From Polytrichum commune (taxonomy: Eukaryota > Streptophyta > Polytrichopsida > Polytrichales > Polytrichaceae): a DNA stretch of 64,000 nt. Made by a program: the position numbers and the translations under genes. Shown here piece after piece: positions 1 to 64,000 of this stretch. The DNA is taken from NCBI GenBank assembly GCA_950295325.1, contig OX485806.1, positions 22,756,001-22,820,000 on the forward strand, written 5' to 3'. Numbering within the stretch: the stretch's first letter is position 1; the number at the start of each line of letters is the position of its first letter. Under the pieces are notes generated by a model. That model was not told where the DNA came from. It saw only the letters and a program-made list of their open reading frames with translations, and searched no databases.

Positions 1-1
1 A

Positions 2-499
2 GAGGCGCCACGTCGTCATTATCTTCGTCGACATGTTGTTGAGAACATACCAATTGCAATTCCATCCGCATCAGTTTCACTTCCACACAGTCAATCCAAT
101 GGAACATGTGGCCTTGGAGTTGGAGGCGGAAGTACAACAGAGGATGCTTTTATAGATGGAAGTAGAGATGAAGTGCACTCAAGTCGTGGTACGGGTGGAG
201 GGCGTCAGAGAACTATGAGAGGTGTCAAACGTACTAGGAAGAGGTATCAGGGAAGATCGCTTCCGTTTACTGCTGAAGACTACAATGAAGATGAGGGTAG
301 ACCACATCTAGATGAAAATGGCATACAGGATGCAGAGGGCTCCCGGCCGACCAAGAAGATAATTTTCTCACAACGTGACCGAGAGTTGCATCTTCGGAGC
401 GCGACTCCCCAAACGGATGATGATTGCAGCACAGACGAGTCTGAAGAGGACCCAAGATGTGTCGAAGCAAATGATCCCACAGTACGGATTCGAACGTAA
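2..499 (+). CDS. Partial hypothetical ORF, C-terminal end
   Basis: The frame is open from the left edge to a TAA at 497-499, about 165 residues, so the true start lies outside the window. The visible part has a Gly/Ser-rich stretch, a basic stretch (KRTRKRYQGR) and an acidic tail rich in Asp, Glu and Ser, which suggests a disordered, possibly nuclear segment. I recognise no domain. It could be the last exon of a host gene or the 3' end of a transposon ORF. The AT-rich DNA that begins right after the stop fits a 3' end here. Confidence 0.3.
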   Translation, partial: EAPRRHYLRRHVVENIPIAIPSASVSLPHSQSNGTCGLGVGGGSTTEDAFIDGSRDEVHSSRGTGGGRQRTMRGVKRTRKRYQGRSLPFTAEDYNEDEGRPHLDENGIQDAEGSRPTKKIIFSQRDRELHLRSATPQTDDDCSTDESEEDPRCVEANDPTVRIRT

Positions 500-1198
500 T
501 GGTTTTGCACAAATATGGTATTTCGGTGCTCCCACGTACTTCCATAATTTATTACTTACGTCAAAATTGATACAAGTTACAACCTTAGGGCCTTCGGTAA
601 GACATTTAGACCACAAAGCGAACGTTACCTTCGAAGTTATAACATTTTATTATAGTAATAAAATTATTTATTGCATGTTTTTTAAAATTTTGAAAATACA
701 ATATGGTTGTCAACTTAGCATTGCAATTAATCTCCAATAACATGTTATGCCTTTATTAATTACTATTTTGTATAATTCTTACTGTGAATGGAGTTTTATG
801 TTTATTTATTGAGCTTCTTAAAGAATATGCTTTTATAAATATTGCAATCCCCTATTGCTCGATTGTACATGCTTCGTTGGTGACATCCTCTTTTTGAGGA
901 CCTTTCTATCCGTTTTATATAATTATATCTTTATGTGGTATTCAATATTGACTATGTAGTCAATAGTACTTTTGGTTAGACTATCATATGAATTACTAAT
1001 ATTCAAGTAAGTTTTTAAATGTTTCAAATAACATTAAAACATGTGGCATCCATATGTTATCTTTTACACGATCTTAGAAATGACAACTTGTCGGTAAATC
1101 CTCTTTATATTACATATACTTTGAACATGAAATATGTTCATTGTGTCCAAAGTCTTCATCCGTTCCTATACAACTTCCTAAACATGGTACAAAAATGC
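500..1198. other. AT-rich spacer, no gene seen
   Basis: This stretch is AT-rich, with frequent stops in all frames. It lies between the end of a plus-strand ORF and the end of a minus-strand relic gene, so it probably holds two convergent 3' ends. I see no repeat or RNA gene in it. Confidence 0.5.
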
Positions 1199-3503
1199 CT
1201 AATCCGAATCTGAATCGAGGTCTATTCTAGCTGAAGTAGATCCTCGTCGTGCTCGTGATGATTCCCCCGCTTCCATGCTTCGCGTTGTTCCACGGGTGAG
1301 GTATGGACGACTACCAGGAGACAATGGAACGGCATTACGTGGTCTAGGCCCACCATTTAGCCATCTCAATACCACATCATCCGCAACTCTATGCAAGAGT
1401 GCATCAATTGCAGCCAACTGCAGCCTGTTCTTGTGGTAGCCCACCTCTAACTACAATTCATATCTCGGATCCCGTTCCGTAGGCATGTCATCTGCATCTT
1501 CTTCCAAATCATGCTCCGATACTGATTCGAGACCTGCTGCATTGTACCAAGGAGGATGAATGCCTCTCTTTAATTGTCTGCTGGTTGAATCCCAATGTCA
1601 TTCAAGAGTTTGGTACAAAAATCTTTTCAAGCCATGATCGGGGGGCTTGTTGGGATACAACTCGTCTGCAACATACAAAATTTGACGTGCATTCCGTGTC
1701 CAGTCGCCATCTCTGTTCTCGTGCCATAGCTCAACCTTGGCACAATTGTATAACCAACTCCACTCAACATTCTCTCCATCAAACTCTTGAAGATCGAAGG
1801 GAAAGTCCCATGGCTTTAATACCCAGTCGTTAGGCATGTAATCCCGAAGGCCAAATTGGAGGTACAAACAAGGGTGGAAGGGTGATCTGCAATGAGGACA
1901 TTGGCGTTTCTTGATCATATTCCCTATTAGACATTGTGGATGGAATTGGGCCCCACATGATCCAACTTGATAGCATCCCTCTGGGCCAAATGGACATTGG
2001 CAAATCACACATGCGGTTCCGTCGAAGACCATTGTATGTGGATTTGGCCATAACAACTCACCCCTCATGCGGAATGGATATTCATGTACTTAGGTCACAT
2101 CCCAATGGTGATCTGGGTCGGTCACTTGAAGCCAATCGATGCTCCCGCTTGGCAATGTCCACTCATTATCCCTATCCCACCTACTAGGGTACATCTGCTC
2201 ATCTTCTGGCTATGACGTGAGCATCATATTCCGCATTCTCTGATTGCGGTTCCATTCTTTCTGGATGCTCTCAAACTCAGCTTCAAATTGATGAGCCTTG
2301 GCCATAGCAAGCAATGTGCTTGTCCTCATATTTTTGCGCTCCACAATCGCATCCAACAGAAATTTCTTCAACCTTGCATTCTGCTCCTCCAGTCCGCCAA
2401 TCTTGGCTTCGTGATCAACAACCACTTCATTGACCACTTGAAGTTGTTGTTGCATGTCCACCACCTCCTTTTGCAAAGCCTCCATCTTTCCTCGCATTAC
2501 TTCATTCCTCATACATACCTCCAGAGCTTGTGACTTTTGCAATCTTGGCCTCCTGTAAAGCTGCGTCCCTCTCTGCTTCCAAAGACTGAAGGTTAATTGG
2601 TGTACTACTTAAACTGCTAGCCTCCCCCATCGTAAGTGTTGCAACTCGATTTTCCAACTCGAAAATCATCGTTTTATACTCACGAATTTCCAACGCATGT
2701 TGCTTACGCAATTCCTCCATTCTGCTCTCCGTCGGGTCCACTCCATGTTCACCAAGGTTTACCTCGTCTAGGACCTCGTTAACCACGTCGTTGATCAGGT
2801 TGTTGACCTCGACATTTGCCTCCATGCCCTCATCCATATGCTCAAACGCCTCCTCGATGGCCATCTGCACGTCATTGGCTGGTCGTTTACGATTACGTGG
2901 TTTTTTTGGTTCCCGACCCTCTGGAATTGGGGCCCCAGGCTCGTCCACTAGTCGAGGATTTCTCCTGAACCACTCCGGAACGGGAGTGTATGGAATATCT
3001 GGAACTGCGCATTTAGTGAATGCAATTCCGATACCCCCAAATTTTTGACCATGCAAGGTAGCCAAACTTGACCAATCCACCCTAACTCGCAACACGTGCT
3101 CCGCATACATCATACACGCCACCGACTTTGGAATTGCACTCTTGGGCCATCTATCCAAATTGGAGATACTTCTAAGTATCGTTAGGAATCTCCATTTTGC
3201 CTCCACGTCATCAAGCTGCATATAACTCGCACTGATGGCCTTGCAGTGTCGCTCGTGACAAGGTCTTGGCCACAACCGATCAAAGTGAGGGAAACCCACG
3301 TACTGCATTGCAGTCTTCACTGACCACGGTTGTGGTACATTCTCCCAACCTGCCCTGGCTTTTTGAGTGTTGTCATCATAAACATTCCTTGCGTACATGT
3401 GATCTGTGACAACCTGATCCCCCACTTGCCATGTCTCCAGATCCTCCAGTTGCACTTGCCATGTCTCTAGATCCTCCACTTGCCATGTCTGGAAATCCTT
3501 CAC
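1199..3503 (-). pseudogene. Coiled-coil plus RING-finger protein, broken
   Basis: Four minus-strand ORFs join into one protein. The N-terminal part (3503-2502) starts with three copies of an ETWQV-type repeat, then a globular region, a Pro/Arg-rich linker and a Glu-rich helix. The coiled coil continues in the next frame (2542-2210). The following segments, 2212-2068, 2068-1598 and 1600-1199, are all in that same frame. The RING is CVIC, then CYQVGSCGAQFHPQC, then CPHC, a C3HC4/H2-type zinc site typical of E3 ubiquitin ligases. The tail is acidic (DSDSD). The frame is broken by TAG at 2210-2212, TAA at 2090-2092, TGA at 1598-1600, TAG at 1451-1453 and one frameshift near 2530. The frame upstream of 3503 is open only to about 3535, with no ATG, so the first exon is unknown. 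The reading is a decayed member of a RING family; ligase activity is inferred. Confidence 0.65.
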
Positions 3504-3508
3504 TTGCC
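3422..3508 (-). repeat. Short tandem repeat inside the coding start
   Basis: About three and a half copies of a 24-30 bp unit (plus-strand core CACTTGCCATGTCT) encode the repeated ETWQV motif at the N-terminus of the coiled-coil/RING relic. The units differ by a few bases and by one 6 bp insertion, and all keep the reading frame. Confidence 0.7.
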
Positions 3509-3953
3509 GGATCCACCCAAATTGTAGTTTCTAATTCTAATCTAGAACTCTAATTTTTAAATTACTAATTGCACTTCATAATAGTGCTACAAAACATCCA
3601 AGCATACACTTAAAAATAGTGTTGCTGTGGAATTAGTTCAAAAATGTCGTTAAAATTTAAACTACAAAAATTCAGCATACCCTTCGAGCACCCCGCTACC
3701 AGCGCTCACGCAGAGGCCAGTTGACTGGGCGCGTCACAAGGAATATGCCAAAAAGGCAATATGCCACGTCACAAGGGAACGGGTCCACGTGGATCACACC
3801 CACAAACAGGTCAGTAAAAAAAGTATAAAAGGATCCCAAAAAAGGGATCCTTAACTCCTCCGAGCACCCCGCTAAACCCCGCACTCTATAGTAGAGGAGG
3901 GTCGTCCGGGCGCCCACAAGGAGTGGAGTGGGATATGTAAGTGGTCCCCTCCA

Positions 3954-3961
3954 TTTATATA
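3954..3961 (-). promoter_or_regulatory. TATA box of the coiled-coil/RING gene
   Basis: The minus strand reads GGGGTATATAAATGG. A start about 30 bp downstream would give a leader running from about 3925 toward the coding frame at 3503. The GC-rich minisatellite begins within 20 bp upstream. The kinase gene has the same TATATAAA at 10837-10844, with the same minisatellite upstream. Confidence 0.5.
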
Positions 3962-3964
3962 CCC

Positions 3965-4775
3965 CTCCATCTGCTCCCCGTTCCCACCCTGTTCGCACCC
4001 GTTCCCTCCCGTCCGCGCCCGTTCCCCTCCCAGTCCGCACCCGTTCCCGCCCCCGTCCGCCCCCCGCGTTCCCCTCCAGTCCGCACCCGTTCCCTCCCAG
4101 TCCGCGCCCGTTCCCCTCCCAGTCCGCACCCGTTCCCCTCCCAGTCCGCACCCGTTCCCTACCAGTCCGCGCCCGCGTTCCCCCCAGTCCGCACCTGTTC
4201 CCTCCCGTCCGCACCCGTTCCCCTACGTCCGCCCCCCGCGTTCCCCCCAGTCCGCATCCGTTCCCAAACGTCCGCACCCGTTCCCCTACGTCCGCATCCG
4301 TTCCCAAACGTCCGCACCCGTTCCCCTACGTCCGCATCCGTTCCCAAACGTCCGCACCCGTTCCCCTACGTCCGCCCCCCGCGTTCCCCCCAGTCCGCGC
4401 CCGTTCCCAAACGTCCGCATCCGTTCCCAAACGTCCGCGCCCGCGTTCCCCCCAGTCCGCACCCGTTCCCGCCTCCGTCCGCACCCGTTCCCAAACGTCC
4501 GCCCCCTCGTTCCCTACGTCCCCCCCCTCGTTCCCTACGTCCGCTCCCCTCAGTCCGCTCCCTCGTTCCCTACGTCCGCTCCCCTCAGTCCGCTCCCGCG
4601 TTCCCCCCGTCCGCTCCAACCCGCCCCCCCCCCTTCCGCCCCCCCCCCGTCCGCTCCATGTTCCCTTACGTCCGCTCCAACGTTCCTATAAGTCCGCCCC
4701 ATGTTCCCCTACGTCCGCTTTAGAGTTCCCCTGCGTCCGCTCTAGCGTTCCCATACGTTCGCTCCCGAGTTCCTT
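3965..4775. repeat. GC-rich minisatellite, CCGTTCCC/CGTCCGC type
   Basis: About 800 bp of tandem short units built from CGTTCCC and GTCCGC blocks, roughly 16-20 bp per unit, with many variants (GTTCCCAAACGTCCGCACCC, GTTCCCCTACGTCCGC and similar). Long ORFs run through both strands only because the composition lacks stops; they are not genes. The unit decays toward the right end. The same family is present at 10910-11615. Confidence 0.9.
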
Positions 4776-5228
4776 TGAATCTGCACTTTTTAACTTTTTT
4801 TAGAAGTTTGGACATAGTCTCGGTTTTTTGGCTCTCAAAAATTCATATGAAGTCCAAAAAATGATTTCTTGGTATCCATGGATAGGTAATGAAGTCCTCT
4901 ACATGAATATGCAATAATATTTCTACTGCACATTCCCGCGTCCCTCCATCCGCACTCCATCTAACTTAGGCCCTTTGCAAATAATATATGTGACACTAAA
5001 TATCATTACCGGTGTACTTATCCACACAAAACTAATGAAGGATCCCTCAAGCAACAAAGTAACCAATGTAGTATGATGACCAACAAATTATCACCCCTGT
5101 GGAGACAACGATGTACAAGTAATGACTTTATTATTGCGACGACGGTACAAATGCCCTTTATAAATCACATACATGAACAAACCATGCACGATTTAATATT
5201 CCACTTCATTCCGTCAACTTGACTTCCG

Positions 5229-5789
5229 TCATGGCAACCTCGTAGATGCTTGTGGCTTCCGTCGAGGGTCCATTTTTTGGAGAGGATTCGGTCGAAGTAA
5301 ATCAACATAGCTAATCGTTCGGTCTTTCATCCGTTCCTTCAATGGTAGCCGATGAGGCGATAATCCTCTCCTCTTCTTACGAAAAGGCAAAGTCCTTGAA
5401 GATTCTTCCGCTACATTGACATCTTCAATATCGATTGAAGTCTCCTCCATATCCACATCCCCGGGCTTCTCCAAAATATCCGCACACAAATCAATCAGAT
5501 CATTTAGATCTCCACCCACGCATTGTGTGTTGTCATTCTCCACCGCATCGATCTCAAAGTTGTCCGCATATCGTCGTTGGTCCTCCTCCGCCCTCATCCT
5601 CCAAGCTTGTGTAGATTGTGAGAAGGGAGTCATGACATACTCATCACGAAATCGATCCCTAGCACATCTCTCATCTCTCTCACGCTCGGTTGATGGATTG
5701 AATGGAATATCGGGTTCACCTAAATTTTCTATCTCCTCATCACATCCTAGACCCTCAAACATGTTTCTCTTCTCTCCCATCCTATCCAT
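5229..5789 (-). CDS. Small hypothetical protein with basic C-terminus
   Basis: An uninterrupted 186-residue ORF starting with ATG at 5789 (MDRMGEKRNMFEGLG). It has an N-terminal charged region, an acidic middle (DVDMEETSIDIEDVNVAEE) and a basic stretch FRKKRRG that could act as a nuclear localisation signal. It has no signal peptide, membrane segment or known domain. Its mixed composition, unlike the surrounding AT-rich DNA, makes it more than a chance frame. A TATATAAG on the minus strand about 45 bp upstream is rather close for a TATA box. It may be a single-exon gene or one exon of a longer gene. Confidence 0.4.
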   Translation of the reverse strand: MDRMGEKRNMFEGLGCDEEIENLGEPDIPFNPSTERERDERCARDRFRDEYVMTPFSQSTQAWRMRAEEDQRRYADNFEIDAVENDNTQCVGGDLNDLIDLCADILEKPGDVDMEETSIDIEDVNVAEESSRTLPFRKKRRGLSPHRLPLKERMKDRTISYVDLLRPNPLQKMDPRRKPQASTRLP

Positions 5790-6035
5790 GATACTCTACC
5801 CTCGTTATATGTATGAGTCTAAATGCTCTACTTATATATTGAGCTCAAAGGACTTTATAAAATATACAATATTTGATGTAATCCAAGATGTAGAGGATCC
5901 AATTTTCGTTGGTAGGATAAAGACAACACAATAAGAATAAAAAGAAAATTGGTGAAGTCAAAAAGTTAGTTGCACTTTTTGAAAAAGTCCCCCGACACCC
6001 GCATTGGAAACCTCTTTGAAGCTTCTATATTTGAT

Positions 6036-6345
6036 GGGTTGTCCTTTCATTCAACAATTCACATATTTGAGCTTCAACCTTAGTGGTTCGTATAGTTTCA
6101 CAATCCACACGCATTCGAATGTCATATTAATTCAACAAAGTACATATTTGTGCTTCAACCTTTGTGGTCCATATGGTTTCACAACGCATATTAGGCATCC
6201 GAATGCCATCTTCATTCAACAATTCACATATTTGAGCTTCAACCTTAGTGGTTCGTATGGTTTCACAACCCACACGCATCCCCTTGCCCTTTCATTCGAC
6301 AATTCACATATTTGTGCTTCAACCTTTGTGGTTCATAAACCCTAA
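6036..6345. repeat. Tandem repeat, about 84 bp, four copies
   Basis: Four diverged copies of a unit containing TTCAACAATTCACATATTTG and GCTTCAACCTTAGTGGTTCG. Alternate copies resemble each other more closely (TGAGCTTC versus TGTGCTTC), which suggests a doubled two-unit period. The last copy ends in a short telomere-like CCCTAAACCCTA. The ORFs over this stretch are repeat artefacts. Confidence 0.8.
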
Positions 6346-6439
6346 ACCCTACGTCATTCCAAATTGCTACCACATATGTGCCGTTGTTTTGTTCTCTCAC
6401 TCATGTAGAAGTGTTTCCATACATGGTTTGAGGGTTTAG

Positions 6440-7039
6440 GTTCCCAGCTTTCCAACGAACCCACCCGCTTTTTTTTACGATGCCTAAAACGAAAGTTAAA
6501 CGTTCGCAAATCGCGATGACTACTTCAAGTTGGCACAATCTCTACTTAGACATATAACTTATGGTATACATTGGGGTTTTTAGAAGGGGTCATGAACGCA
6601 CGTGATTCTCAAACATAATGTAGAGTGCATCCCCCGAGTTCCTATAGGCTTCATAAAGATATCTTACCAACACCTTACACAAATTAGAACATTCTAGAAA
6701 AGCAAATTAATATGGTCCACATTGATATTAAACTAGGGATTTGGTGTGGGCTTAAATTTAATGTGGCCCACATTAGTGATCATTTGGGGGGGGGTGCACT
6801 ATACTAAATCCGTATGAGTATATGTGAGTGCACAAAAGAGGTATTGATTTGAACTTTGTTGTATTATGTATTATTCTTCACAAAATTATAAGTTGTAGTT
6901 ATGTAAATATATAGAATAATTTTAAAAAATATACAACATCTCTACTAACTTGTATGGTAGTGTCATTAGATTTTATAGAATAAGGTTTATTTTATTTTAG
7001 TATTGGCTTAAACTGGTACATAAAAAGAACCAACCACAA
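6440..7039. other. AT-rich spacer, no gene seen
   Basis: This stretch is AT-rich, with a G8-9 run near 6785. I find no convincing coding frame, repeat or RNA gene. Confidence 0.4.
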
Positions 7040-7384
7040 GTGAACATACGATCTTACATATCATTTGATGGTAGACTTCAAAACAATAATTGCATTAGCT
7101 TTTATGACATGTATTACAAATCAGAGTATGGGAGGATTGAATGGAAACAGATGCTTAGGGACTTGGAAAAAGCCCCGGACGTGGCCTACCATGACATTCT
7201 TAACAAATTTGATTTGATTTGGGGGGTCAAAGGTCTTATTGTGACCCGTAGCAACTTAGTCCCTACTTGGAAGGATAGGCCTCAAATGAGCATTATTTCT
7301 AGATTTCAACTTAGGCTGCGCTGTTTCGGCTGGGTTGGTTGTATTTTCAATTTGAATTTTCAATTTGTGCCAAAAAAAGAATAA
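7040..7384 (+). pseudogene. Possible coding fragment, unknown family
   Basis: A 114-residue frame whose middle (YYKSEYGRIEWKQMLRDLEKAPDVAYHD) has a balanced composition and reads like real protein. The start is not convincing and the end runs into AT-rich, low-complexity codons. It may be a relic exon. I do not recognise the family, and it could be a chance frame. Confidence 0.2.
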
Positions 7385-7741
7385 GACATGTATTGCAAAT
7401 ATAAGGGCCGGTTCACAATATGGCCAAACTTTAAGAGGTTCAACATTTGGACCAATGAAAATGCTGAAATGCCCAAAGTCCGTCCTCTCGGCCTTCACAC
7501 TAGAGGCCGAAGTTCAAAGGACGTGGCCTCCAAAAGAGCCTAGGTGGCAACACTTTTAGGAAGTTATGGCGCCAAGAGTTCGGCCTCTCGAGCAAAGATT
7601 GGGTATAGCAAAATGCTCAACCCAAACTTCCGTCGAGAGGCCGAACTTTTTTTTCATTAAAATAATCAATCATTGACAAGATCTTGGCCGTTAGATTGGA
7701 GGGGTTATTTTGAGCAAGGAATAAAGTGGCATGCTCCTTTG

Positions 7742-7870
7742 AGTTTGGACTTTGGGATTGGCCTTTGGAGGCTTCACACTTTGGCCATCCAAGCCGAGAG
7801 GCCGTGGGAGTTCATGGCCAAAGGTTTGGACTTTGCGCTTGGCCTTTGGAGGCTTCACACTATGCCCAAC
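7742..7870 (+). repeat. Direct repeat of TTTGGACTTTG...GGAGGCTTCACACT
   Basis: Two imperfect copies (7745-7790 and 7827-7867) share TTTGGACTTTG, CTTGGCCTTTGGAGGCTTCA and a CACACT end. The surrounding 7480-7980 bp also carries scattered GGCCGAACTT and GAGAGGCCG words in both orientations. I see no gene here. Confidence 0.5.
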
Positions 7871-7989
7871 TAAGGCTACCCTTACTATATTTTCTTGGCT
7901 ATTTTCAGTTCATTTCTTTGGACTATCAACAAAGTTGGGCCACTTAATCGCACGGCCTCTTCACTTGGACGGCCAAGAATATGTCCAAA

Positions 7990-8690
7990 CTTCCAAAAAA
8001 AAATGATTGTGAATTATATAAATATAAATATAAGCAATTGTGAAGATTCCTTGTGAGAGAATACCATTCATAAAATTGCACACCCAATCAAAACTTTATT
8101 CAATATCAAGTTTACAAATCACGAGTGAATATGAATCAATGTAACTGGATGTGTAGTTTTTATCATCCATATTATGGTTGTATTTCATCCGTTAACGTTT
8201 ATAGAGTCAGATTTACAAAGAAGGGAGTACCATTTTGTTAATTGTTAACACGTTTAACATTTATAGTGTGCAATATGTGGGGAGTAGAAGAAAGATAACA
8301 TTTAGAGATGTTTTGGATCACGTGTACAACCGATATAACTATAGTTTACTACATTTTGTGGCATACCAAAATTAGAATAAATATAGGTAACTGCATTTTT
8401 TCAAGACATATCACAAACAACTATAGTTAACTTGAACTTAGCACATGGATGTGATAACAACGATGTGAAAGAAGGATGTGGCCTCACGAGAGGCGAGAAC
8501 CTTGGTTAGCCTCCCATAGATTTCTTCTCAATTATGGAGCAAAGGCCTCATGGAGTAGTATGAACATTGCACTAAGATCCATAAACCTCATACAATATAC
8601 AAGTTTTGTATGAAAAAATGATGGCTTTATTTACATCTCCAACGGTTACAAAATTGGTATGATTCAAAATTGTTGCAAAAAAAACAAAAA
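7990..8690. other. AT-rich spacer downstream of the kinase gene
   Basis: No coding frame is supported. The part near 8600-8690 should hold the 3' UTR and polyadenylation site of the minus-strand kinase gene. I see no strong AATAAA signal. Confidence 0.35.
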
Positions 8691-8694
8691 AAAT

Positions 8695-10611
8695 CTATTT
8701 TGCAGTGTCACGGAAGCACATTGTCGGGTTAACCATGTTGTATGGAGGGGACTTCAAAATGTTCACTACGTGTGTGATGGTTGACCTTTCCGCTGGATTG
8801 GTCTTCGTCAATGAATCCAATGCTAACTCAAACCGCATATTCAAGCCATTTGGATCACTGTTTAGCTGAAACAAGGGGGAAGTCGCATCCCTGGCATAAA
8901 TCTTCTTTGCCAAAGCACCCACTGAGAAGGACTCCGATAGAAACGTGTGCCTATGTTTCCGAGCCATCCTCACCGGAGAGGTGGATGTTCCACGCTGCCC
9001 TCGTACATGGAATAATTCTGGACCAGCACAGTTGTATTTTGCTTTGTGCTTGTTCATCTCATCCACTGAATCTTTTCCATAGTTGGAGGGTGCGTCTTCA
9101 CCTCCCCAGGATGCCATGCCCCAATCACACACACCAATGTAAACCGTGTTCTCACGGTCTTGTGGGAAATGCAACATGACATTGTTGGGATTAAGGTCAT
9201 TGTGCAACACGTCATGCTTGTGCACTACATCCACAATGCACATTAGAGCCCATGCCAAATAAGCTCGATGCCTTCGATATACAACCAACCGTTTCCGTGC
9301 TTCAAAGTCTGCCCCATGCATGTGAAGGATTGTGCGCTCGTGGGTTTCCGGAACGCTGAAGTCATAGATCCTCATGTTTTTCAAGGAGCCTCCATTCCAC
9401 CACATCGAATAGGATTCGTATGTTTTCATATTGAGGTATTGTAGCTTGATTACCCCAGGATGATCTACTGGACACGCCAATGCTTCAACTGAACGTTCCT
9501 TTCGATTCTCCAAACTATTCGTGGCCTTCATGGTCTTCCCAGCCCACTCTATCCAGCTAGGGATGAATGATGCTCCATGAATTGCGACTCTCCGCACCAC
9601 TCCGAAGGTCCCTTGGAAGATTTCCTTATCCAAGGCTTTGATCTCCGCATTCCTAGGCAACCATATGACACCCTGCCGGCCCTGAGTGGCAATGTTGTCT
9701 GCCATCTGCCTGTCAATAAAAATGGGAAGGTTGCGGGCGGATGTTCCTTTTGCTGCTATTACGCCTCTTTTCCAATTCTCTAGCTTCATGTACAGCTTGG
9801 ACTTCCTGCCACTACTACTTCCCTCGCTAGGATGCACAGCATCATATGCCATTGTTGGATTGTAGATTGCTTCCACGGCTTGTTGTTCAATCCAGGTGCC
9901 CCAATCGCTCATGCCCCTAGCATCTTCAAACTCCGCTCCAGCCGTGGCTTCCGTGAGAATAAGAATCAAATCGTTCCTCACCAAATCCAACCCCTTTGTA
10001 CCATCATTGAGGTATTTTTTTTCCAAATAAACCATGCTGTTATTTCTAAACCACTCCAACAGCACGACCCTACAATGGTTTCGAGCCTCATCGATCCGCG
10101 GGTCACGTTTGCCTCTATTTTTCCTTTTCCTCGATTGCGAACCTGAAACCCCGGACCCCTCCTCCGTCCCTTCCGAAATTGCTGGGCGTTTTTGTCCCCG
10201 TCTTTCACCATGCTCCGAACCCTGAGGTACATCACGTGCAGGGCTCTCCGGTCTTGATGTCCGCCGTGTCGGAGATCGTGGTGGCACGGACTCTCCATGA
10301 GTGGCTGCATTTATATCGGTGGAACTGCCTGAGCTTGGTCCCCTTCCTGTTCTCCCTCTATGTCCACTGTTTCCCCGACTCCCACGTGTTCCACGGCTTC
10401 CACGTGTTTGGTTGCCTCCTGAATGGCCAACTGCAAAGAACTCTTCGTCAAACCGAAAAGGATCTGGACGTGGGGGACGTGCTGCAGTGCTTCCACTTCC
10501 GGCCTCGCTTCCCGTACCCTCTCCAGTATGCGCAAGTGGAGTGCTTTGGAGCCAAGCACGGTGCAGCCTCGTATCCTCGTCTTGGTAAGGAGCAATGTCC
10601 TCCCCCTCCAT
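8695..10611 (-). CDS. Protein-kinase-like protein, single exon
   Basis: An intact 638-residue ORF. I place the start at the ATG at 10611 (MEGEDIAPYQDED), because the 55 codons upstream read as leader. Residues about 40-175 are Ser/Arg/Gly-rich and disordered with basic clusters (KRKNRGKRD), possibly nuclear. A kinase-like fold follows: Gly-rich loop GTFGVV near residue 334, candidate ATP-binding Lys in WAGKTMK near 359, catalytic loop HNDLNPNN near 470-477 (Asp kept, usual HRD Arg replaced by Asn), metal-binding DWG near 496 in place of DFG, and GPE near 530 in place of APE. All catalytic acids are present, so activity is plausible. Substrate and pathway are unknown. It could be a host gene or one copy of a multigene or transposon-linked kinase family. 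Confidence 0.75.
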   Translation of the reverse strand: MEGEDIAPYQDEDTRLHRAWLQSTPLAHTGEGTGSEAGSGSTAARPPRPDPFRFDEEFFAVGHSGGNQTRGSRGTRGSRGNSGHRGRTGRGPSSGSSTDINAATHGESVPPRSPTRRTSRPESPARDVPQGSEHGERRGQKRPAISEGTEEGSGVSGSQSRKRKNRGKRDPRIDEARNHCRVVLLEWFRNNSMVYLEKKYLNDGTKGLDLVRNDLILILTEATAGAEFEDARGMSDWGTWIEQQAVEAIYNPTMAYDAVHPSEGSSSGRKSKLYMKLENWKRGVIAAKGTSARNLPIFIDRQMADNIATQGRQGVIWLPRNAEIKALDKEIFQGTFGVVRRVAIHGASFIPSWIEWAGKTMKATNSLENRKERSVEALACPVDHPGVIKLQYLNMKTYESYSMWWNGGSLKNMRIYDFSVPETHERTILHMHGADFEARKRLVVYRRHRAYLAWALMCIVDVVHKHDVLHNDLNPNNVMLHFPQDRENTVYIGVCDWGMASWGGEDAPSNYGKDSVDEMNKHKAKYNCAGPELFHVRGQRGTSTSPVRMARKHRHTFLSESFSVGALAKKIYARDATSPLFQLNSDPNGLNMRFELALDSLTKTNPAERSTITHVVNILKSPPYNMVNPTMCFRDTAK

Positions 10612-10836
10612 CGTGAAAAAAACCGCGTGAGTGAGTGAATGTAAAAAGGAGTGAGTGAATGTAGAAATGAGTGCGTGAATCTGGAAAAAAAATTGCGAGG
10701 GTTCCCCCACAATTTGCCCTGCCCTCCCAAACCCCCTGAGACCCGCGCGGTGCCGCTGTCCTTGGGACGGCAACAAGGTCTCGGGTCCCTTTGTGGTGGG
10801 AGGAGAGGAAAGTGAGGGGAACTAAAACCCCACGGC

Positions 10837-10844
10837 TTTATATA
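10837..10844 (-). promoter_or_regulatory. TATA box of the kinase gene
   Basis: The minus strand reads GCCTATATAAAGCC, a near-perfect plant TATA box. The predicted start near 10807 leaves a leader of about 200 nt before the ATG at 10611. The GC-rich minisatellite starts about 65 bp upstream. Confidence 0.6.
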
Positions 10845-10909
10845 GGCAAAGGGGAGCACAATCATTATGGGATCCCGGTCGGATTTGACATGGGGCACGA
10901 AAAGGACGT

Positions 10910-11615
10910 ATGGGGAACGTGGGAACGTGGGAACGCGGGAACGCGGGAACGCGGGAACGCAGGGGCGGACGGAGGGAACGAGGGGGCGGACGTAGGGGAA
11001 CACGGGCGGACGGAAGGGAACGGAGCGCGGACGGGAGGGAACGTACGGGAACATGGGGCGGACGGGAGTGGAACGTAGCGCGGACAGGAGGGAACATGGG
11101 GCGGACGGGAGGGAACGTGGGGCGGACGGGAGGGAACGTGGGCGGACGGGAAGGGAACGGGTGCGGACTGGGGGGGAACGGGAGGGAACGCGGTAGGGAA
11201 CGGGTGCGGACGTTAGGAAACGTGTGGGAACGTGAACGCACGGCGGGGGAACGTGGGGCGGACGTGAGGGAACTTGGGGCGGACGGAGCCCTCCGCGTTC
11301 CCCCCGTCCGCCCCCGCGTTCCCCCGTCCGCTCCAGCGTTCTCCCCCCCGTTCCCAACCCCCTTCCGCCCCACCCCTGTCCGCTCCACCCCCCTCCGTCG
11401 TCCGCTCCACCCCCGTCCGCTCCACCCCCGTCCGTCCGCCCCACCCCCGTCCGCTCCACCCCCCTCCCCCGTCCGCCCCACCCCCGTCCACTCCACCCCC
11501 CTCCGTCCGCCCCACCCCCGTCCGCTCCACCCCCCTCCCCCGTCCGCACCACCCCCCTCCGCCGTCCGCACCACCCCCCTCTCCCGTCCGCCCCACCGTC
11601 CGCCCCACACCCTCC
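10910..11615. repeat. GC-rich minisatellite that switches strand
   Basis: Same family as 3965-4775. From 10910 to about 11285 the plus strand carries the G-rich form (GGGAACG, GGGCGGACGG). From about 11292 to 11615 it carries the C-rich form (GTTCCCCC, CCGTCCGCCCC, then CGTCCGCTCCACCCC units). The array is thus a large imperfect inverted repeat centred near 11288. The long ORFs over it on both strands are composition artefacts. Confidence 0.88.
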
Positions 11616-11804
11616 TTAGTCATATTTTTCTACTTTGATTTTAACAGAACCCTAAACACAATGGCAAAATGGTTTACTTGGCAAGGGAAATATGCACATC
11701 CACGTCGGCGTTTTCTGCCACATAGGACGCCACCTTGGCAAGAAGGTAAGTATTTTACCCACCCTAGTCCATTCCCCCTATGTTGACCCTACGTGGACCC
11801 TATT

Positions 11805-11834
11805 GTGTCGTGACGGAGGGGTCCGTCACGACAC
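11805..11834. other. Perfect 13 bp hairpin at the element breakpoint
   Basis: GTGTCGTGACGGA at 11805-11817 and its exact reverse complement at 11822-11834 flank a GGGG loop. A second palindrome, CGTCATGACG, follows at 11835-11844, then TCGCGA. Homology of the retrotransposon to integrase ends about 15 bp farther on, near 11860. Confidence 0.7.
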
Positions 11835-11859
11835 CGTCATGACGTCGCGATAGACAACC

Positions 11860-13438
11860 CTGGTTGGCTTGAGGGTAATAAGTTGTCGATTTACGGTGTA
11901 AGACCATAAATGTCTTGGTTAAGATTTGGATTGTCTCATTTAGAAAGTGACTCCCTTGGTCACTAACTAGTTCAATCGGACATCCAAATTTGGTGATGAT
12001 CTCCTCAAATATGAATTTCGCGGTTGATGCCGCGGTGTTATCCTTAAGTGCTCTTGCTTCTACCCATTTGGTAGTGTAATCCGTGGCCGTGATGATGTAT
12101 CGATTTTTAGTACCTTTGGCTGGAGGATTGATTGGCCCTATAAAGTCCAATCCCCATCTTTGAAACACCTCTGTAGGCATAATTGGATGTAGTGGTTGTG
12201 CGGATTTTGATATTTTTGGTCCCACTCTTTGACATATGTCACATTGTTTGCAATACAAATATACGTCCCTTTTCATAGTAGGCCACCAATAAATAGCTGT
12301 CAATATTTTGTGTAATGTGATGTTTGCCGCAAAGTGTCCTCCCGCAATGCCTTCATGTGCTTCGGCGATGATCGCCTCGGTAATTGGTCCGGAGACACAT
12401 CTCCTTTTCATTCCATCGGTCCCTTCCTTGATTAATTGGTCTCCATTGATTAGTTGAAAATGTCTACTTCTTATCGCTATTTGTTGTCTTTGAGAAGTCG
12501 TTGCCGGTGTTGTCAATCTCCTATGCGATAAGTAGTCAATAAATGGTGTTCTCCAATCCTCTTGTGGATTGGTGGTAATTGCTCCGCATTGTATTTTAGT
12601 TGTTGTTTTCTTCTTACATCTCGGACATTTTCCATTGATATAATGTCCCGTGTCTTGTGCTATAGTAGGCCACCAATAAGGCCCGTTAAGAATTTGTTGA
12701 ATAGTATTGTTCGGGTTGAGATGATGATCATTTTGTTCATGCACTCGTTTGATTAGATGCTTGATTGGATCTCCCGCGATACATATCTTTGTTTCTCCGT
12801 GGTCTATTTCCTTCCGTAATTCTCCCTCTTCCATAAAGTAAGTTCCATACTCTTGTTCAAATGGACGTCGATCTTCGGTTTTCCCATGGTTCAAATATTC
12901 CATTATTGGTTTTCTCCAATCTATTTTGGTTGAATCACTCCTTAGCGTAGTACCATTGTATTGCTTGATAAAACTTTGAATATGGCAAGTCATCGTAGGC
13001 CACCAATATGATCCTTGTGTTGTTTGTTTTATCATTTCTTCACATGTTTGATATTTTTTATGAAGTTCCTTTAAAAATCCTTGTATCCGATTCTCCGAGA
13101 TGCATTCTTTAGGTATCTCATTGGTGACAAATCGTCTCATTAGTTTCCCATTCATGATGGCGAAGAATTGACTTCTATTTGCAATTCGTTCTTTCTCTTC
13201 TCCGGTTAAGTCATTACTCATTACCTTTCCGAATAATAGGTATTCAAGGTAAGGTTTTCTCCAATCCGATGGTGACATTTGCTTTAATATAGTCATTTAT
13301 TTATCTTTTAGATTCATCTTTTCTTGCTTCCCATTGAGTTGTAACATGCATTCTTCACATTCGTATTCCGCGTGATATTTGATGTCTTCATCAATTGTAG
13401 GCCACCAATAAGGACTAAAGAATATTAATTGCTTAGTC
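11860..13438 (-). pseudogene. Integrase: zinc-binding modules 3-5 and truncated core
   Basis: One 498-residue frame holds three repeats of the same module: DWRKPYLEYL or similar, about 60 residues, a His pair region, YWWPT, then a Cys pair. Module 3 has lost its cysteines (FIKQYNG); module 4 keeps CPRC; module 5 has the canonical form, with GGHF, YWWPTMKRDV and CKQCDIC, next to the core. The catalytic core shows GLDFIGP (first Asp) and VSDQGSHF (second Asp), then breaks after YYPQANQ, before the expected Glu. The end of module 2 (YWWPTID, CEEC) lies in frame upstream at about 13310-13438, separated by a TAA at 13297-13299. This copy cannot make an active integrase. Confidence 0.8.
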
Positions 13439-13932
13439 ATAGTGTGAGACCAAATCCACCACCCTTAAGCGTCCTAGTCCGGGTGATGACTTTGAGAATC
13501 ACATTTATCTATCACAACATGGAACCATATGCAAGGTGATTTTCATGTTTAAATGAACATGCATTGTCTCACTCATTGTACTTTATTAATGTTGGCCTCT
13601 TGGCTTGTGCTAGAGTTGGCTTTCTCAAGAGTCCAACCCGCGGCTTTAGCCGCACATGCCCTCAATGATTTTCCCCTTGCATACTTTGACCCAACCTCCT
13701 TTGTCTTCCCCTCGCGGAAGTCCTCCACCTTCTCCATTACTTGTGCACTTGATTTATTTAATAGAGAGGATACAAGCGTTAAAAAACGCTATTTCCCATA
13801 ATCAATCCTAAGTGCAATTACTTATGAAACCCACACGTGCCTCCACCTAACCTAATGTGGCCAACTACTTATCTATAAACTAATATAGTCTAATATAGTC
13901 TATAAACTAATGTAATAATATAAACTAATCAG

Positions 13933-14993
13933 TCACAACCACAGCTAACCAGCTGCCTCCAATGCAGTCGCAACCACAGCTAACCAGCTGCCTCCGATGC
14001 AGTCGCAGCCGCAGTTAACCAGTTGCCTCTTGATACAGTCCCGGCCACAGCTAACCAGCTGCCTCCAATGCACTCACAACCACAGCTAACCAGCTGCCTC
14101 CAATGCAGTCGCAACCACAGCTAACCAGCTGCCTCCAATGCAATCACAACCACAGCTAACCAGCTGCCTCCAATGCACTCACAACCACAGCTAACCAGCT
14201 GCCTCCAATGCAGTCGCAACCACAGCTAACCAGCTGCCTCCAATGCAATCACAACCACAGCTAACCAGCTGCCTCCAATGCAGTCGCAACCACAACTAAC
14301 CAGCTGCCTCCAATGCAATCACAACCACAGCTAACCAGCTGCCTCCTGATACAGTCTCGGCCACAGCTAACCAGCTGCCTCCAATGCAGTCGCAACCACA
14401 GCTAACCAGCTGCCTCCAATGCAATCACAACCACAGCTAACCAGCTGCCTCCTGATACAGTCCCGGCCACAGCTAACCAGCTGCCTCCAATGCAGTCGCA
14501 ACCACAGCTAACCAGCTGCCTCCAATGCAATCACAACCACAGCTAACCAGCTGCCTCCTGATACAGTCCCGGCCACAGCTAACCAGCTGCCTCCAATGCA
14601 GTCGCAACCACAGCTAACCAGCTGCCTCCAATGCAATCACAACCACAGCTAACCAGCTGCCTCCTGATATAGTCCCGGCCACAGCTAACCAGCTGCCTCC
14701 AATGCAGTCGCAACCACAGCTAACCAGCTGCCTCCAATGCAATCACAACCACAGCTAACTAGCTGCCTCCAATGCAGTCGCAACCACAGCTAACCAGCTG
14801 CCTCCAATGCAATCACAACCACAGCTAACCAGCTGCCTCCTGATACAGTCCCGGCCACAGCTAACCAGCTGCCTCCAATGCAGTCGCAGCCGCAGTTAAC
14901 CAGTTGCCTCTTGATACAGTCTCGGCCACAGCTAACCAGCTGCCTCCAATGCAGTCGCAACCACAGCTAACCAGCTGCCTCCTGATACAGTCT
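13933..14993. repeat. 35 bp satellite with higher-order structure
   Basis: About 30 head-to-tail copies of a unit with core CACAGCTAACCAGCTGCCTC followed by a variable 13-15 bp tail. Three tails occur: CAATGCAGTCGCAAC, CAATGCAATCACAAC and CTGATACAGTCCCGGC. From about 14340 to 14990 they mostly recur in fixed order as a three-unit (about 106 bp) block, so the array grew by copying larger blocks. Each unit contains the palindromic E-box CAGCTG. Confidence 0.9.
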
Positions 14994-14994
14994 C

Positions 14995-15640
14995 CCCTAG
15001 CCGCTAATCGAGCATTTCCCTAAGTCTTTGTTTTCGATCCTTTACTAATGAATTAATCTAACCCACTAATTCCACTAAATAACTACCTAATCCCCACATG
15101 TTGTCTCAAGCTCTAAGAGCTCACTCCACTTGAGAGGAATTGAGAGAGAGAACTTAACTAATTAAATTCACTAAAAACTAATGTCCTACACGCGTAGCTC
15201 AAGCTTTTAAGAGCTTGCTCCCTTGAGAGCGCTTGATGAAGAGAGAGAAAAATGAGAGAAAAAACACCTTAAGTAGCAAAGAGGGAGAGAGGGAGAGAGG
15301 GGGAAAGAGGTGAGGATAGGGTGAGAGGATTGGCACCTCCAATCACAATCCTTTAACCCTCTCCTCCAAAGTAGGGACTAATCCCCATCCACCAAGCTTC
15401 CTTCTTCCCAAACTACCAAGGTAGATCCAAAAGTGGGCATTTAACTCGCGGAGCTCACCTTGCTTCACCTTACCCCCCACTCACCTAATCAAGGCATCCT
15501 CTTATTGAAGTTAAACCTTGAAATTACTACACAACACATTCTAATGCCTAAACTTAAATCCATACCACACTTCACTCTTTTTATGTTTTGTGAATAATCA
15601 TAGCACATCAAAGTCACACTAAAATTGGTTTCGAAGACTT
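14995..15640. other. Right arm of the 2.2 kb TIR element
   Basis: AT-rich sequence with purine runs (GAGAGGGAGAGAGGGGGAAAGAGG near 15285) and a pair of similar segments around CTCAAGCTCTAAGAGCTCACTC (15105) and CTCAAGCTTTTAAGAGCTTGCTC (15200). No ORF is supported. Confidence 0.5.
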
Positions 15641-15675
15641 AATCACCACATGTGGACACCATTTTGGGCTCACAC

Positions 15676-16490
15676 ATAGGTAAGGTCAAATGCTTGCCTT
15701 TTGCATTGTGAGTGGCCGCTATGAGTTTTCCTCCTCGACTTCGTGTGACGCATATTCGCGTATTTCCGTTGAGTAGTAATCTTATCAAGGTTCCTCCGTT
15801 GAGAACGGACCGCTTGCATTTGTTTGCCCATCGAAGTTGTTTTTTATTGGTAATATTTTCTCCACTTACTTGTCCATTTCTCAAATACTCAAAATAAGGT
15901 GTTCTCCAATCCGTCGAGTGGTTTTCTTCCGTAGTTGACTCGTCAGCCGATACCGAGTCTAGTACTAGAGTATCATTTTCTAGTTCATGTGTTCGTCCTT
16001 CATTTTGTCGTAAGCAAACCGGACATTCTTCGCAATAACTTGCTACGTCCCTCTTTCTTGTTGGCCACCAATAAGGTCCGCTTAGTATGGTGAACCACGT
16101 GTCTTCAAATGTTTGATGTCGCCCTTCTTGTTCATGCGCTTCCGCAATGATTTCCTCAATAATTTGTCCCTGTATGCATGTCTTCGATTCTCCACTTGGG
16201 CTAACGCGTATTAATTTTTCTCCATCCATGATGTAGGGTTCACTAGCCCTTCTTATGCGTGTTTGTTCATCTTCCGTTGTTCCTATTGTTAACAACTTTC
16301 CATACTTGAGGTATTCTTTGAACGGTTTTCTCCAATCTTCCGTTGGTTGAACATATACCATATACCATTGAAGGCATGGTGTCACGTTTTCATTTCCTTG
16401 TTCATTTTCTTCACTTGCTCGTTCATTTTCTTCCATGTAATCATCTTCTTCTTCTAGTACCTCCATACAAAATAAGTTGGCATCCGGTAG
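15676..16490 (-). pseudogene. Integrase zinc-binding modules 1 and 2
   Basis: This follows RNase H after a one-base frameshift near 16500. An acidic spacer (LEEEDDYMEENERASEENEQ) leads to module 1: EDWRKPFKEYL, AHEQEGRH, YWWPTRKRDV and CEECPVC, all zinc ligands present. Module 2 starts TDWRTPYFEYL, has the His pair (THNAKGKH), and is cut by the TIR insertion before its YWWPT and CEEC. Ordinary Ty3 integrases have a single such zinc-binding domain ahead of the catalytic core. Confidence 0.75.
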
Positions 16491-16498
16491 TTGGTCGT

Positions 16499-18283
16499 TT
16501 ACTCCGGTGGTGGTTCTCCATTATCGATTCTTGAGAGGTGATCCGCCATCACGTGTCGTCTTCCGGGCATATATACAATCTCAAAATCGTATTCTTGTAG
16601 AAGAAGCATCCATCTTGCGATTCTCCCCGAGATTATCGGTCTATTTATCAAGTACAACAATGCTTGATGATCCACGTAAAACACGAAATGATTCGCCAAG
16701 AGGTAGTGTCAGAATTTGTTTACCGAATATACCATTGCTAAGGCTTCTCGTTCCGTCGTGCTATAATTTTTCTCCGCTTGATTTAATAATCGGCTTGTGT
16801 AATATATCGGTGAGTCAATATTTCCATTCACCTTTTGCGCTAGTACGGCTCCAATGGCTATGTTTGATGCATCACAATGGACATGAAATTCCATTGACCA
16901 ATTTGGAGCCATTAGTATTGGTGTCGTAGTTAGAAGTCTCTTGACTAGTTCAAATGTTTGTTGGCAATTTGTCGTCCATTCAAATGCTTCATCATTTTTG
17001 AGGAGAGCATAAAGAGGTCTCGTAATTTGTGCAAACATCCATATGAATCTCCTATGGTATGTTACCGAGCCTAAGAATGCTCGTAAACTCTTGACATTGG
17101 TTGGTGGTGGTAAGCTTTGTATTACGGAGATCTTTTTGGAATCTATCAAAAGTCCCTCTTTGCAAACCACGTGACCAAGTAATCTTCCCGAGGTCACACA
17201 AATCATGCATTTCTCCGGATTAAGACTTAACCCACTCTCTCTACATCGTTGAAGACAAAGCTTAAGGTGCTTGATATGATCCGCCTTTGTCCCATATATA
17301 CTAAAATCGTCCAAAAATACTTTCATGAAATCATTTAGAAACTCCGCGAATATCGTCATCACTCCCCTTTGAAAAGTAGATGGTGCGCTCATTAGTCCGA
17401 ATGGCATCACTCTAGTAGCATAAGCTCCCCATTCCGTGATAAAACAAGTTTTCGGTTGATCCTCCGGTGCTACCCTCACTTGATTGTAACCACTAAACCC
17501 GTCTAGTAGTGACAACATCTCGTGTCCGGCTACCGTCTTAAGAATCTCCTCCGTGAATGGTAATGGAAATGGGTCGGATTTTGTTGCTCCGTTGAGTTTC
17601 CGATAATCTACGCATACTCTTAACTTTCCATTTTTCTTTGGTACTATCACTATCGGTGAAAGCCATTCCGCTCTATCTACCGGGTATATGAATCCGGCCT
17701 TGAGCAATTTGTCGATCTCCTCTTTCACCTTTGCCGCATAATTCGGATTCATTCGATATCAACTTTGCTTGATCGGCTTGGTATTTGGTTTGAGTTCTAT
17801 CTTGTGTTCACAATTGTGAGGTGGTATCCCTTTCATATCCTCATACGTCCATGCAAATACATCCTTGTAATCCCTTAGTATCTCAATCACTTGGTTTTCA
17901 TAGGTAGGGTCAAGTTCCTTTCCTATTCGTACCATTTTGGGATCCTCCGTTGTCCCAAGGTTAATCTCCTTTATCATATCTTCATCTTCGATAGTCCATC
18001 CAGCGATTGTTTTTCCTTTCACCGCTTCAGATGCCGGTGTTCGGTCGATCGCTTGTTCTCCTTCCTTCATCTCATAAAAGTGAGATGGATAAACCGGTTT
18101 TTCTCCCATGTCTTCCTTTTGTTTTGGAGTTCCTTCTTTGAGCTTAGGGACTTGTTTCTCTTTTTTCTTGGCATTTGTTTTGGGTCCCCTTTTGTTGATA
18201 TTCTCCACATTTTCTCCTTCGATGCTTGTCATAACCATATTGCAATCGGTTTCATATAATAGCTTCAATCCATCTAGTTCCAC
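16499..18283 (-). pseudogene. Reverse transcriptase and RNase H
   Basis: RT shows VPKKNGKLRVCVDYRKLN, LLDGFSGYNQ, MPFGLMSAPSTFQ and the catalytic FLDDFSIYG. RNase H follows with HCDASN, TEREALAMVY and YVDHQALLYL, giving the Asp-Glu-Asp set, and ends in ADHLSRIDNGEPPP. The N-terminal part (18283-17759) is the linker with FAWTYEDMKGI. TGA at 17759-17761 falls just before YRMNPNY, and TGA at 16700-16702 just before HYLLANHF, both where relatives usually have Arg. A one-base loss near 16500 shifts the frame after GEPPP. Otherwise the domain is well kept. Confidence 0.88.
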
Positions 18284-18325
18284 ATCGGCTATGTGGTGTA
18301 AGCTTGGATAAGCTTGATAAACTAC

Positions 18326-18793
18326 TTATTCCTCTTCATCGGTTAATCCGGCTTCCCAATCAAATCCTTCGATATTGATTGGTCTTGATGAATCCGGAAG
18401 CTTTGGTCTTCGATTAGTACCAATACATACATCTATTCCATTTTGATACAAAATTAGTTGACTCTTTCCCCAATCGTGCTTGGCACGTGCTTGCTTAAGC
18501 CATGGTCGTCCAAGTAGCATTGAGTAACAATTCTCTTGATTTTCCATCTTCATTACCGTCATGGTGACCTTAAAGGTCAAACCTCCAATTGTGATTTTCA
18601 ATTTTTTGATAATTCCAAGTGGCGTAACCTTCCTTTGATCCGCCATTTTGATCGTAAATGGTGCCACTTCAAGTTGTTTCTCTATTCCCAATTTGTCCAT
18701 CAAAGTGTCCGTAATGATGTTCACTCCCGATCCTCCATCTAGTAATACGTTGGATATTCGTCGATTCTTAGTCCATACCGCTATCATCGGCAT
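18326..18793 (-). pseudogene. Retroviral-type aspartic protease
   Basis: The active-site motif is VLLDGGSGVNIITD, with the flap and C-terminal region ending MLLGRPWLKQARAKHDW, the usual pattern of plant Ty3 proteases. It is in frame with the upstream linker across TGA 18851-18853 and with the downstream RT linker across TAA 18326-18328. The domain would release the Gag-Pol products. Confidence 0.8.
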
Positions 18794-18850
18794 TTCTTCA
18801 TCAAAGTCTTTTGTGGCTACGAGATATGTTTGAGGGACTTCCCTCTCATC

Positions 18851-19804
18851 TCACCCGTTCGTGTAAATTGCTTCTATTACTTTTCTTTTGCAATAAGGGG
18901 CTATCTCCAAAAGTTGCCCTATCGTTATATTTGCTTGAGTTGAATCTAGTACTTTTCGAATAATTTGTCCTACCCTTGATCGGGGTTCTTCTTCCGTCGC
19001 TTTTCTCCTAGACGACGTCCGGTACTCCGTTGCAAGATCTTCTGGCTCTAAAAGATCTTCGCCCGCTTCCCGTTGTATCTTCTTAATCGTATTCGTTACT
19101 TGGCGGTGTATCTCCCGCTTCTTCCTCCATTCCGAGTCCTCCGGTGCATCCCGCACCTCCTGTGACTCATTTTCCTTTTGCCTCATCATGGGCTCATTCT
19201 CATTTTCACTAAGCTCTTCGCTTTCTTCATCGTGAATCTCCCGATTCTTCTTCAGTTCTAAGTCCTCCGGTGCATCCCGCACCTCCTGTGACTTAAGTTC
19301 CTTTCGCCTTCTCCTTGGCGTCTTCGCGTTACCGGTTTCTCCATGGTGAATCTCCCGATTCTTCTTCCATGTTAAGTCATCCGGTGCATCCCGCACCTCC
19401 TGTGACATTTGCTCATCTTCACTATCATCATCCATAACCTTTATGGTGTTTTCACCATCTTCATCATCACTATTCTCCGAGTCTTCGCTCTTTCTATCAT
19501 CTCCATTATCTTCATCTTCCGATTCACTCTCTTCCTTAGAGTTTTCTTTCGCCGCTCTTTGGGCTCTCGTCATCACACACACACTTGGTGTCACTACATT
19601 TGCCGCCACCGTGGGCTTCTTCGCGTAATCATTCGCTTCTTCTTGGTGTTTCCTAAACAATGAGCATTCCGGTTTTCTATGACCCTGTTGATGACAATAA
19701 TAGCACTCGTCGGCGTTGCCTTCCCGTCGCGGTAGGCCAGTGTACCCGATTCTCGGCGCGGCTTTTTGGCCATTGTTGTCCATCACATTCCTGGGGTACT
19801 CCAA
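18851..19804 (-). pseudogene. Gag C-terminal zinc knuckle and acidic repeat linker
   Basis: A CCHC knuckle (CYYCHQQGHRKPEC) comes first. An acidic region follows with three copies of a motif SQEVRDAPEDL...KKNREIH, about 30-45 residues apart (roughly 19400, 19290 and 19160), then a basic helix. It is in frame with gag across TGA 19877-19879. The repeats are part of the element; their function is unknown. Confidence 0.75.
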
Positions 19805-19876
19805 TCTCCCGTGATTAATAGGTCCTCTAGGGCCGCCTGTAAAGGGGTATGCTTCTTCCCTTGGGTAGTATTGGCT

Positions 19877-21550
19877 TCAGTAGGGGTATGTCGCTTCCCT
19901 CCGGTAATTGTCGTACGGGTACCGATCTCCTCTTCGGTATTCCTGCCCGTAATAGGGGTATTCATCATCCCTTTGCTTATCTCTCCCTTGATAGGGGTAT
20001 CTCATATCTCGCCGATTCTCCCCGAACCGCGGTCTCTCTTCATCTCTAAATCTCGGAGGCTCGGCTCCCGCCCTTCTCCGGTTGTTGTTTAATTGTGGTT
20101 GTACTTGATTCACTCCAAATCTCCTTTCTCGCCTTCTTCCATCATAAACACATTCATTTGTATTGTGTGTAGTGCTATTGCAATTCGAGCAACTCTTTAA
20201 TTGGCACTCGTTCGGATAATGGCCTTCGTTGTGGCATCTCCGGCAAGTGACTCCCGTCCTGAACTTCCGAGTGCCGATGGCTAGTTCCTTTATTTCTTGT
20301 TTAAGAGCCTTTAAATCATCCTTAGTAACATCGGCTTTCTTAGCCTTTCCCTTTTTCTTCCTTCTTCTATCATCATCGGAATCGCTACTTGAATCTCCAC
20401 TTGATTCGTCTTCCTTCATCCTTTCTTTCTTAGTCTTGCTCATCTCAATCTTCCGTGCCGAAGCTAATGCTTCCTCCAAAGTATCACTTGGTAAAATGTT
20501 CACATACTTCTCGTATTCTTTCCTTAGTCCATTTATGAACCAAGTTTTTCTAATTTGTTCTCCCGGCGCGGGTTGAATTTTAGCCGCCGCTACCATTACT
20601 CGCTCATAAAACTCTTCCACCGATTCATCTTTCTTTTGCTTAACATGTGACAAGTTGTTGATGATCTCCCCTTCCGATTTAGTTGATCGGAATCGTTGGA
20701 TAAAAGTTGTCTTCAAATCGTTCCAATTCAAAAAGTGATTCGCGGGAAATTGAGTGTACCATTCTAGTGCCTTTTTCTTTAGAGTCACCGGAAACAATCT
20801 TAGTTTCTCCGCATCGGTTCCTTCTTGATTGGCATGACATATATTGACATACTCTTGTATGTAAGTGTCCAGATCCTCTTTTCCTTTGTATGTTGGAAGA
20901 GGTATCTTCCCTCTTCTCGGGGGAGGTGGTGCTCCTCCCGACATTGCTATAGTTCCACTTCCTCTACCTCCTCCGGAACTTCCGGGGTTCGTTCCTAATG
21001 TTGTTGTTCCGGAACTTGTTGTACTATTAATCGGTACCCTATAGTTGAATGTTTGTTCCCTAGCTCTTACTTGTTGTAAAAATTCTTCAAAGGCTTGGTT
21101 GACTTGTCTTGATGTTGGTTCCTCACTTTGAGTTGTTGTCGAATTTTCGTTTTCTATTATGCTTTCTTGTGTGTCTTGATCAAAATTAATATTCCGGGGT
21201 ATCCCTTCTCTAGTGTTCATTTCGAATGTTCCTAATGGAGTGACGGTGTCACCTTGCTCTTCTCTATTTATGTTTTCGTATTCATAGGGTGATGGTCGGT
21301 CTAGGTTATCGTTTGTTAGTGATGGGGACGGTGATCTAGATATATCAAGACCTTCGGCTCTTTGTTTTGCCCATCTCTCGTATCGTTCCGCTCTCTCTCT
21401 TCTTTGCCTCCCGGCTCTTCCTTCCTCACTATTGGGGTTTACTCCATGTTGCATACGGTTAATGTGCTTACGTTCGGCCTCGGCCTCTCTCCTAGATGGC
21501 GGTGAACGACTTCGCTCCCTAGTGTCTTCCTCTTCGTCGTACATTAACAC
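19877..21550 (-). pseudogene. Gag polyprotein
   Basis: 557 residues from ATG at 21550 (MLMYDEEEDTRERSRSPPSRR). A Ser/Arg-rich head is followed by the Retrotrans_gag-type capsid (IPLPTYKGKEDLDTYIQEYV to LEWYTQFPANHFLNWNDLKTTF), an acidic/basic linker, two zinc knuckles (CRRCHNEGHYPNEC and CSNCNSTTHNTNEC) and a C-terminal run of YPY repeats. It would form the virus-like particle and bind the element RNA. A TGA at 19877 breaks the frame into the next zinc knuckle; the same frame continues through protease and RT, so gag and pol were one ORF. Confidence 0.85.
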
Positions 21551-21955
21551 TACTTAGCATGATCTTAGACCACCCTAGTTGGCCCTCCCGGCTTCAACTA
21601 TGTGCATTCTATATTCATCCTTTCGCTAGTACGGTTCTTAGGACACACTATTCTTCTTGACTCAATTAGTTTTCTCTTCCTCTTTGTCGTACGTTAACGC
21701 TACTTAGCATGACCCTAGATCACCCTAATCGGCCCTCCCGGCTTCAATTATGTGCATCTATATTCATCCTTTCGCTAGTACGGTTCTTAGGACACACTAT
21801 TCTTCTTGACTCAATTAGTTTTCTCTTCCTCTTTGTCGTACGTTAACGCTACTTAGCATGACCCTAGATCACCCTAATCGGCCCTCCCGGCTTCAATTAT
21901 GTGCACCTATCTCATCCTTTCGCTAGTACAACTCTTAGGATATTCTTAATCTAGT
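21538..21955. repeat. 150 bp tandem repeat before gag
   Basis: Two full copies and one partial copy of a 150 bp unit containing CTACTTAGCATGA, CGGCCCTCCCGGCTTCAA and TCCTTTCGCTAGTACGG. The second and third copies are nearly identical; the first is more diverged and overlaps the gag start. The unit lies in the untranslated spacer between the accessory ORF and gag. Confidence 0.85.
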
Positions 21956-23216
21956 TTCTCTTTCTCCCCAATGAATTCTCTTTTGCTATACGTTTTGATC
22001 TTCTAATTGTGGTCACCTCCCGCTCACTCTTCTCCAATCTTTCTAGTCCGTTGTAGAGTTTAATCATCACCTTTTCAAAATAGATGTTGTATAATAGTCC
22101 CTCTTTTGGGTAGTGGTATCCTCTATGACTTGTGGCGTCTTTCGCCCACTTTCCGGTTCCAATTCTCCCGTGATTCCACACTTTTGAAAATATCTTTGCT
22201 TGCAATTCTTCCGGTAGTTCGTAGATTCTCCTCTCAAACTCCGATCGATAAGTAAATCCGATTTGCTTTTTGATGAAATTCTTGGTTGCTTTCTTCTTGT
22301 ATACTTTGTGCATGTTCCACATCAAGTCATGGAACCTCTTTACTCCTTCATATTGAGTTAGTACCTTTTTGTCCCAACTAAACTTTGGGTATTTCCAAGG
22401 CCAATGACTCACATCTCCTATGTCTTCTATAAGATCCTCAATCACAAATAATCCCTTTACGTTTGAGTCCTCAATTCTTTTTAGAATTGATTCTTCGATA
22501 TATGAGGCTTCAAGTGGTCCAATTAGTTGCTTTTCTTTGGATCCTTCTTCTAATCTTTCTCGTAAGTTATCGTGGCGATGGATGTTTTCAAACCAAGGAA
22601 TCATTGATCATAGTTGGTACCATTACTCGTGTGTAGTATAAGTCGTAAAAGAACCCTTCTAGGTTATAATGGTACCCACTTTGTTTTGTTGTTCCCGGCA
22701 TGCATTCCCACAATGTATCCTTGCCTTTGTTCCACTTTTGAAAATATGATGGCTTGTAATTCTTCGGGTAAGTCTTTGATTCGTTTCTCAAACTCCGATC
22801 GGTACGTGAAACTAATCCGCCTTTCTTCAAAACTTCTCCACGCTTGATCGATGTATACTCGGTTCATACATACCATTAAGTCAAGAAATCGTTTGGTGCT
22901 AATCCATTCTCCCGCTTTGTTAGATTCCTTGATGTAATCGGGATATTCCCACGGCCAACTTGATATTAGTTCCTTTTGATCGTTCACTATCTTCTCCTTT
23001 GAATTAACGTTCCAATTTTGCTTGTTGTTCATTGGAAATTTCTCCCGTTGTGTGCCACAATTTGTAAAGTAGGGACTCCTCAATCTCCACTTGATAGAAT
23101 TTCTCTTGAGTTTCGATCTCCTTGAGTATCACCTCGCAAAAAGTGATGAAGTTTAATTCATTCAACGTATCACGTATCTCCCGGTCGTCTTCCGTATGTC
23201 TCTTCTCATTTGACAT
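21951..23216 (-). pseudogene. Accessory ORF upstream of gag, two copies of one domain
   Basis: Four overlapping minus-strand frames give a protein of about 400 residues, broken by about three frameshifts (near 23040, 22720 and 22600). It holds two tandem copies of an unknown domain. Shared landmarks are WPWEYP/WPWKYP, RFLDLMVCMNRVY/RFHDLMWNMHKVY, FTYRSEFEKRIKDLPEELQA/FTYRSEFERRIYELPEELQA, IFSKV, and GYHY..EG..Y..Y...VM. The C-terminus is basic (RRSKRIAKEN). An extra ORF between LTR and gag is known from Ogre/Tat elements; I do not recognise this domain. Confidence 0.65.
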
Positions 23217-23432
23217 TCTTACTAGTAAGGCGCATTATATCCGAATTGCGTTAAGTTCCAATTGGTAGATATGACGTTGCAGTTATCCGCTCTTCTTGGC
23301 ATAATTCTCCACGTGCTTAGTTAATGCATTCGCCAAGAACCTCCGCTTTCGTCCTTTTCACACTTAAAACACCGAGACACATTAAATCACCCTTTCATAT
23401 TTAAATTACCGAAACACATTAATGGCAAGAAA

Positions 23433-23450
23433 TCCCCAGCATGGTCGCCA
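23433..23450 (-). promoter_or_regulatory. Primer-binding site of the minus-strand element
   Basis: The minus strand reads TGGCGACCATGCTGGGGA three bases after the CA that ends the LTR at 23454. It resembles the TGGCGAC-type sites of plant Athila/Tat elements and differs from the Met-tRNA site of the element at 52786. Confidence 0.6.
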
Positions 23451-23453
23451 AAA

Positions 23454-25209
23454 TGATGGACGCCGTGGGTCGTTCCCTTGCAATTTAGCTCAAGAAGACT
23501 CACGGTGAGACATCACGTAAATTTATATTCGCTTGAGAACTACCGTGCCTCATTAATATGTTCGGTCTCTAATTAATAATCCCTCTCTTCTCCTTATGAT
23601 ATGAATATAATTATTGGAGTGAACACAATCTCATTATCTTAATTCTTACTCTCAATGTAAGGCATCATTGATAATAAGAACCATTAGATTTAAAGAAAGC
23701 TTCAAGAGGTGTAACAATATCCTTGATAATAATATAGTATTCAATAAATTGTATGAATCTTTAATGTTAGTAGTTCATAAACATTAATCACACAAATGAT
23801 AATAATCTTATAATGATGAAGAAGATCTAATATTCTTGAGTCTTCCTTTTTAAACTCAAGTGTTACTACTTATAATATTGTAACTTGACATGTATGCATA
23901 TAGTAGTTATAATTTCATGAACACATCATTGATTGTTTTGCAATGTCACGTTTAACATTCAAAGTGTTTTAATGACAAGAATAATTATAACTCTCTTGAG
24001 GTTTATTCAAGAGAAAGAACTCCTCTTTGATTGTTAATGACATCCAACAACTCACAAAGTATCTTAAGAGAAGAAACACTTTTACTACAAAGTGTTTCTT
24101 GATGACGAGAAGATAAACCTATCTCTCTTGAGTTTTGCTCAAGAGAGAGAGAGATCTTCTCTTGAATAGATAATCCTTCAAATTGTAATGACATCCAACA
24201 ACTCACAAAGAATCTTAAAGTAAGAAGCTTCAATAACAATTGTAGTAAGTAGATTATCTTATATCAATATTACTTCATTCATATAGATTCAACTTTGATG
24301 TAATTTTATGTCCTCATCATTCTTGTTAATCATAAGTTCAACAATCAATATGTAGTATAATATGTATAATACTTATAAGTCAATTATGTAGTTTTCAATA
24401 ATAAGCTCCTCCTCTTTTGAAGGAGTTGCAATCGTTAAGTTGTTTTGCTTAAATCATAACATGCATATAATTCTTCAATCATTCAATCACATGTATATTT
24501 ATAATTCCCTTTTGAGGAGATCAATGATAAGTTCCGCTTTGAGAGATAATCTTGTTTCTTTCACTCAAGTTGACAATCGCTTTCTCAATTCAATCTCTCT
24601 CAAAGTCCCATTGATTCTCCAATTTGTCTTGAGCGTTTTGTTCTCACCCTCACACTATCTTTTGAGTTCTTTCTCAAAAGAGTCTACTCAATCTACTCTA
24701 CTCTCGGTTGCTCAATCACTTAAGCTACAAAGTACCATTGACGACTCGTAGTTCAAATTGAGAGAGGTAGAAAGATCACACGCATTTGTAGAAAAGATAA
24801 GTGTATTGCAAAAGTTCCTCGAGAGGAGAGTTACAAAAGCTTCAAGTGATTATTGACACTCAAATTTAAGATAACTTCGTTGTGTAGAAAATGAGGTATA
24901 GGTCTCCTAAAATGCTTCCCTTATATAGTCTTTTCTCCCTATCCTAAATCTATACTAAAAGTGGTGGTTAACTTCCACTTTCATAGATACTAACTATCTT
25001 TGATATATGTAGATGATTCCTATCCTAAACGGTTATAACCGTTTCATCACCTTTATGTTCCTATTTCTAAGATTACCCTAACTCCTTGTTGTGGCTACAT
25101 TGTAATTCCTTTTGCGAATGCAATCAAGTCTTCACATTTGCTTGATTTCAATGATTTGTATTAAAACATACTAGTAGAATCTATCATTGTCCATATATCT
25201 ATCCCAACA
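23454..25209 (-). repeat. 5' LTR of the minus-strand element
   Basis: The minus strand begins TGTTGGGATAGATATATGG at 25209 and ends ...CCATCA at 23454, next to the PBS. The right-hand limit is inferred from the TGTTGGGA motif alone, because no second LTR is present for comparison. The LTR is AT-rich and contains a duplicated CATCCAACAACTCACAAAG (about 24045 and 24190). At about 1.75 kb it is long, with most of its length downstream of the TATA box. Confidence 0.5.
24920..24927 (-). promoter_or_regulatory. TATA box in the LTR
   Basis: The minus strand reads GACTATATAAGGGAAG, a good TATA box. Transcription would start near 24890 and run through the PBS into the accessory ORF. Confidence 0.5.
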
Positions 25210-25721
25210 TTCCTAATATTCCATAATCATGTCTTTCAAAATGTCCTTGATTCTCATATATACTTCATAATCATATCTCCTCAATAGTCATTTAATCTTC
25301 AAAACTCACATTCTATATGTTCCCTAATACTCCTTGTAGTTGCTTTCATAATTGTCTTCAAAATACTTATACTTAGACAAGTGGCATATAATCCTAGTCT
25401 TAATATGCCACATAATGTTCTTCTATACCCTTATATTCCTCCCCTATAAGTCCTTACAAAAACTCCCCCTTTCTAATACTAAGTTCCCTTTGTTAAACGG
25501 CCGAGTACCTATCTCCACGGGTAAAAGCGCCTAAGACCGCGCGTCTTCCTTGCAATGCCGTGGTAAGGGGGTCTATTCCCGTGGTAGAGAACCTCCGAGC
25601 TCTCTTCGGTGTTGTATTCTTAGTTCGATGTTGATCCTCTTCCTCTCGGTGGTGTTCTTTGTTGTTGATTGCTTCATTGTGCCTTCAATTTGTCTCATAA
25701 TGTTGTTACTAACACTCGGCC

Positions 25722-26569
25722 GTGGATTACTCCCGCGACGTCGGCATCGACGACGGCGTCGTCAACAGCCCGCCCCCCGCACTTGTCACCTGCGCCTACG
25801 CCCCGTCGCCCTCCCCCCTCTCCAAGGAGAAACGGACGCTCGTTCGTTTGGGGCACCTCTCGCCCTCGAAGGACGACGGCGTCGCTCGTCACGGGCCGAG
25901 CCGGCGTCTCCGCATGGAAGGCCCCCGTTGCCACACCTCCCCCGCCCACTCCATTCCTCCCCCCGCAACGTCCTCCGCGATAGTGGGCCTTCCACGCCTC
26001 GACTCCCCCCCACCATTCAACAGTGCAATAGTTCCATTGGCTCCGGATGCTCCCGTCGACACCCCCCTCGTTCCCACCGTTCTCCACATGGACGTCCCCA
26101 AAGCCAAGGTGCCCTCCTCAACCCTAAACCCCTTTCCCGCTTTTGCTTTGCTTATCTTCCGTGTGCGTGCCGTTCTCTTTACGAGCGCCCATCCCAAACC
26201 GCCCTCATTATTTTCCCCTCTCCATTCCTATTCTTATCTTCCTATGACGTTGTTTCGCAGGTGGCTACCCGCTCGCTTGGTGCCTGGCCCTCCTCCACGT
26301 CCTCCTTGGATAGGCACGCCCTCAAGGCCGCATCATCCGAGTCCGATCGTTGTTTGGCCCTCCGCCGTAGCGCAAGACATTCCCTCTCGCAAACGCACTC
26401 GCATTCCCCTCACAATACCACTCCCCACAATTCGGGAGCGCGTCCGGAAATTTGGAAGAACGGCGGGTATTCCGGGTCCGTCAACAAAAACGGTTATAGC
26501 CGCGGGCCGGAGATTTTCAGGGCCATGGAGGCTACCAAAAACAAGGACAAGGCCGCGGAAAAAAAATAG
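25722..26569 (+). CDS. GC-rich hypothetical ORF, possible two-exon gene
   Basis: A GC-rich island between AT-rich stretches. A frame from ATG at 25722 (MDYSRDVGIDDGVV) is Pro/Ser-rich. A T-rich stretch ending TTGTTTCGCAG looks like an intron from the AAG-GTGCCC donor at 26109 to the acceptor at 26260. Splicing there keeps phase and continues VATRSLGAWPSS to a stop at 26569, ending in a Lys-rich tail. The unspliced frames also stay open, so composition alone could explain them. No domain is recognised. It could be a captured gene fragment or the start of a non-LTR element ORF. Confidence 0.3.
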
Positions 26570-26589
26570 TGGGTCGGACTAGTGTGACT

Positions 26590-28555
26590 AGAAGCGTACT
26601 AGTGGGACGGACTCCCTAAATGGGCTTAGGTGTAGAACATATTTAAGTGCTTACTTTCTATGCTATTCCAAGTTACTCAAGACATTGATGGTATTTCCAT
26701 TATAATTGTATTTCAATCCCAATTAATTCATTCAACTTCCATTCATTCTTCGCATCTTCCCTTCCATTCATAACGAGTTGTTATTTCATACGCAACTATT
26801 TTCATGTATGCCTCACATTTTTGTTCACTTTCATGCCTTTATGTATAATAATAGTAGCATGCCATTATACATATGGGATTTTTAGTCGTCATTACTGGTC
26901 CAATTTTGAAATGTGCATCCTTATATAGTCTCATAATCAACAAAAAGTCTCCAATTACCGAATATAGTGTTTATACCTTTTTACTATTGATGTAGTTTCT
27001 TACCAAGTAAAAATGTTGATGTTCTATAATGTCCAATCAATCAATTTGACATTTTTTTGGTAAAATATGAGATATAAAGTAAATAGATACAACATTGTGT
27101 AATTCAAAATAGTAAGTGACACTAAATCTCATATGTAGTGTAGTTATGATAGATCATCACTTCAACTAAGGGGGTCAATAAGTTTACAAAGGTGGTGGTA
27201 GGGGGCAAGGCCTAGTGGGCCAATCAAGGCGGTGGTGGTTTAAGAAGGTTGTGTATGTGGCATGATCACTGTGATTGTTTATATGGAAGATGACAATTGT
27301 TTTTAGTTTTGTTAGTTGCAACTTCTCTATGCAATTTTGTGTGTGTATTGAATGCAGTTGACAAAGAAGCTCGGCAACATGGGATGCCATCATGCCAGAG
27401 TCAATAATGACTTTTAGAGTTTTTCTTATAAATATAGAATCTTTCTTTTGATGTTGGGTCTATTTGACATAACATTTACGTACTGCTAGCACATTACCTT
27501 TTGAATTCGTGCAATTTTTGCTTGGTCAAAACCGTAACACAGGTAAAATCATGTAAGCTCTAAAATGTTTTGGATGTGCCATAGTACATCCCATCCTTTC
27601 CTATTCTTGAGTCAATGTCCTTGGCCCGATGAAGCCAAACTACTAATGGAGCGCCCAATATGGAGCAACAAAAGTTTCTCGCTATGGTGTGCTCGCTCTA
27701 ATGGACCATGTTCTTCGGATTCTTCATGGATTGGTTACATTGTGAGAATTAATTAGGTGGTCTTGCCACATTGTTCTATTTGTTGGATGATAATAAAACT
27801 ATGAATGTGAATCTAGAGTCTACCACTTTTTATAAATAATACAACTGTTCAGTGGGAAAGAACAAGTGCTAAGAGCGCGTGATCCTTGAAGTGCTAAGAT
27901 GAGTCCACCCACAATGAGGTCTAAGTTTTATTGTAACAAGATCTTCTATAATGATCTGTTAGCCTAAAATGCTTGAAGTAACTCTCTTTTTAGAATACAA
28001 TTATTATTATTATAAAAAAACTCTTGTATTTCATGCTCTCTATTCCAATTTAAAAGTGACTTTCATTGGTAACTTCATTGATAGGTGGATTTCTTGCAAG
28101 GTACTATGTGATGATGACCTACTCATGCATCTATGGAGTAAGGTCAGAGACATCCATAGTCGACCATGTCCATTTAACTACTCACTAGGTTATTTCTAAT
28201 GCCGACATGGATGACGTTTATATATTCTAAGCAAACGGACTTAAGGTGTATGTGGTGGCGGCTTTGTGATTGATTACCCACTCCCTTGTACTCCTCACTT
28301 GCTTTTACAATTTCTAGGTAGGTACTAGGACTTGTGGGCTAAGAAATTCTCGGTTCACTATCCTAGCCACCTTTTTTTATGAGGTCATTCTTTGGGTTAC
28401 AAGCATGGCTCTTATATTTATCCTTCACAAATCTTCTCCTTTGCCGATACTTGTCGTTGCCTCCTTGACAACGACCCAATTCAACATTTGTACTCCTTGC
28501 CATAGGAGCCCGCACTAAAGTTTTGATAACATCATTGACAAAGCATTTGAGGAAA
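26590..28555. other. AT-rich spacer, no gene seen
   Basis: Only short, low-confidence frames on both strands. I find no clear repeat or RNA gene. Confidence 0.4.
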
Positions 28556-28559
28556 AAAA

Positions 28560-29515
28560 TAAAAATAAAAATTTGAGCCATCTTTAAGATAAACCAAATG
28601 TTGATATCTGTATACTTGGCACCGAGCACAGAAATTTCAATTTTCGTGGAGATTTTTCAAGGTCACTTTGGAAGCCCTCGAAAATTATATGCATTTGAGA
28701 GAAACAAATAATAATTTGTACCAACTTTAAAGTTCCCAAAATCTTGATATTAGTGACCACGTTTCAATTTCTTGGAGATTTATCAAGGAGGATGCTTCAA
28801 AAGCCTTGGAAATTGATTCCAAGGCCATTTGTAGGCGAAATGACTAATTTCAAAATTTTGCACAATTTTCAAAATCGTTTTGAAAGCCTTGGGAAGCGTC
28901 ACGATGGCCATTTGTAAATAATTGGAGAAAAACAAAGGAAAGTATGAGAGCAACTTAAGGGTACCCTAATGTTGATATCAATCACCTCGACACCAAGATG
29001 ACTAATTTCAAATTTTGAAGAATTTTCAAAATCACTTTGAAAGACCAAGGAAGCACTGTGGGGGCTATTTGTAAAAAAATGGAGAAAAATAAAATAAATT
29101 GTAAGAGAAACTAAAAGGTACCCAATTGTCGATATTAGTCACCTCAACATCATTTTTAAAGCCCTAGGAAGCAGTACGATGGCCATTTGTAACAAAGTCA
29201 AGAGAAATAAGGAAATTTCTAGAGGCACTTAATAGTATCCAAATATTGAAATTAGGCACCGAGGCACCAAGGTGCCTATTTTCATTTTGAGAAGATTTGA
29301 AAAATCGTTCATAAAGCCCTAGGAGGCAGTACGATGGACATCTGTAACCAATGGGAGTGAAATGAAGGAGATTCCCAAAGACATTCAAGAGTACCCAAAT
29401 ATTGATATTACTCACCTCGGCACCAAGGTGCCTAATTAATTTCAAATTTTGGGTCAGGTTTCAAAATTCTTTTGAAAGCCCCAGGCACCACCATGAGGGC
29501 CATTCTCGATCAGGA
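28560..29515. repeat. Degenerate satellite, units about 150-180 bp
   Basis: About six diverged copies of a unit with the ordered words TTGATATTAGTCACCTCGGC, ACCAAGGTGCCTAATTTCA, TTTTCAAAATC, TTTGAAAGCC and ACGATGGCCATTTGTAA. Neighbouring copies differ by many substitutions and indels, so the array is old. Confidence 0.75.
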
Positions 29516-30090
29516 CCCCATTGGCAATCTATAGGGTATCGGACTTTCAATCAAGTTGGGAATGAATTTTGATCAGGCTAGAACAAATAGTGTCGTAGCA
29601 CATGTCCTACTTTTGAGTGCTAAAGTGAGGAGTAATGAGCGGTTTAAATAAGCGGTTATGGCAAACTCTAGACATTGGTGATATGTTTGGGCCAACTTTG
29701 GCTTAAAAAATTCACGGTGATTTCAATTTAAGAAATAAAATTATCAAAAAAAAATGCACTCCTCCTGATTTCATTCTTCGGGAAAAATTTGCACCGCCTT
29801 ATACTTCTCTAGATTTGGAGCATTATCTCTAAAATGATAGGTTATGGGCACCTCTACTTCAGCCCATACGGTACCACATGGGTGTACAAAAGGGCATTTA
29901 ATGAGAAATTGGCTTACATACAGTAGAGGTGCCTATTCCTGATCAAGACCCCATTGGCAATCTATAGGGTACAGGAATTTCGATGAAGGTGAGACTGAAT
30001 TATGATTAGACTAGGATTGAATTTTGATAAGGCCAGAAGCAATAGTGCCGTGACACATGTCCTAGTTTTGAGTGCTAAAGTGAAGAGGGG
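29498..30090. repeat. Direct duplication of a 150 bp segment
   Basis: The segments 29498-29645 and 29938-30090 share GACCCCATTGGCAATCTATA, GAATTTTGAT and CACATGTCCTA...TTTTGAGTGCTAAAGTGA in the same order. They are about 440 bp apart. A C11 run follows at 30173-30183. The first copy directly adjoins the satellite. Confidence 0.7.
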
Positions 30091-30199
30091 TGAGGAGGTA
30101 AGTGTACCCTCAAGGGTCTCTGAAGGGTTATCTTTTAGAGGAGTTTCTTTCATCCTTACTTCTACCTTATTACCCCCCCCCCCTTGTTCACATGCATTC

Positions 30200-33187
30200 A
30201 TCCATGAAGCAATATATCACATATGTCATCTCCCATGTCATACTTCAATGACTTTGTCAACGAAAAGTGATTTATGAGTACATATACCAAAAGTGCTTAA
30301 TTCTTTTATCTCTTGTATTAAAATGAGGCTATTTATGTAGGATTATCAAAATTCATGTATACATACATGATACTATATAGTAGTTCATGATCTTTACGGG
30401 TTTGGAGTTTAGGGTTTAGGTTTGGCCCAACCAAGAGAGAGGAGTTTCTTAGTTCATATTGGTCTATATATGCAATATATGCCGCAACTATCTGAAAATG
30501 TGACCCGGTTTGAGAATTTGATTCGTGGTATTTTGCAACACATTATACCAATACACAATCATGGAGCGCTATTGACTCTTAAATGCTTGGTAGACCAAAA
30601 AGTGGTTGATTTTTGGTCAAAGCTAGGGTCAAATCATCAATTTCCAAAACCTCTGTTGTAGATACTATGTTCACAAGATGTTTAAGTTAGGTTACAATGC
30701 ATTTTAGGAACATTGGGATTGAGCAAAAGACCTAATTTGTATATTCCACACCTTTGAGAAAATGAATTTGAGTGCACAAAATGAAAACCGAATTCTAGGG
30801 ATGCTTCATTCATGTGCCTCTTGTAACTTTCCTTTGCAACTTCTCACCTACTAGTGAATACATATTATCTCTACCATAAATGAACATCTACATTGAATTT
30901 TAAGCTTATAATATATTTATTTTCAATTTTACCTATTCTACATGCAAAACACCACAACTAAATGATTTATGTGTCCAATCATGTTGAAATTTTGGTTATA
31001 GCTTTAATGTACACTTGCCTCATTACGTAGGATTTTACTTTAGAATTTGCATTCCTTCAAGTAAACAAAAATTTACTCTTATGTAGTGCACTGAGTTTTT
31101 GGAAATAGGCCCATGCATTTAGGAGTTAAACTTACTTGCTAGTTAATTCGTTGTGCATTATTTGCTGTGAAGTTTAATATTATGATGCCTCAATATTGGA
31201 CACGTCTTAGTCAAAAAATTAGAATCACACAATGGTATTGCACTTGCGTATCTAGAGGTCGTGTAATTGAACATTTATATAAATATATGAAGTAATACAC
31301 CATGGGTTGAGTAGCTTCTAAGCCAGTATTCAAGGCTTCTACCAAACCTTGGGCCCACTTCACACAAGAGACTGAGAGCCCGTGACCATTACACTTCAAG
31401 CACTCTCATTGGTGGAAAAGGCGGAGCTGGTCCAACTTCGCTTCACACTACGCTTGAGGTAACAAGAAAACGGTAAAACCGTGAGGCTCTGTCCTTTACT
31501 ATGAAAGACTATAATTGTAGTTGTCCACTTTGCTCATGCCAATCCATGGTTATTTACTATACCAAACCTTTCTTGGATTTTGGGCACCTTCTTCTCAAAT
31601 GCGGGTCAAGGATTGAAGCTACTCATTTATCACTCGAAATTTTTAAAATGAATAATCAAGAACTGCCGAAATAACTATAGTTAACTAGATTTCTTTCAAT
31701 ACATTTTAGGGAGCAATTAGAGAGAGAGAGAGAGTCCACATTAAATAAGGTGGACCAAAAATAACAAGAACAAGTAACATCCAAGTGTGAACGCAAAGTG
31801 GTTAGGAAATTTGCTCTTGAAACGAAGAAGTTGATGCATAGTCTCTGTCCTATAGACAGAGCCAACAAACAGAGTATGTGAATGCAAGATGGATGTAAAG
31901 TCTACATGGATTCCTACATGGCATCAAATGGATCATGTTCATGGTCATTTGGACTATTTTCCAAAACCACCTCTTGGAGGTAGGCCTAACACCAAAACCG
32001 GGAGACCATGGCACTCCGAACGTTCACAACTATTGGTTTATTCTATATTATCATGTGTGAGGACCCGCATGAATAGAAATCCATTGAAATAGCATATGGT
32101 TGAGGGTCCGGTCACATATGGCTTCACAGTACACTTGAGGGTCCGTGACCACACTAGATGATTTTGGAGGTGTGTTGGGACGGCCTTTGGACACTTTGTT
32201 TTGGGCTCTCACAAATTCATGGTCATGGCTCTTGGCTCGTGTGTGAAGTGGCCCTTATACTTCTACGGTGACAAAGCCAATTGGTGTTGCATGCGGATGG
32301 TTGAGGATGTTCAGTAGAGATACTCTTTTGCAATTCATCTTCAGAAAGAGAAGACACAAGTTTAGTAAGAAATTTACCAATACATGTTCTACATTGATGG
32401 TGACCAGTGTATCTTAATTTGACACAATACTACACAATGTCAACCGTAAATATCAAAAATAATATATTTTGTCGAAAGAAGAAGTTATTTTGCCAATTTT
32501 TCAATTCAAGTTTGTTTAGAAATGAATATCACAATCTATCCAAGTAGATTCATGGGAAAGTAAATAAGATTATTCCTATGACAGTGATCGCCGCTTTAAC
32601 TACTCCAACAAAATGAATAAACTTACGTTGACGGTGGTGGCATCTTAGAATACTGGAATATCAAAGAGATTTATGTCAAAAATGTGTTCATTATGTGAAG
32701 ATGTGACATTGACCAGTGGGATGAGTAGTATGCACAATCCTTGTAGTGTTGGTTCAAAACTGTGGCTTCTATGATGTGCGGAATCTCAAACGTGTGAAAT
32801 CTTTATTCCCCATATGTGAAGGAATTTACATGTTTGTCACACTTGCCTCAAGTGATGATGTTCATGGGTCATGTAGTAGATTCGAGAATAGAACCTCTGA
32901 ATCTTAGAATCCCAATGTTTCAGATTGAATCTGAAGCCAGGCAGCTGAACACAACACATCAACTAAGTCATGTGATGTAGAATGCTTCTTACAAGAAACA
33001 TTATTGTAATAAAAGAATGAGAGTATGCCTATGTGTTATCATCTATTGAATAATATATATCTTAGTTGCCATGAAGTAATACACATGATTATGCAAAATC
33101 TACTGACTTGATCTTTTAGCACATTTTAAATTGCTACAAAATATTGCCCTTTCTTCTCAAATACCAAATTTCCTCCATCCGGACAAC
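30200..33187. other. AT-rich spacer, no gene seen
   Basis: Nearly 3 kb without a convincing coding frame. It contains a short GA run at 31720-31733 and scattered short repeats around GAGGGTCCG (32100-32140). No RNA gene is recognised. Confidence 0.4.
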
Positions 33188-33190
33188 TAA

Positions 33191-33311
33191 GGGCTAGTTT
33201 CTATGTAGGCCACTGGCCCACTAAATTCTAGTGGATATATAGATTCAACTTGGTGGAATCTACATTTCCACTAGAATTTGGTGGGCAAGTGGCCTACATG
33301 GAAACTAACCC
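33191..33311. mobile_element. Tourist-like MITE
   Basis: A 121 bp near-palindrome. The left end reads GGGCTAGTTTCTATGTAGGC; the right end, reverse complemented, reads GGGTTAGTTTCCATGTAGGC. It is flanked on both sides by TAA (33188-33190 and 33312-33314). A GGG-start TIR with a 3 bp TAA/TTA duplication is the signature of PIF/Harbinger-derived Tourist MITEs. The two arms pair over most of their length (CCACTAGAATT against AATTCTAGTGG). Confidence 0.85.
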
Positions 33312-33314
33312 TAA

Positions 33315-34863
33315 GTGCACTCATTCTTGCATAGGGTTGTACAATTGTCCATTTTAAGCGCTTCTACTTACAATTTTTTTTTAAAAACTTTAATTTTTTT
33401 TAAATGTACAACAAAACTAAACGAAACAAAGTAAATGTTGCTAATATACTAAAACTTTGTTTTAAGTTATCTAGACTTCTTCATGATTTTGAGACATTAT
33501 AAAATTTTATATGTCCATTTCTATTAGCGGACCTTAATATGATAGAAATGACAATAACTAATTCTAGATGTGAATTGCATCTTTGGATGTAGCAATCTTT
33601 AGTTGGATGTACACTAATATGTTAGTTGTGAGAAAATACACATCTAGAGGGAATATGTGATCATATTGGTTCTCAAAGTCTGTATAACTAGGTGTTTCAT
33701 CATATTCTTCTAGTTTTCCCCCCAATTTTTTTTTATAATGTGCATGTCTCAATTGTGTAAAAAATACTCTCATATGCATTATGAAATTTGGACAAGTATT
33801 TTGTCCATATTTACTTAAATCTTAGTTCTAAGTGGGTTGACCTGAAGGTTGGTATTTGACGATGACTAGTCCAATCAACTTCAATGTTAGGTCAAATAGT
33901 CTCACTCTCTAATCCTATCACACGACGTGGGCTTGGTCAATCGACTTGCATGCTTGTTTGACAACAAAACAAAAATAAAAATAAAAAATACGAAGAAATC
34001 ATCAAAATATTGGAGAGGCCCTCTCTATTCCAACACAAAACAATTATTTCCCCCTTAAAGTTTACCAAATGTCATGCTCATATTCGCCACGACCTGTCAC
34101 CCACTTATATCCCATGTGGAAACTACATTCCGGCACATGTAAAGATGTAACAAAGAGCCCTCTATGGTAGTCTGGTTAACTTGGTTGACCAATGAAAAAA
34201 CTCCATTCCCTCTGTCTTCATCTCATCACGTGTGATAGTTATCATGTCCAATGTGATTTCCCAACAATTGCTCAAAATATTTGATGTTATATGTTATGGA
34301 GTTTTCTAAACATTCTTCAATATTGAAACTATAACACTATATTCGTTAAATTGAGACTTTCTCTAGTCTCAAATTAATATATGGATCAAACAACATTCCG
34401 TGTTCCAAAACTATATTGCGAACAATCTCAAATATATTATATGTTTTAATATCCCAAATCTATGGGGTGTGGACATAAGCACATATGGTAGAGCACTCAA
34501 CACCAACTTCATCAACAAAAACACTTTGGGTAGAGCACTCCAAACTAGTTTCACCCAAGAAACATATAAAATGATTTCTATTATTAGCATGGTCAATAAA
34601 ATATAGACATTGCAACATACAAAGTACATGCAATAAATGCATTTTTCTTCAATGGAAAATTTAGTCCCAAACTTAATAAAAAAATGAACTTCACAACTGT
34701 ATTGAAATATAGTAAATGGATATTCATCCAACCCCAAACAATATAGCATTCGCAAGTTCTACCCAAACTTTGCCCCAAGTTTGAGGAGCACACATATGAG
34801 TAATATATATTCGTCGAATTACATATTACACTATAATCATGCTAACACAATCCTCTCAACTTC
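33315..34863. other. AT-rich spacer, no gene seen
   Basis: Short frames only. The part near 34750-34860 should contain the 3' UTR of the minus-strand DUF7869-like gene. No repeat is recognised. Confidence 0.4.
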
Positions 34864-37800
34864 TCATTCAACGTGGGTTGCTTCTTCTGCGATCTGAGCA
34901 AGGTTGTCTTTTGCAAAAGTTATGTACTTTTGAGGGATGGACACTAATCCACTATGATTTTTCCGTGGTTTCCATGCTATGAATATGGAATCTGTATCTA
35001 CCCAAGATGGACCGTGTTCAGAATCCACCTTCCACCGAAAGTTAGGGTTTGTATCCCAGCCTGTATAATGCCGAACAACATCTTCATTCCGTGCTGTCGG
35101 TCGGTAGTACTCTACTTGTATTTGTCGAAAATGAGGGCTGGAAGTTACAAAATTTGGTTTGGACAAAGCTCTTGCCACCCACACTGGCTTTGCATATGTC
35201 TCATCTCCAGGACGCAAAATGAGCATATAACCTTCATGACAATCCACTGCAATGCGGAAAGATGGTGGCGGACGACTACTAGCAGGCCCCACGTAATGGT
35301 CGTCCACATCAAACTCCTCTCGAACCTCTCCATTTCCCAAAAGACTAGCCTCCGAAGGTTGTACATTGACACGTGTTTGTGGCCAAAACCCATGTCTTAA
35401 AGTAAGGGGTGTATCTTGATGAAGGTTTGCCAAAGCGCCACGAACACGTGTCCAATATTGTATCCAACTTCCGTAACGAAGCCAACACGATCCACCAACA
35501 TCCGCTATCCTCAAACTCTCCCAATATTGTATGAAGCCTGATATGCCTTTACAAATGTCCTCCAAATTCTTCATGGGTATTGGTTTGCAAGGCTTAGGCT
35601 CTCCGTCAGGCAACATCGTCCTTCCTTCCCCATCAACACGCCATACAAGGAGACCCTCCGGCGGGCTCCAGTCTTGTGATGTGCACAACAACTTGTATTG
35701 CATGGCGGGGACACCATTGTCACGCACGTAGAACCGAAATTGTTGTGCCTTCGTATGCCCGATCAATTGGTGAGCTCCGCTTCGAATATACGGTTCTATA
35801 AATGCCTTGAAGTCTGGAACCTCCTCGATCATATGGGGGATGACGGGAATGTTCTCCAAATCCATGTACGACTTCATCAACAATGGGATTGTTGGAAAAT
35901 CCTCCTCGCGCAACTTCATGCTTCACCGCCCAAAAGATGCATCGATATCATCGTGCGTGTGGCCTACCAATAGAAAGGACACAAAAACCTCCTTAAAAAT
36001 GCCTTTCGCAACCAACAACGACCAATAGGCAAAAACATATCTACTTTTATTGTCCTTCGCACAATTGTCCAACTGGACACGCAGAGTTGGGGGCAAATTC
36101 TTGGCAATCACATCTTCACTTGGTGGCTCCGGCAAGGAGTGCACGCATACATCTCTTCCATCCAAGACCGCTTCATATAGAGGTGTTGATCCCGAGTTTT
36201 CAAATAACAATCTTGATGAATAGGACGGCGGTTTCTCCAAATCACGTAAAAGCTTTGCAAATGACCCTATCGTGTGGTTTGAATCCGCCGGATACAAATC
36301 AAGAGCATAATGAGCATACTTGACATCACCATGCCCATGTGCAATCATTCCTGCAAAGCCACCCCAATGGTTTAATATTCAACTATAACACCAAAAAATT
36401 CACATGGTATACATCTATGGCCCCAAGTACAAACCTAAAAGCACAAATTTGTGTTTAGGTAATGCAATGCAATTGTTATCAAAATCACCTGTAACCGATA
36501 CAGGAAGCTTAAAAAGGCCGTCCGTGGCTTTTATTCAATTTGCAAAACATGGTGAGGCTGTTTTGGCATGGTCCATTTTATCATGAATGATTGTAAAGAC
36601 CTCCAAAGGCCTAGAGATGGACAAAGCTCTATTTGTGTAGTAATCATTACGGTGTGCCTCTTGCATGTTCACATGCTTGAAATAGTTCATTTGATGTGCT
36701 GCATAGGACTTTGTCCCCATCGTGTGTGCATCTCGAAGGCGTTTCAACTTCTCGCATTTGGAACAACGGGCAAATTTGTCGCCTCGTCTTTTTGTGATGT
36801 ATTCGCTGAAGTTCGATTTTTTTATTGCACTCAGTTTCGACAACGAAATAGGGTCCAACCCAGCCTTCTCGCCAACTGCATTTACGTCCAACAATATGTC
36901 TTTCCATTTCGTGCCTGTAGGAAGAACCTTCTCCACAACCTTTTCACCGGTTGCGAGTGTGCGTGTTTTGTGCGGCATTGCATCGGCAAGGGAGACAATG
37001 ATGGTTGCTAGAGTGGCTGTTGCTTGTCTCGTTGCTTCCCTTGGTTTCTTCAAGCCCGTATTCCCATGGTGACGAGACCGGCGTCCTTCCTTGGCATACG
37101 CGGCTTGTCTATAAAATTCCGCTTTCGACACACCGTGAATGGTGTACTATGCCGTACAACACACGTCTATGCTCTCAAGGGTGATGACCTTGCGACCCGC
37201 TCCGTTCACATGTATCGCCCTATGGACATCAAGTTTTTTTATGGATCTGAGACGGAAATCTCCAAGCCACATTTCCTCGCGGATGGCCTTCAATTTATCC
37301 CTTGGGAACAATTGGCAACAACGATGTACACAACAATCATTTGTGGCAACTTCTCTAATAGACTCCTCACATAGCAACCTTTGACATTTACACTCATTTG
37401 TAGACGGAGTAGGACGTGCCAATGTATCGTACTTCCGTAGGCCTTTGCGTGGCCTAATGTGTGCTTGGAGCTCGTGTTGGATTTGGATGTGTCGTCGCTC
37501 ATGGTCATGCAAGCTAACCCCCTCAATTGTCACATTCCTCAACGGCCACCTTCGCAACGAGAACCTATGAGTTGGATTCACTTCGGAATGTACGAGTGAT
37601 TCCAATATAACAACTCCAACGTCGTCGGTGCCAAGGGGGTTTTCATCAATGCAATCTTGTGGATGTGTGTTACGACAAATACCCTCCGCCACAGCAATTC
37701 CATTGTCATTAACAAGTACCACATCCAAATTCACCCATGATGCTCGTGAAAGCCCCGCACATTCCACAATAGGGCAAGAAGGGGCAGATGGCGAAGGTGT

Positions 37801-39385
37801 GAAGGTTTATTTTGATTCCTTTATCGAATTAACCTAATATAAGTGGTAAATAGACTTTAGATAGTAAATATGAGGTCGGTTAGGTAAGTTGGGAGTTAGA
37901 AACTAGCCTAGTAAGTAAATCCTAATAGGACAAGCATTAACGGAATATTATAGGACTATGTGAGGATTGACTTAGCTAGGGCAAGATTTAAGTGGTTGGT
38001 AAGGCTAAGATTGACTTAGCTAAGGGCTAAATCCAAAGTGACTACGCGACAACGGGTTAAAGGAGTGGAGCAAAACAACGTGGACTAGATGGATGCACGT
38101 TTGACCAAGGCGATTCGCTTCGACGAGAGAAGATCCAAGTTGACAAGTGTTTCTGGGCACTACTAAGTCAAAATGGATCTAAACGGATCCAATGCAAAAG
38201 ATCAACAAAGCCTAAACGGATCCAATGCGAGGGTAGACGTGGCAAGACGGAATACCACGGAGTGTCTACCTCGACCACCTATTTAAGAGGCGTCGAAACT
38301 CCATCAAGCATTACCACTATTCCACTTCATCGGTCTCGGGCCCTTAGAGCCTCAACCTTCTCGACGCTTAGTTATCTATCTCGCCAACTTAGGTGTCCCC
38401 GACTTCTATTAGTAGTTAGTAGTTAGTAGTTAGTAGTTAGTAGGGGGAGTGGTTGTACTCCTTGAGAAGGAGTAAGTGTTTCTATCTTTCAAATAAAATA
38501 TTCTCTTATAGTTTTATTAGTATTTTCCGCTTTGTATGACATTCACATTCCTCACCTCTTCTTTACTTGTTAGTGAAGCAACCTTAGTTTATATAGAATG
38601 AAAATTAGTTAGCAACTTGAATCATATAGGACAGCGTACTTTAGAGGCTTGCCACGTCTTACCAATAAATCTGATTTCAATTTATTTTATATGCATAGAT
38701 AGATAATAAAATTATCTTTCCAACAAAATTAGTTTCATGCACATCTAAAATTCTGTCTAGAAGTTATAAGTGTTTCCGTGAGACAGCTCCTGATGTAGCA
38801 CTGTTGACTTTGAAGCTTTACCCCGGTTAGCTGGTTGGGCCATTTTCTACAAGTTTTATATTTCTAGGTAGGTCTTGAAGTTATCTATCCTTGCATCCTA
38901 ATCTTGCGTAAAACTAAAACTCTGTCCAAAAGTTATGAGGGTTTCCGTGAGGCAGCTCATATATTTCTTCTTTCTTCATATTCCTTTTTGATTAGTTAGA
39001 AGTTTTATTAGCATTTGGTATTCTTTGCATTGATTTTTAGTAGTTTAGCTACATTAAAAGGGTCTAGGTTGCCTATTCCAAGGTAACTAAGCTTAAGTTG
39101 GACTAATCGGATACTTAAGAGGCTAACTATTATCTTTTCTCTCAAAAAGACTTTCGAATCTTATAAAATGTATTTGTGAACGAAAAGTAAGCACGGCTCA
39201 ACCCTTTGGCTTGGAAACCAAGGGGGTTGTCTACTTTACCTCACAGAAGGACTCCCCAAGTCACCTTCATCTGCACTGTCATCAAAACTATCCTCCCCGA
39301 CAATGTCTAGCTCATCCCCAGACGTAGATTGCATGTTGCCCATGTCGTCAGAGAAGGAATCCCCTCTTCCACCAACTCCCTCCAT
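34864..39385 (-). pseudogene. DUF7869-like protein gene, broken
   Basis: All pieces share one frame once a solo LTR (37798-39245) and one intron (36488 to 36351) are removed. It starts MEGVGGRGDSFSDDM at 39385, acidic and Ser-rich. A Cys-rich segment follows (CKCQRLLC, CCVHRCC), a K/R-rich helix region, a small zinc-like motif (CSKCEKLKR), then the signature QLDNCAKDNKSRYVF...GHTHDDIDASF of the DUF7869 family, and a C-terminal region of 350 residues ending at 34864. From memory, this family resembles RNase H-fold transposase-type proteins; its function is not established. In-frame stops are TAG at 37147-37149, TGA at 36535-36537 and TGA at 35923-35925. The intron keeps GT-AG ends and phase 1. 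Confidence 0.7.
37798..39245 (+). mobile_element. Solo LTR inserted in the DUF7869-like gene
   Basis: 1,448 bp starting TGTGAAGG and ending CCTCACA, flanked by perfect 5 bp duplications GAAGG (37793-37797 and 39246-39250). Removal with one duplication restores the reading frame of the host gene (GDLGSPSPSAPSCP on the minus strand). Inside are a TATTTAAG promoter-like box near 38280 on the plus strand, a TAGTAGT microsatellite (about 38409-38443), AAATAAAATATTC near 38498 as a possible polyadenylation signal, and two copies of GTTTCCGTGAG (about 38772 and 38950). It has no internal retroelement genes. Confidence 0.8.
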
Positions 39386-39585
39386 TGCGCCTACACACAT
39401 GCACATGAAACCTCAACACACATGGAAAGAATGTAAGGGTCTAAAAAGAATCAAATATCGGAAAATGCAAGACACCATGATCAATGGGGACACCGAGGAT
39501 GAAGACATTTCCAACACAACTACACTGTGAACTCCCAACACTGTGCGCAAGTCCAAAAAAAATTCCAGAAAATATTTTAGTGGGG

Positions 39586-40156
39586 GTTTAGGTCGACCGG
39601 TCCAAACCTCATAAGGGTCATACTGAAACCCTAACACACTGGGGTAGGGGTTTGGGTCGACCGACCCAAACCACACAAGGGTCAGACAGAACCCCTAACA
39701 CACTGGGGTAGGGGTTTGGGTCGACCGACCCAAACCTCACAAGGGTACATCCACCCACACGAGGTAGGGGTTTGGGTCGATCGACCCAAACCTCATAAGG
39801 GTAAAAAAAATTGAACACAGTGGGGTAGGGGTTTAGGTCGACCGACCCAAACCTCACAAGGGTACATCCACCCACACCAGGTATGGGTTTGGGTCGGTTG
39901 ACCCAAACCTCATAAGGGTAAAAAAAAAATTGAACACACTGGGGTAGGGGTTTGGGTCGACCGACCCAAACCTCACAAGGGTACATCCACCCACACCAGG
40001 TAGGGGTTTGGGTCGGTCGACCCAAACCTCATAAGGGTCAGAAAAAAACCCTAACACACTGGGGTTGGGGTTTGGGTCGACCGACCCAAACCTGTTAAGG
40101 GTCATACATAAACCCTTACACACTAGTGGACAGGTTTGGGTCGGTCGACCCAAACC
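39586..40156. repeat. Palindrome array, ten copies
   Basis: Ten copies of a 22 bp palindrome, arm GTTTGGGTCG, two variable bases, arm CGACCCAAAC, at a spacing of about 57-64 bp. The centres seen are AC, AT and GT. Spacers alternate between two types: AAGGGTCA...CCCTAACACACTGGGG and AAGGGTACATCCACCCACAC. The first copy is the most degenerate. The array lies in the leader or upstream region of the minus-strand DUF7869-like gene. Confidence 0.9.
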
Positions 40157-40293
40157 TCATAGGGTCAGACTCAAAACCCGCCAACACTAGTGGAAAGGTG
40201 AAGGTTCGCCCAAGTACACCACAAAATCCGGCGTATAATGCGGCAGATATTGCGTGGTGTGGTGAATTTGAGCTCATTGCAAACTTCACGGTG

Positions 40294-40357
40294 GGCTTGC
40301 ATGCTGTGGGTAGGTGCTCATGAACTTGCATGCTGTGGATAAGTGCTCATGAACGGC
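40294..40357. repeat. 31 bp tandem duplication
   Basis: Two copies of TTGCATGCTGTGG...GTGCTCATGAAC, differing at two positions, followed by an inverted GCAGCATGC word. They sit between the palindrome array and the TATA box. Confidence 0.7.
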
Positions 40358-40460
40358 AGCATGCACGAACCTTGAAGTACAGCTCCTACTAAGAGTTCTC
40401 TCTACGAATTAGGCAGCGGGAGAAGAGAAAAAAAGGACCAACTTCTGGGAGGTGCGCCCC

Positions 40461-40468
40461 TTTATACT
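40461..40468 (-). promoter_or_regulatory. Probable TATA box of the DUF7869-like gene
   Basis: The minus strand reads GGATAGTATAAAGGGG. Transcription from about 40430 would place the palindrome array in the 5' leader or a leader intron, the same arrangement as in the ParB-like gene on the other strand. Confidence 0.4.
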
Positions 40469-40599
40469 ATCCACCTCCGCTTCCCAGACTTTGTCATTGG
40501 ATGCCTTCCCCGCCTTCTTCTCTTGCAAAGGTTATTTCAAACCTCCTGACAGCATTCCCCGTTTTCTGTTTATAGTAGAAAAATGCGCATCTATGAATG

Positions 40600-41065
40600 C
40601 CCCTCTGATACCCCAGACATCATATGACTTAGTCTATGTTATTTAATCTATTTTTTTTTGTTTTGTGTGGATATGACATACGCCATTGGGAGGAAGGGTG
40701 GCGGCCACATTAATTTTTTCAAGTTCATCACGGCATATTTTAACCAATATGTAGACCCAAACACAACTCCATTCAATGCTTTCAAGTGTAAACCTATTTA
40801 GGTGGGGTTTGGGCCATTTGGAGGCTGCAATTATGAGAGAGTTTCCAAGGCTTGAGGCCATTGTCATGATGAATAGAATTATTTATTTGTCTCCACTAAA
40901 CCCTAAACCCTAGAACATTGCTCTATTATCTCGTATGCAAGTGTGGGAATGACGAACACGTTGTGGACGTTGTTAAGGGGATACTAACTACCAATGTCCC
41001 TTTTTAGTTCAATCTTTTAATGTTACTTGAATCCATCATCAAGTTCACTTCAAGTTTACTAATGT
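40600..41065. other. AT-rich spacer
   Basis: No gene seen. A short telomere-like CTAAACCCTAAACCCTAG occurs at 40896-40911. Confidence 0.4.
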
Positions 41066-41068
41066 GTG

Positions 41069-41913
41069 TGAGCAAAACATCCAAAATTGGACCCTAAACC
41101 CTTATAACATCCACAACATGAAATACATATTGACTAAATACAAAACCAATTAGGATATCCTGTTTAAACGTCCCATATAGCATATTCACATGATCAAGAT
41201 TGTATTTACTATGACCTTCCGATTAGACTCTTCTTCATATTATGCAAACAATATATGTTATATCTTCCTCCATTATCTAATACACGTGGAGAGAACAATG
41301 AACAACAACATGATTGCTTGAATGGCTTCATTTCATGTTGTGCTTCTCCGATTAACTTTTGCATCACATTCCATATATTCAATACATCATGAACCATGGT
41401 TTATTAGCGACTATGTGATTCCCTAAAGTGAGCAAAACATCCAAAGTTGCACCCCTAACCCCTATTAACATCCACAACATTTCATGTTATTTGAATAAAC
41501 ACAAGAGCAATCAATATATCGCGTTGAAACGTCTCAAATAACAAATTAACATAATCAAGATCGTCTTTACTATAACCTTCCTATAAGACTCTTCTCACCA
41601 GTAAGACAATGTTATACATTGACATTGGATAGATTAATATGTTATAACCCTATCTCCTATCTCCTAAACCCTAAACCCTAAACACCAAATGTAGTTGTGG
41701 TTCACTGATGCCCCCATATACAAACAACATCTATTTTATCTTGCGCCATCATCTAATATACATGAAGGGAGCATGTATAACAACATGATTGCTTGAATGG
41801 CTCCATTTGATGTTCTGCTTCTCGGATTTACTCTTATATCACGATCTAATATAATATATTAAATATATCGTGAACCATGGTTTATTGGCCACTCTGCAAT
41901 TCATCAAAGTCAC
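41069..41913. repeat. Tandem duplication, about 360-480 bp
   Basis: Copy 1 (41069-41431) and copy 2 (41432-41913) share GAGCAAAACATCCAAA, CATCCACAACAT, AACAACATGATTGCTTGAAT and TGAACCATGGTTTATT in order. Copy 2 is longer because of an insertion around 41600-41710 that includes a telomere-like tract. Confidence 0.7.
41663..41683. repeat. Interstitial telomere-like tract
   Basis: Three consecutive CCTAAAC units, the Arabidopsis-type telomere repeat of land plants, inside the second copy of the duplication. Confidence 0.7.
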
Positions 41914-42078
41914 AATATCAGGGATGTACTTAAAACTTGAGCATGTTAGCGTTTTCAAATAAGGCTCGTGCATTTCAAAACCCTTACAAAATGCAGTTGG
42001 GGAATGTATTCATTTAATAGGCTCCACACTCAAGTATTCTAAATTGTTCCACATGTTAGGGGGTGTTGGTAGACTTTT

Positions 42079-42345
42079 TTATTCATTCAATATCGTGTGA
42101 GTTGTTGGCATCATTGGTAAAGTCTAGATGTCAATGATTACATCGTTGAATATCACGCAATTGTATGGTTTTCCTAACATGCTCGAACAAAAGAGAAACC
42201 AATGCCCTCAATGTGTTTGGAAAATTTAGGGTATGGTGTCATGTAAGTAAGGGTTAAGTATTCGTTTAGCACAAAGTTTTGTTGTAAGAATGCATTGGCT
42301 ATATAAATGGTTAGTTTAGTAGAATAACACATTTTATGTAGCACC
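42079..42345. repeat. Dispersed repeat, copy 1
   Basis: A segment containing TTGTTGGCATCATTGG, AAAGTCTAGATGTCAATGAT, ACAAAAGAGAAACCAA and TGTCATGTAAGTA is repeated at 46420-46655 in the same orientation. The two copies lie on either side of the 3.1 kb TIR element. No coding frame is seen. Confidence 0.7.
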
Positions 42346-42361
42346 TTAGTGTACTCCAGAG

Positions 42362-42478
42362 TTCAAGGTACATACTATTTAAGGGCTTTATGTTGGATAC
42401 TTCAAGTTACATACTATTTAAGGGCTTTATGTTGAATAGCCTTCAAGTTACATACTATTTAAGGGCTTTATGTTGGAT
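42362..42478. repeat. Three tandem copies of a 40-45 bp unit
   Basis: The unit TACATACTATTTAAGGGCTT followed by TATGTTGGATA recurs three times with almost no substitutions, so the expansion is recent. Confidence 0.85.
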
Positions 42479-44408
42479 GAATGAGAGGTGCACTTGTGCA
42501 CTTCAGAATTATGTCTTGCTATAACTTTTTACCGACATTATCGTTTTTTACGAACTAAGTCATATCATAATTGTTCGTGTGCATACTACCTAGTTATGTT
42601 ATTTGGATGAAAAAATACTTTCTATTAAATGTTACAGAAATGTGTAACTCCGCATGTTATGCCACACTAATTAGAGAAAATAGTCTAGTGGATTAGGAAA
42701 TGATCACAAGCACAAGGCATTGAAAACTTGAGAAACTTGTACAAAAGCTTTGGTGGGGTGCGAGGTGGGGGTGGGGGGCATTTTATACATCATAGTAGAG
42801 TTATACATGAAGTCTTGGATCAAACTTAGGTTTGAGAATATAACCATAAAGTCATCCAATTATTTCAAGGGCTTAGAACCAATTTTAAAGCAGGACCACA
42901 ACAACATAGTCTAATGTTTGGGTCGTCCTACCTAAACCATCCCAAATTAACGAATATAGTGATTAATACAAATGCAGCCTAAAAAATAAGTGACTTAGCA
43001 TGTGAGCCAAATCCCCCTCACCCTTCAATTGCGTCCTAGTCCAGGTGAGGGTTCATGAGTCACACTCGAGTTAACAAGTCACAATTGCAAACAAGGGAGA
43101 GATGGGGAGAAGTGGTGTGTATAACACCCTTTTCTTTCTTTTCTTTATTAATCTTTCAAGCATTCACAAACACTTGAGTTGTAGCAAAGTTCCGCGTGCA
43201 CACCCAACCTCCTAACACCTCCTCCTACATCTACTCGCCTTAACTCTATGTATCAACCTGGTGACTGCCTAATCAATTGATCCTAACTAAGTACTGCATT
43301 AGTCACCCTGGAGTTGCCCCTAATGCAGCCTTTGGCCTCTTCTCCCACCAAAGATTTGTTCCCTTGCCTCCTAGCTGCCCCCGGCTCAAAACACTCCAGC
43401 TGTAATTCCCTGCATCGGCACAAAGGTGAGGGTGCAAAGCCTGGCGCCCTCTACCACGTCACGCCCTACTTACACCTCGTTAGTTGACCTCAACCAGAAC
43501 CTGCCCCATCGGTGACAACAGAAGGTGGGAAAATGCTCCCACCAGGAAAAAACCAAAAGGGCAGATTAATTCATCTCACCCATCATTCTACCCCAGGGTC
43601 GGCCCAATCCACCGCTTCTGGACCCCTCGCAAGAGCGCATAGCTGAGCATCAGCACGGGAGTCCGATCTTTGATCCTCCTCAATTCGCAATGACTGCACA
43701 GGTCTTTCTCGCCTGTCCCTGACCTTGTTTTGTTGCAGTACCGGTTGCAATTCGAGTCCACACCCCGTGTTGATAACAACTCACGACCGGATCATGTGCA
43801 TGTAGCTGTGCTCAGAGCACTCTCACAAGCCCGTCCTGCTTCCTCTTCTCCTTGTGCGGCTTGAAGGACCATGTTGTCATGTCCCACTCTGTGGTGCTGC
43901 TGTCAACATCGTGGCTGCACCCTCCTCATTACCACTATGCCCTCTAGAAGCTTGTGAGCCGAACAGTGAGCCTTGTTGGTAGATGAAGCGACCTGCGTCT
44001 AATGAGAGGAATCCGATTAAAGACAGCAGACCCTTAACATCCCTGGCTGCCCTTAGGGGAGTTGACTGAATAAGGTATGAGTCGTCAATGCAATTGTGAA
44101 TGGTTGCTTGTTGTGGGACTAAAGCCGCGCGCTGTCCGCCACACCCAAGGGTATCTCCTGCACTTCCTCTCCGGTCCCAGTTCGAGGGACTTCCCCGAAT
44201 GCAGACCACAGAATCCACCTAGTTACACACATCCAATCACCATTGTCGCTCGCTCCTCGCCAGTGATCCCTCCTCTTTACTTCAATCGCCCATTACTTCG
44301 TGCTTGCTCCCTTAGCAAGGGAGGCCGATGCCTGATGTGCAATGAACGTGGGTAAGTGGCTTCGGTGATCCACTTAGTGACGATCTGTGCATCGGTGCTT
44401 GCAGTTGG

Positions 44409-45212
44409 GTGCCTCCAGTTGATCGAGGGCTTCACCATCCCCCACCTCCTTTAAATTCGGGATCACCAATGCTCTCCCACTTGATTGCTGGTTATCGGCG
44501 ATCTCCACGTTGCTCTCCGGTTCCCCCTATGACTTCCGATCCCAACACCACGTTGTTCCATCTCTCTTCAGGCCGCCTGTGCCCTTTGACTGGACCTCCC
44601 ATTTTCTTGCTTCAACCGATCCCCCTCGTTGCAACCACCACCAACTCTTGCAGACCTCGTTCGGAGTGGTGCAGCGTTCAGCGTGCAGGTGTCTCTTGCC
44701 CCTATTTCCCCTTACTCCCCTGCATAGCCACCCGAACACGCCGTACCTCCAGACTCCTCATTCGCACAGCCAGACGCTGTGATCAATGGCTTCCTTTACT
44801 CACAATTCCCTCTAATTCTGATCCGCTTCCCCTCTTTCCTAAAACGTTTCGTAACTGCTCCATTCACTCTTGCCGATCTCCACAAAGCTTCCACCCCATT
44901 CCCCGATTCTTACATCGGATCTCACTGAGGCAGGGCTTCGCCCTTTTTTTTTTGTTTTCTATCTCTCCTATCCTCTACTCACCTATATTCATTGAGGCAG
45001 GGCTTCGCCCTCTTGACCTCCTCCTCCTCACCTCTACCTCTAAACATGCATCAATACTCAATCGGGCAGGGCTTCGCCCTCTCTCCCCTCCTCCTCTCTA
45101 CTACATGCCTAATGAGCTCTCTACCTCCTACCTCCCGAGACCCCTCCAACCTCTACCTTTTTTCCCGGGTTGCCCGGCATCTTTCGGGCCGCCCGAGGAA
45201 AAAACGGGTTGA
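44409..45212 (+). other. Pro/Ser-rich open frame inside the TIR element
   Basis: A 267-residue frame of low-complexity, C-rich DNA. It has no domain, the adjacent frame is also open, and the codon pattern looks compositional. It may derive from captured exon or leader sequence. I would not call it a gene. Confidence 0.15.
44928..45078. repeat. Three copies of a GGGCTTCGCCC hairpin
   Basis: GGCAGGGCTTCGCCCT occurs near 44930, 44996 and 45064, about 66-70 bp apart. Each can form a hairpin AGGGC-TTC-GCCCT. The sequence between copies is pyrimidine-rich (CTCCTCCTC, CTCTCTCC) and not well conserved. Confidence 0.7.
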
Positions 45213-45299
45213 GACCTTTTCCCTTGGCCTCTCCCTCTTGCAACCCCACTTCCTTTTTCTTCCATTGACTTCTTCTCCCCCTAGCCTCATAGATAAATA

Positions 45300-45341
45300 A
45301 AACTCATAGATAGATAGATGGATAGATAGATAGATAGATAA
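45300..45341. repeat. GATA microsatellite
   Basis: Repeated GATA with one GATG interruption, between the pyrimidine-rich part and the SINE. Confidence 0.85.
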
Positions 45342-45429
45342 GACAAAGTAATCCACCATAACTGTTACCAAGTAATCACGCTCATGTTATGGTATAAGTT
45401 GTGAGTCGTTGTGGTTGTGGTCACCAAGT

Positions 45430-45640
45430 CATGTTTCCTCAGTTGGTTGAGAGGGGGAAGTTGTACGACACTTAAGCGGTCCGGGTTCGATTCCCATTGA
45501 GTTCATTTGACCGTTTAGTGTCTTACACATGACTTGGCTAGTGAATTCTAGGCAGGAAATTAGTACCCAACCGACCGGCGCTTACCCATCCTCCTGAGCT
45601 ATCCGTGTAAATACCATTCAATAAATAACGGTCATCGTCA
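45430..45640 (+). repeat. tRNA-derived SINE
   Basis: CCTCAGTTGGTTGAGAGG forms a D-arm with a matching A box, and GGTTCGATTCC is a perfect B box about 45 bp later. The T stem pairs over only three bases, and no anticodon arm or 3' acceptor sits at tRNA spacing, so this is a tRNA-derived SINE head, not a tRNA gene. A non-tRNA body follows to about 45640, ending in AATAAATAACGG. Polymerase III transcription from the internal boxes is inferred from the family. Confidence 0.6.
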
Positions 45641-46419
45641 TGACCCCTCCTTTTATTCTATTGGTTTTTCTTGGTCCTCCTTTAAACCTACTTTTACTAG
45701 ACTCCCCATAAAACGCTTATGCCTTATTTCCCTTTAATCCCCCTAAGGTTAAATTCTCTTTAAGCTCATAATCACCTTTGATCCTAATTTCACCGGGGTA
45801 TTTAACACCTTACCTCTCCCATCCTTGCATACCGAACCTTTTCAATAATGTAAGTGGACCTAGCCTTCTTGTCTTCTAGTTTAGGGTCCCACCTTGCCTA
45901 CTCACCAATATTCCTTCTCCTCATTAATCCATGTGGTCACCTAGGCTAAGGTCCTAGTGGGAATGCACCCATACTTCCTCGTTTCTCCCGTAATGGCTTA
46001 AACCTTACTTAGCCTTATTAACCCTCTTTTGATTAATTTTTCGGTATTTACATGTGAGTGAGATTTTGCGCTCACATAGCCTATAAAATTTTGAGAGTGT
46101 AGGACAAAGAGCCTATGCACAATTTAAGAACATAGGATATCAACCTAGTATGTGATAAAAAACATGTAGGAAATTTTACCTACAAATTTTTTAAAAGAGA
46201 GGATTTTAGCCATTCATCCTTCTTCAAATTGGGAAATTAGTTGGCCTAAGTACATATCTTTAGGCTATATCTTGCAGGAAGAGTAGAGGTTGAATCAGAT
46301 TATGGTGAGGACTTTCACCCTTAAGCTCATTTGAATTTTAGCAACCTTTCATAACTTATAATCAACGCTTTAAAAAACAGTTGGTTAATCCTTGGCCTTC
46401 AAACGTGGTGAAAGGCATA

Positions 46420-46655
46420 GTTGTTGGCATCATTGGGAAAGTCTAAATGTCAATGATTACATCGTTATATGTCACGCAATTGTATTATTTTTCTAACCTG
46501 CTCAAACAAAAGAGAAACCAACGACTTCAACTTGTTTGGAAAGTTTAGTGTATAGTGTCATGTAAGTAGGGGTTAAGTATAAGCTTTGGCATAAAGTTTT
46601 GTTGCAAGAATGCCTTGGCACCGCACCTTAGTATATTTCATGTAGCACCTTAGTT
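46420..46655. repeat. Dispersed repeat, copy 2
   Basis: Second copy of the segment at 42079-42345, at roughly 80 percent identity by eye, with the same order of landmarks. Confidence 0.7.
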
Positions 46656-46729
46656 CATTGAAATAAGTAATACCCGCTAAGGGTTTAGAGTTAGGCTTTA
46701 GGATTTAGGGTTCCCCGAAATCCTAATTA

Positions 46730-47426
46730 CGTGGGTACCCTAATCCTGTGGGCCGCCTATTGGCGGGGGTGGGGCCAATTCCCGAGGCGAACAAAACCCC
46801 AAACGTCACCTTTTTGAATTCTTTCTCTCTCTCTCCGCGCCAAGCATTCCCTCCGCGCCTCGCTTGGAAGCGCCGCGGCGATTCAGGCGCGGTATTCCTA
46901 CCATTTCTGCTTCTTCTTGTGTATTTCTCTTTTTGCTCTTGCTCTTGCTCTTGCTCTTGCATAACTCTTCTCCAATCTTAGGGTTTAGGAAGAGTGTTGA
47001 AAAACACAGAAACTTGCGGAGGAACGGTTTAGTGCGTGAGGGTAAAGGAACTTAGTAGAGGAGTTTTCAAGAGTGTTGAAGAAGAGTGTTGAAGAGTGCT
47101 GCAAAAAGTTAGGAGAACATCGTGTAGGAGATTGAGATTGTGCTTGTGAGTATCAGGAGTTCTTGTGTAGTTTGAGAGATTTCAAAGTCGTTTGAGCGAT
47201 TCTGTAGTTTTGTGATAGATTCAGGAGTTCCTTGAGACATTTAGAAGTTGTTTGAGAGATTGAAGAGTTGTTTGTGAGATTGAAGAGTTGTTTGAGAGAT
47301 TGAAGAGTTCTTTGAGGGATTGCAGAGTTGTTTGAGATTGAATAGTTGTTTCAGAGATTTCAGAGTTGTTATTGAGGGTTATTGGAAATCATCTACTCCA
47401 AAGTGTCTGCACAACAAATTTCAAAG
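46730..47426 (+). promoter_or_regulatory. Promoter and non-coding first exon of the ParB-like gene
   Basis: A GC-rich stretch with an ATTGG (inverted CCAAT) box at about 46759 leads into a pyrimidine patch TTCTTTCTCTCTCTCTCC (about 46820), typical of plant core promoters without a TATA box. The leader contains a GCTCTT microsatellite (46936-46961) and about nine copies of a 19-21 bp unit GTTGTTTGAGAGATTGAAGA (47150-47370). It ends at a donor, AAAG-GTATTG, at 47426/47427. The boundaries of transcription are inferred. Confidence 0.5.
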
Positions 47427-47528
47427 GTATTGTGTTATGTTTCTTAATTCTTAGTGTTGTAGCATACACAACGCATAAGCATTGTTTATGCTACGTGCAA
47501 ACTTTTTAAATATATTAGTAAAAAACAC

Positions 47529-47970
47529 TTTGGGGAGACGACCCAAACAAGGCTGCTGTTTGGGTCGATCGACCCAAACAAAGGCTGCTGTTTGGGTCGC
47601 TCGACCCAAACAAAGGCTGCTGTTTGGGTCGCTCGACCCAAACAAAGGCTGCTGTTTGGGTCGCTCGACCCAAACAAAGGCTGCTGTTTGGGTCACTCGA
47701 CCCAAACAAAGGCAGACGTTTGAAACCCTCCACCCAAACAAAGGCTGATGTTTGGGTTGCTCGACCCAAACACAGTCTTCTAAACCCTAAACTCATAAAG
47801 AAATCCATGATGTTAGATACAATATAAAATACAAATCCACCCAAAACTAAATAATCTGATGTAAGCATACAAATGATGTTCACATATAACAATACAAACT
47901 AGGGTCCTCTCATTCTTGGGTCTCTGGACGCAAACAAGGGCTAATGTTTGGGTTGCTCGACCCAAACACA
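47529..47970. repeat. Palindrome array in leader intron 1
   Basis: Eight to nine copies of the 22 bp palindrome, most with centre CT and one with AT. Five are separated by AAAGGCTGCT; two decayed copies and one isolated copy at 47948-47970 follow. The array lies in intron 1 (47427-48210), which ends TTCCTTGCAG directly before the ATG. Confidence 0.9.
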
Positions 47971-48210
47971 GTCTTCTAATTATAAACCCATCAAACAATC
48001 TATGATGTTAGATACAATATAAAATGCAAGTCCACCCAAAAATAAAAATACAATATCACCATTAAATGATGTTCACATATAACAATACACAAACCAACAA
48101 AATACATGCGGCAATCTATTACATTTCAATTACATCAAGTGACTTCTATTCAGTTTGAAGAAGTTTGGGTCAACCGATCGAAACTAACATTGGGGCTTCA
48201 TTCCTTGCAG

Positions 48211-49536
48211 ATGGCCCCAAAGAAACGACCAGGCAAAAGGTGGTTCATGCTTGCGCCAGACATGATATGGCAAGAGCACGAAACACCGGAAGATGACTCC
48301 TACGTTCCTAAGGACGGGCTTGTCCTCGCGTGGTCTATCCAAGTGGTTAAGGGTTCGCAATACAAAATGATTTTTGTTGTGAAGGTTGGGACCGTGGAGA
48401 AGCACACATGGGCTACTCTTACGGGGTGGGAGGTGGCATTGGTTCAGTCTCTTGGAGACTACGTGGATGTCATCCTCGAGAACAACGCTGTCCAGAACGC
48501 GCATATGTTTATGCACCAGTTCTCCGAACCCTTTGACGCTATCTATGCAAAAGAAACATGTGTAGAACCAGACGTCATCAAACCGGAGTCCATATTCATC
48601 GATAACAGTACATCGAACACAAAGGTGTCGAGCCGATTCACGAAACTAAAGCATGCAATCAGTGTGCTCAACAAAGCCCTGCAGAGCAAAACCAAGTCTC
48701 AGCAACCCGTGAGGCGGAAAGCTACAACAGAGGAAGGTGCAGGGTCGTCAAGACCTCAATCGGTAAGGAAGCCGCGACCAGTACCGGCTGACTCGCGGAG
48801 GACCACTCCCTCACAAACACCGACGGATAGCGAGACGCCTACACCTTCTGGGAGCCGTCAAACAACTCCATCCAAGCGGGCGAGAGAGTCCTCTGTGATG
48901 ACTGACGAGCCAGTATCACCGGAGTTGCGCATGCCGAAGCCCGGCGAAGAGGTGGATGCAGGGGAGCTGCAGAAAATCGTGAACAATTTCACGACGAAAT
49001 GCTCCCACTGTTTTTTCATGGGCAGGGATTTCAAGTTCGACGTGAACATCAGCCAGTGCCATCTAGCGCCACCGGAGAAGTGTGTCTGGGCAAAGGAGGA
49101 CGCCTACGTTGACTGGATAATCGCGCAGATCGTTTGCGAGCAGTTTAAAGACGACAGGCAAATGATTGTAGTGATGCCACAGGGTCTCAAGAAAATGCCT
49201 ACACCTGAAATGTGGCCAACAATTCAGAAGGGCGATTTTTGGCTTATAGACGGCCAGCACAGCGTGGAGGCATCCAAGAAAATCCAACTCATGAATGAGT
49301 GGGATGATCCGAACAATCAGAAGGAGAAGCTAAAGGTTTGGAAGGCACTGGTGGTGTGGTCTGACAACGAGACCAAACTCAGCGACATCTGCCGGTACTT
49401 CAATATGGGAAACAAGAAGAGGGCCTACCAAACATCCTGGATAAGGAATATCATGGCCTCGCGGGAGGTGTGGGAGTTCTATGGTAGGCCTCCTAAGGAG
49501 AGGGAGAATGCGAAGGACAAGAATCCCAAGTGGGAG
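48211..49536 (+). CDS. ParB-like gene, first coding exon
   Basis: 442 codons from the ATG that is the first triplet after the acceptor TTCCTTGCAG (MAPKKRPGKRWFMLAPDMIW). Residues about 1-120 form an unknown globular domain. Residues about 150-260 are Ser/Thr/Pro-rich with basic patches. From about 265 a second domain has CSHCFFMG and, at 343-354, DFWLIDGQHSVEASKK, which matches the DGQHR-type motif of ParB/sulfiredoxin-fold proteins (nucleotide-binding nucleases or CTPases in bacteria), though the motif Arg is Ser here. The exon ends at TGGGAG-GTGAGT, phase 0. Function in plants is unknown. Confidence 0.7.
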
Positions 49537-49544
49537 GTGAGTAT

Positions 49545-49805
49545 TTTTTGGGTCGACCGACCCAAACACCTGGTGCAGCCTTGTTTATCTAGTTTGGGTC
49601 GCTCGACCCAAACAATTGTTGTAGTCTTGTGTTTTCTAGTTTGGATCGATCGACCCAAACAATTGTTGCAGTCTTGTGTTTTTTTAGTTTGGGTCGATCG
49701 ACCCAAACAATTGTTGCAGTCTTGTGTTTTTTTAGTTTGGATCGATCGACCCAATCAATTGTTGCAGTCTTGTGTTTTTTTAGTTTGGGTCGATCGACCC
49801 AAACT
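49545..49805. repeat. Palindrome array in intron 2
   Basis: Six copies in the intron 49537-49894, separated by about 36 bp spacers containing AATTGTTGCAGTCTTGTG. The centres are AC, CT and AT; two copies have GGAT in place of GGGT in one arm. Confidence 0.9.
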
Positions 49806-49894
49806 CTTGTTGCAGATGTTGGTCATGATATGGTTTGAAAATCACATGTACATATCTAACACGCATTCAAATGTTATATTTTGTTCACGTCCAG

Positions 49895-51226
49895 GATTTC
49901 AAATACCAAATGATCAACAAATTCTCCTCCATTGATAATTCGAGCCACAAGCAGAAGAAATACAGCGACCTCAAGGGGGAGATTTACTTGATTACAGCAT
50001 CGGACTCAGTTTGGAGGAAGTGGAAAACCGTGTTTGAAAAGCACGAGACGGGGGATTTGATCGATCCCGACACTGGCATTTATTTCAGCCAAACCTCGCG
50101 CTTCAAGCAGATGAAGCCTCTCGTGAGAGAGTTTTTTAGAACTCTTCAAGGGCTGTCAGAGACGGAGGTGGAGAAAGCGGCATCGCACATCCTGCACGTG
50201 GCACCCACGGCGAAGAGGTGCTGGGTGCACCCGAAGATTGTCTTCCAAAAACCAAAATCTTTCGTTCCTTCATGCTACACCATGAAGGAATGGACGGACA
50301 ACAGGAAAAAGAAGACGACTATCGTGCAGGAGCTGCATAAATTGGTGCCAGAGAGGAATATTGTCGTGGACGGCGAGGTTCATGAGGCTAACTGGAGATC
50401 ATTCAAAGTTGAATATAAGTTCACCAGTGCCTCCATGGCGGCTCTAATAAGGGAAGCGGGGGACGACTTCTTGCGGGCCAAGATGGTGAAGGGTGGGAAG
50501 AACCGGGCGCTTCCGGATCACACAGCGCGTGCGTTCTCGAACTTCATCAAGGAGAAGAAGATTGTCCAGTTTGAAGGGGAAACGTACTTCAACATTGTCA
50601 CCGTCGACCCTTTGAAAATTCAGGGTTGGCCAGGTCAAGACGCCAGAATGGCGATAAGGACAAAAGCAAGGGACCGCTTTCCTTTTGGGATGATTGATTT
50701 CAGGAATATTCCTGGAAGCTCATTTGAGGGCACGATGAGCACCCTCTTCTACGATCCCTTCCTCTCTAAGTTCGTCGATTATGTAAGCCCTAAGTTCAGG
50801 GAGGTAGATATCTGGCTTTGGATAGTCAAGGATAGGAGGGCGGAGCAGGTGTACGAGCTTGTCCGGAAACTGCAGCCGGAGTATGCAATCTCCAAGTCTC
50901 ACTACATCGCTGCACCGGCGGAGGGGGCTTACACGACGTTGAGGGACAAGAAGACCAAGTTCGTCAACGTTTTGTGTTTGTACTTCGTGTACAAAGCGGA
51001 GTTGTTGAAGCTGCCGAACCACCCTATATCCCGGATGGACAAACTCTTCCAAGTTCTAGAAGGGTTGGGTGCCAACAAGTGCCTCTACGACGAGGCTAAA
51101 TACGCAAACTATCCCGTAGATGAGCTGCGTATGGAATTTTACGTCAGAATGATGAGGACGCTGACGAGGAGAGGGGACTGCATCTTCAACGTCTTCGGAG
51201 GCTCGAAACCTATCTATGCTGCCATG
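49895..51226 (+). CDS. ParB-like gene, second coding exon
   Basis: 444 codons in phase 0, from DFKYQMINKFSS after the acceptor CACGTCCAG to ...KPIYAAM at the donor ATG-GTAAGT. The exon is uninterrupted and well balanced, with no known domain. It contains aromatic-rich segments (WLWIVKDRRAEQVYELVRKL) and basic patches. A segment of about 25 codons upstream of 49895 is also open but lies inside the intron. Together with the first exon this is nearly 890 codons without a stop, which shows recent selective constraint or recent insertion of the retroelement farther on. Confidence 0.7.
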
Positions 51227-51249
51227 GTAAGTGATTTTCTATAGCTCGT

Positions 51250-51352
51250 GCGCAGTTTGGGTCGATCGACCCAAACTAGGGTCTTTGTTGGTTTGGGTCG
51301 ATCGACCCAAACTAGGCTCTTTGCAGGTTTGGGTCGATCGACCCAAACTAGA
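51250..51352. repeat. Palindrome array in intron 3
   Basis: Three copies, all with centre AT (perfect palindromes), spaced about 37 bp apart by TAGG(G/C)TCTTTG(T/C)..GG, in the 192 bp intron 51227-51418. Confidence 0.92.
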
Positions 51353-51418
51353 TATTGTTTTTGGTCTTGTTTATGTCCCTCGCCTAATTCTAATGTCTAT
51401 ATAACTTGGATTGTGTAG

Positions 51419-52785
51419 ATGTCGGGGCTGAGTATATACTCCTACATAGAGGATGGCGATCTGCCATTTTACAGGACGCAGAGATCGCTGGCGAAGAAGA
51501 TGGACATCCTCGATTGGATCCCGGGTAGCTACGTCGACGAGGTTGTTCAGGGGGGCGAAAACCCTCTTGATAGGGCGAGGCGGATCAACCTGGAAGAAAT
51601 GGCCATGAGGGCCACAACCCAAGTACCCGAACCTCTTGTCGGGTTGCATCCGGGCAATCCGTCCCGCACAGAAGGTGGCGAGGTCGAGGAGGAGGAGGAA
51701 GAAGAGGAGCACGAGGAGGCGGAGAAGGAAGGCGACGTCGAGGAAGGGGCAACGGGCTTCACGCAAGAATCCGAAGCCCCTCAACGGAAGAAGGCGATGC
51801 GGGCGGCAACCCCGCAGAGTAAGCTCGTGCCCGTCCTGACGGTGGACGATGCACGGGACATGTACTCTAGGGACGCCACCGCCACGTTCAGGGAGAGGAG
51901 GAAGTTAAAGGGGAAGAAGCTGTATGGCGACTACTCCGTGGAGGAGACCATTGCCATAAGCAGCGAGGACGACGATGACATTGAGCTCGCCAAACGGCTA
52001 AAATCAGATCCCCCGTCCCCGACAGTGTTCGCTGGCATGGTTAGGGTGAAGCCCGAGGTCCTGACTGTGGAGGAGGCGAACGAGAAGATGAGGAGGGACG
52101 AGGAGCAGCGAGTCCGCCTGCAGAAGGCTGCCGCGGAAGAACCCTCAATGCGGAACGAGGTCGCAGAGCTGAGGGCTCTCCTGTTGGAGCAGGAGCGTCA
52201 AAGGGCGATGGTCCAACCTCCGTCCCACGCCGACTTGATATCACAAGTGATACAAGGAATGTGGGCGCAAGGTTTGGTGGTGGCTCCCTCCAGCTCCTTC
52301 CCGCACTTACCCCCCGGCTTCCCTGCGCAGAGCATCCCTCAGCAGCCTTTGCTGCAATCGTCTTTCAGCTTCCAGCACTTGATTCGGCCCCACCAAGTTC
52401 CGTACGCGCCGGTCCAGCAAGTGGATGACCCCAACATCTGGCGCGTCTCTGGAGCCTCCTCCCCTTTGGGCCCTCCACCACTTCGGCCCCCCATAGTCAT
52501 GGCGCCCCCCCCCACCAATCGGACGACCCCAGGATGTTTGGGTCGACCGACCCAAACCCACCATCCACTATAGTGTCCGAAGGGCCCTCTCCAGATGCAG
52601 GACAGTTTGGGTCGGGCGACCCAAACCCCGTTGTAGCGCAGTCCTCCCTTGACCAACATGGGTGTCAACTAGACACGGCCATGCTAGATATTGAAGGCCT
52701 GCAAGGGCCTGGTGATACCTCTACTCCTAACCAAATCGATGAACCCATGCATGATGCACATGCGGAGATTGGTTTAGGACAAGGG
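51419..52785 (+). CDS. ParB-like gene, third coding exon, part before the insertion
   Basis: Starts MSGLSIYSYIEDGD after the acceptor GGATTGTGTAG, phase 0. It has an acidic run (VEEEEEEEEHEEAEKE), a charged coiled-coil-like region (EEANEKMRRDEEQRVRLQKAA) and a Pro-rich tail. At 52505-52513 a C9 tract ends the frame soon after (stop near 52571). One more C would lead into the next frame, which continues coding-like to 52785 and through the retroelement to 63221. Two copies of the palindrome (about 52538-52557 and 52604-52625) are read as FGSTDPN and FGSGDPN in that frame. It is thus broken by a probable one-base loss and by the LTR element. Confidence 0.6.
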
Positions 52786-53759
52786 TGTCGCGCACCTCTC
52801 CATAAGGAGTGCCCGAAACACCATGGGCACAAGGGGGACCCCGGAGTGACACCCGGGACTTGTGGCGCCGTTGGTGAGAGGGCCCAAGTGATCCTAGTGT
52901 GGGTGAGGGCCCCGGGCGTTGGGAACGCCTCCCACCCACAAAGACTAGGAGGCATGAGGGTGAGGCCATGAGCTATGCGTAGCTCATGGCGTGGTGATTC
53001 TAGAATGCTCAAGATCACCTCAATCGGAGGTGTGAGCTAGGAGTTATGGCCATTTGAGTGGGGTGCTGTCCCGGGACAGCGCCCTGGTACAGCAGTGCCT
53101 GGGAGTGATTCCCGGGACTGCCAAGGTTCAAACAGGCATAACTTCCTCAAGCCTTGCCCGAATGGGGCAAGCAAGGAGTCCATCGGCATCTACGTGAAGC
53201 GTAGATGCGGATGGAGTGGTTGGTTGTTATGATCAGACATCATACAAGGAAGTTATGATGGTCTGAAGCTGCTGGGGGGGTTCTAGGCCCAGCAGCTAAG
53301 GGAAAATGTCCACTTGGCCCCAACTCTTGGTAGAGAGACAAGAGGTTGGTTGGCGGTGGGGTAGGGGCTCCGTGTAGAGTCCTAGAGGCTTATATGGGTG
53401 AGGTGGTGTGGCCTCACCCACCCGAGGCCGAACGGCACGGCCTCCATGGGCATTGGCCCATTGTGAGGACATAGTTGCCTAGTATGGTTCGGGTTGTTGT
53501 AGTGTTGCTCCGGCAACGCGATGATCAACATAGGATTGGACTTCCATGGATGGAAGTCCACATTGGGGAAATGGGTTACCGATTAAGGGGTGAGCCCCGA
53601 AAGCAAAGTAGGAGGGTTGGTTCCCTCCTATGAACTATTGGTCCGGGGTAAGAGGAGCTATCCATTAGCATGGCGGAATGCGAAGGGTTAGCGACTCGTA
53701 ACCTTTGCTAGAATTGAAAATTGGCAAGATTATTAAGGGACCTAGCAAGGGTTGCGACA
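52786..53759 (+). repeat. 5' LTR of the chromovirus-type element
   Basis: 974 bp. It contains several short palindromes (CTGTCCCGGGACAG, CATCTACG...CGTAGATG, GGACTTCCATGGATGGAAGTCC-type) and a TATA-like GGCTTATATGGG near 53388. It has the same length as the 3' LTR, and I saw no difference in a by-eye comparison. Confidence 0.9.
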
Positions 53760-53761
53760 CT

Positions 53762-53773
53762 TGGTATCAGAGC
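53762..53773 (+). promoter_or_regulatory. Primer-binding site, initiator Met-tRNA
   Basis: TGGTATCAGAGC, two bases after the 5' LTR, is the standard complement of the 3' end of plant initiator tRNA-Met. Confidence 0.9.
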
Positions 53774-53810
53774 AGGGTTCCAATATTTGAGCTAGCACTT
53801 TGAGGGAGAC

Positions 53811-54310
53811 ATGGCTATCAAACCTGAGGGTTATTACGGTGAGCCGGGGTTTCCAAAAGGTTGTGAGGTTCAAATTGGAACAAAGATCATGTGTAAATGG
53901 AATTTGACCATACCATTAGTTCTCATGACAATGGTGGGCATGATGGTGGATTCAGTAAGGAAAATGGTGGAGTCCTTTGAAAGGGCTCCCGCACACCTCA
54001 AAAAAACATTTGGGGCCTAGAATACCGAATGCACCCAAAACCTTGGAGGGCATTAATGTTGGATTGAAATTCCAATTCGAAATGCTTAGAAGGTGGTGAT
54101 GTTGAAATGAACTTGGGGCACATGAGGCACGCGGGGTCTCTTAAGGTGTATATGTGCGAATTTCACACCCAAATGAATGGTACATCTAGGATGGACGAGC
54201 TTTCTAAAAAATGCATCGTTTTAGGTGGGTTTCAAAAGCGGGTAGTGAAAACCATGTTCAGGACCCCAAAGCTTCTTGAGGACGTAGTGCGAATCATAAA
54301 GATTTGAAGA
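53811..54310 (+). pseudogene. Gag remnant, first copy
   Basis: Starts MAIKPEGYYGEPGFPKG. A second piece (54107-54307) has SLKVYMCEFHTQMNGTSRMDELSKK, the conserved gag capsid pattern of chromoviruses. Stops and frameshifts separate the pieces. The following 54400-54620 region contains about three copies of a 65 bp repeat with GCCGCGGACGGAATGT, where zinc knuckles would be expected. Confidence 0.55.
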
Positions 54311-54689
54311 GCATTGAAGCCGATGGTCCTAAGAAGAAGTTGGGCGGCACATCACCACAAAGTGGGTTTAGCCGAAAGAGGTCCCAAGGAAATGAGTGCA
54401 AGTAGTTTGGCCCATTATGCCAAGGCAAATCATGCTAGCTCGTGCCGCGGACGGAATGTGAGAAGGTGGCTTGGTGGTACCAAGCTAGATCATATTTGTG
54501 CCACGGACGGAGTGTTAAAAGTTGGCCTTGCGGACCAAGCCAAACTCATGGTGTTGCCGAGGACCGAATGTAAGACGATGGCATTGTGGCCAAGGCTAGT
54601 AGCCTTTAGCCAAGGCCAAGTCTTTTGTACCTTGAGGCTCAAATGAATGGGAGAAATGTCTCATGGGTTGACAAAGAGGCAAGCCATTT

Positions 54690-55117
54690 CTTCTTGAGCC
54701 CAAAACTCACAAGGGAGTTGGGGCTTGCCGATTGATAGAGCGGGCAAGTCCACCAAGGTGCGGTTTGGAAAGGGCGAATCGCATGAGACAAAGGAGGCCG
54801 CGATGCATGTAACCTTTCAATGTGGGACATTGGATTTTTGTCAAAATTTCTCATCATGTGAAATAGATGAAATGCATGTCATTGTGAAGGCCGCCTTCTT
54901 TGAAACTCACATGATAGATGTGAGGTGCAAGCCGGTGTGCTTGCGGTGCATTATGATGTGTCATAATGGCAAAGAATTGAAGTTCAAATTAACAATGACT
55001 CCTATGGTAGGAGGACCTAAGTTGAATTTGGTCTTAATGGACCGAATTAAAAAAAAAAAAAAACATAATAGTCGTGGTTCAATTGGAGCAACTCCAAGGA
55101 ACGTATGGGGAGGCTAG
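54690..55117 (+). pseudogene. Protease-region remnant, first copy
   Basis: The frame 54725-55117 (FGKGESHETKEAAMHVTFQCGTLDFCQNF) resembles the region from the protease to the start of RT in chromoviruses. It ends in a poly-A tract (55050-55063) and GATPRNVWGG. The RT core that should follow, with its YxDD box, is absent; the sequence jumps to the start of the RNase H part within about 300 bp. Confidence 0.5.
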
Positions 55118-55429
55118 GAAAGATGGGCCTCCCCCAAACAACATTGGTGTGATGTTGGTGAAATACAAGGATGTATTCACCAATGTGTTGCCCAAAAAAA
55201 AATTACCGCCAAGAAGTGAAAAATCACTTTGCTCAACGAGAGATTGAGCTCTTGAGGTATGTGGTGATAAATGAAGTTGGTGGACGAACATGAAGAATGT
55301 CAAGGCAATCCAAAAGGAGAATTGGCCCTTGATTCAAAAGGGCTTAGGTCATTTGTTGGCCTAGCCAATTAGTACCACAACTTCATTCGAGAGTTTTCTA
55401 AGGTTGCTAGGACCTTATTCAACTTATTG

Positions 55430-56196
55430 AGGAAAATGGCTATCCCAAGAGTGGGATGAGCCTTGTCACCAAGCCTTTGGGGGGCTAAAAAACAAGTTCT
55501 CTTCGCCGCCCGTGCTTAAGTTCGCGGACTTTGACAAACCTTTTGAGGTGCATACGGGGGCGAGTAACTTTACCATTGGCGGATGTTGATCCAAGATGGA
55601 TGCCCATTGCATATGGGAGCATTAAGCTTAAAGGTTGTCAAACCTTGTGCGACTTGTGAAAGAAATGGCTATCCCAAGAGTGGGATGAGCCTTGCCACCA
55701 AGTCTTTGAGAAGCTTAAGAGTAAGTTCTCTTCGCCGCCCGTGCTCAAGTTCGCGGAGTTTGACAAACCTCTTGAGGTGCATACGGGGACGAGTGACTTT
55801 ACCATTGGCGGATGTTGAGGCAAGATGGATGGCCATGGCATATGAGAGCATGAAGCTCGATGGTTGTCCCACCTTGTGCGACTTGTGGAAGAAATGGCTA
55901 TCCCAAGAGTGGGATGATGTTTGTCACGAGTCTTTGGGGAGCTTAACACCAAGTTCTCTTCGCCGCCCGTGCTCAAGTTCGCGGAGTTTGACAAACCTTT
56001 CGAGGTGCATACGGGGGTGAGTGCCTTTGCCAATGGTGGATTATGTGTAAGATGGATGGCCATTGCATATGGGAGCATAAAGCTCGATGGTTGTCAAAGA
56101 AGACAACCAACTCATGACAAAGAACTTCTTTGCCGTAGTGCATTGCTTGAAGATGTGGCGACATTATATGGGGTCGCACAAAGCAAAGGTCTACAT
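55430..56196 (+). repeat. RNase H fragment in three tandem copies, first set
   Basis: Three copies of a 228 bp unit starting near 55435, 55667 and 55897, each encoding a WLSQEWD...FSSPPVLKFAEFDKPFEVHTG segment and then ...IAYGSIKLDGCQ. The third copy extends toward AKVY and is cut by the middle LTR at 56197. The same triplication recurs in the second internal region, so it predates the joining. Confidence 0.75.
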
Positions 56197-57192
56197 TGTC
56201 GCGCACCTCTCCATGAGGAGTGCCCGAAACACCATGGGCACAAGGGGGACCCCGGAGTGACACCCGGGACTTGTGGCGCCGTTGGTGAGAGGGCCCAAGT
56301 GATCCTAGTGTGGGTGAGGTCCCCGGGCGTTGGGAACGCCTCCCATCCACGAAGACTAGGAGGCACAAGGGTAAGGCCATGAGCTATGCGTAGCTCATGG
56401 CGTGGTGATTCTAGAATGCTCAAGATCACCTCAATCGGAGGTGTGAGCTAGGAGTTATGGCCATTTGAGTGGGGTGCTGTCCCGGGACAGCGCCCTGGTA
56501 CAGCAGTGCCTGGGAGTGATTCCCGGGACTGCCAAGGTTCAAACAGGCATAACTTCGTCACCACTTGCCCGAATGGGGCAAGTGAGGAGTCCATCGGCAT
56601 CTACGTGAAGCGTAGATGAAGATGGAGTGGTTGGTTGCTGGAATCAGACATCATACAAGGAAGTTATGATGGTCTGAAGCTGCTGGGGGCTTCTAGGCCC
56701 CGCGGCTAAGGGAAAATGTCCACTTGGCCCCAACTCTTGGTAGAGAGACAAGAGGTTGGTTGACGGTGGGGTAGGGGCCCCGCGTAGAGTCCTAGAGGCT
56801 TATATGGGTGAGGTGGTGTGGCCTCACCCACCCGAGGCCGAACGGCACGGCCTCCATGGGCATTGGCCTAATGTGAGGCCATAGTTGCCTAGTATGGTTC
56901 GGGTTGTTGTAGTGTTGCTCCGGCAACGCGATGATCAACATAAGATGGGACTTCCATGGATGGAAGTCCACATCTAAGGATTGGTTACCGATTAAAGGGG
57001 TTGGTTAGCGATTGAAGGGGTGAGTCCCGAAAGCAAAGTAGGAGGGTTGGTTCCCCTCCTATGAACTATAAGGTCCGGGGTGAGAGGAGCTAACCATTAG
57101 CATGGCGGTATGCGAATGGTTAGCGCTCGTAACCTTTGCTAGGAAATGAAAATTGGCAAGATGGTCAAGGAGGGCTAGCAAGGGTTGCGACA
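56197..57192 (+). repeat. Middle LTR
   Basis: 996 bp, same ends (TGTCGC, GCGACA), but diverged from the outer LTRs by substitutions and small insertions (an extra GGTTAGCGATTGAAGGGG-type stretch near 57005). It follows the RNase H remnant at GTCTACAT without a spacer or polypurine tract, so it is the 5' LTR of a second copy. Confidence 0.9.
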
Positions 57193-57194
57193 CG

Positions 57195-57206
57195 TGGTAT
57201 CAGAGC
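57195..57206 (+). promoter_or_regulatory. Second Met-tRNA primer-binding site
   Basis: TGGTATCAGAGC after the middle LTR, as at 53762. Confidence 0.88.
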
Positions 57207-57243
57207 AGGGTTCCAAATTTTGAGCTCGCACTTTGAGGGAAAC

Positions 57244-58140
57244 ATGACTATCAAAAAAATGCGGGTTGTGATGGTGAGCCCGTGGTTTCCAAAAGGTTGT
57301 GAGGCTTAAATTGGAACAAGGATCATGTGCAAGTGGAGTTTGACCATACCATTGGTTCTAATGACAATGGTGGGCACTAAGGTGGATTCGGTAAGGAAAA
57401 TGAAGGAGTGCTTTGAAAAGGGCTCCCACAAACCTCCAAAAGTATTTGGGGCCTAGAATACCGAATGCACCTAAAACCTTGGAGGGTATTAATTTTGGAT
57501 TGAAATTCCAATTTGAAATGCTTAGAAGGTGGTGATGTTGGAATTGGTGCAAATGAGGCACCCGGGGCCTCTTAAGGCCTATGTGCGCTATTCAAACGCA
57601 CAAGTGAAAGATACACCTAAAATGGACGACCTTGTGAGACATGCATCGTTTTAGGTGGGAATTCAAAAGCGGGTGGTGAATTCCATGTCCGAGTCCCCAA
57701 AGCTTCTTGAGGACGTATCGGGAATCTTTAAGATTTGAAGAACATTGAAGTCGATGGTCCTAAAAAGAAGTTCGACGGCGTACCACCATGAAGTGGGTTT
57801 AGCCGAAAAAGGTCTCAAGGAAATGGGCATAAGTAGTGTGGCCGTTATACCAAGGCAAATCATGCTCGTTCCGCGGACACAATGTGGGAAGGTGGCTTTG
57901 TGGTACCAAGCCAAATCATATTTGTGCTGTATGCGGAATGTTAGAAGTTGGTTTTATGCTACTAATCCATATAATGTTTGGGCCGCGGACAGAATGTTAC
58001 AATGTGAATTGGTGGTACCAAGCTAGAACATATTTGTGCCGCGGACGGGATGTTAAAAGTTGGCTTTGCGGACCAAGCCAAAACATATTGTTGCCGTGGA
58101 CCGAATGTTAGACTATGGCTTTGTGGCCAAGGCTAATAGC
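57244..58140 (+). pseudogene. Gag remnant and 65 bp repeats, second copy
   Basis: Parallel to 53811-54620 with many differences: the gag frame is broken by several stops, and the 65 bp GCCGCGGAC...AATGTTA repeat has about five copies (57840-58130), against three in the first copy. Confidence 0.55.
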
Positions 58141-58259
58141 CTTAAGCCAAGGCCAAGTCTTTTATACCTTGAGGCTCAAGTAATCGGAGATATGTCTCAT
58201 GAGTTGACAAAGAGGCAATGGACTCTTTCATGAGCCCAAAGCTCATAAGGGGGTTGGGG

Positions 58260-58910
58260 CTTGTCGACGCATAGAGCGGGCAAGCCCACCAAGGTGCGGT
58301 TTGCAAAGGGCGAACCGCATGAAGCAAAGGAAGCCGCGATGCATGTAACCTTTCAATGTGGGACATTGAATTTTGTCAAAATTTCACACCATTTGAAATT
58401 AATAAGGTGCATGTCATTGTAAAGGTCACCTTCTTTGAAACTCACATGATAGATGTGAGGCCGAAGCCGGTGTGCTTGCGGTGCATTATGATGTGTCATA
58501 ATGACAAGGAGATGAAGTTCAAATTGACAAGGAGTCCTATGGTAGGAGGATCCAAGTTGAATTTGGTCTTAATGGACCAAATGCAAAATGGAAAACATAA
58601 TGGTTGGAGTTCAATTGGAGCAACTCCAAAGAACTTATGGGGAGGCTAGGAAAGATGGGCCTCCCCTAAACCATTTGGTGGGATGTTGGTGAGATACAAG
58701 GATGTATTCACCAATGTGTTGCCCAAAGAGTTACCGCCAAGGAGTGAAAAAAAAAAAAACTTGCTCAACAAGAGATTGAGTTCTTGAGGTATGTGATGAC
58801 AAAGGAAGTTGGTGGATGAACATGACAAATGCCAAGGCAATCCAAGAAGAGAATTGGCCCTTGACTCAAGAAAAGGGCTTAGGTCATTTGTTGGCCTAAC
58901 CAACTACTAC
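58260..58910 (+). pseudogene. Protease and RT-start remnant, second copy
   Basis: The frame 58356-58649 (FCQNFTPFEINKVHVIVKV...GATPKNLWGG) matches 54830-55117. A short RT-start piece follows (RYKDVFTNVLPKELPP), then the same RT-core deletion as in the first copy, then SFVGLTNYYHHFIYGFSKVARTL, the tail end of RT. Confidence 0.5.
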
Positions 58911-58964
58911 CACCACTTCATTTATGGTTTTTCTAAGGTTGCTAGAACCTTAGTCAACATGTTG

Positions 58965-59730
58965 GAAAAAAATGGCTATCCCAAGAGTGGGATGAGCCTT
59001 GTCACCAAGCCTTTGGGGAGCTTAAGAAAAAATTCTCTTCACAAGATGTGGTTAAGTTTCGGGTTTTCATGAGCATGTTGAGGTGCACATGAAGGCAAAG
59101 GACTTTACCATTGGCGGATGTTGATCCAAGATGGAGGACCATTGCTTATGGGAGCATTAAGCTCCATGCTTGTAGAAGCTTGTCCAACTTGTGCAAGAAA
59201 TGGCTATCCCAAGAGTGGGATGAGCCTTGCCACCAAGTCTTTGAGGAGCTTAAGACCAAGTTCCTCTTTACCACCCGTGTTCAAGTTCGCGGAGCTTGAA
59301 AATCATTTTGAGGTGCATACGGGGGGCGAGGACTTTACCATTGGCGGATGTTGATGCAAGATGGATGGCCATTGCATACGAGAGCATGAAGCTCGATGGT
59401 TCGACTTGTGGAAGAAATGGCTATCCCAAGAGTGGGATGATGTTTGTCACGAATCTTTGGGGAGCTTAAGACCAAGTTCTCTTCGCCGCCTGTGCTCAAG
59501 TTCACGGAGCTTGACAAACCTTTTGAGGTGCATATGGGGGTGAATGATTTTGCCAATGGCGGATTGTTGATGTAAGATGGATGGCCATTGCATATTGGAG
59601 CATGAAGCTCGATGGTTGTCAAAGAAGACAACCAACTCATGCCAAAGAACTTCTTTGCGTAGTGTATTGCTTGAAGATGTGGCGACACTAGTTGGGGTCG
59701 CACAAAGCAAAGGTCTACATGGACAATGTG
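58965..59730 (+). repeat. RNase H fragment in three tandem copies, second set
   Basis: Copies start near 58970, 59197 and 59415. They are more diverged than in the first set. The third runs on into GGTCTACATGGACAATGTG (end of RNase H), the part missing from the first internal region. Confidence 0.7.
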
Positions 59731-59739
59731 TCCTAAAAG

Positions 59740-61000
59740 TATTTTGACATACAAGCATAAGTGAACGCCAAGTCATTGCGGAGGCATGATAGTTTGGCGC
59801 TTATGAAGGTGGATTTGATCCACAAACCGGACCGTGGAAATGTGGTGCCGGATGCGCGAAGTAGACGGGAAGAGTTCCAAGCAATGAGAACCATCCAAAC
59901 CTTGTGGCTAATGTGTGCCGGCAAAGGAAACTTGTGATGCAAGATACGGGAGGGGTAAATTAACTACCCCAAAGCACAAAAGCTTTTAGGTGAGCTTCGC
60001 AAGAGCAAGGTGCTCAAAGAGGTTAAGTTGGTGGACGGATTGTTCAAGTGCAAACAAAGTCGGGTATATGTGCCACAAGGCAAGTTGAGGCTATCGGTTT
60101 TGAAGGAGGAATATGATAGTCCTATTGCCGGCCATAGAGGAGAAAGAAAAAGCCGCCATAGAATGGTGTCAAAGAGGTACCATTGGCGGTGCATAAAGGA
60201 AGATATAGCCCACTTTGTGAAGGCTTGAATCAAAGTGCCAAGTGAACCGAGCCTCTTACCAAAAGCAAGGCGGCTTCTTGCAACCGTTGCCTATCCCGTT
60301 GGCGCCATGGCATGGTATGTGCATGGACTTGATCACAAGTTTGCCGGAGTCACATGGGTATGATGCCATCTTGTTGATGGTAGAGCGGTTTGCCAAGTGG
60401 GCACACATGGTGCCGATTGTGGGAACCGCCACCGCGTTGGAGATCGCATAGCCTTTTCTCAAAGGATGGTTGAGGCACCACGGGTTGCCAAGAGTGATTG
60501 TGTGGGATCAAGATCCAAAGTTCACAAGTGCATTTTCAATGCATTTCTCTAAGGAGGTTGTATTGAAACTAAGGTTTAGCACGGCCGTGTATTCCCAAAT
60601 GGATGGGAAAACAAAGCGTGTGAATGGAGACTTGAAGCAATACTTGAGGAACTTGGTGGGGGCGGACCAAGGAGATTGGGCGGACTATGTGGGTCGAGCG
60701 GAGTGTAATTGCAATGTAGCCACGCACTTGGCTACCAAGGGGTGGTCTTTGGTGGTGGCTTATGGAGTGGATGCGCTCCAACCTATTAACCTAGCTCTCG
60801 AGGGGGCACATTCAACACTAGAGTTCAACCAAGATGGTGAGGACTTGGCCAAGAAGCGTGAACAAGTCTTGGAGATGACCAAGTTGTTGGTGGAGAAAGC
60901 CCGAAGGTGCTACGGAGTGCAAGTCAATGCTGGAAGACGCGAAGTGGAGAATGAGGTGGGCCAAAAGGCGTTGTTGAATGTGAACAACTTCACTTAGCCG
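59740..61000 (+). pseudogene. Integrase remnant
   Basis: The zinc-binding part is damaged (EEYDSPIAGHRG, then a stop in the Cys pair). The core reads WHGMCMDLITSLPES (first Asp), VWDQDPKFTS (second Asp) and QMDGKTKRVNGDL, where the usual Glu of GQTERVN is Lys. With the third catalytic residue lost, and a TAG at 60449-60451, it cannot be active. Confidence 0.7.
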
Positions 61001-61079
61001 GAAGGCCTCACTCCAAAGTTCATGTCCAAAATTGGAGCTTCGTTTCCCATTGTGGAACAAGTGGTCAAGGACATATATA

Positions 61080-61430
61080 AGTTGGAATTACCGCCGGAGA
61101 TCAAAGTGCATCCGACATTTCATGTTTCATTACGAAAGTCATTTTAGGACGACACCTTGTGGCCCGATCACAAGCAAGTGATTAGGCCACCTCCCGACCT
61201 TGTGGACATCATTTGGAACATGAGGTAAGAGGGCATCCTCAAGTGTAGGAAGCCCAAGTGAAAAGGAAAGAAAAAGTACAAAGGAATACTTGGTGAAATG
61301 GTGAGGATACCATGAGAAAGAAACCGCTTGGGTGGCGGCAAGAGACATGGTCAACACCAATGAATTGGTGAAGCACTTTGAAGAAACTAAGGCTAGACAT
61401 TCCAATAAAAAGAAGCGTAGGCATTGATGA
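61080..61430 (+). pseudogene. Chromodomain remnant
   Basis: After the integrase C-terminal signature (HPTFHVSLRKSF), pieces in changing frames read EGILKCRKPK, KYKEYLVKW-like, and TAWVAARDMVNTNELVKHF-like, the chromodomain of chromovirus integrases. Several stops break it. The domain normally guides insertion to particular chromatin. Confidence 0.5.
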
Positions 61431-62241
61431 GGACATCAATCTCCTTTAGTGGGGGAGAGACTCTAGTAGCAAACATAGCTTCGAGGTTAATTCCTCCACA
61501 ACATGCACTTGTTCTTTGGCTTGAGGGAATAAAGTCCAAACTTTAGTGGTGCAAAGAGAAAAGTATGAGATGAGGTCCTAGTCTTGTACTTGTGTTTGGT
61601 TAATGGAAGAGGGGGAATAGACATGCCAAACTAGGTTGGGTAAGCCGAGTAATTGGGGGCCATGGCTTGGAGGGGCCTTGGATAAAACCAAGAAACTTCT
61701 TAGTGGTGGGCTTGTCCGGGCGGGGACAAGGTGATGGCGCGTGCTCATAAAAGTGCTACCCGCGAGCTAACGAGAGTTGGCGCATGGGAGTCATGAACCC
61801 ATGTCTCGAAAGAGCAAAGTGGGAACCGAGTCGGGCGGGACTTGGCATCACCCCCGTGCGATCGAGGCGTGGCTTAACAATGGAAAGCCATCTCGGAGTT
61901 GCAACCGAGACAACTTAGTGGAAGCGTTGAGGTCTCGCCTAGATGTGTCATGTTAGGCTAGTGGAGCCTAACGGGGGAGGCCCCAAAGGAGGGGCAACCC
62001 AAGTGAGTCCCAAAGTAGGTGGGTCTAGTATAGGTTAGGTCCTTGGATGAGAGATCCAAGGTCGCTAACGGACCACCTAGGAACGACACCTTTGGGACCA
62101 TGCCAAATTTGAAGATGCATTGTGGGGGTCGCGCCCTAAGGTAAACACAATGCCGCACCATAGAGGATGGCAACTTGAGAATTGGTGTGCCGACTACGAG
62201 TATAGTCGATGAGGGCATCGACTCCGTTTGGTGGGGGTGAG
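61430..62241 (+). other. 3' untranslated part and polypurine tract of the element
   Basis: Non-coding. GGTGGGGGTGAG directly before the 3' LTR (62230-62241) serves as the polypurine tract. No ORF is supported. Confidence 0.6.
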
Positions 62242-63215
62242 TGTCGCGCACCTCTCCATAAGGAGTGCCCGAAACACCATGGGCACAAGGGGGACCCCGG
62301 AGTGACACCCGGGACTTGTGGCGCCGTTGGTGAGAGGGCCCAAGTGATCCTAGTGTGGGTGAGGGCCCCGGGCGTTGGGAACGCCTCCCACCCACAAAGA
62401 CTAGGAGGCATGAGGGTGAGGCCATGAGCTATGCGTAGCTCATGGCGTGGTGATTCTAGAATGCTCAAGATCACCTCAATCGGAGGTGTGAGCTAGGAGT
62501 TATGGCCATTTGAGTGGGGTGCTGTCCCGGGACAGCGCCCTGGTACAGCAGTGCCTGGGAGTGATTCCCGGGACTGCCAAGGTTCAAACAGGCATAACTT
62601 CCTCAAGCCTTGCCCGAATGGGGCAAGCAAGGAGTCCATCGGCATCTACGTGAAGCGTAGATGCGGATGGAGTGGTTGGTTGTTATGATCAGACATCATA
62701 CAAGGAAGTTATGATGGTCTGAAGCTGCTGGGGGGGTTCTAGGCCCAGCAGCTAAGGGAAAATGTCCACTTGGCCCCAACTCTTGGTAGAGAGACAAGAG
62801 GTTGGTTGGCGGTGGGGTAGGGGCTCCGTGTAGAGTCCTAGAGGCTTATATGGGTGAGGTGGTGTGGCCTCACCCACCCGAGGCCGAACGGCACGGCCTC
62901 CATGGGCATTGGCCCATTGTGAGGACATAGTTGCCTAGTATGGTTCGGGTTGTTGTAGTGTTGCTCCGGCAACGCGATGATCAACATAGGATTGGACTTC
63001 CATGGATGGAAGTCCACATTGGGGAAATGGGTTACCGATTAAGGGGTGAGCCCCGAAAGCAAAGTAGGAGGGTTGGTTCCCTCCTATGAACTATTGGTCC
63101 GGGGTAAGAGGAGCTATCCATTAGCATGGCGGAATGCGAAGGGTTAGCGACTCGTAACCTTTGCTAGAATTGAAAATTGGCAAGATTATTAAGGGACCTA
63201 GCAAGGGTTGCGACA
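62242..63215 (+). repeat. 3' LTR of the chromovirus-type element
   Basis: 974 bp, apparently identical to the 5' LTR in a by-eye comparison. It is followed by the target duplication AAGGG. Confidence 0.9.
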
Positions 63216-63220
63216 AAGGG

Positions 63221-63340
63221 CCTGATGCCGATCGTTTGCAGGAGAAGGTTCCTGACGTCGTCGGAGAAGGCGGTGGCGAGAGAGGCGGGGCAGCAGGGAC
63301 GGTGGAGGCTTCTACATCGTCGAGACATGACCAAGGCGAG
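63221..63340 (+). CDS. ParB-like gene, third coding exon, part after the insertion
   Basis: Reads PDADRLQEKVPDVVGEG and on to HDQGE in the frame that ends at 52785, then a donor GAG-GTAATA at 63340/63341, phase 0. The join across the retroelement keeps both frame and amino-acid character (Gly/Glu-rich linker). Confidence 0.6.
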
Positions 63341-63360
63341 GTAATACACTGAGCCCTCCC

Positions 63361-63382
63361 AGTTTGGGTCGACCGACCCAAA
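63361..63382. repeat. Single palindrome in intron 4
   Basis: One copy with centre AC in the intron 63341-63827. The rest of the intron has C-rich runs and no other repeat. Confidence 0.9.
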
Positions 63383-63827
63383 CTTCCTGGGTCACTGTCT
63401 TGTTGGCGTGGTCGTGTCCCCCTTGCTAGGAGGAAATGCACACCCCCTGCCCCCCCCTGCTCTACACTTGCTCCCCCTCCCCCCAACGTGCCCCCCCGCG
63501 ATCCCCTTCGTCTTGTCTGCATTCGACTACGCTCGACCTTGGGGGCGCGCAACCAATTTTGTGGATGTAGAATTAGGATAGTGTGAATGCCCTCGTTCAC
63601 CGTGGTCCCCCCCCCATCAAATTGTACATAGAGATTTGTAAAAATAAAATTATTATTTTTGGCGCCCATATGTTTGCATCCGTGTCCCAATGTATGTTGT
63701 TCCCCTTGTATGTTTTTGTTGCCACCAATGGTCCAATTCTTCTTGTGTTTGCACAAAATTTCCGTTCTGCTTGAGATGGACATAGCATAACATAGTCCTC
63801 GCCGCCTTCTCTCGCTCGTCGCCGCAG

Positions 63828-64000
63828 GGTTCGGAGCATAGCGTCGTGGCTCCCCACCGATCCTCCCCGAGGAGTGTGGAGGACAGCGTGTTGGTCCCCC
63901 CGATTTTGCCCTCGCCACCTTCGCCTCCCAAGACCCGGTTCCTGGTGCTAGACCTCAACGGGGTCCTTGTCCAGTGCGTGCATTGTCCGAGGGTCCCCAC
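63828..64000 (+). CDS. ParB-like gene, fourth coding exon, start of an HAD/FCP1-like domain
   Basis: Starts after the acceptor CGTCGCCGCAG in phase 0: GSEHSVVAPHRSS, a Pro-rich linker, then KTRFLVLDLNGVLVQCVHC at the window edge. LVLDLNGVLV matches the first motif of FCP1/NLI-type HAD phosphatases; the catalytic first Asp is present, while the second (DxD in most phosphatases) is Asn here. The domain continues outside the window, so its identity rests on one motif. Confidence 0.5.

What the first reader, a model, noticed from the sequence alone, without database searches (positions are those of the whole stretch)
39586..63382. A 22 bp palindrome with a variable two-base centre, found only in and near two genes
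The arms GTTTGGGTCG and CGACCCAAAC are kept, while the two centre bases vary (AT, CT, AC, GT, GG). About 31 copies occur: ten at 39586-40156, eight or nine at 47529-47970, six at 49545-49805, three at 51250-51352, two in an exon near 52538-52625 and one at 63361-63382. Every one of the four introns of the ParB-like gene has at least one copy, each intron has its own spacer sequence, and the DUF7869-like gene has an array in its leader region. Changes inside one arm are rarer than changes in the centre, which suggests selection on pairing or a copying process that uses the hairpin. It could be a very short mobile palindrome, a protein-binding site or an intron RNA hairpin.
Basis: seen in the sequence. 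Interest (0 to 1): 0.88.

Follow-up and report, generated by a model that had tools for sequence, protein, structure and literature searches.

The report
Palindrome arrays inside large DNA transposons
The repeated 22-letter palindromes are not a feature of two host genes but sites carried, mostly in the non-coding parts, by a large and very abundant jumping gene and by a second, differently built one, and they look like docking sites kept for a protein.

Summary
The palindromes are real: 31 copies in the window with at most 3 mismatches, none in 5 simulated windows. They are not limited to two genes. The unnamed 408-Mb genome holds 9231 perfect copies and none of the reversed control. Both window genes belong to one DNA transposon with 28-bp terminal inverted repeats and 4-bp target duplications; such repeats occur 589 + 595 times. 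The window copy starts at 34333. The 100 listed sites (of 9231) all lie in regions of this transposon or of a second, unrelated kind with 9-bp duplications. Both kinds encode a protein with a ParB-like D-G-x-H motif.
The arms persist while spacers are replaced. In exon 4, two lineages agree at 40/40 arm bases but 124/191 around them. Within this genome arm mutations are not compensated. Between relatives from metagenomes the arms change together.
Best reading: a dimer-binding DNA site, probably for the transposon's own ParB-motif protein, working like the VANC anti-silencing system of Arabidopsis transposons. Element and site are well supported; binder and purpose are inferred.

The parts
34333..34360 (+). 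left terminal inverted repeat of the family-1 transposon (AACACTATATTCGTTAAATTGAGACTTT), preceded by CTAT
   Evidence: identical to the left ends of copies A, B, C; 589 + 595 genome places at up to 2 mismatches
34867..37806 (-). DUF7869 gene body, presumed transposase (inference)
   Evidence: Pfam PF25273, E=1e-31 in the ORF 35923-36378 and 0.001 (below cut-off) in 34864-35922; same gene in copies A, B, C, H
39586..40155 (.). array of 10 palindromes upstream of the DUF7869 gene, spacing about 56-64 bp
42916..42937 (.). single palindrome with 2 mismatches between the two genes
47539..48184 (.). palindromes in the leader/intron 1 of the ParB-like gene (8 with at most 3 mismatches, mostly 32-bp spacing, plus degenerate copies)
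   Evidence: splice acceptor at 48210 inferred
48211..49536 (+). exon 2 of the ParB-like gene (motif FWLIDGQHSVEASKKI)
   Evidence: 49 proteins in the exon-2 profile search
49546..49804 (.). six palindromes in intron 2; the first starts at intron base 10
49895..51226 (+). exon 3 of the ParB-like gene
51255..51348 (.). three palindromes in intron 3, 36-bp spacing
51419..52785 (+). exon 4, interrupted by an LTR retrotransposon; the open frame changes at a run of C near 52510
   Evidence: the downstream frame agrees with relative P0003
52536..52557 (.). coding palindrome 1 of exon 4
   Evidence: degenerate in relative P0003 (FGTSSSN)
52605..52626 (.). coding palindrome 2 of exon 4
   Evidence: relative P0003 has FGSTDPN at this place
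52786..63215 (+). LTR retrotransposon inserted into exon 4 with target duplication AAGGG (not part of the system)
63362..63383 (.). palindrome in intron 4
63828..64000 (+). start of the next exon (FLVLDLNGVL, HAD/FCP1-like look, recalled not tested); the element continues past the window

Best explanation
The palindromes are dsDNA binding sites carried by a 14-19-kb TIR DNA transposon (and by a second, MULE-type transposon in the same genome), mostly in its non-coding DNA. A protein that binds as a symmetric dimer reads the two 10-bp arms and ignores the 2-bp centre. The most likely binder is the ParB-motif protein that both transposons encode. Dense sites in the gene leader, in the introns and in one exon let it coat the element and keep it expressed or unsilenced, as VANC proteins do for VANDAL transposons. 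Shown: the transposon, the sites, their retention against a diverging background and the symmetric change between lineages. Inferred: the binder, dimer binding and the anti-silencing purpose.
For: Copies A, B, C and the window copy share the left end; A, B and C have both ends with 28-bp TIRs (B's right one with 3 mismatches) and matching 4-bp flanks; H and the short derivative G too (flanks GAAG, CACT). A, B, C, H and the window copy have the same gene and palindrome layout. Genome count: 9231 sites, reversed control 0; the 100 listed sites lie in regions of the two transposon kinds. Between lineages A and B/C/W intron spacers are unrelated but palindromes persist. In exon 4 the arms are 40/40 identical against 124/191 outside (A against W; Fisher p 4e-7, assuming independent bases). 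In 98 relatives, 64 palindrome-coding windows occur in 2396 non-exon residues against 0.02 in shuffles. Arms change together between lineages, mostly in clades on the protein trees. The variant GTTTCGGTCGNNCGACCGAAAC has 0 copies here. The second transposon has a different minus-strand gene, 9-bp flanks, the same palindrome and a protein with FFIWDGNHRFFAW.
Against: No binding, expression or methylation data. The ParB likeness is a motif: PHROG ParB family E=0.12 (window protein, where a family of unknown function scores 0.057) and 0.28 (P0056); no Pfam match above cut-off, no ParB among PDB matches. The two families' proteins align over 23 residues only (hhalign probability 0.4%, E 0.15). Relatives are known only as translations: in the commonest frame the right-arm bases 15 and 18 cannot be read, so symmetric change is seen directly in few windows. 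Within this genome compensation is absent. A host factor could bind instead. Two copies per element are coding.
Confidence: 0.5

Rival explanations
1. The site is bound by a host protein (transcription factor, insulator or silencing factor) of this species, and two unrelated transposons independently accumulated it.
For: Two transposon kinds share one palindrome in one genome; the one variant of other lineages that could be counted is absent genome-wide, as expected if each host has its own factor.
Against: The 100 listed sites (C1 up to 2.16 Mb) all fall in transposon regions; host genes were not mapped and the other 9131 sites were not placed. Both transposons carry a ParB-motif gene of their own.
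Confidence: 0.22
2. Sites for the transposase: transposition needs them in cis.
For: Symmetric, repeated sites are typical of transposase-binding regions (recalled); the right subterminal region has three ~100-bp repeats with a degenerate cousin.
Against: The palindromes lie deep inside, not near the ends; the second transposon has a different minus-strand gene but the same site; a 4.8-kb derivative without palindromes (best matches have 4 mismatches) has intact TIRs and matching 4-bp flanks, though its junction is unique among the 40 matches scored of 814 candidates, so it may be a later deletion.
Confidence: 0.08
3. RNA hairpins in pre-mRNA that regulate splicing or export.
For: Every inferred intron of the window's ParB-like gene has one; in 15 of 22 relatives with an intron-2 copy read from the donor side, the first one starts at intron base 9 or 10.
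Against: Also upstream of the DUF7869 gene and in exon 4; G10-C13 cannot pair across a 2-base loop yet is kept like other pairs; mispairing one-sided changes (76) are not rarer than wobble ones (40), and C>T (44) and G>A (35) are similar.
Confidence: 0.08
4. A neutral palindromic minisatellite, homogenised by slippage and by hairpin-templated correction.
For: Arrays are tandem with array-specific spacers; template switching can make both arms change together (recalled).
Against: Copies keep the same 22 bp in unrelated spacers; exon arms 40/40 identical against 65% around them; one-arm mutations in this genome are seldom corrected.
Confidence: 0.1

Closest known systems
VANDAL/VANC sequence-specific anti-silencing (Arabidopsis; PMC5735166 and PMC10398659, passages read)
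   Same: Short motif in tandem repeats in introns and other non-coding parts of a DNA transposon that carries an extra protein gene; motif differs between related elements; one element kind here is MULE-type like VANDAL (VANDAL as a MULE is recalled).
   Different: Motif is a 22-bp two-armed palindrome, not a 9-base word; the candidate protein has a ParB-like motif (no comparison with VANC was run); two differently built transposons share one motif; anti-silencing not shown.
Bacterial ParB-parS partition sites (recalled)
   Same: Palindromic sites close to the gene of a ParB-motif protein.
   Different: Longer site, in eukaryote-type transposons, ParA neither seen nor sought, ParB homology only at motif level.
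Sola2 and other superfamilies with 4-bp target duplications (PMC3627910, passages read)
   Same: TIRs with 4-bp duplications.
   Different: Transposase relationship of DUF7869 not tested; flanks AAGT, CCTT, TTAT (ATAA), CACT and GAAG are not all AT-only.
Introner elements / palindromic microsatellites (search listings only)
   Same: Repeated palindromes in introns.
   Different: Here the introns belong to a transposon gene and copies also lie outside introns.

Membership tests
VANC-type anti-silencing system | transposon-borne protein gene besides the presumed transposase | tested here: met
   ParB-motif gene in family 1 and in family 2; that the other gene is the transposase is inferred
VANC-type anti-silencing system | motif in tandem repeats in non-coding DNA of the same element | tested here: met
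   two coding copies per family-1 element are an exception
VANC-type anti-silencing system | motif differs between related elements together with the protein | tested here: inconclusive
   types fall mostly in protein clades (trees of 33 and 37 rows, window included, out of 98 relatives), read from translated introns; few independent switches
VANC-type anti-silencing system | protein binds the motif and removes methylation | not testable with these tools
   needs EMSA, ChIP and bisulfite data
VANC-type anti-silencing system | protein related to VANC | not tested
   no VANC sequence was compared
ParB-parS | ParB/Srx domain by profile | tested here: inconclusive
   PHROG ParB E=0.12 and 0.28 on the D-G-Q-H stretch; no Pfam match above cut-off, no ParB in PDB matches
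ParB-parS | palindromic sites near the gene | tested here: met
cut-and-paste TIR transposon (family 1) | TIRs and target-site duplication | tested here: met
   28-bp TIRs and 4-bp matching flanks in A, B, C, G and H
Sola2 | Sola2 transposase | not tested
   only the 4-bp duplication agrees
MULE (family 2, copy E) | long TIR and 8-11 bp duplication (range recalled) | tested here: met
   57-bp inverted ends at 88% and the 9-base flank AGTTGGCAT on both sides, one copy
MULE (family 2, copy E) | MULE transposase domain | tested here: inconclusive
   SWIM finger E=0.075, no MULE Pfam match

The most novel reading that the evidence does not exclude
A portable eukaryotic 'ParB-parS-like' module: a transposon-encoded ParB-family protein loads at palindromic sites and spreads along the element to exclude silencing, and this module (gene plus sites) has moved between unrelated transposon superfamilies and re-tuned its site by symmetric base changes in each host lineage.
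Probability: 0.2. Interest if true: 0.93.

Novelty: new variant of a known kind. Interest (0 to 1): 0.76.

Why it matters
If true, anti-silencing or self-regulation by transposons with dense private DNA sites is not a peculiarity of Arabidopsis VANDALs but has arisen with other proteins, and one site code can be shared by unrelated transposons. With 9231 sites in one genome and lineages that differ by symmetric base swaps, it offers a natural system for testing how a DNA-binding protein and its sites co-evolve.

Tried and rejected
Rejected: a gene-specific palindrome (9231 genome copies); a mobile palindrome by itself (the 100 listed copies lie in larger transposons); a viral origin (no match in viral contigs by pattern or protein; no match in phages for window 47500-48210 or the exon-2 and exon-3 proteins); an Rfam RNA in window 38000-64000 (none at gathering scores). 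Prokaryote contigs: none by pattern or protein. A DNA-methyltransferase origin of exon 3 (motif FNVFGGSK, recalled) could not be tested: PDB and Pfam gave only weak unrelated matches. P0056 in phages and plasmids gave only weak, partial hits (best E 0.1). Paper searches: the 10-mer gave 37 papers, none relevant by title among the 20 listed; DUF7869 0 papers; others (15 of 1,629 listed; 12 of 260; 12 of 18; 8 of 411; 6 of 37) showed no report of this system in the listed rows. That is no proof that none is in print. Asked but did not complete: genome counts of type III and of the half-changed palindrome, and the copies of the family-2 protein; type IV was not asked.
Full report
Observation. The window has 31 copies of GTTTGGGTCG-NN-CGACCCAAAC with at most 3 mismatches, 20 perfect; five Markov simulations of the window have none, and no perfect 10-2-10 palindrome of any kind (coordinates). 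Three other perfect 10-2-10 palindromes exist in the window, all one sequence inside the LTRs of a retrotransposon. The arrays are tandem with their own spacers and periods: about 56-64, 32, 48 and 36 bp. Conservation starts at base 1 and ends at base 22; flanking bases are mixed.

The genes. The plus-strand gene was modelled as exon 2 48211-49536, exon 3 49895-51226, exon 4 51419-52785, an LTR retrotransposon with duplication AAGGG, then 63216-63340, an intron and a further exon. The splice sites are inferred. The minus-strand gene matches Pfam DUF7869 (E=1e-31). The plus-strand protein has no Pfam match above cut-off. Its 'ParB-like' label rests on the stretch FWLIDGQHSVEASKKI, with PHROG ParB at E=0.12 (a family of unknown function scores 0.057), and 0.28 for the distant relative P0056.

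Relatives. Three protein searches gave 98 proteins, mostly from metagenome sources. They appear to be predicted without introns, so many read on into the introns and show them in translation (inference). A template with the arm bases fixed except positions 5, 8, 15, 18 and the centre found 64 windows in 42 of 98 proteins within 2396 non-exon residues; 50 shuffles gave a mean of 0.02 and at most 1. The template was loosened after I had seen the variants. Freeing one further pair at a time added 0 to 2 windows; pairs 2-21, 7-16 and the innermost 10-13 added none. Of 22 relatives with an intron-2 copy read from the donor side, 15 have the first copy at intron base 9 or 10; in the window it starts at base 10.

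Symmetric change. In two of the three frames both position 5 and its partner 18 can be read. Of 30 windows, 23 are G5-C18, 4 are C-or-T5 with G18, 3 are mixed (2 G5-G18, 1 C-or-T5 with C18): Fisher p=0.0026, or 0.0033 with one window for each of 22 proteins; relatedness is not corrected. P0010 has FGPVGPN and FGPTGPN, which read as T8-A15 changed to C8-G15 on both sides; P0013 has FRSIARN, which reads as mispaired at 8-15. P0047 has VWVDRPKLFRSVDRN, which reads as an unchanged copy next to one with C5-G18. In the commonest frame (VWVDRPK type) the right-arm partners are third codon bases and cannot be read. On trees of 33 exon-2 and 37 exon-3 rows, left-arm variants fall mostly in clades, with mixed neighbours in places (P0031 labelled II within the IV clade; P0014 I beside P0015 II; P0023 I beside P0030 III).

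The transposon. After repeated busy replies the genome search answered: 408 Mb, 64 contigs, 9231 perfect sites, reversed control 0. Sites come in clusters, several with the window's layout. Comparing clusters gave common ends: a 28-bp terminal inverted repeat AACACTATATTCGTTAAATTGAGACTTT (3 mismatches at the right end of B) and 4-bp matching flanks AAGT (A), CCTT (B), TTAT/ATAA (C), GAAG (H), CACT (G). The genome has 589 + 595 such ends at up to 2 mismatches. The window copy begins at 34333; its right TIR was not found up to 20 kb past the window at 6 mismatches. Copies A, B, C, H and the window's carry the DUF7869 gene, the ParB-like gene and the last exon. Lengths: A 18.1, B 18.6, C 17.0, H 14.4 kb, some with nested insertions. 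Palindromes with at most 3 mismatches inside each element: A 40, B 26, C 36, W 31, H 31 (exon limits set by hand). H has a deletion across exons 3-4, so its intron 3 could not be scored. One 4.8-kb derivative (G) keeps the TIRs and part of the DUF7869 gene; its best palindrome matches have 4 mismatches and are the subterminal cousin. Its junction is unique among the 40 matches scored of 814 candidates, so it does not show that palindromes are dispensable.

Selection. Introns 2 and 3 of lineage A and of B/C/W have largely unrelated spacers and different lengths but the same palindromes. In exon 4 the two coding copies lie 69 bp apart in all five copies. Arms are 40/40 identical between A and W, 124/191 outside (A against C 40/40 and 123/185; H against W 40/40 and 123/191; p=4e-7 for A against W, treating bases as independent). 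This is conservation at DNA level, including synonymous positions. In B the second exon copy has one arm mismatch.

Within-genome decay. Among 220 copies with at most 4 mismatches in A-F, H and W, 146 are perfect. Changed pairs: 76 one-sided mispaired, 40 one-sided wobble, 8 two-sided mispaired, 3 two-sided paired. Most of the two-sided ones are the subterminal cousin repeat rather than the palindrome itself. At pair 5-18, 10 copies are G-G and 3 C-C, that is halfway to the variant of other lineages, but none is C-G. With the cut at 3 mismatches (206 copies), changes per pair are 17, 3, 1, 1, 22, 1, 12, 6, 9, 10 for pairs 1 to 10. Positions 2-4 and 6 hardly vary; pair 5, which switches between lineages, varies most; the innermost pair varies about as much as the mean (8.2). 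C>T (44) and G>A (35) are similar, so there is no sign of selection for RNA pairing on one strand.

Second transposon. The clusters D, E and F do not align with family 1 except for nested insertions and the palindromes. Copy E has inverted ends of 57 bp (88%) and a 9-base flank AGTTGGCAT on both sides. Its minus gene has a SWIM-like finger (E=0.075). Its plus gene encodes FFIWDGNHRFFAWKNYI. Palindromes sit between two ORFs of the minus gene (6 copies, probably an intron) and in the leader of the plus gene (12 copies). The two ParB-motif proteins align only over the motif (23 residues, hhalign probability 0.4%, E 0.15), so common descent is not shown. D is broken by insertions and is counted as family 2 by its homology to E and F; both ends were seen only for E.

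Where the sites are. All 100 sites listed (C1, up to 2.16 Mb) lie in these regions: A 36, B 16, C 25, D 12, E 10, F 1. For D and F the interval used was the whole fetched stretch (30 and 10 kb). The other 9131 were not placed.

Type switch. The compensated variant GTTTCGGTCGNNCGACCGAAAC has 0 perfect copies in this genome. Type III and one half-changed form were asked but not answered; type IV was not asked.

Mechanism and comparison. Retention of both arms with a free 2-bp centre, symmetric change between lineages and positions inside transposons fit a dimer-bound dsDNA site. That both transposon kinds carry a ParB-motif gene makes its product the first candidate. The dense, mainly non-coding distribution, tandem growth and lineage-specific motif match what is reported for VANC (PMC5735166: ChIP signal stronger in non-coding regions such as introns, intergenic and terminal regions; 9-base motif; tandem repeats; VANC6 motifs differ; PMC10398659; passages read). 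I therefore say it works like VANC, not that it is VANC. A host factor remains the strongest rival.

Noticed in passing
window 52786-63215: LTR retrotransposon in exon 4 whose outer LTRs share a 975-base exact match, so very recent; a third, diverged LTR lies inside at 56197-57192.
   Followed up: partly
window 26944-26971: A related terminal repeat (3 mismatches, followed by TATA) may mark the end of another element of the same kin, with no palindrome near it; a similar one lies at C1:639070.
   Followed up: no
copies A, B, H right ends (e.g. C1:1193161, 1193261): Three ~100-bp subterminal repeats contain a degenerate cousin of the palindrome (GTTTAGGTAGGGCAATCCAAAC); possible transposase sites or ancestral form.
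   Followed up: partly
window 52505-52520: Run of C where the window copy leaves the frame seen in relative P0003; with the retrotransposon insertion this copy is probably dead.
   Followed up: partly
window 63828-64000: Last exon reads FLVLDLNGVL, typical of HAD/FCP1-like phosphatases (recalled); present in copies A, B, C, H.
   Followed up: no
window 8695-10821: Minus-strand ORF of 708 aa with a weak protein-kinase match (E=3e-6, below cut-off).
   Followed up: no
window 3977-4773 and 10913-11597: G/C-rich minisatellites, the second partly inverted relative to the first, about 7 kb apart.
   Followed up: no
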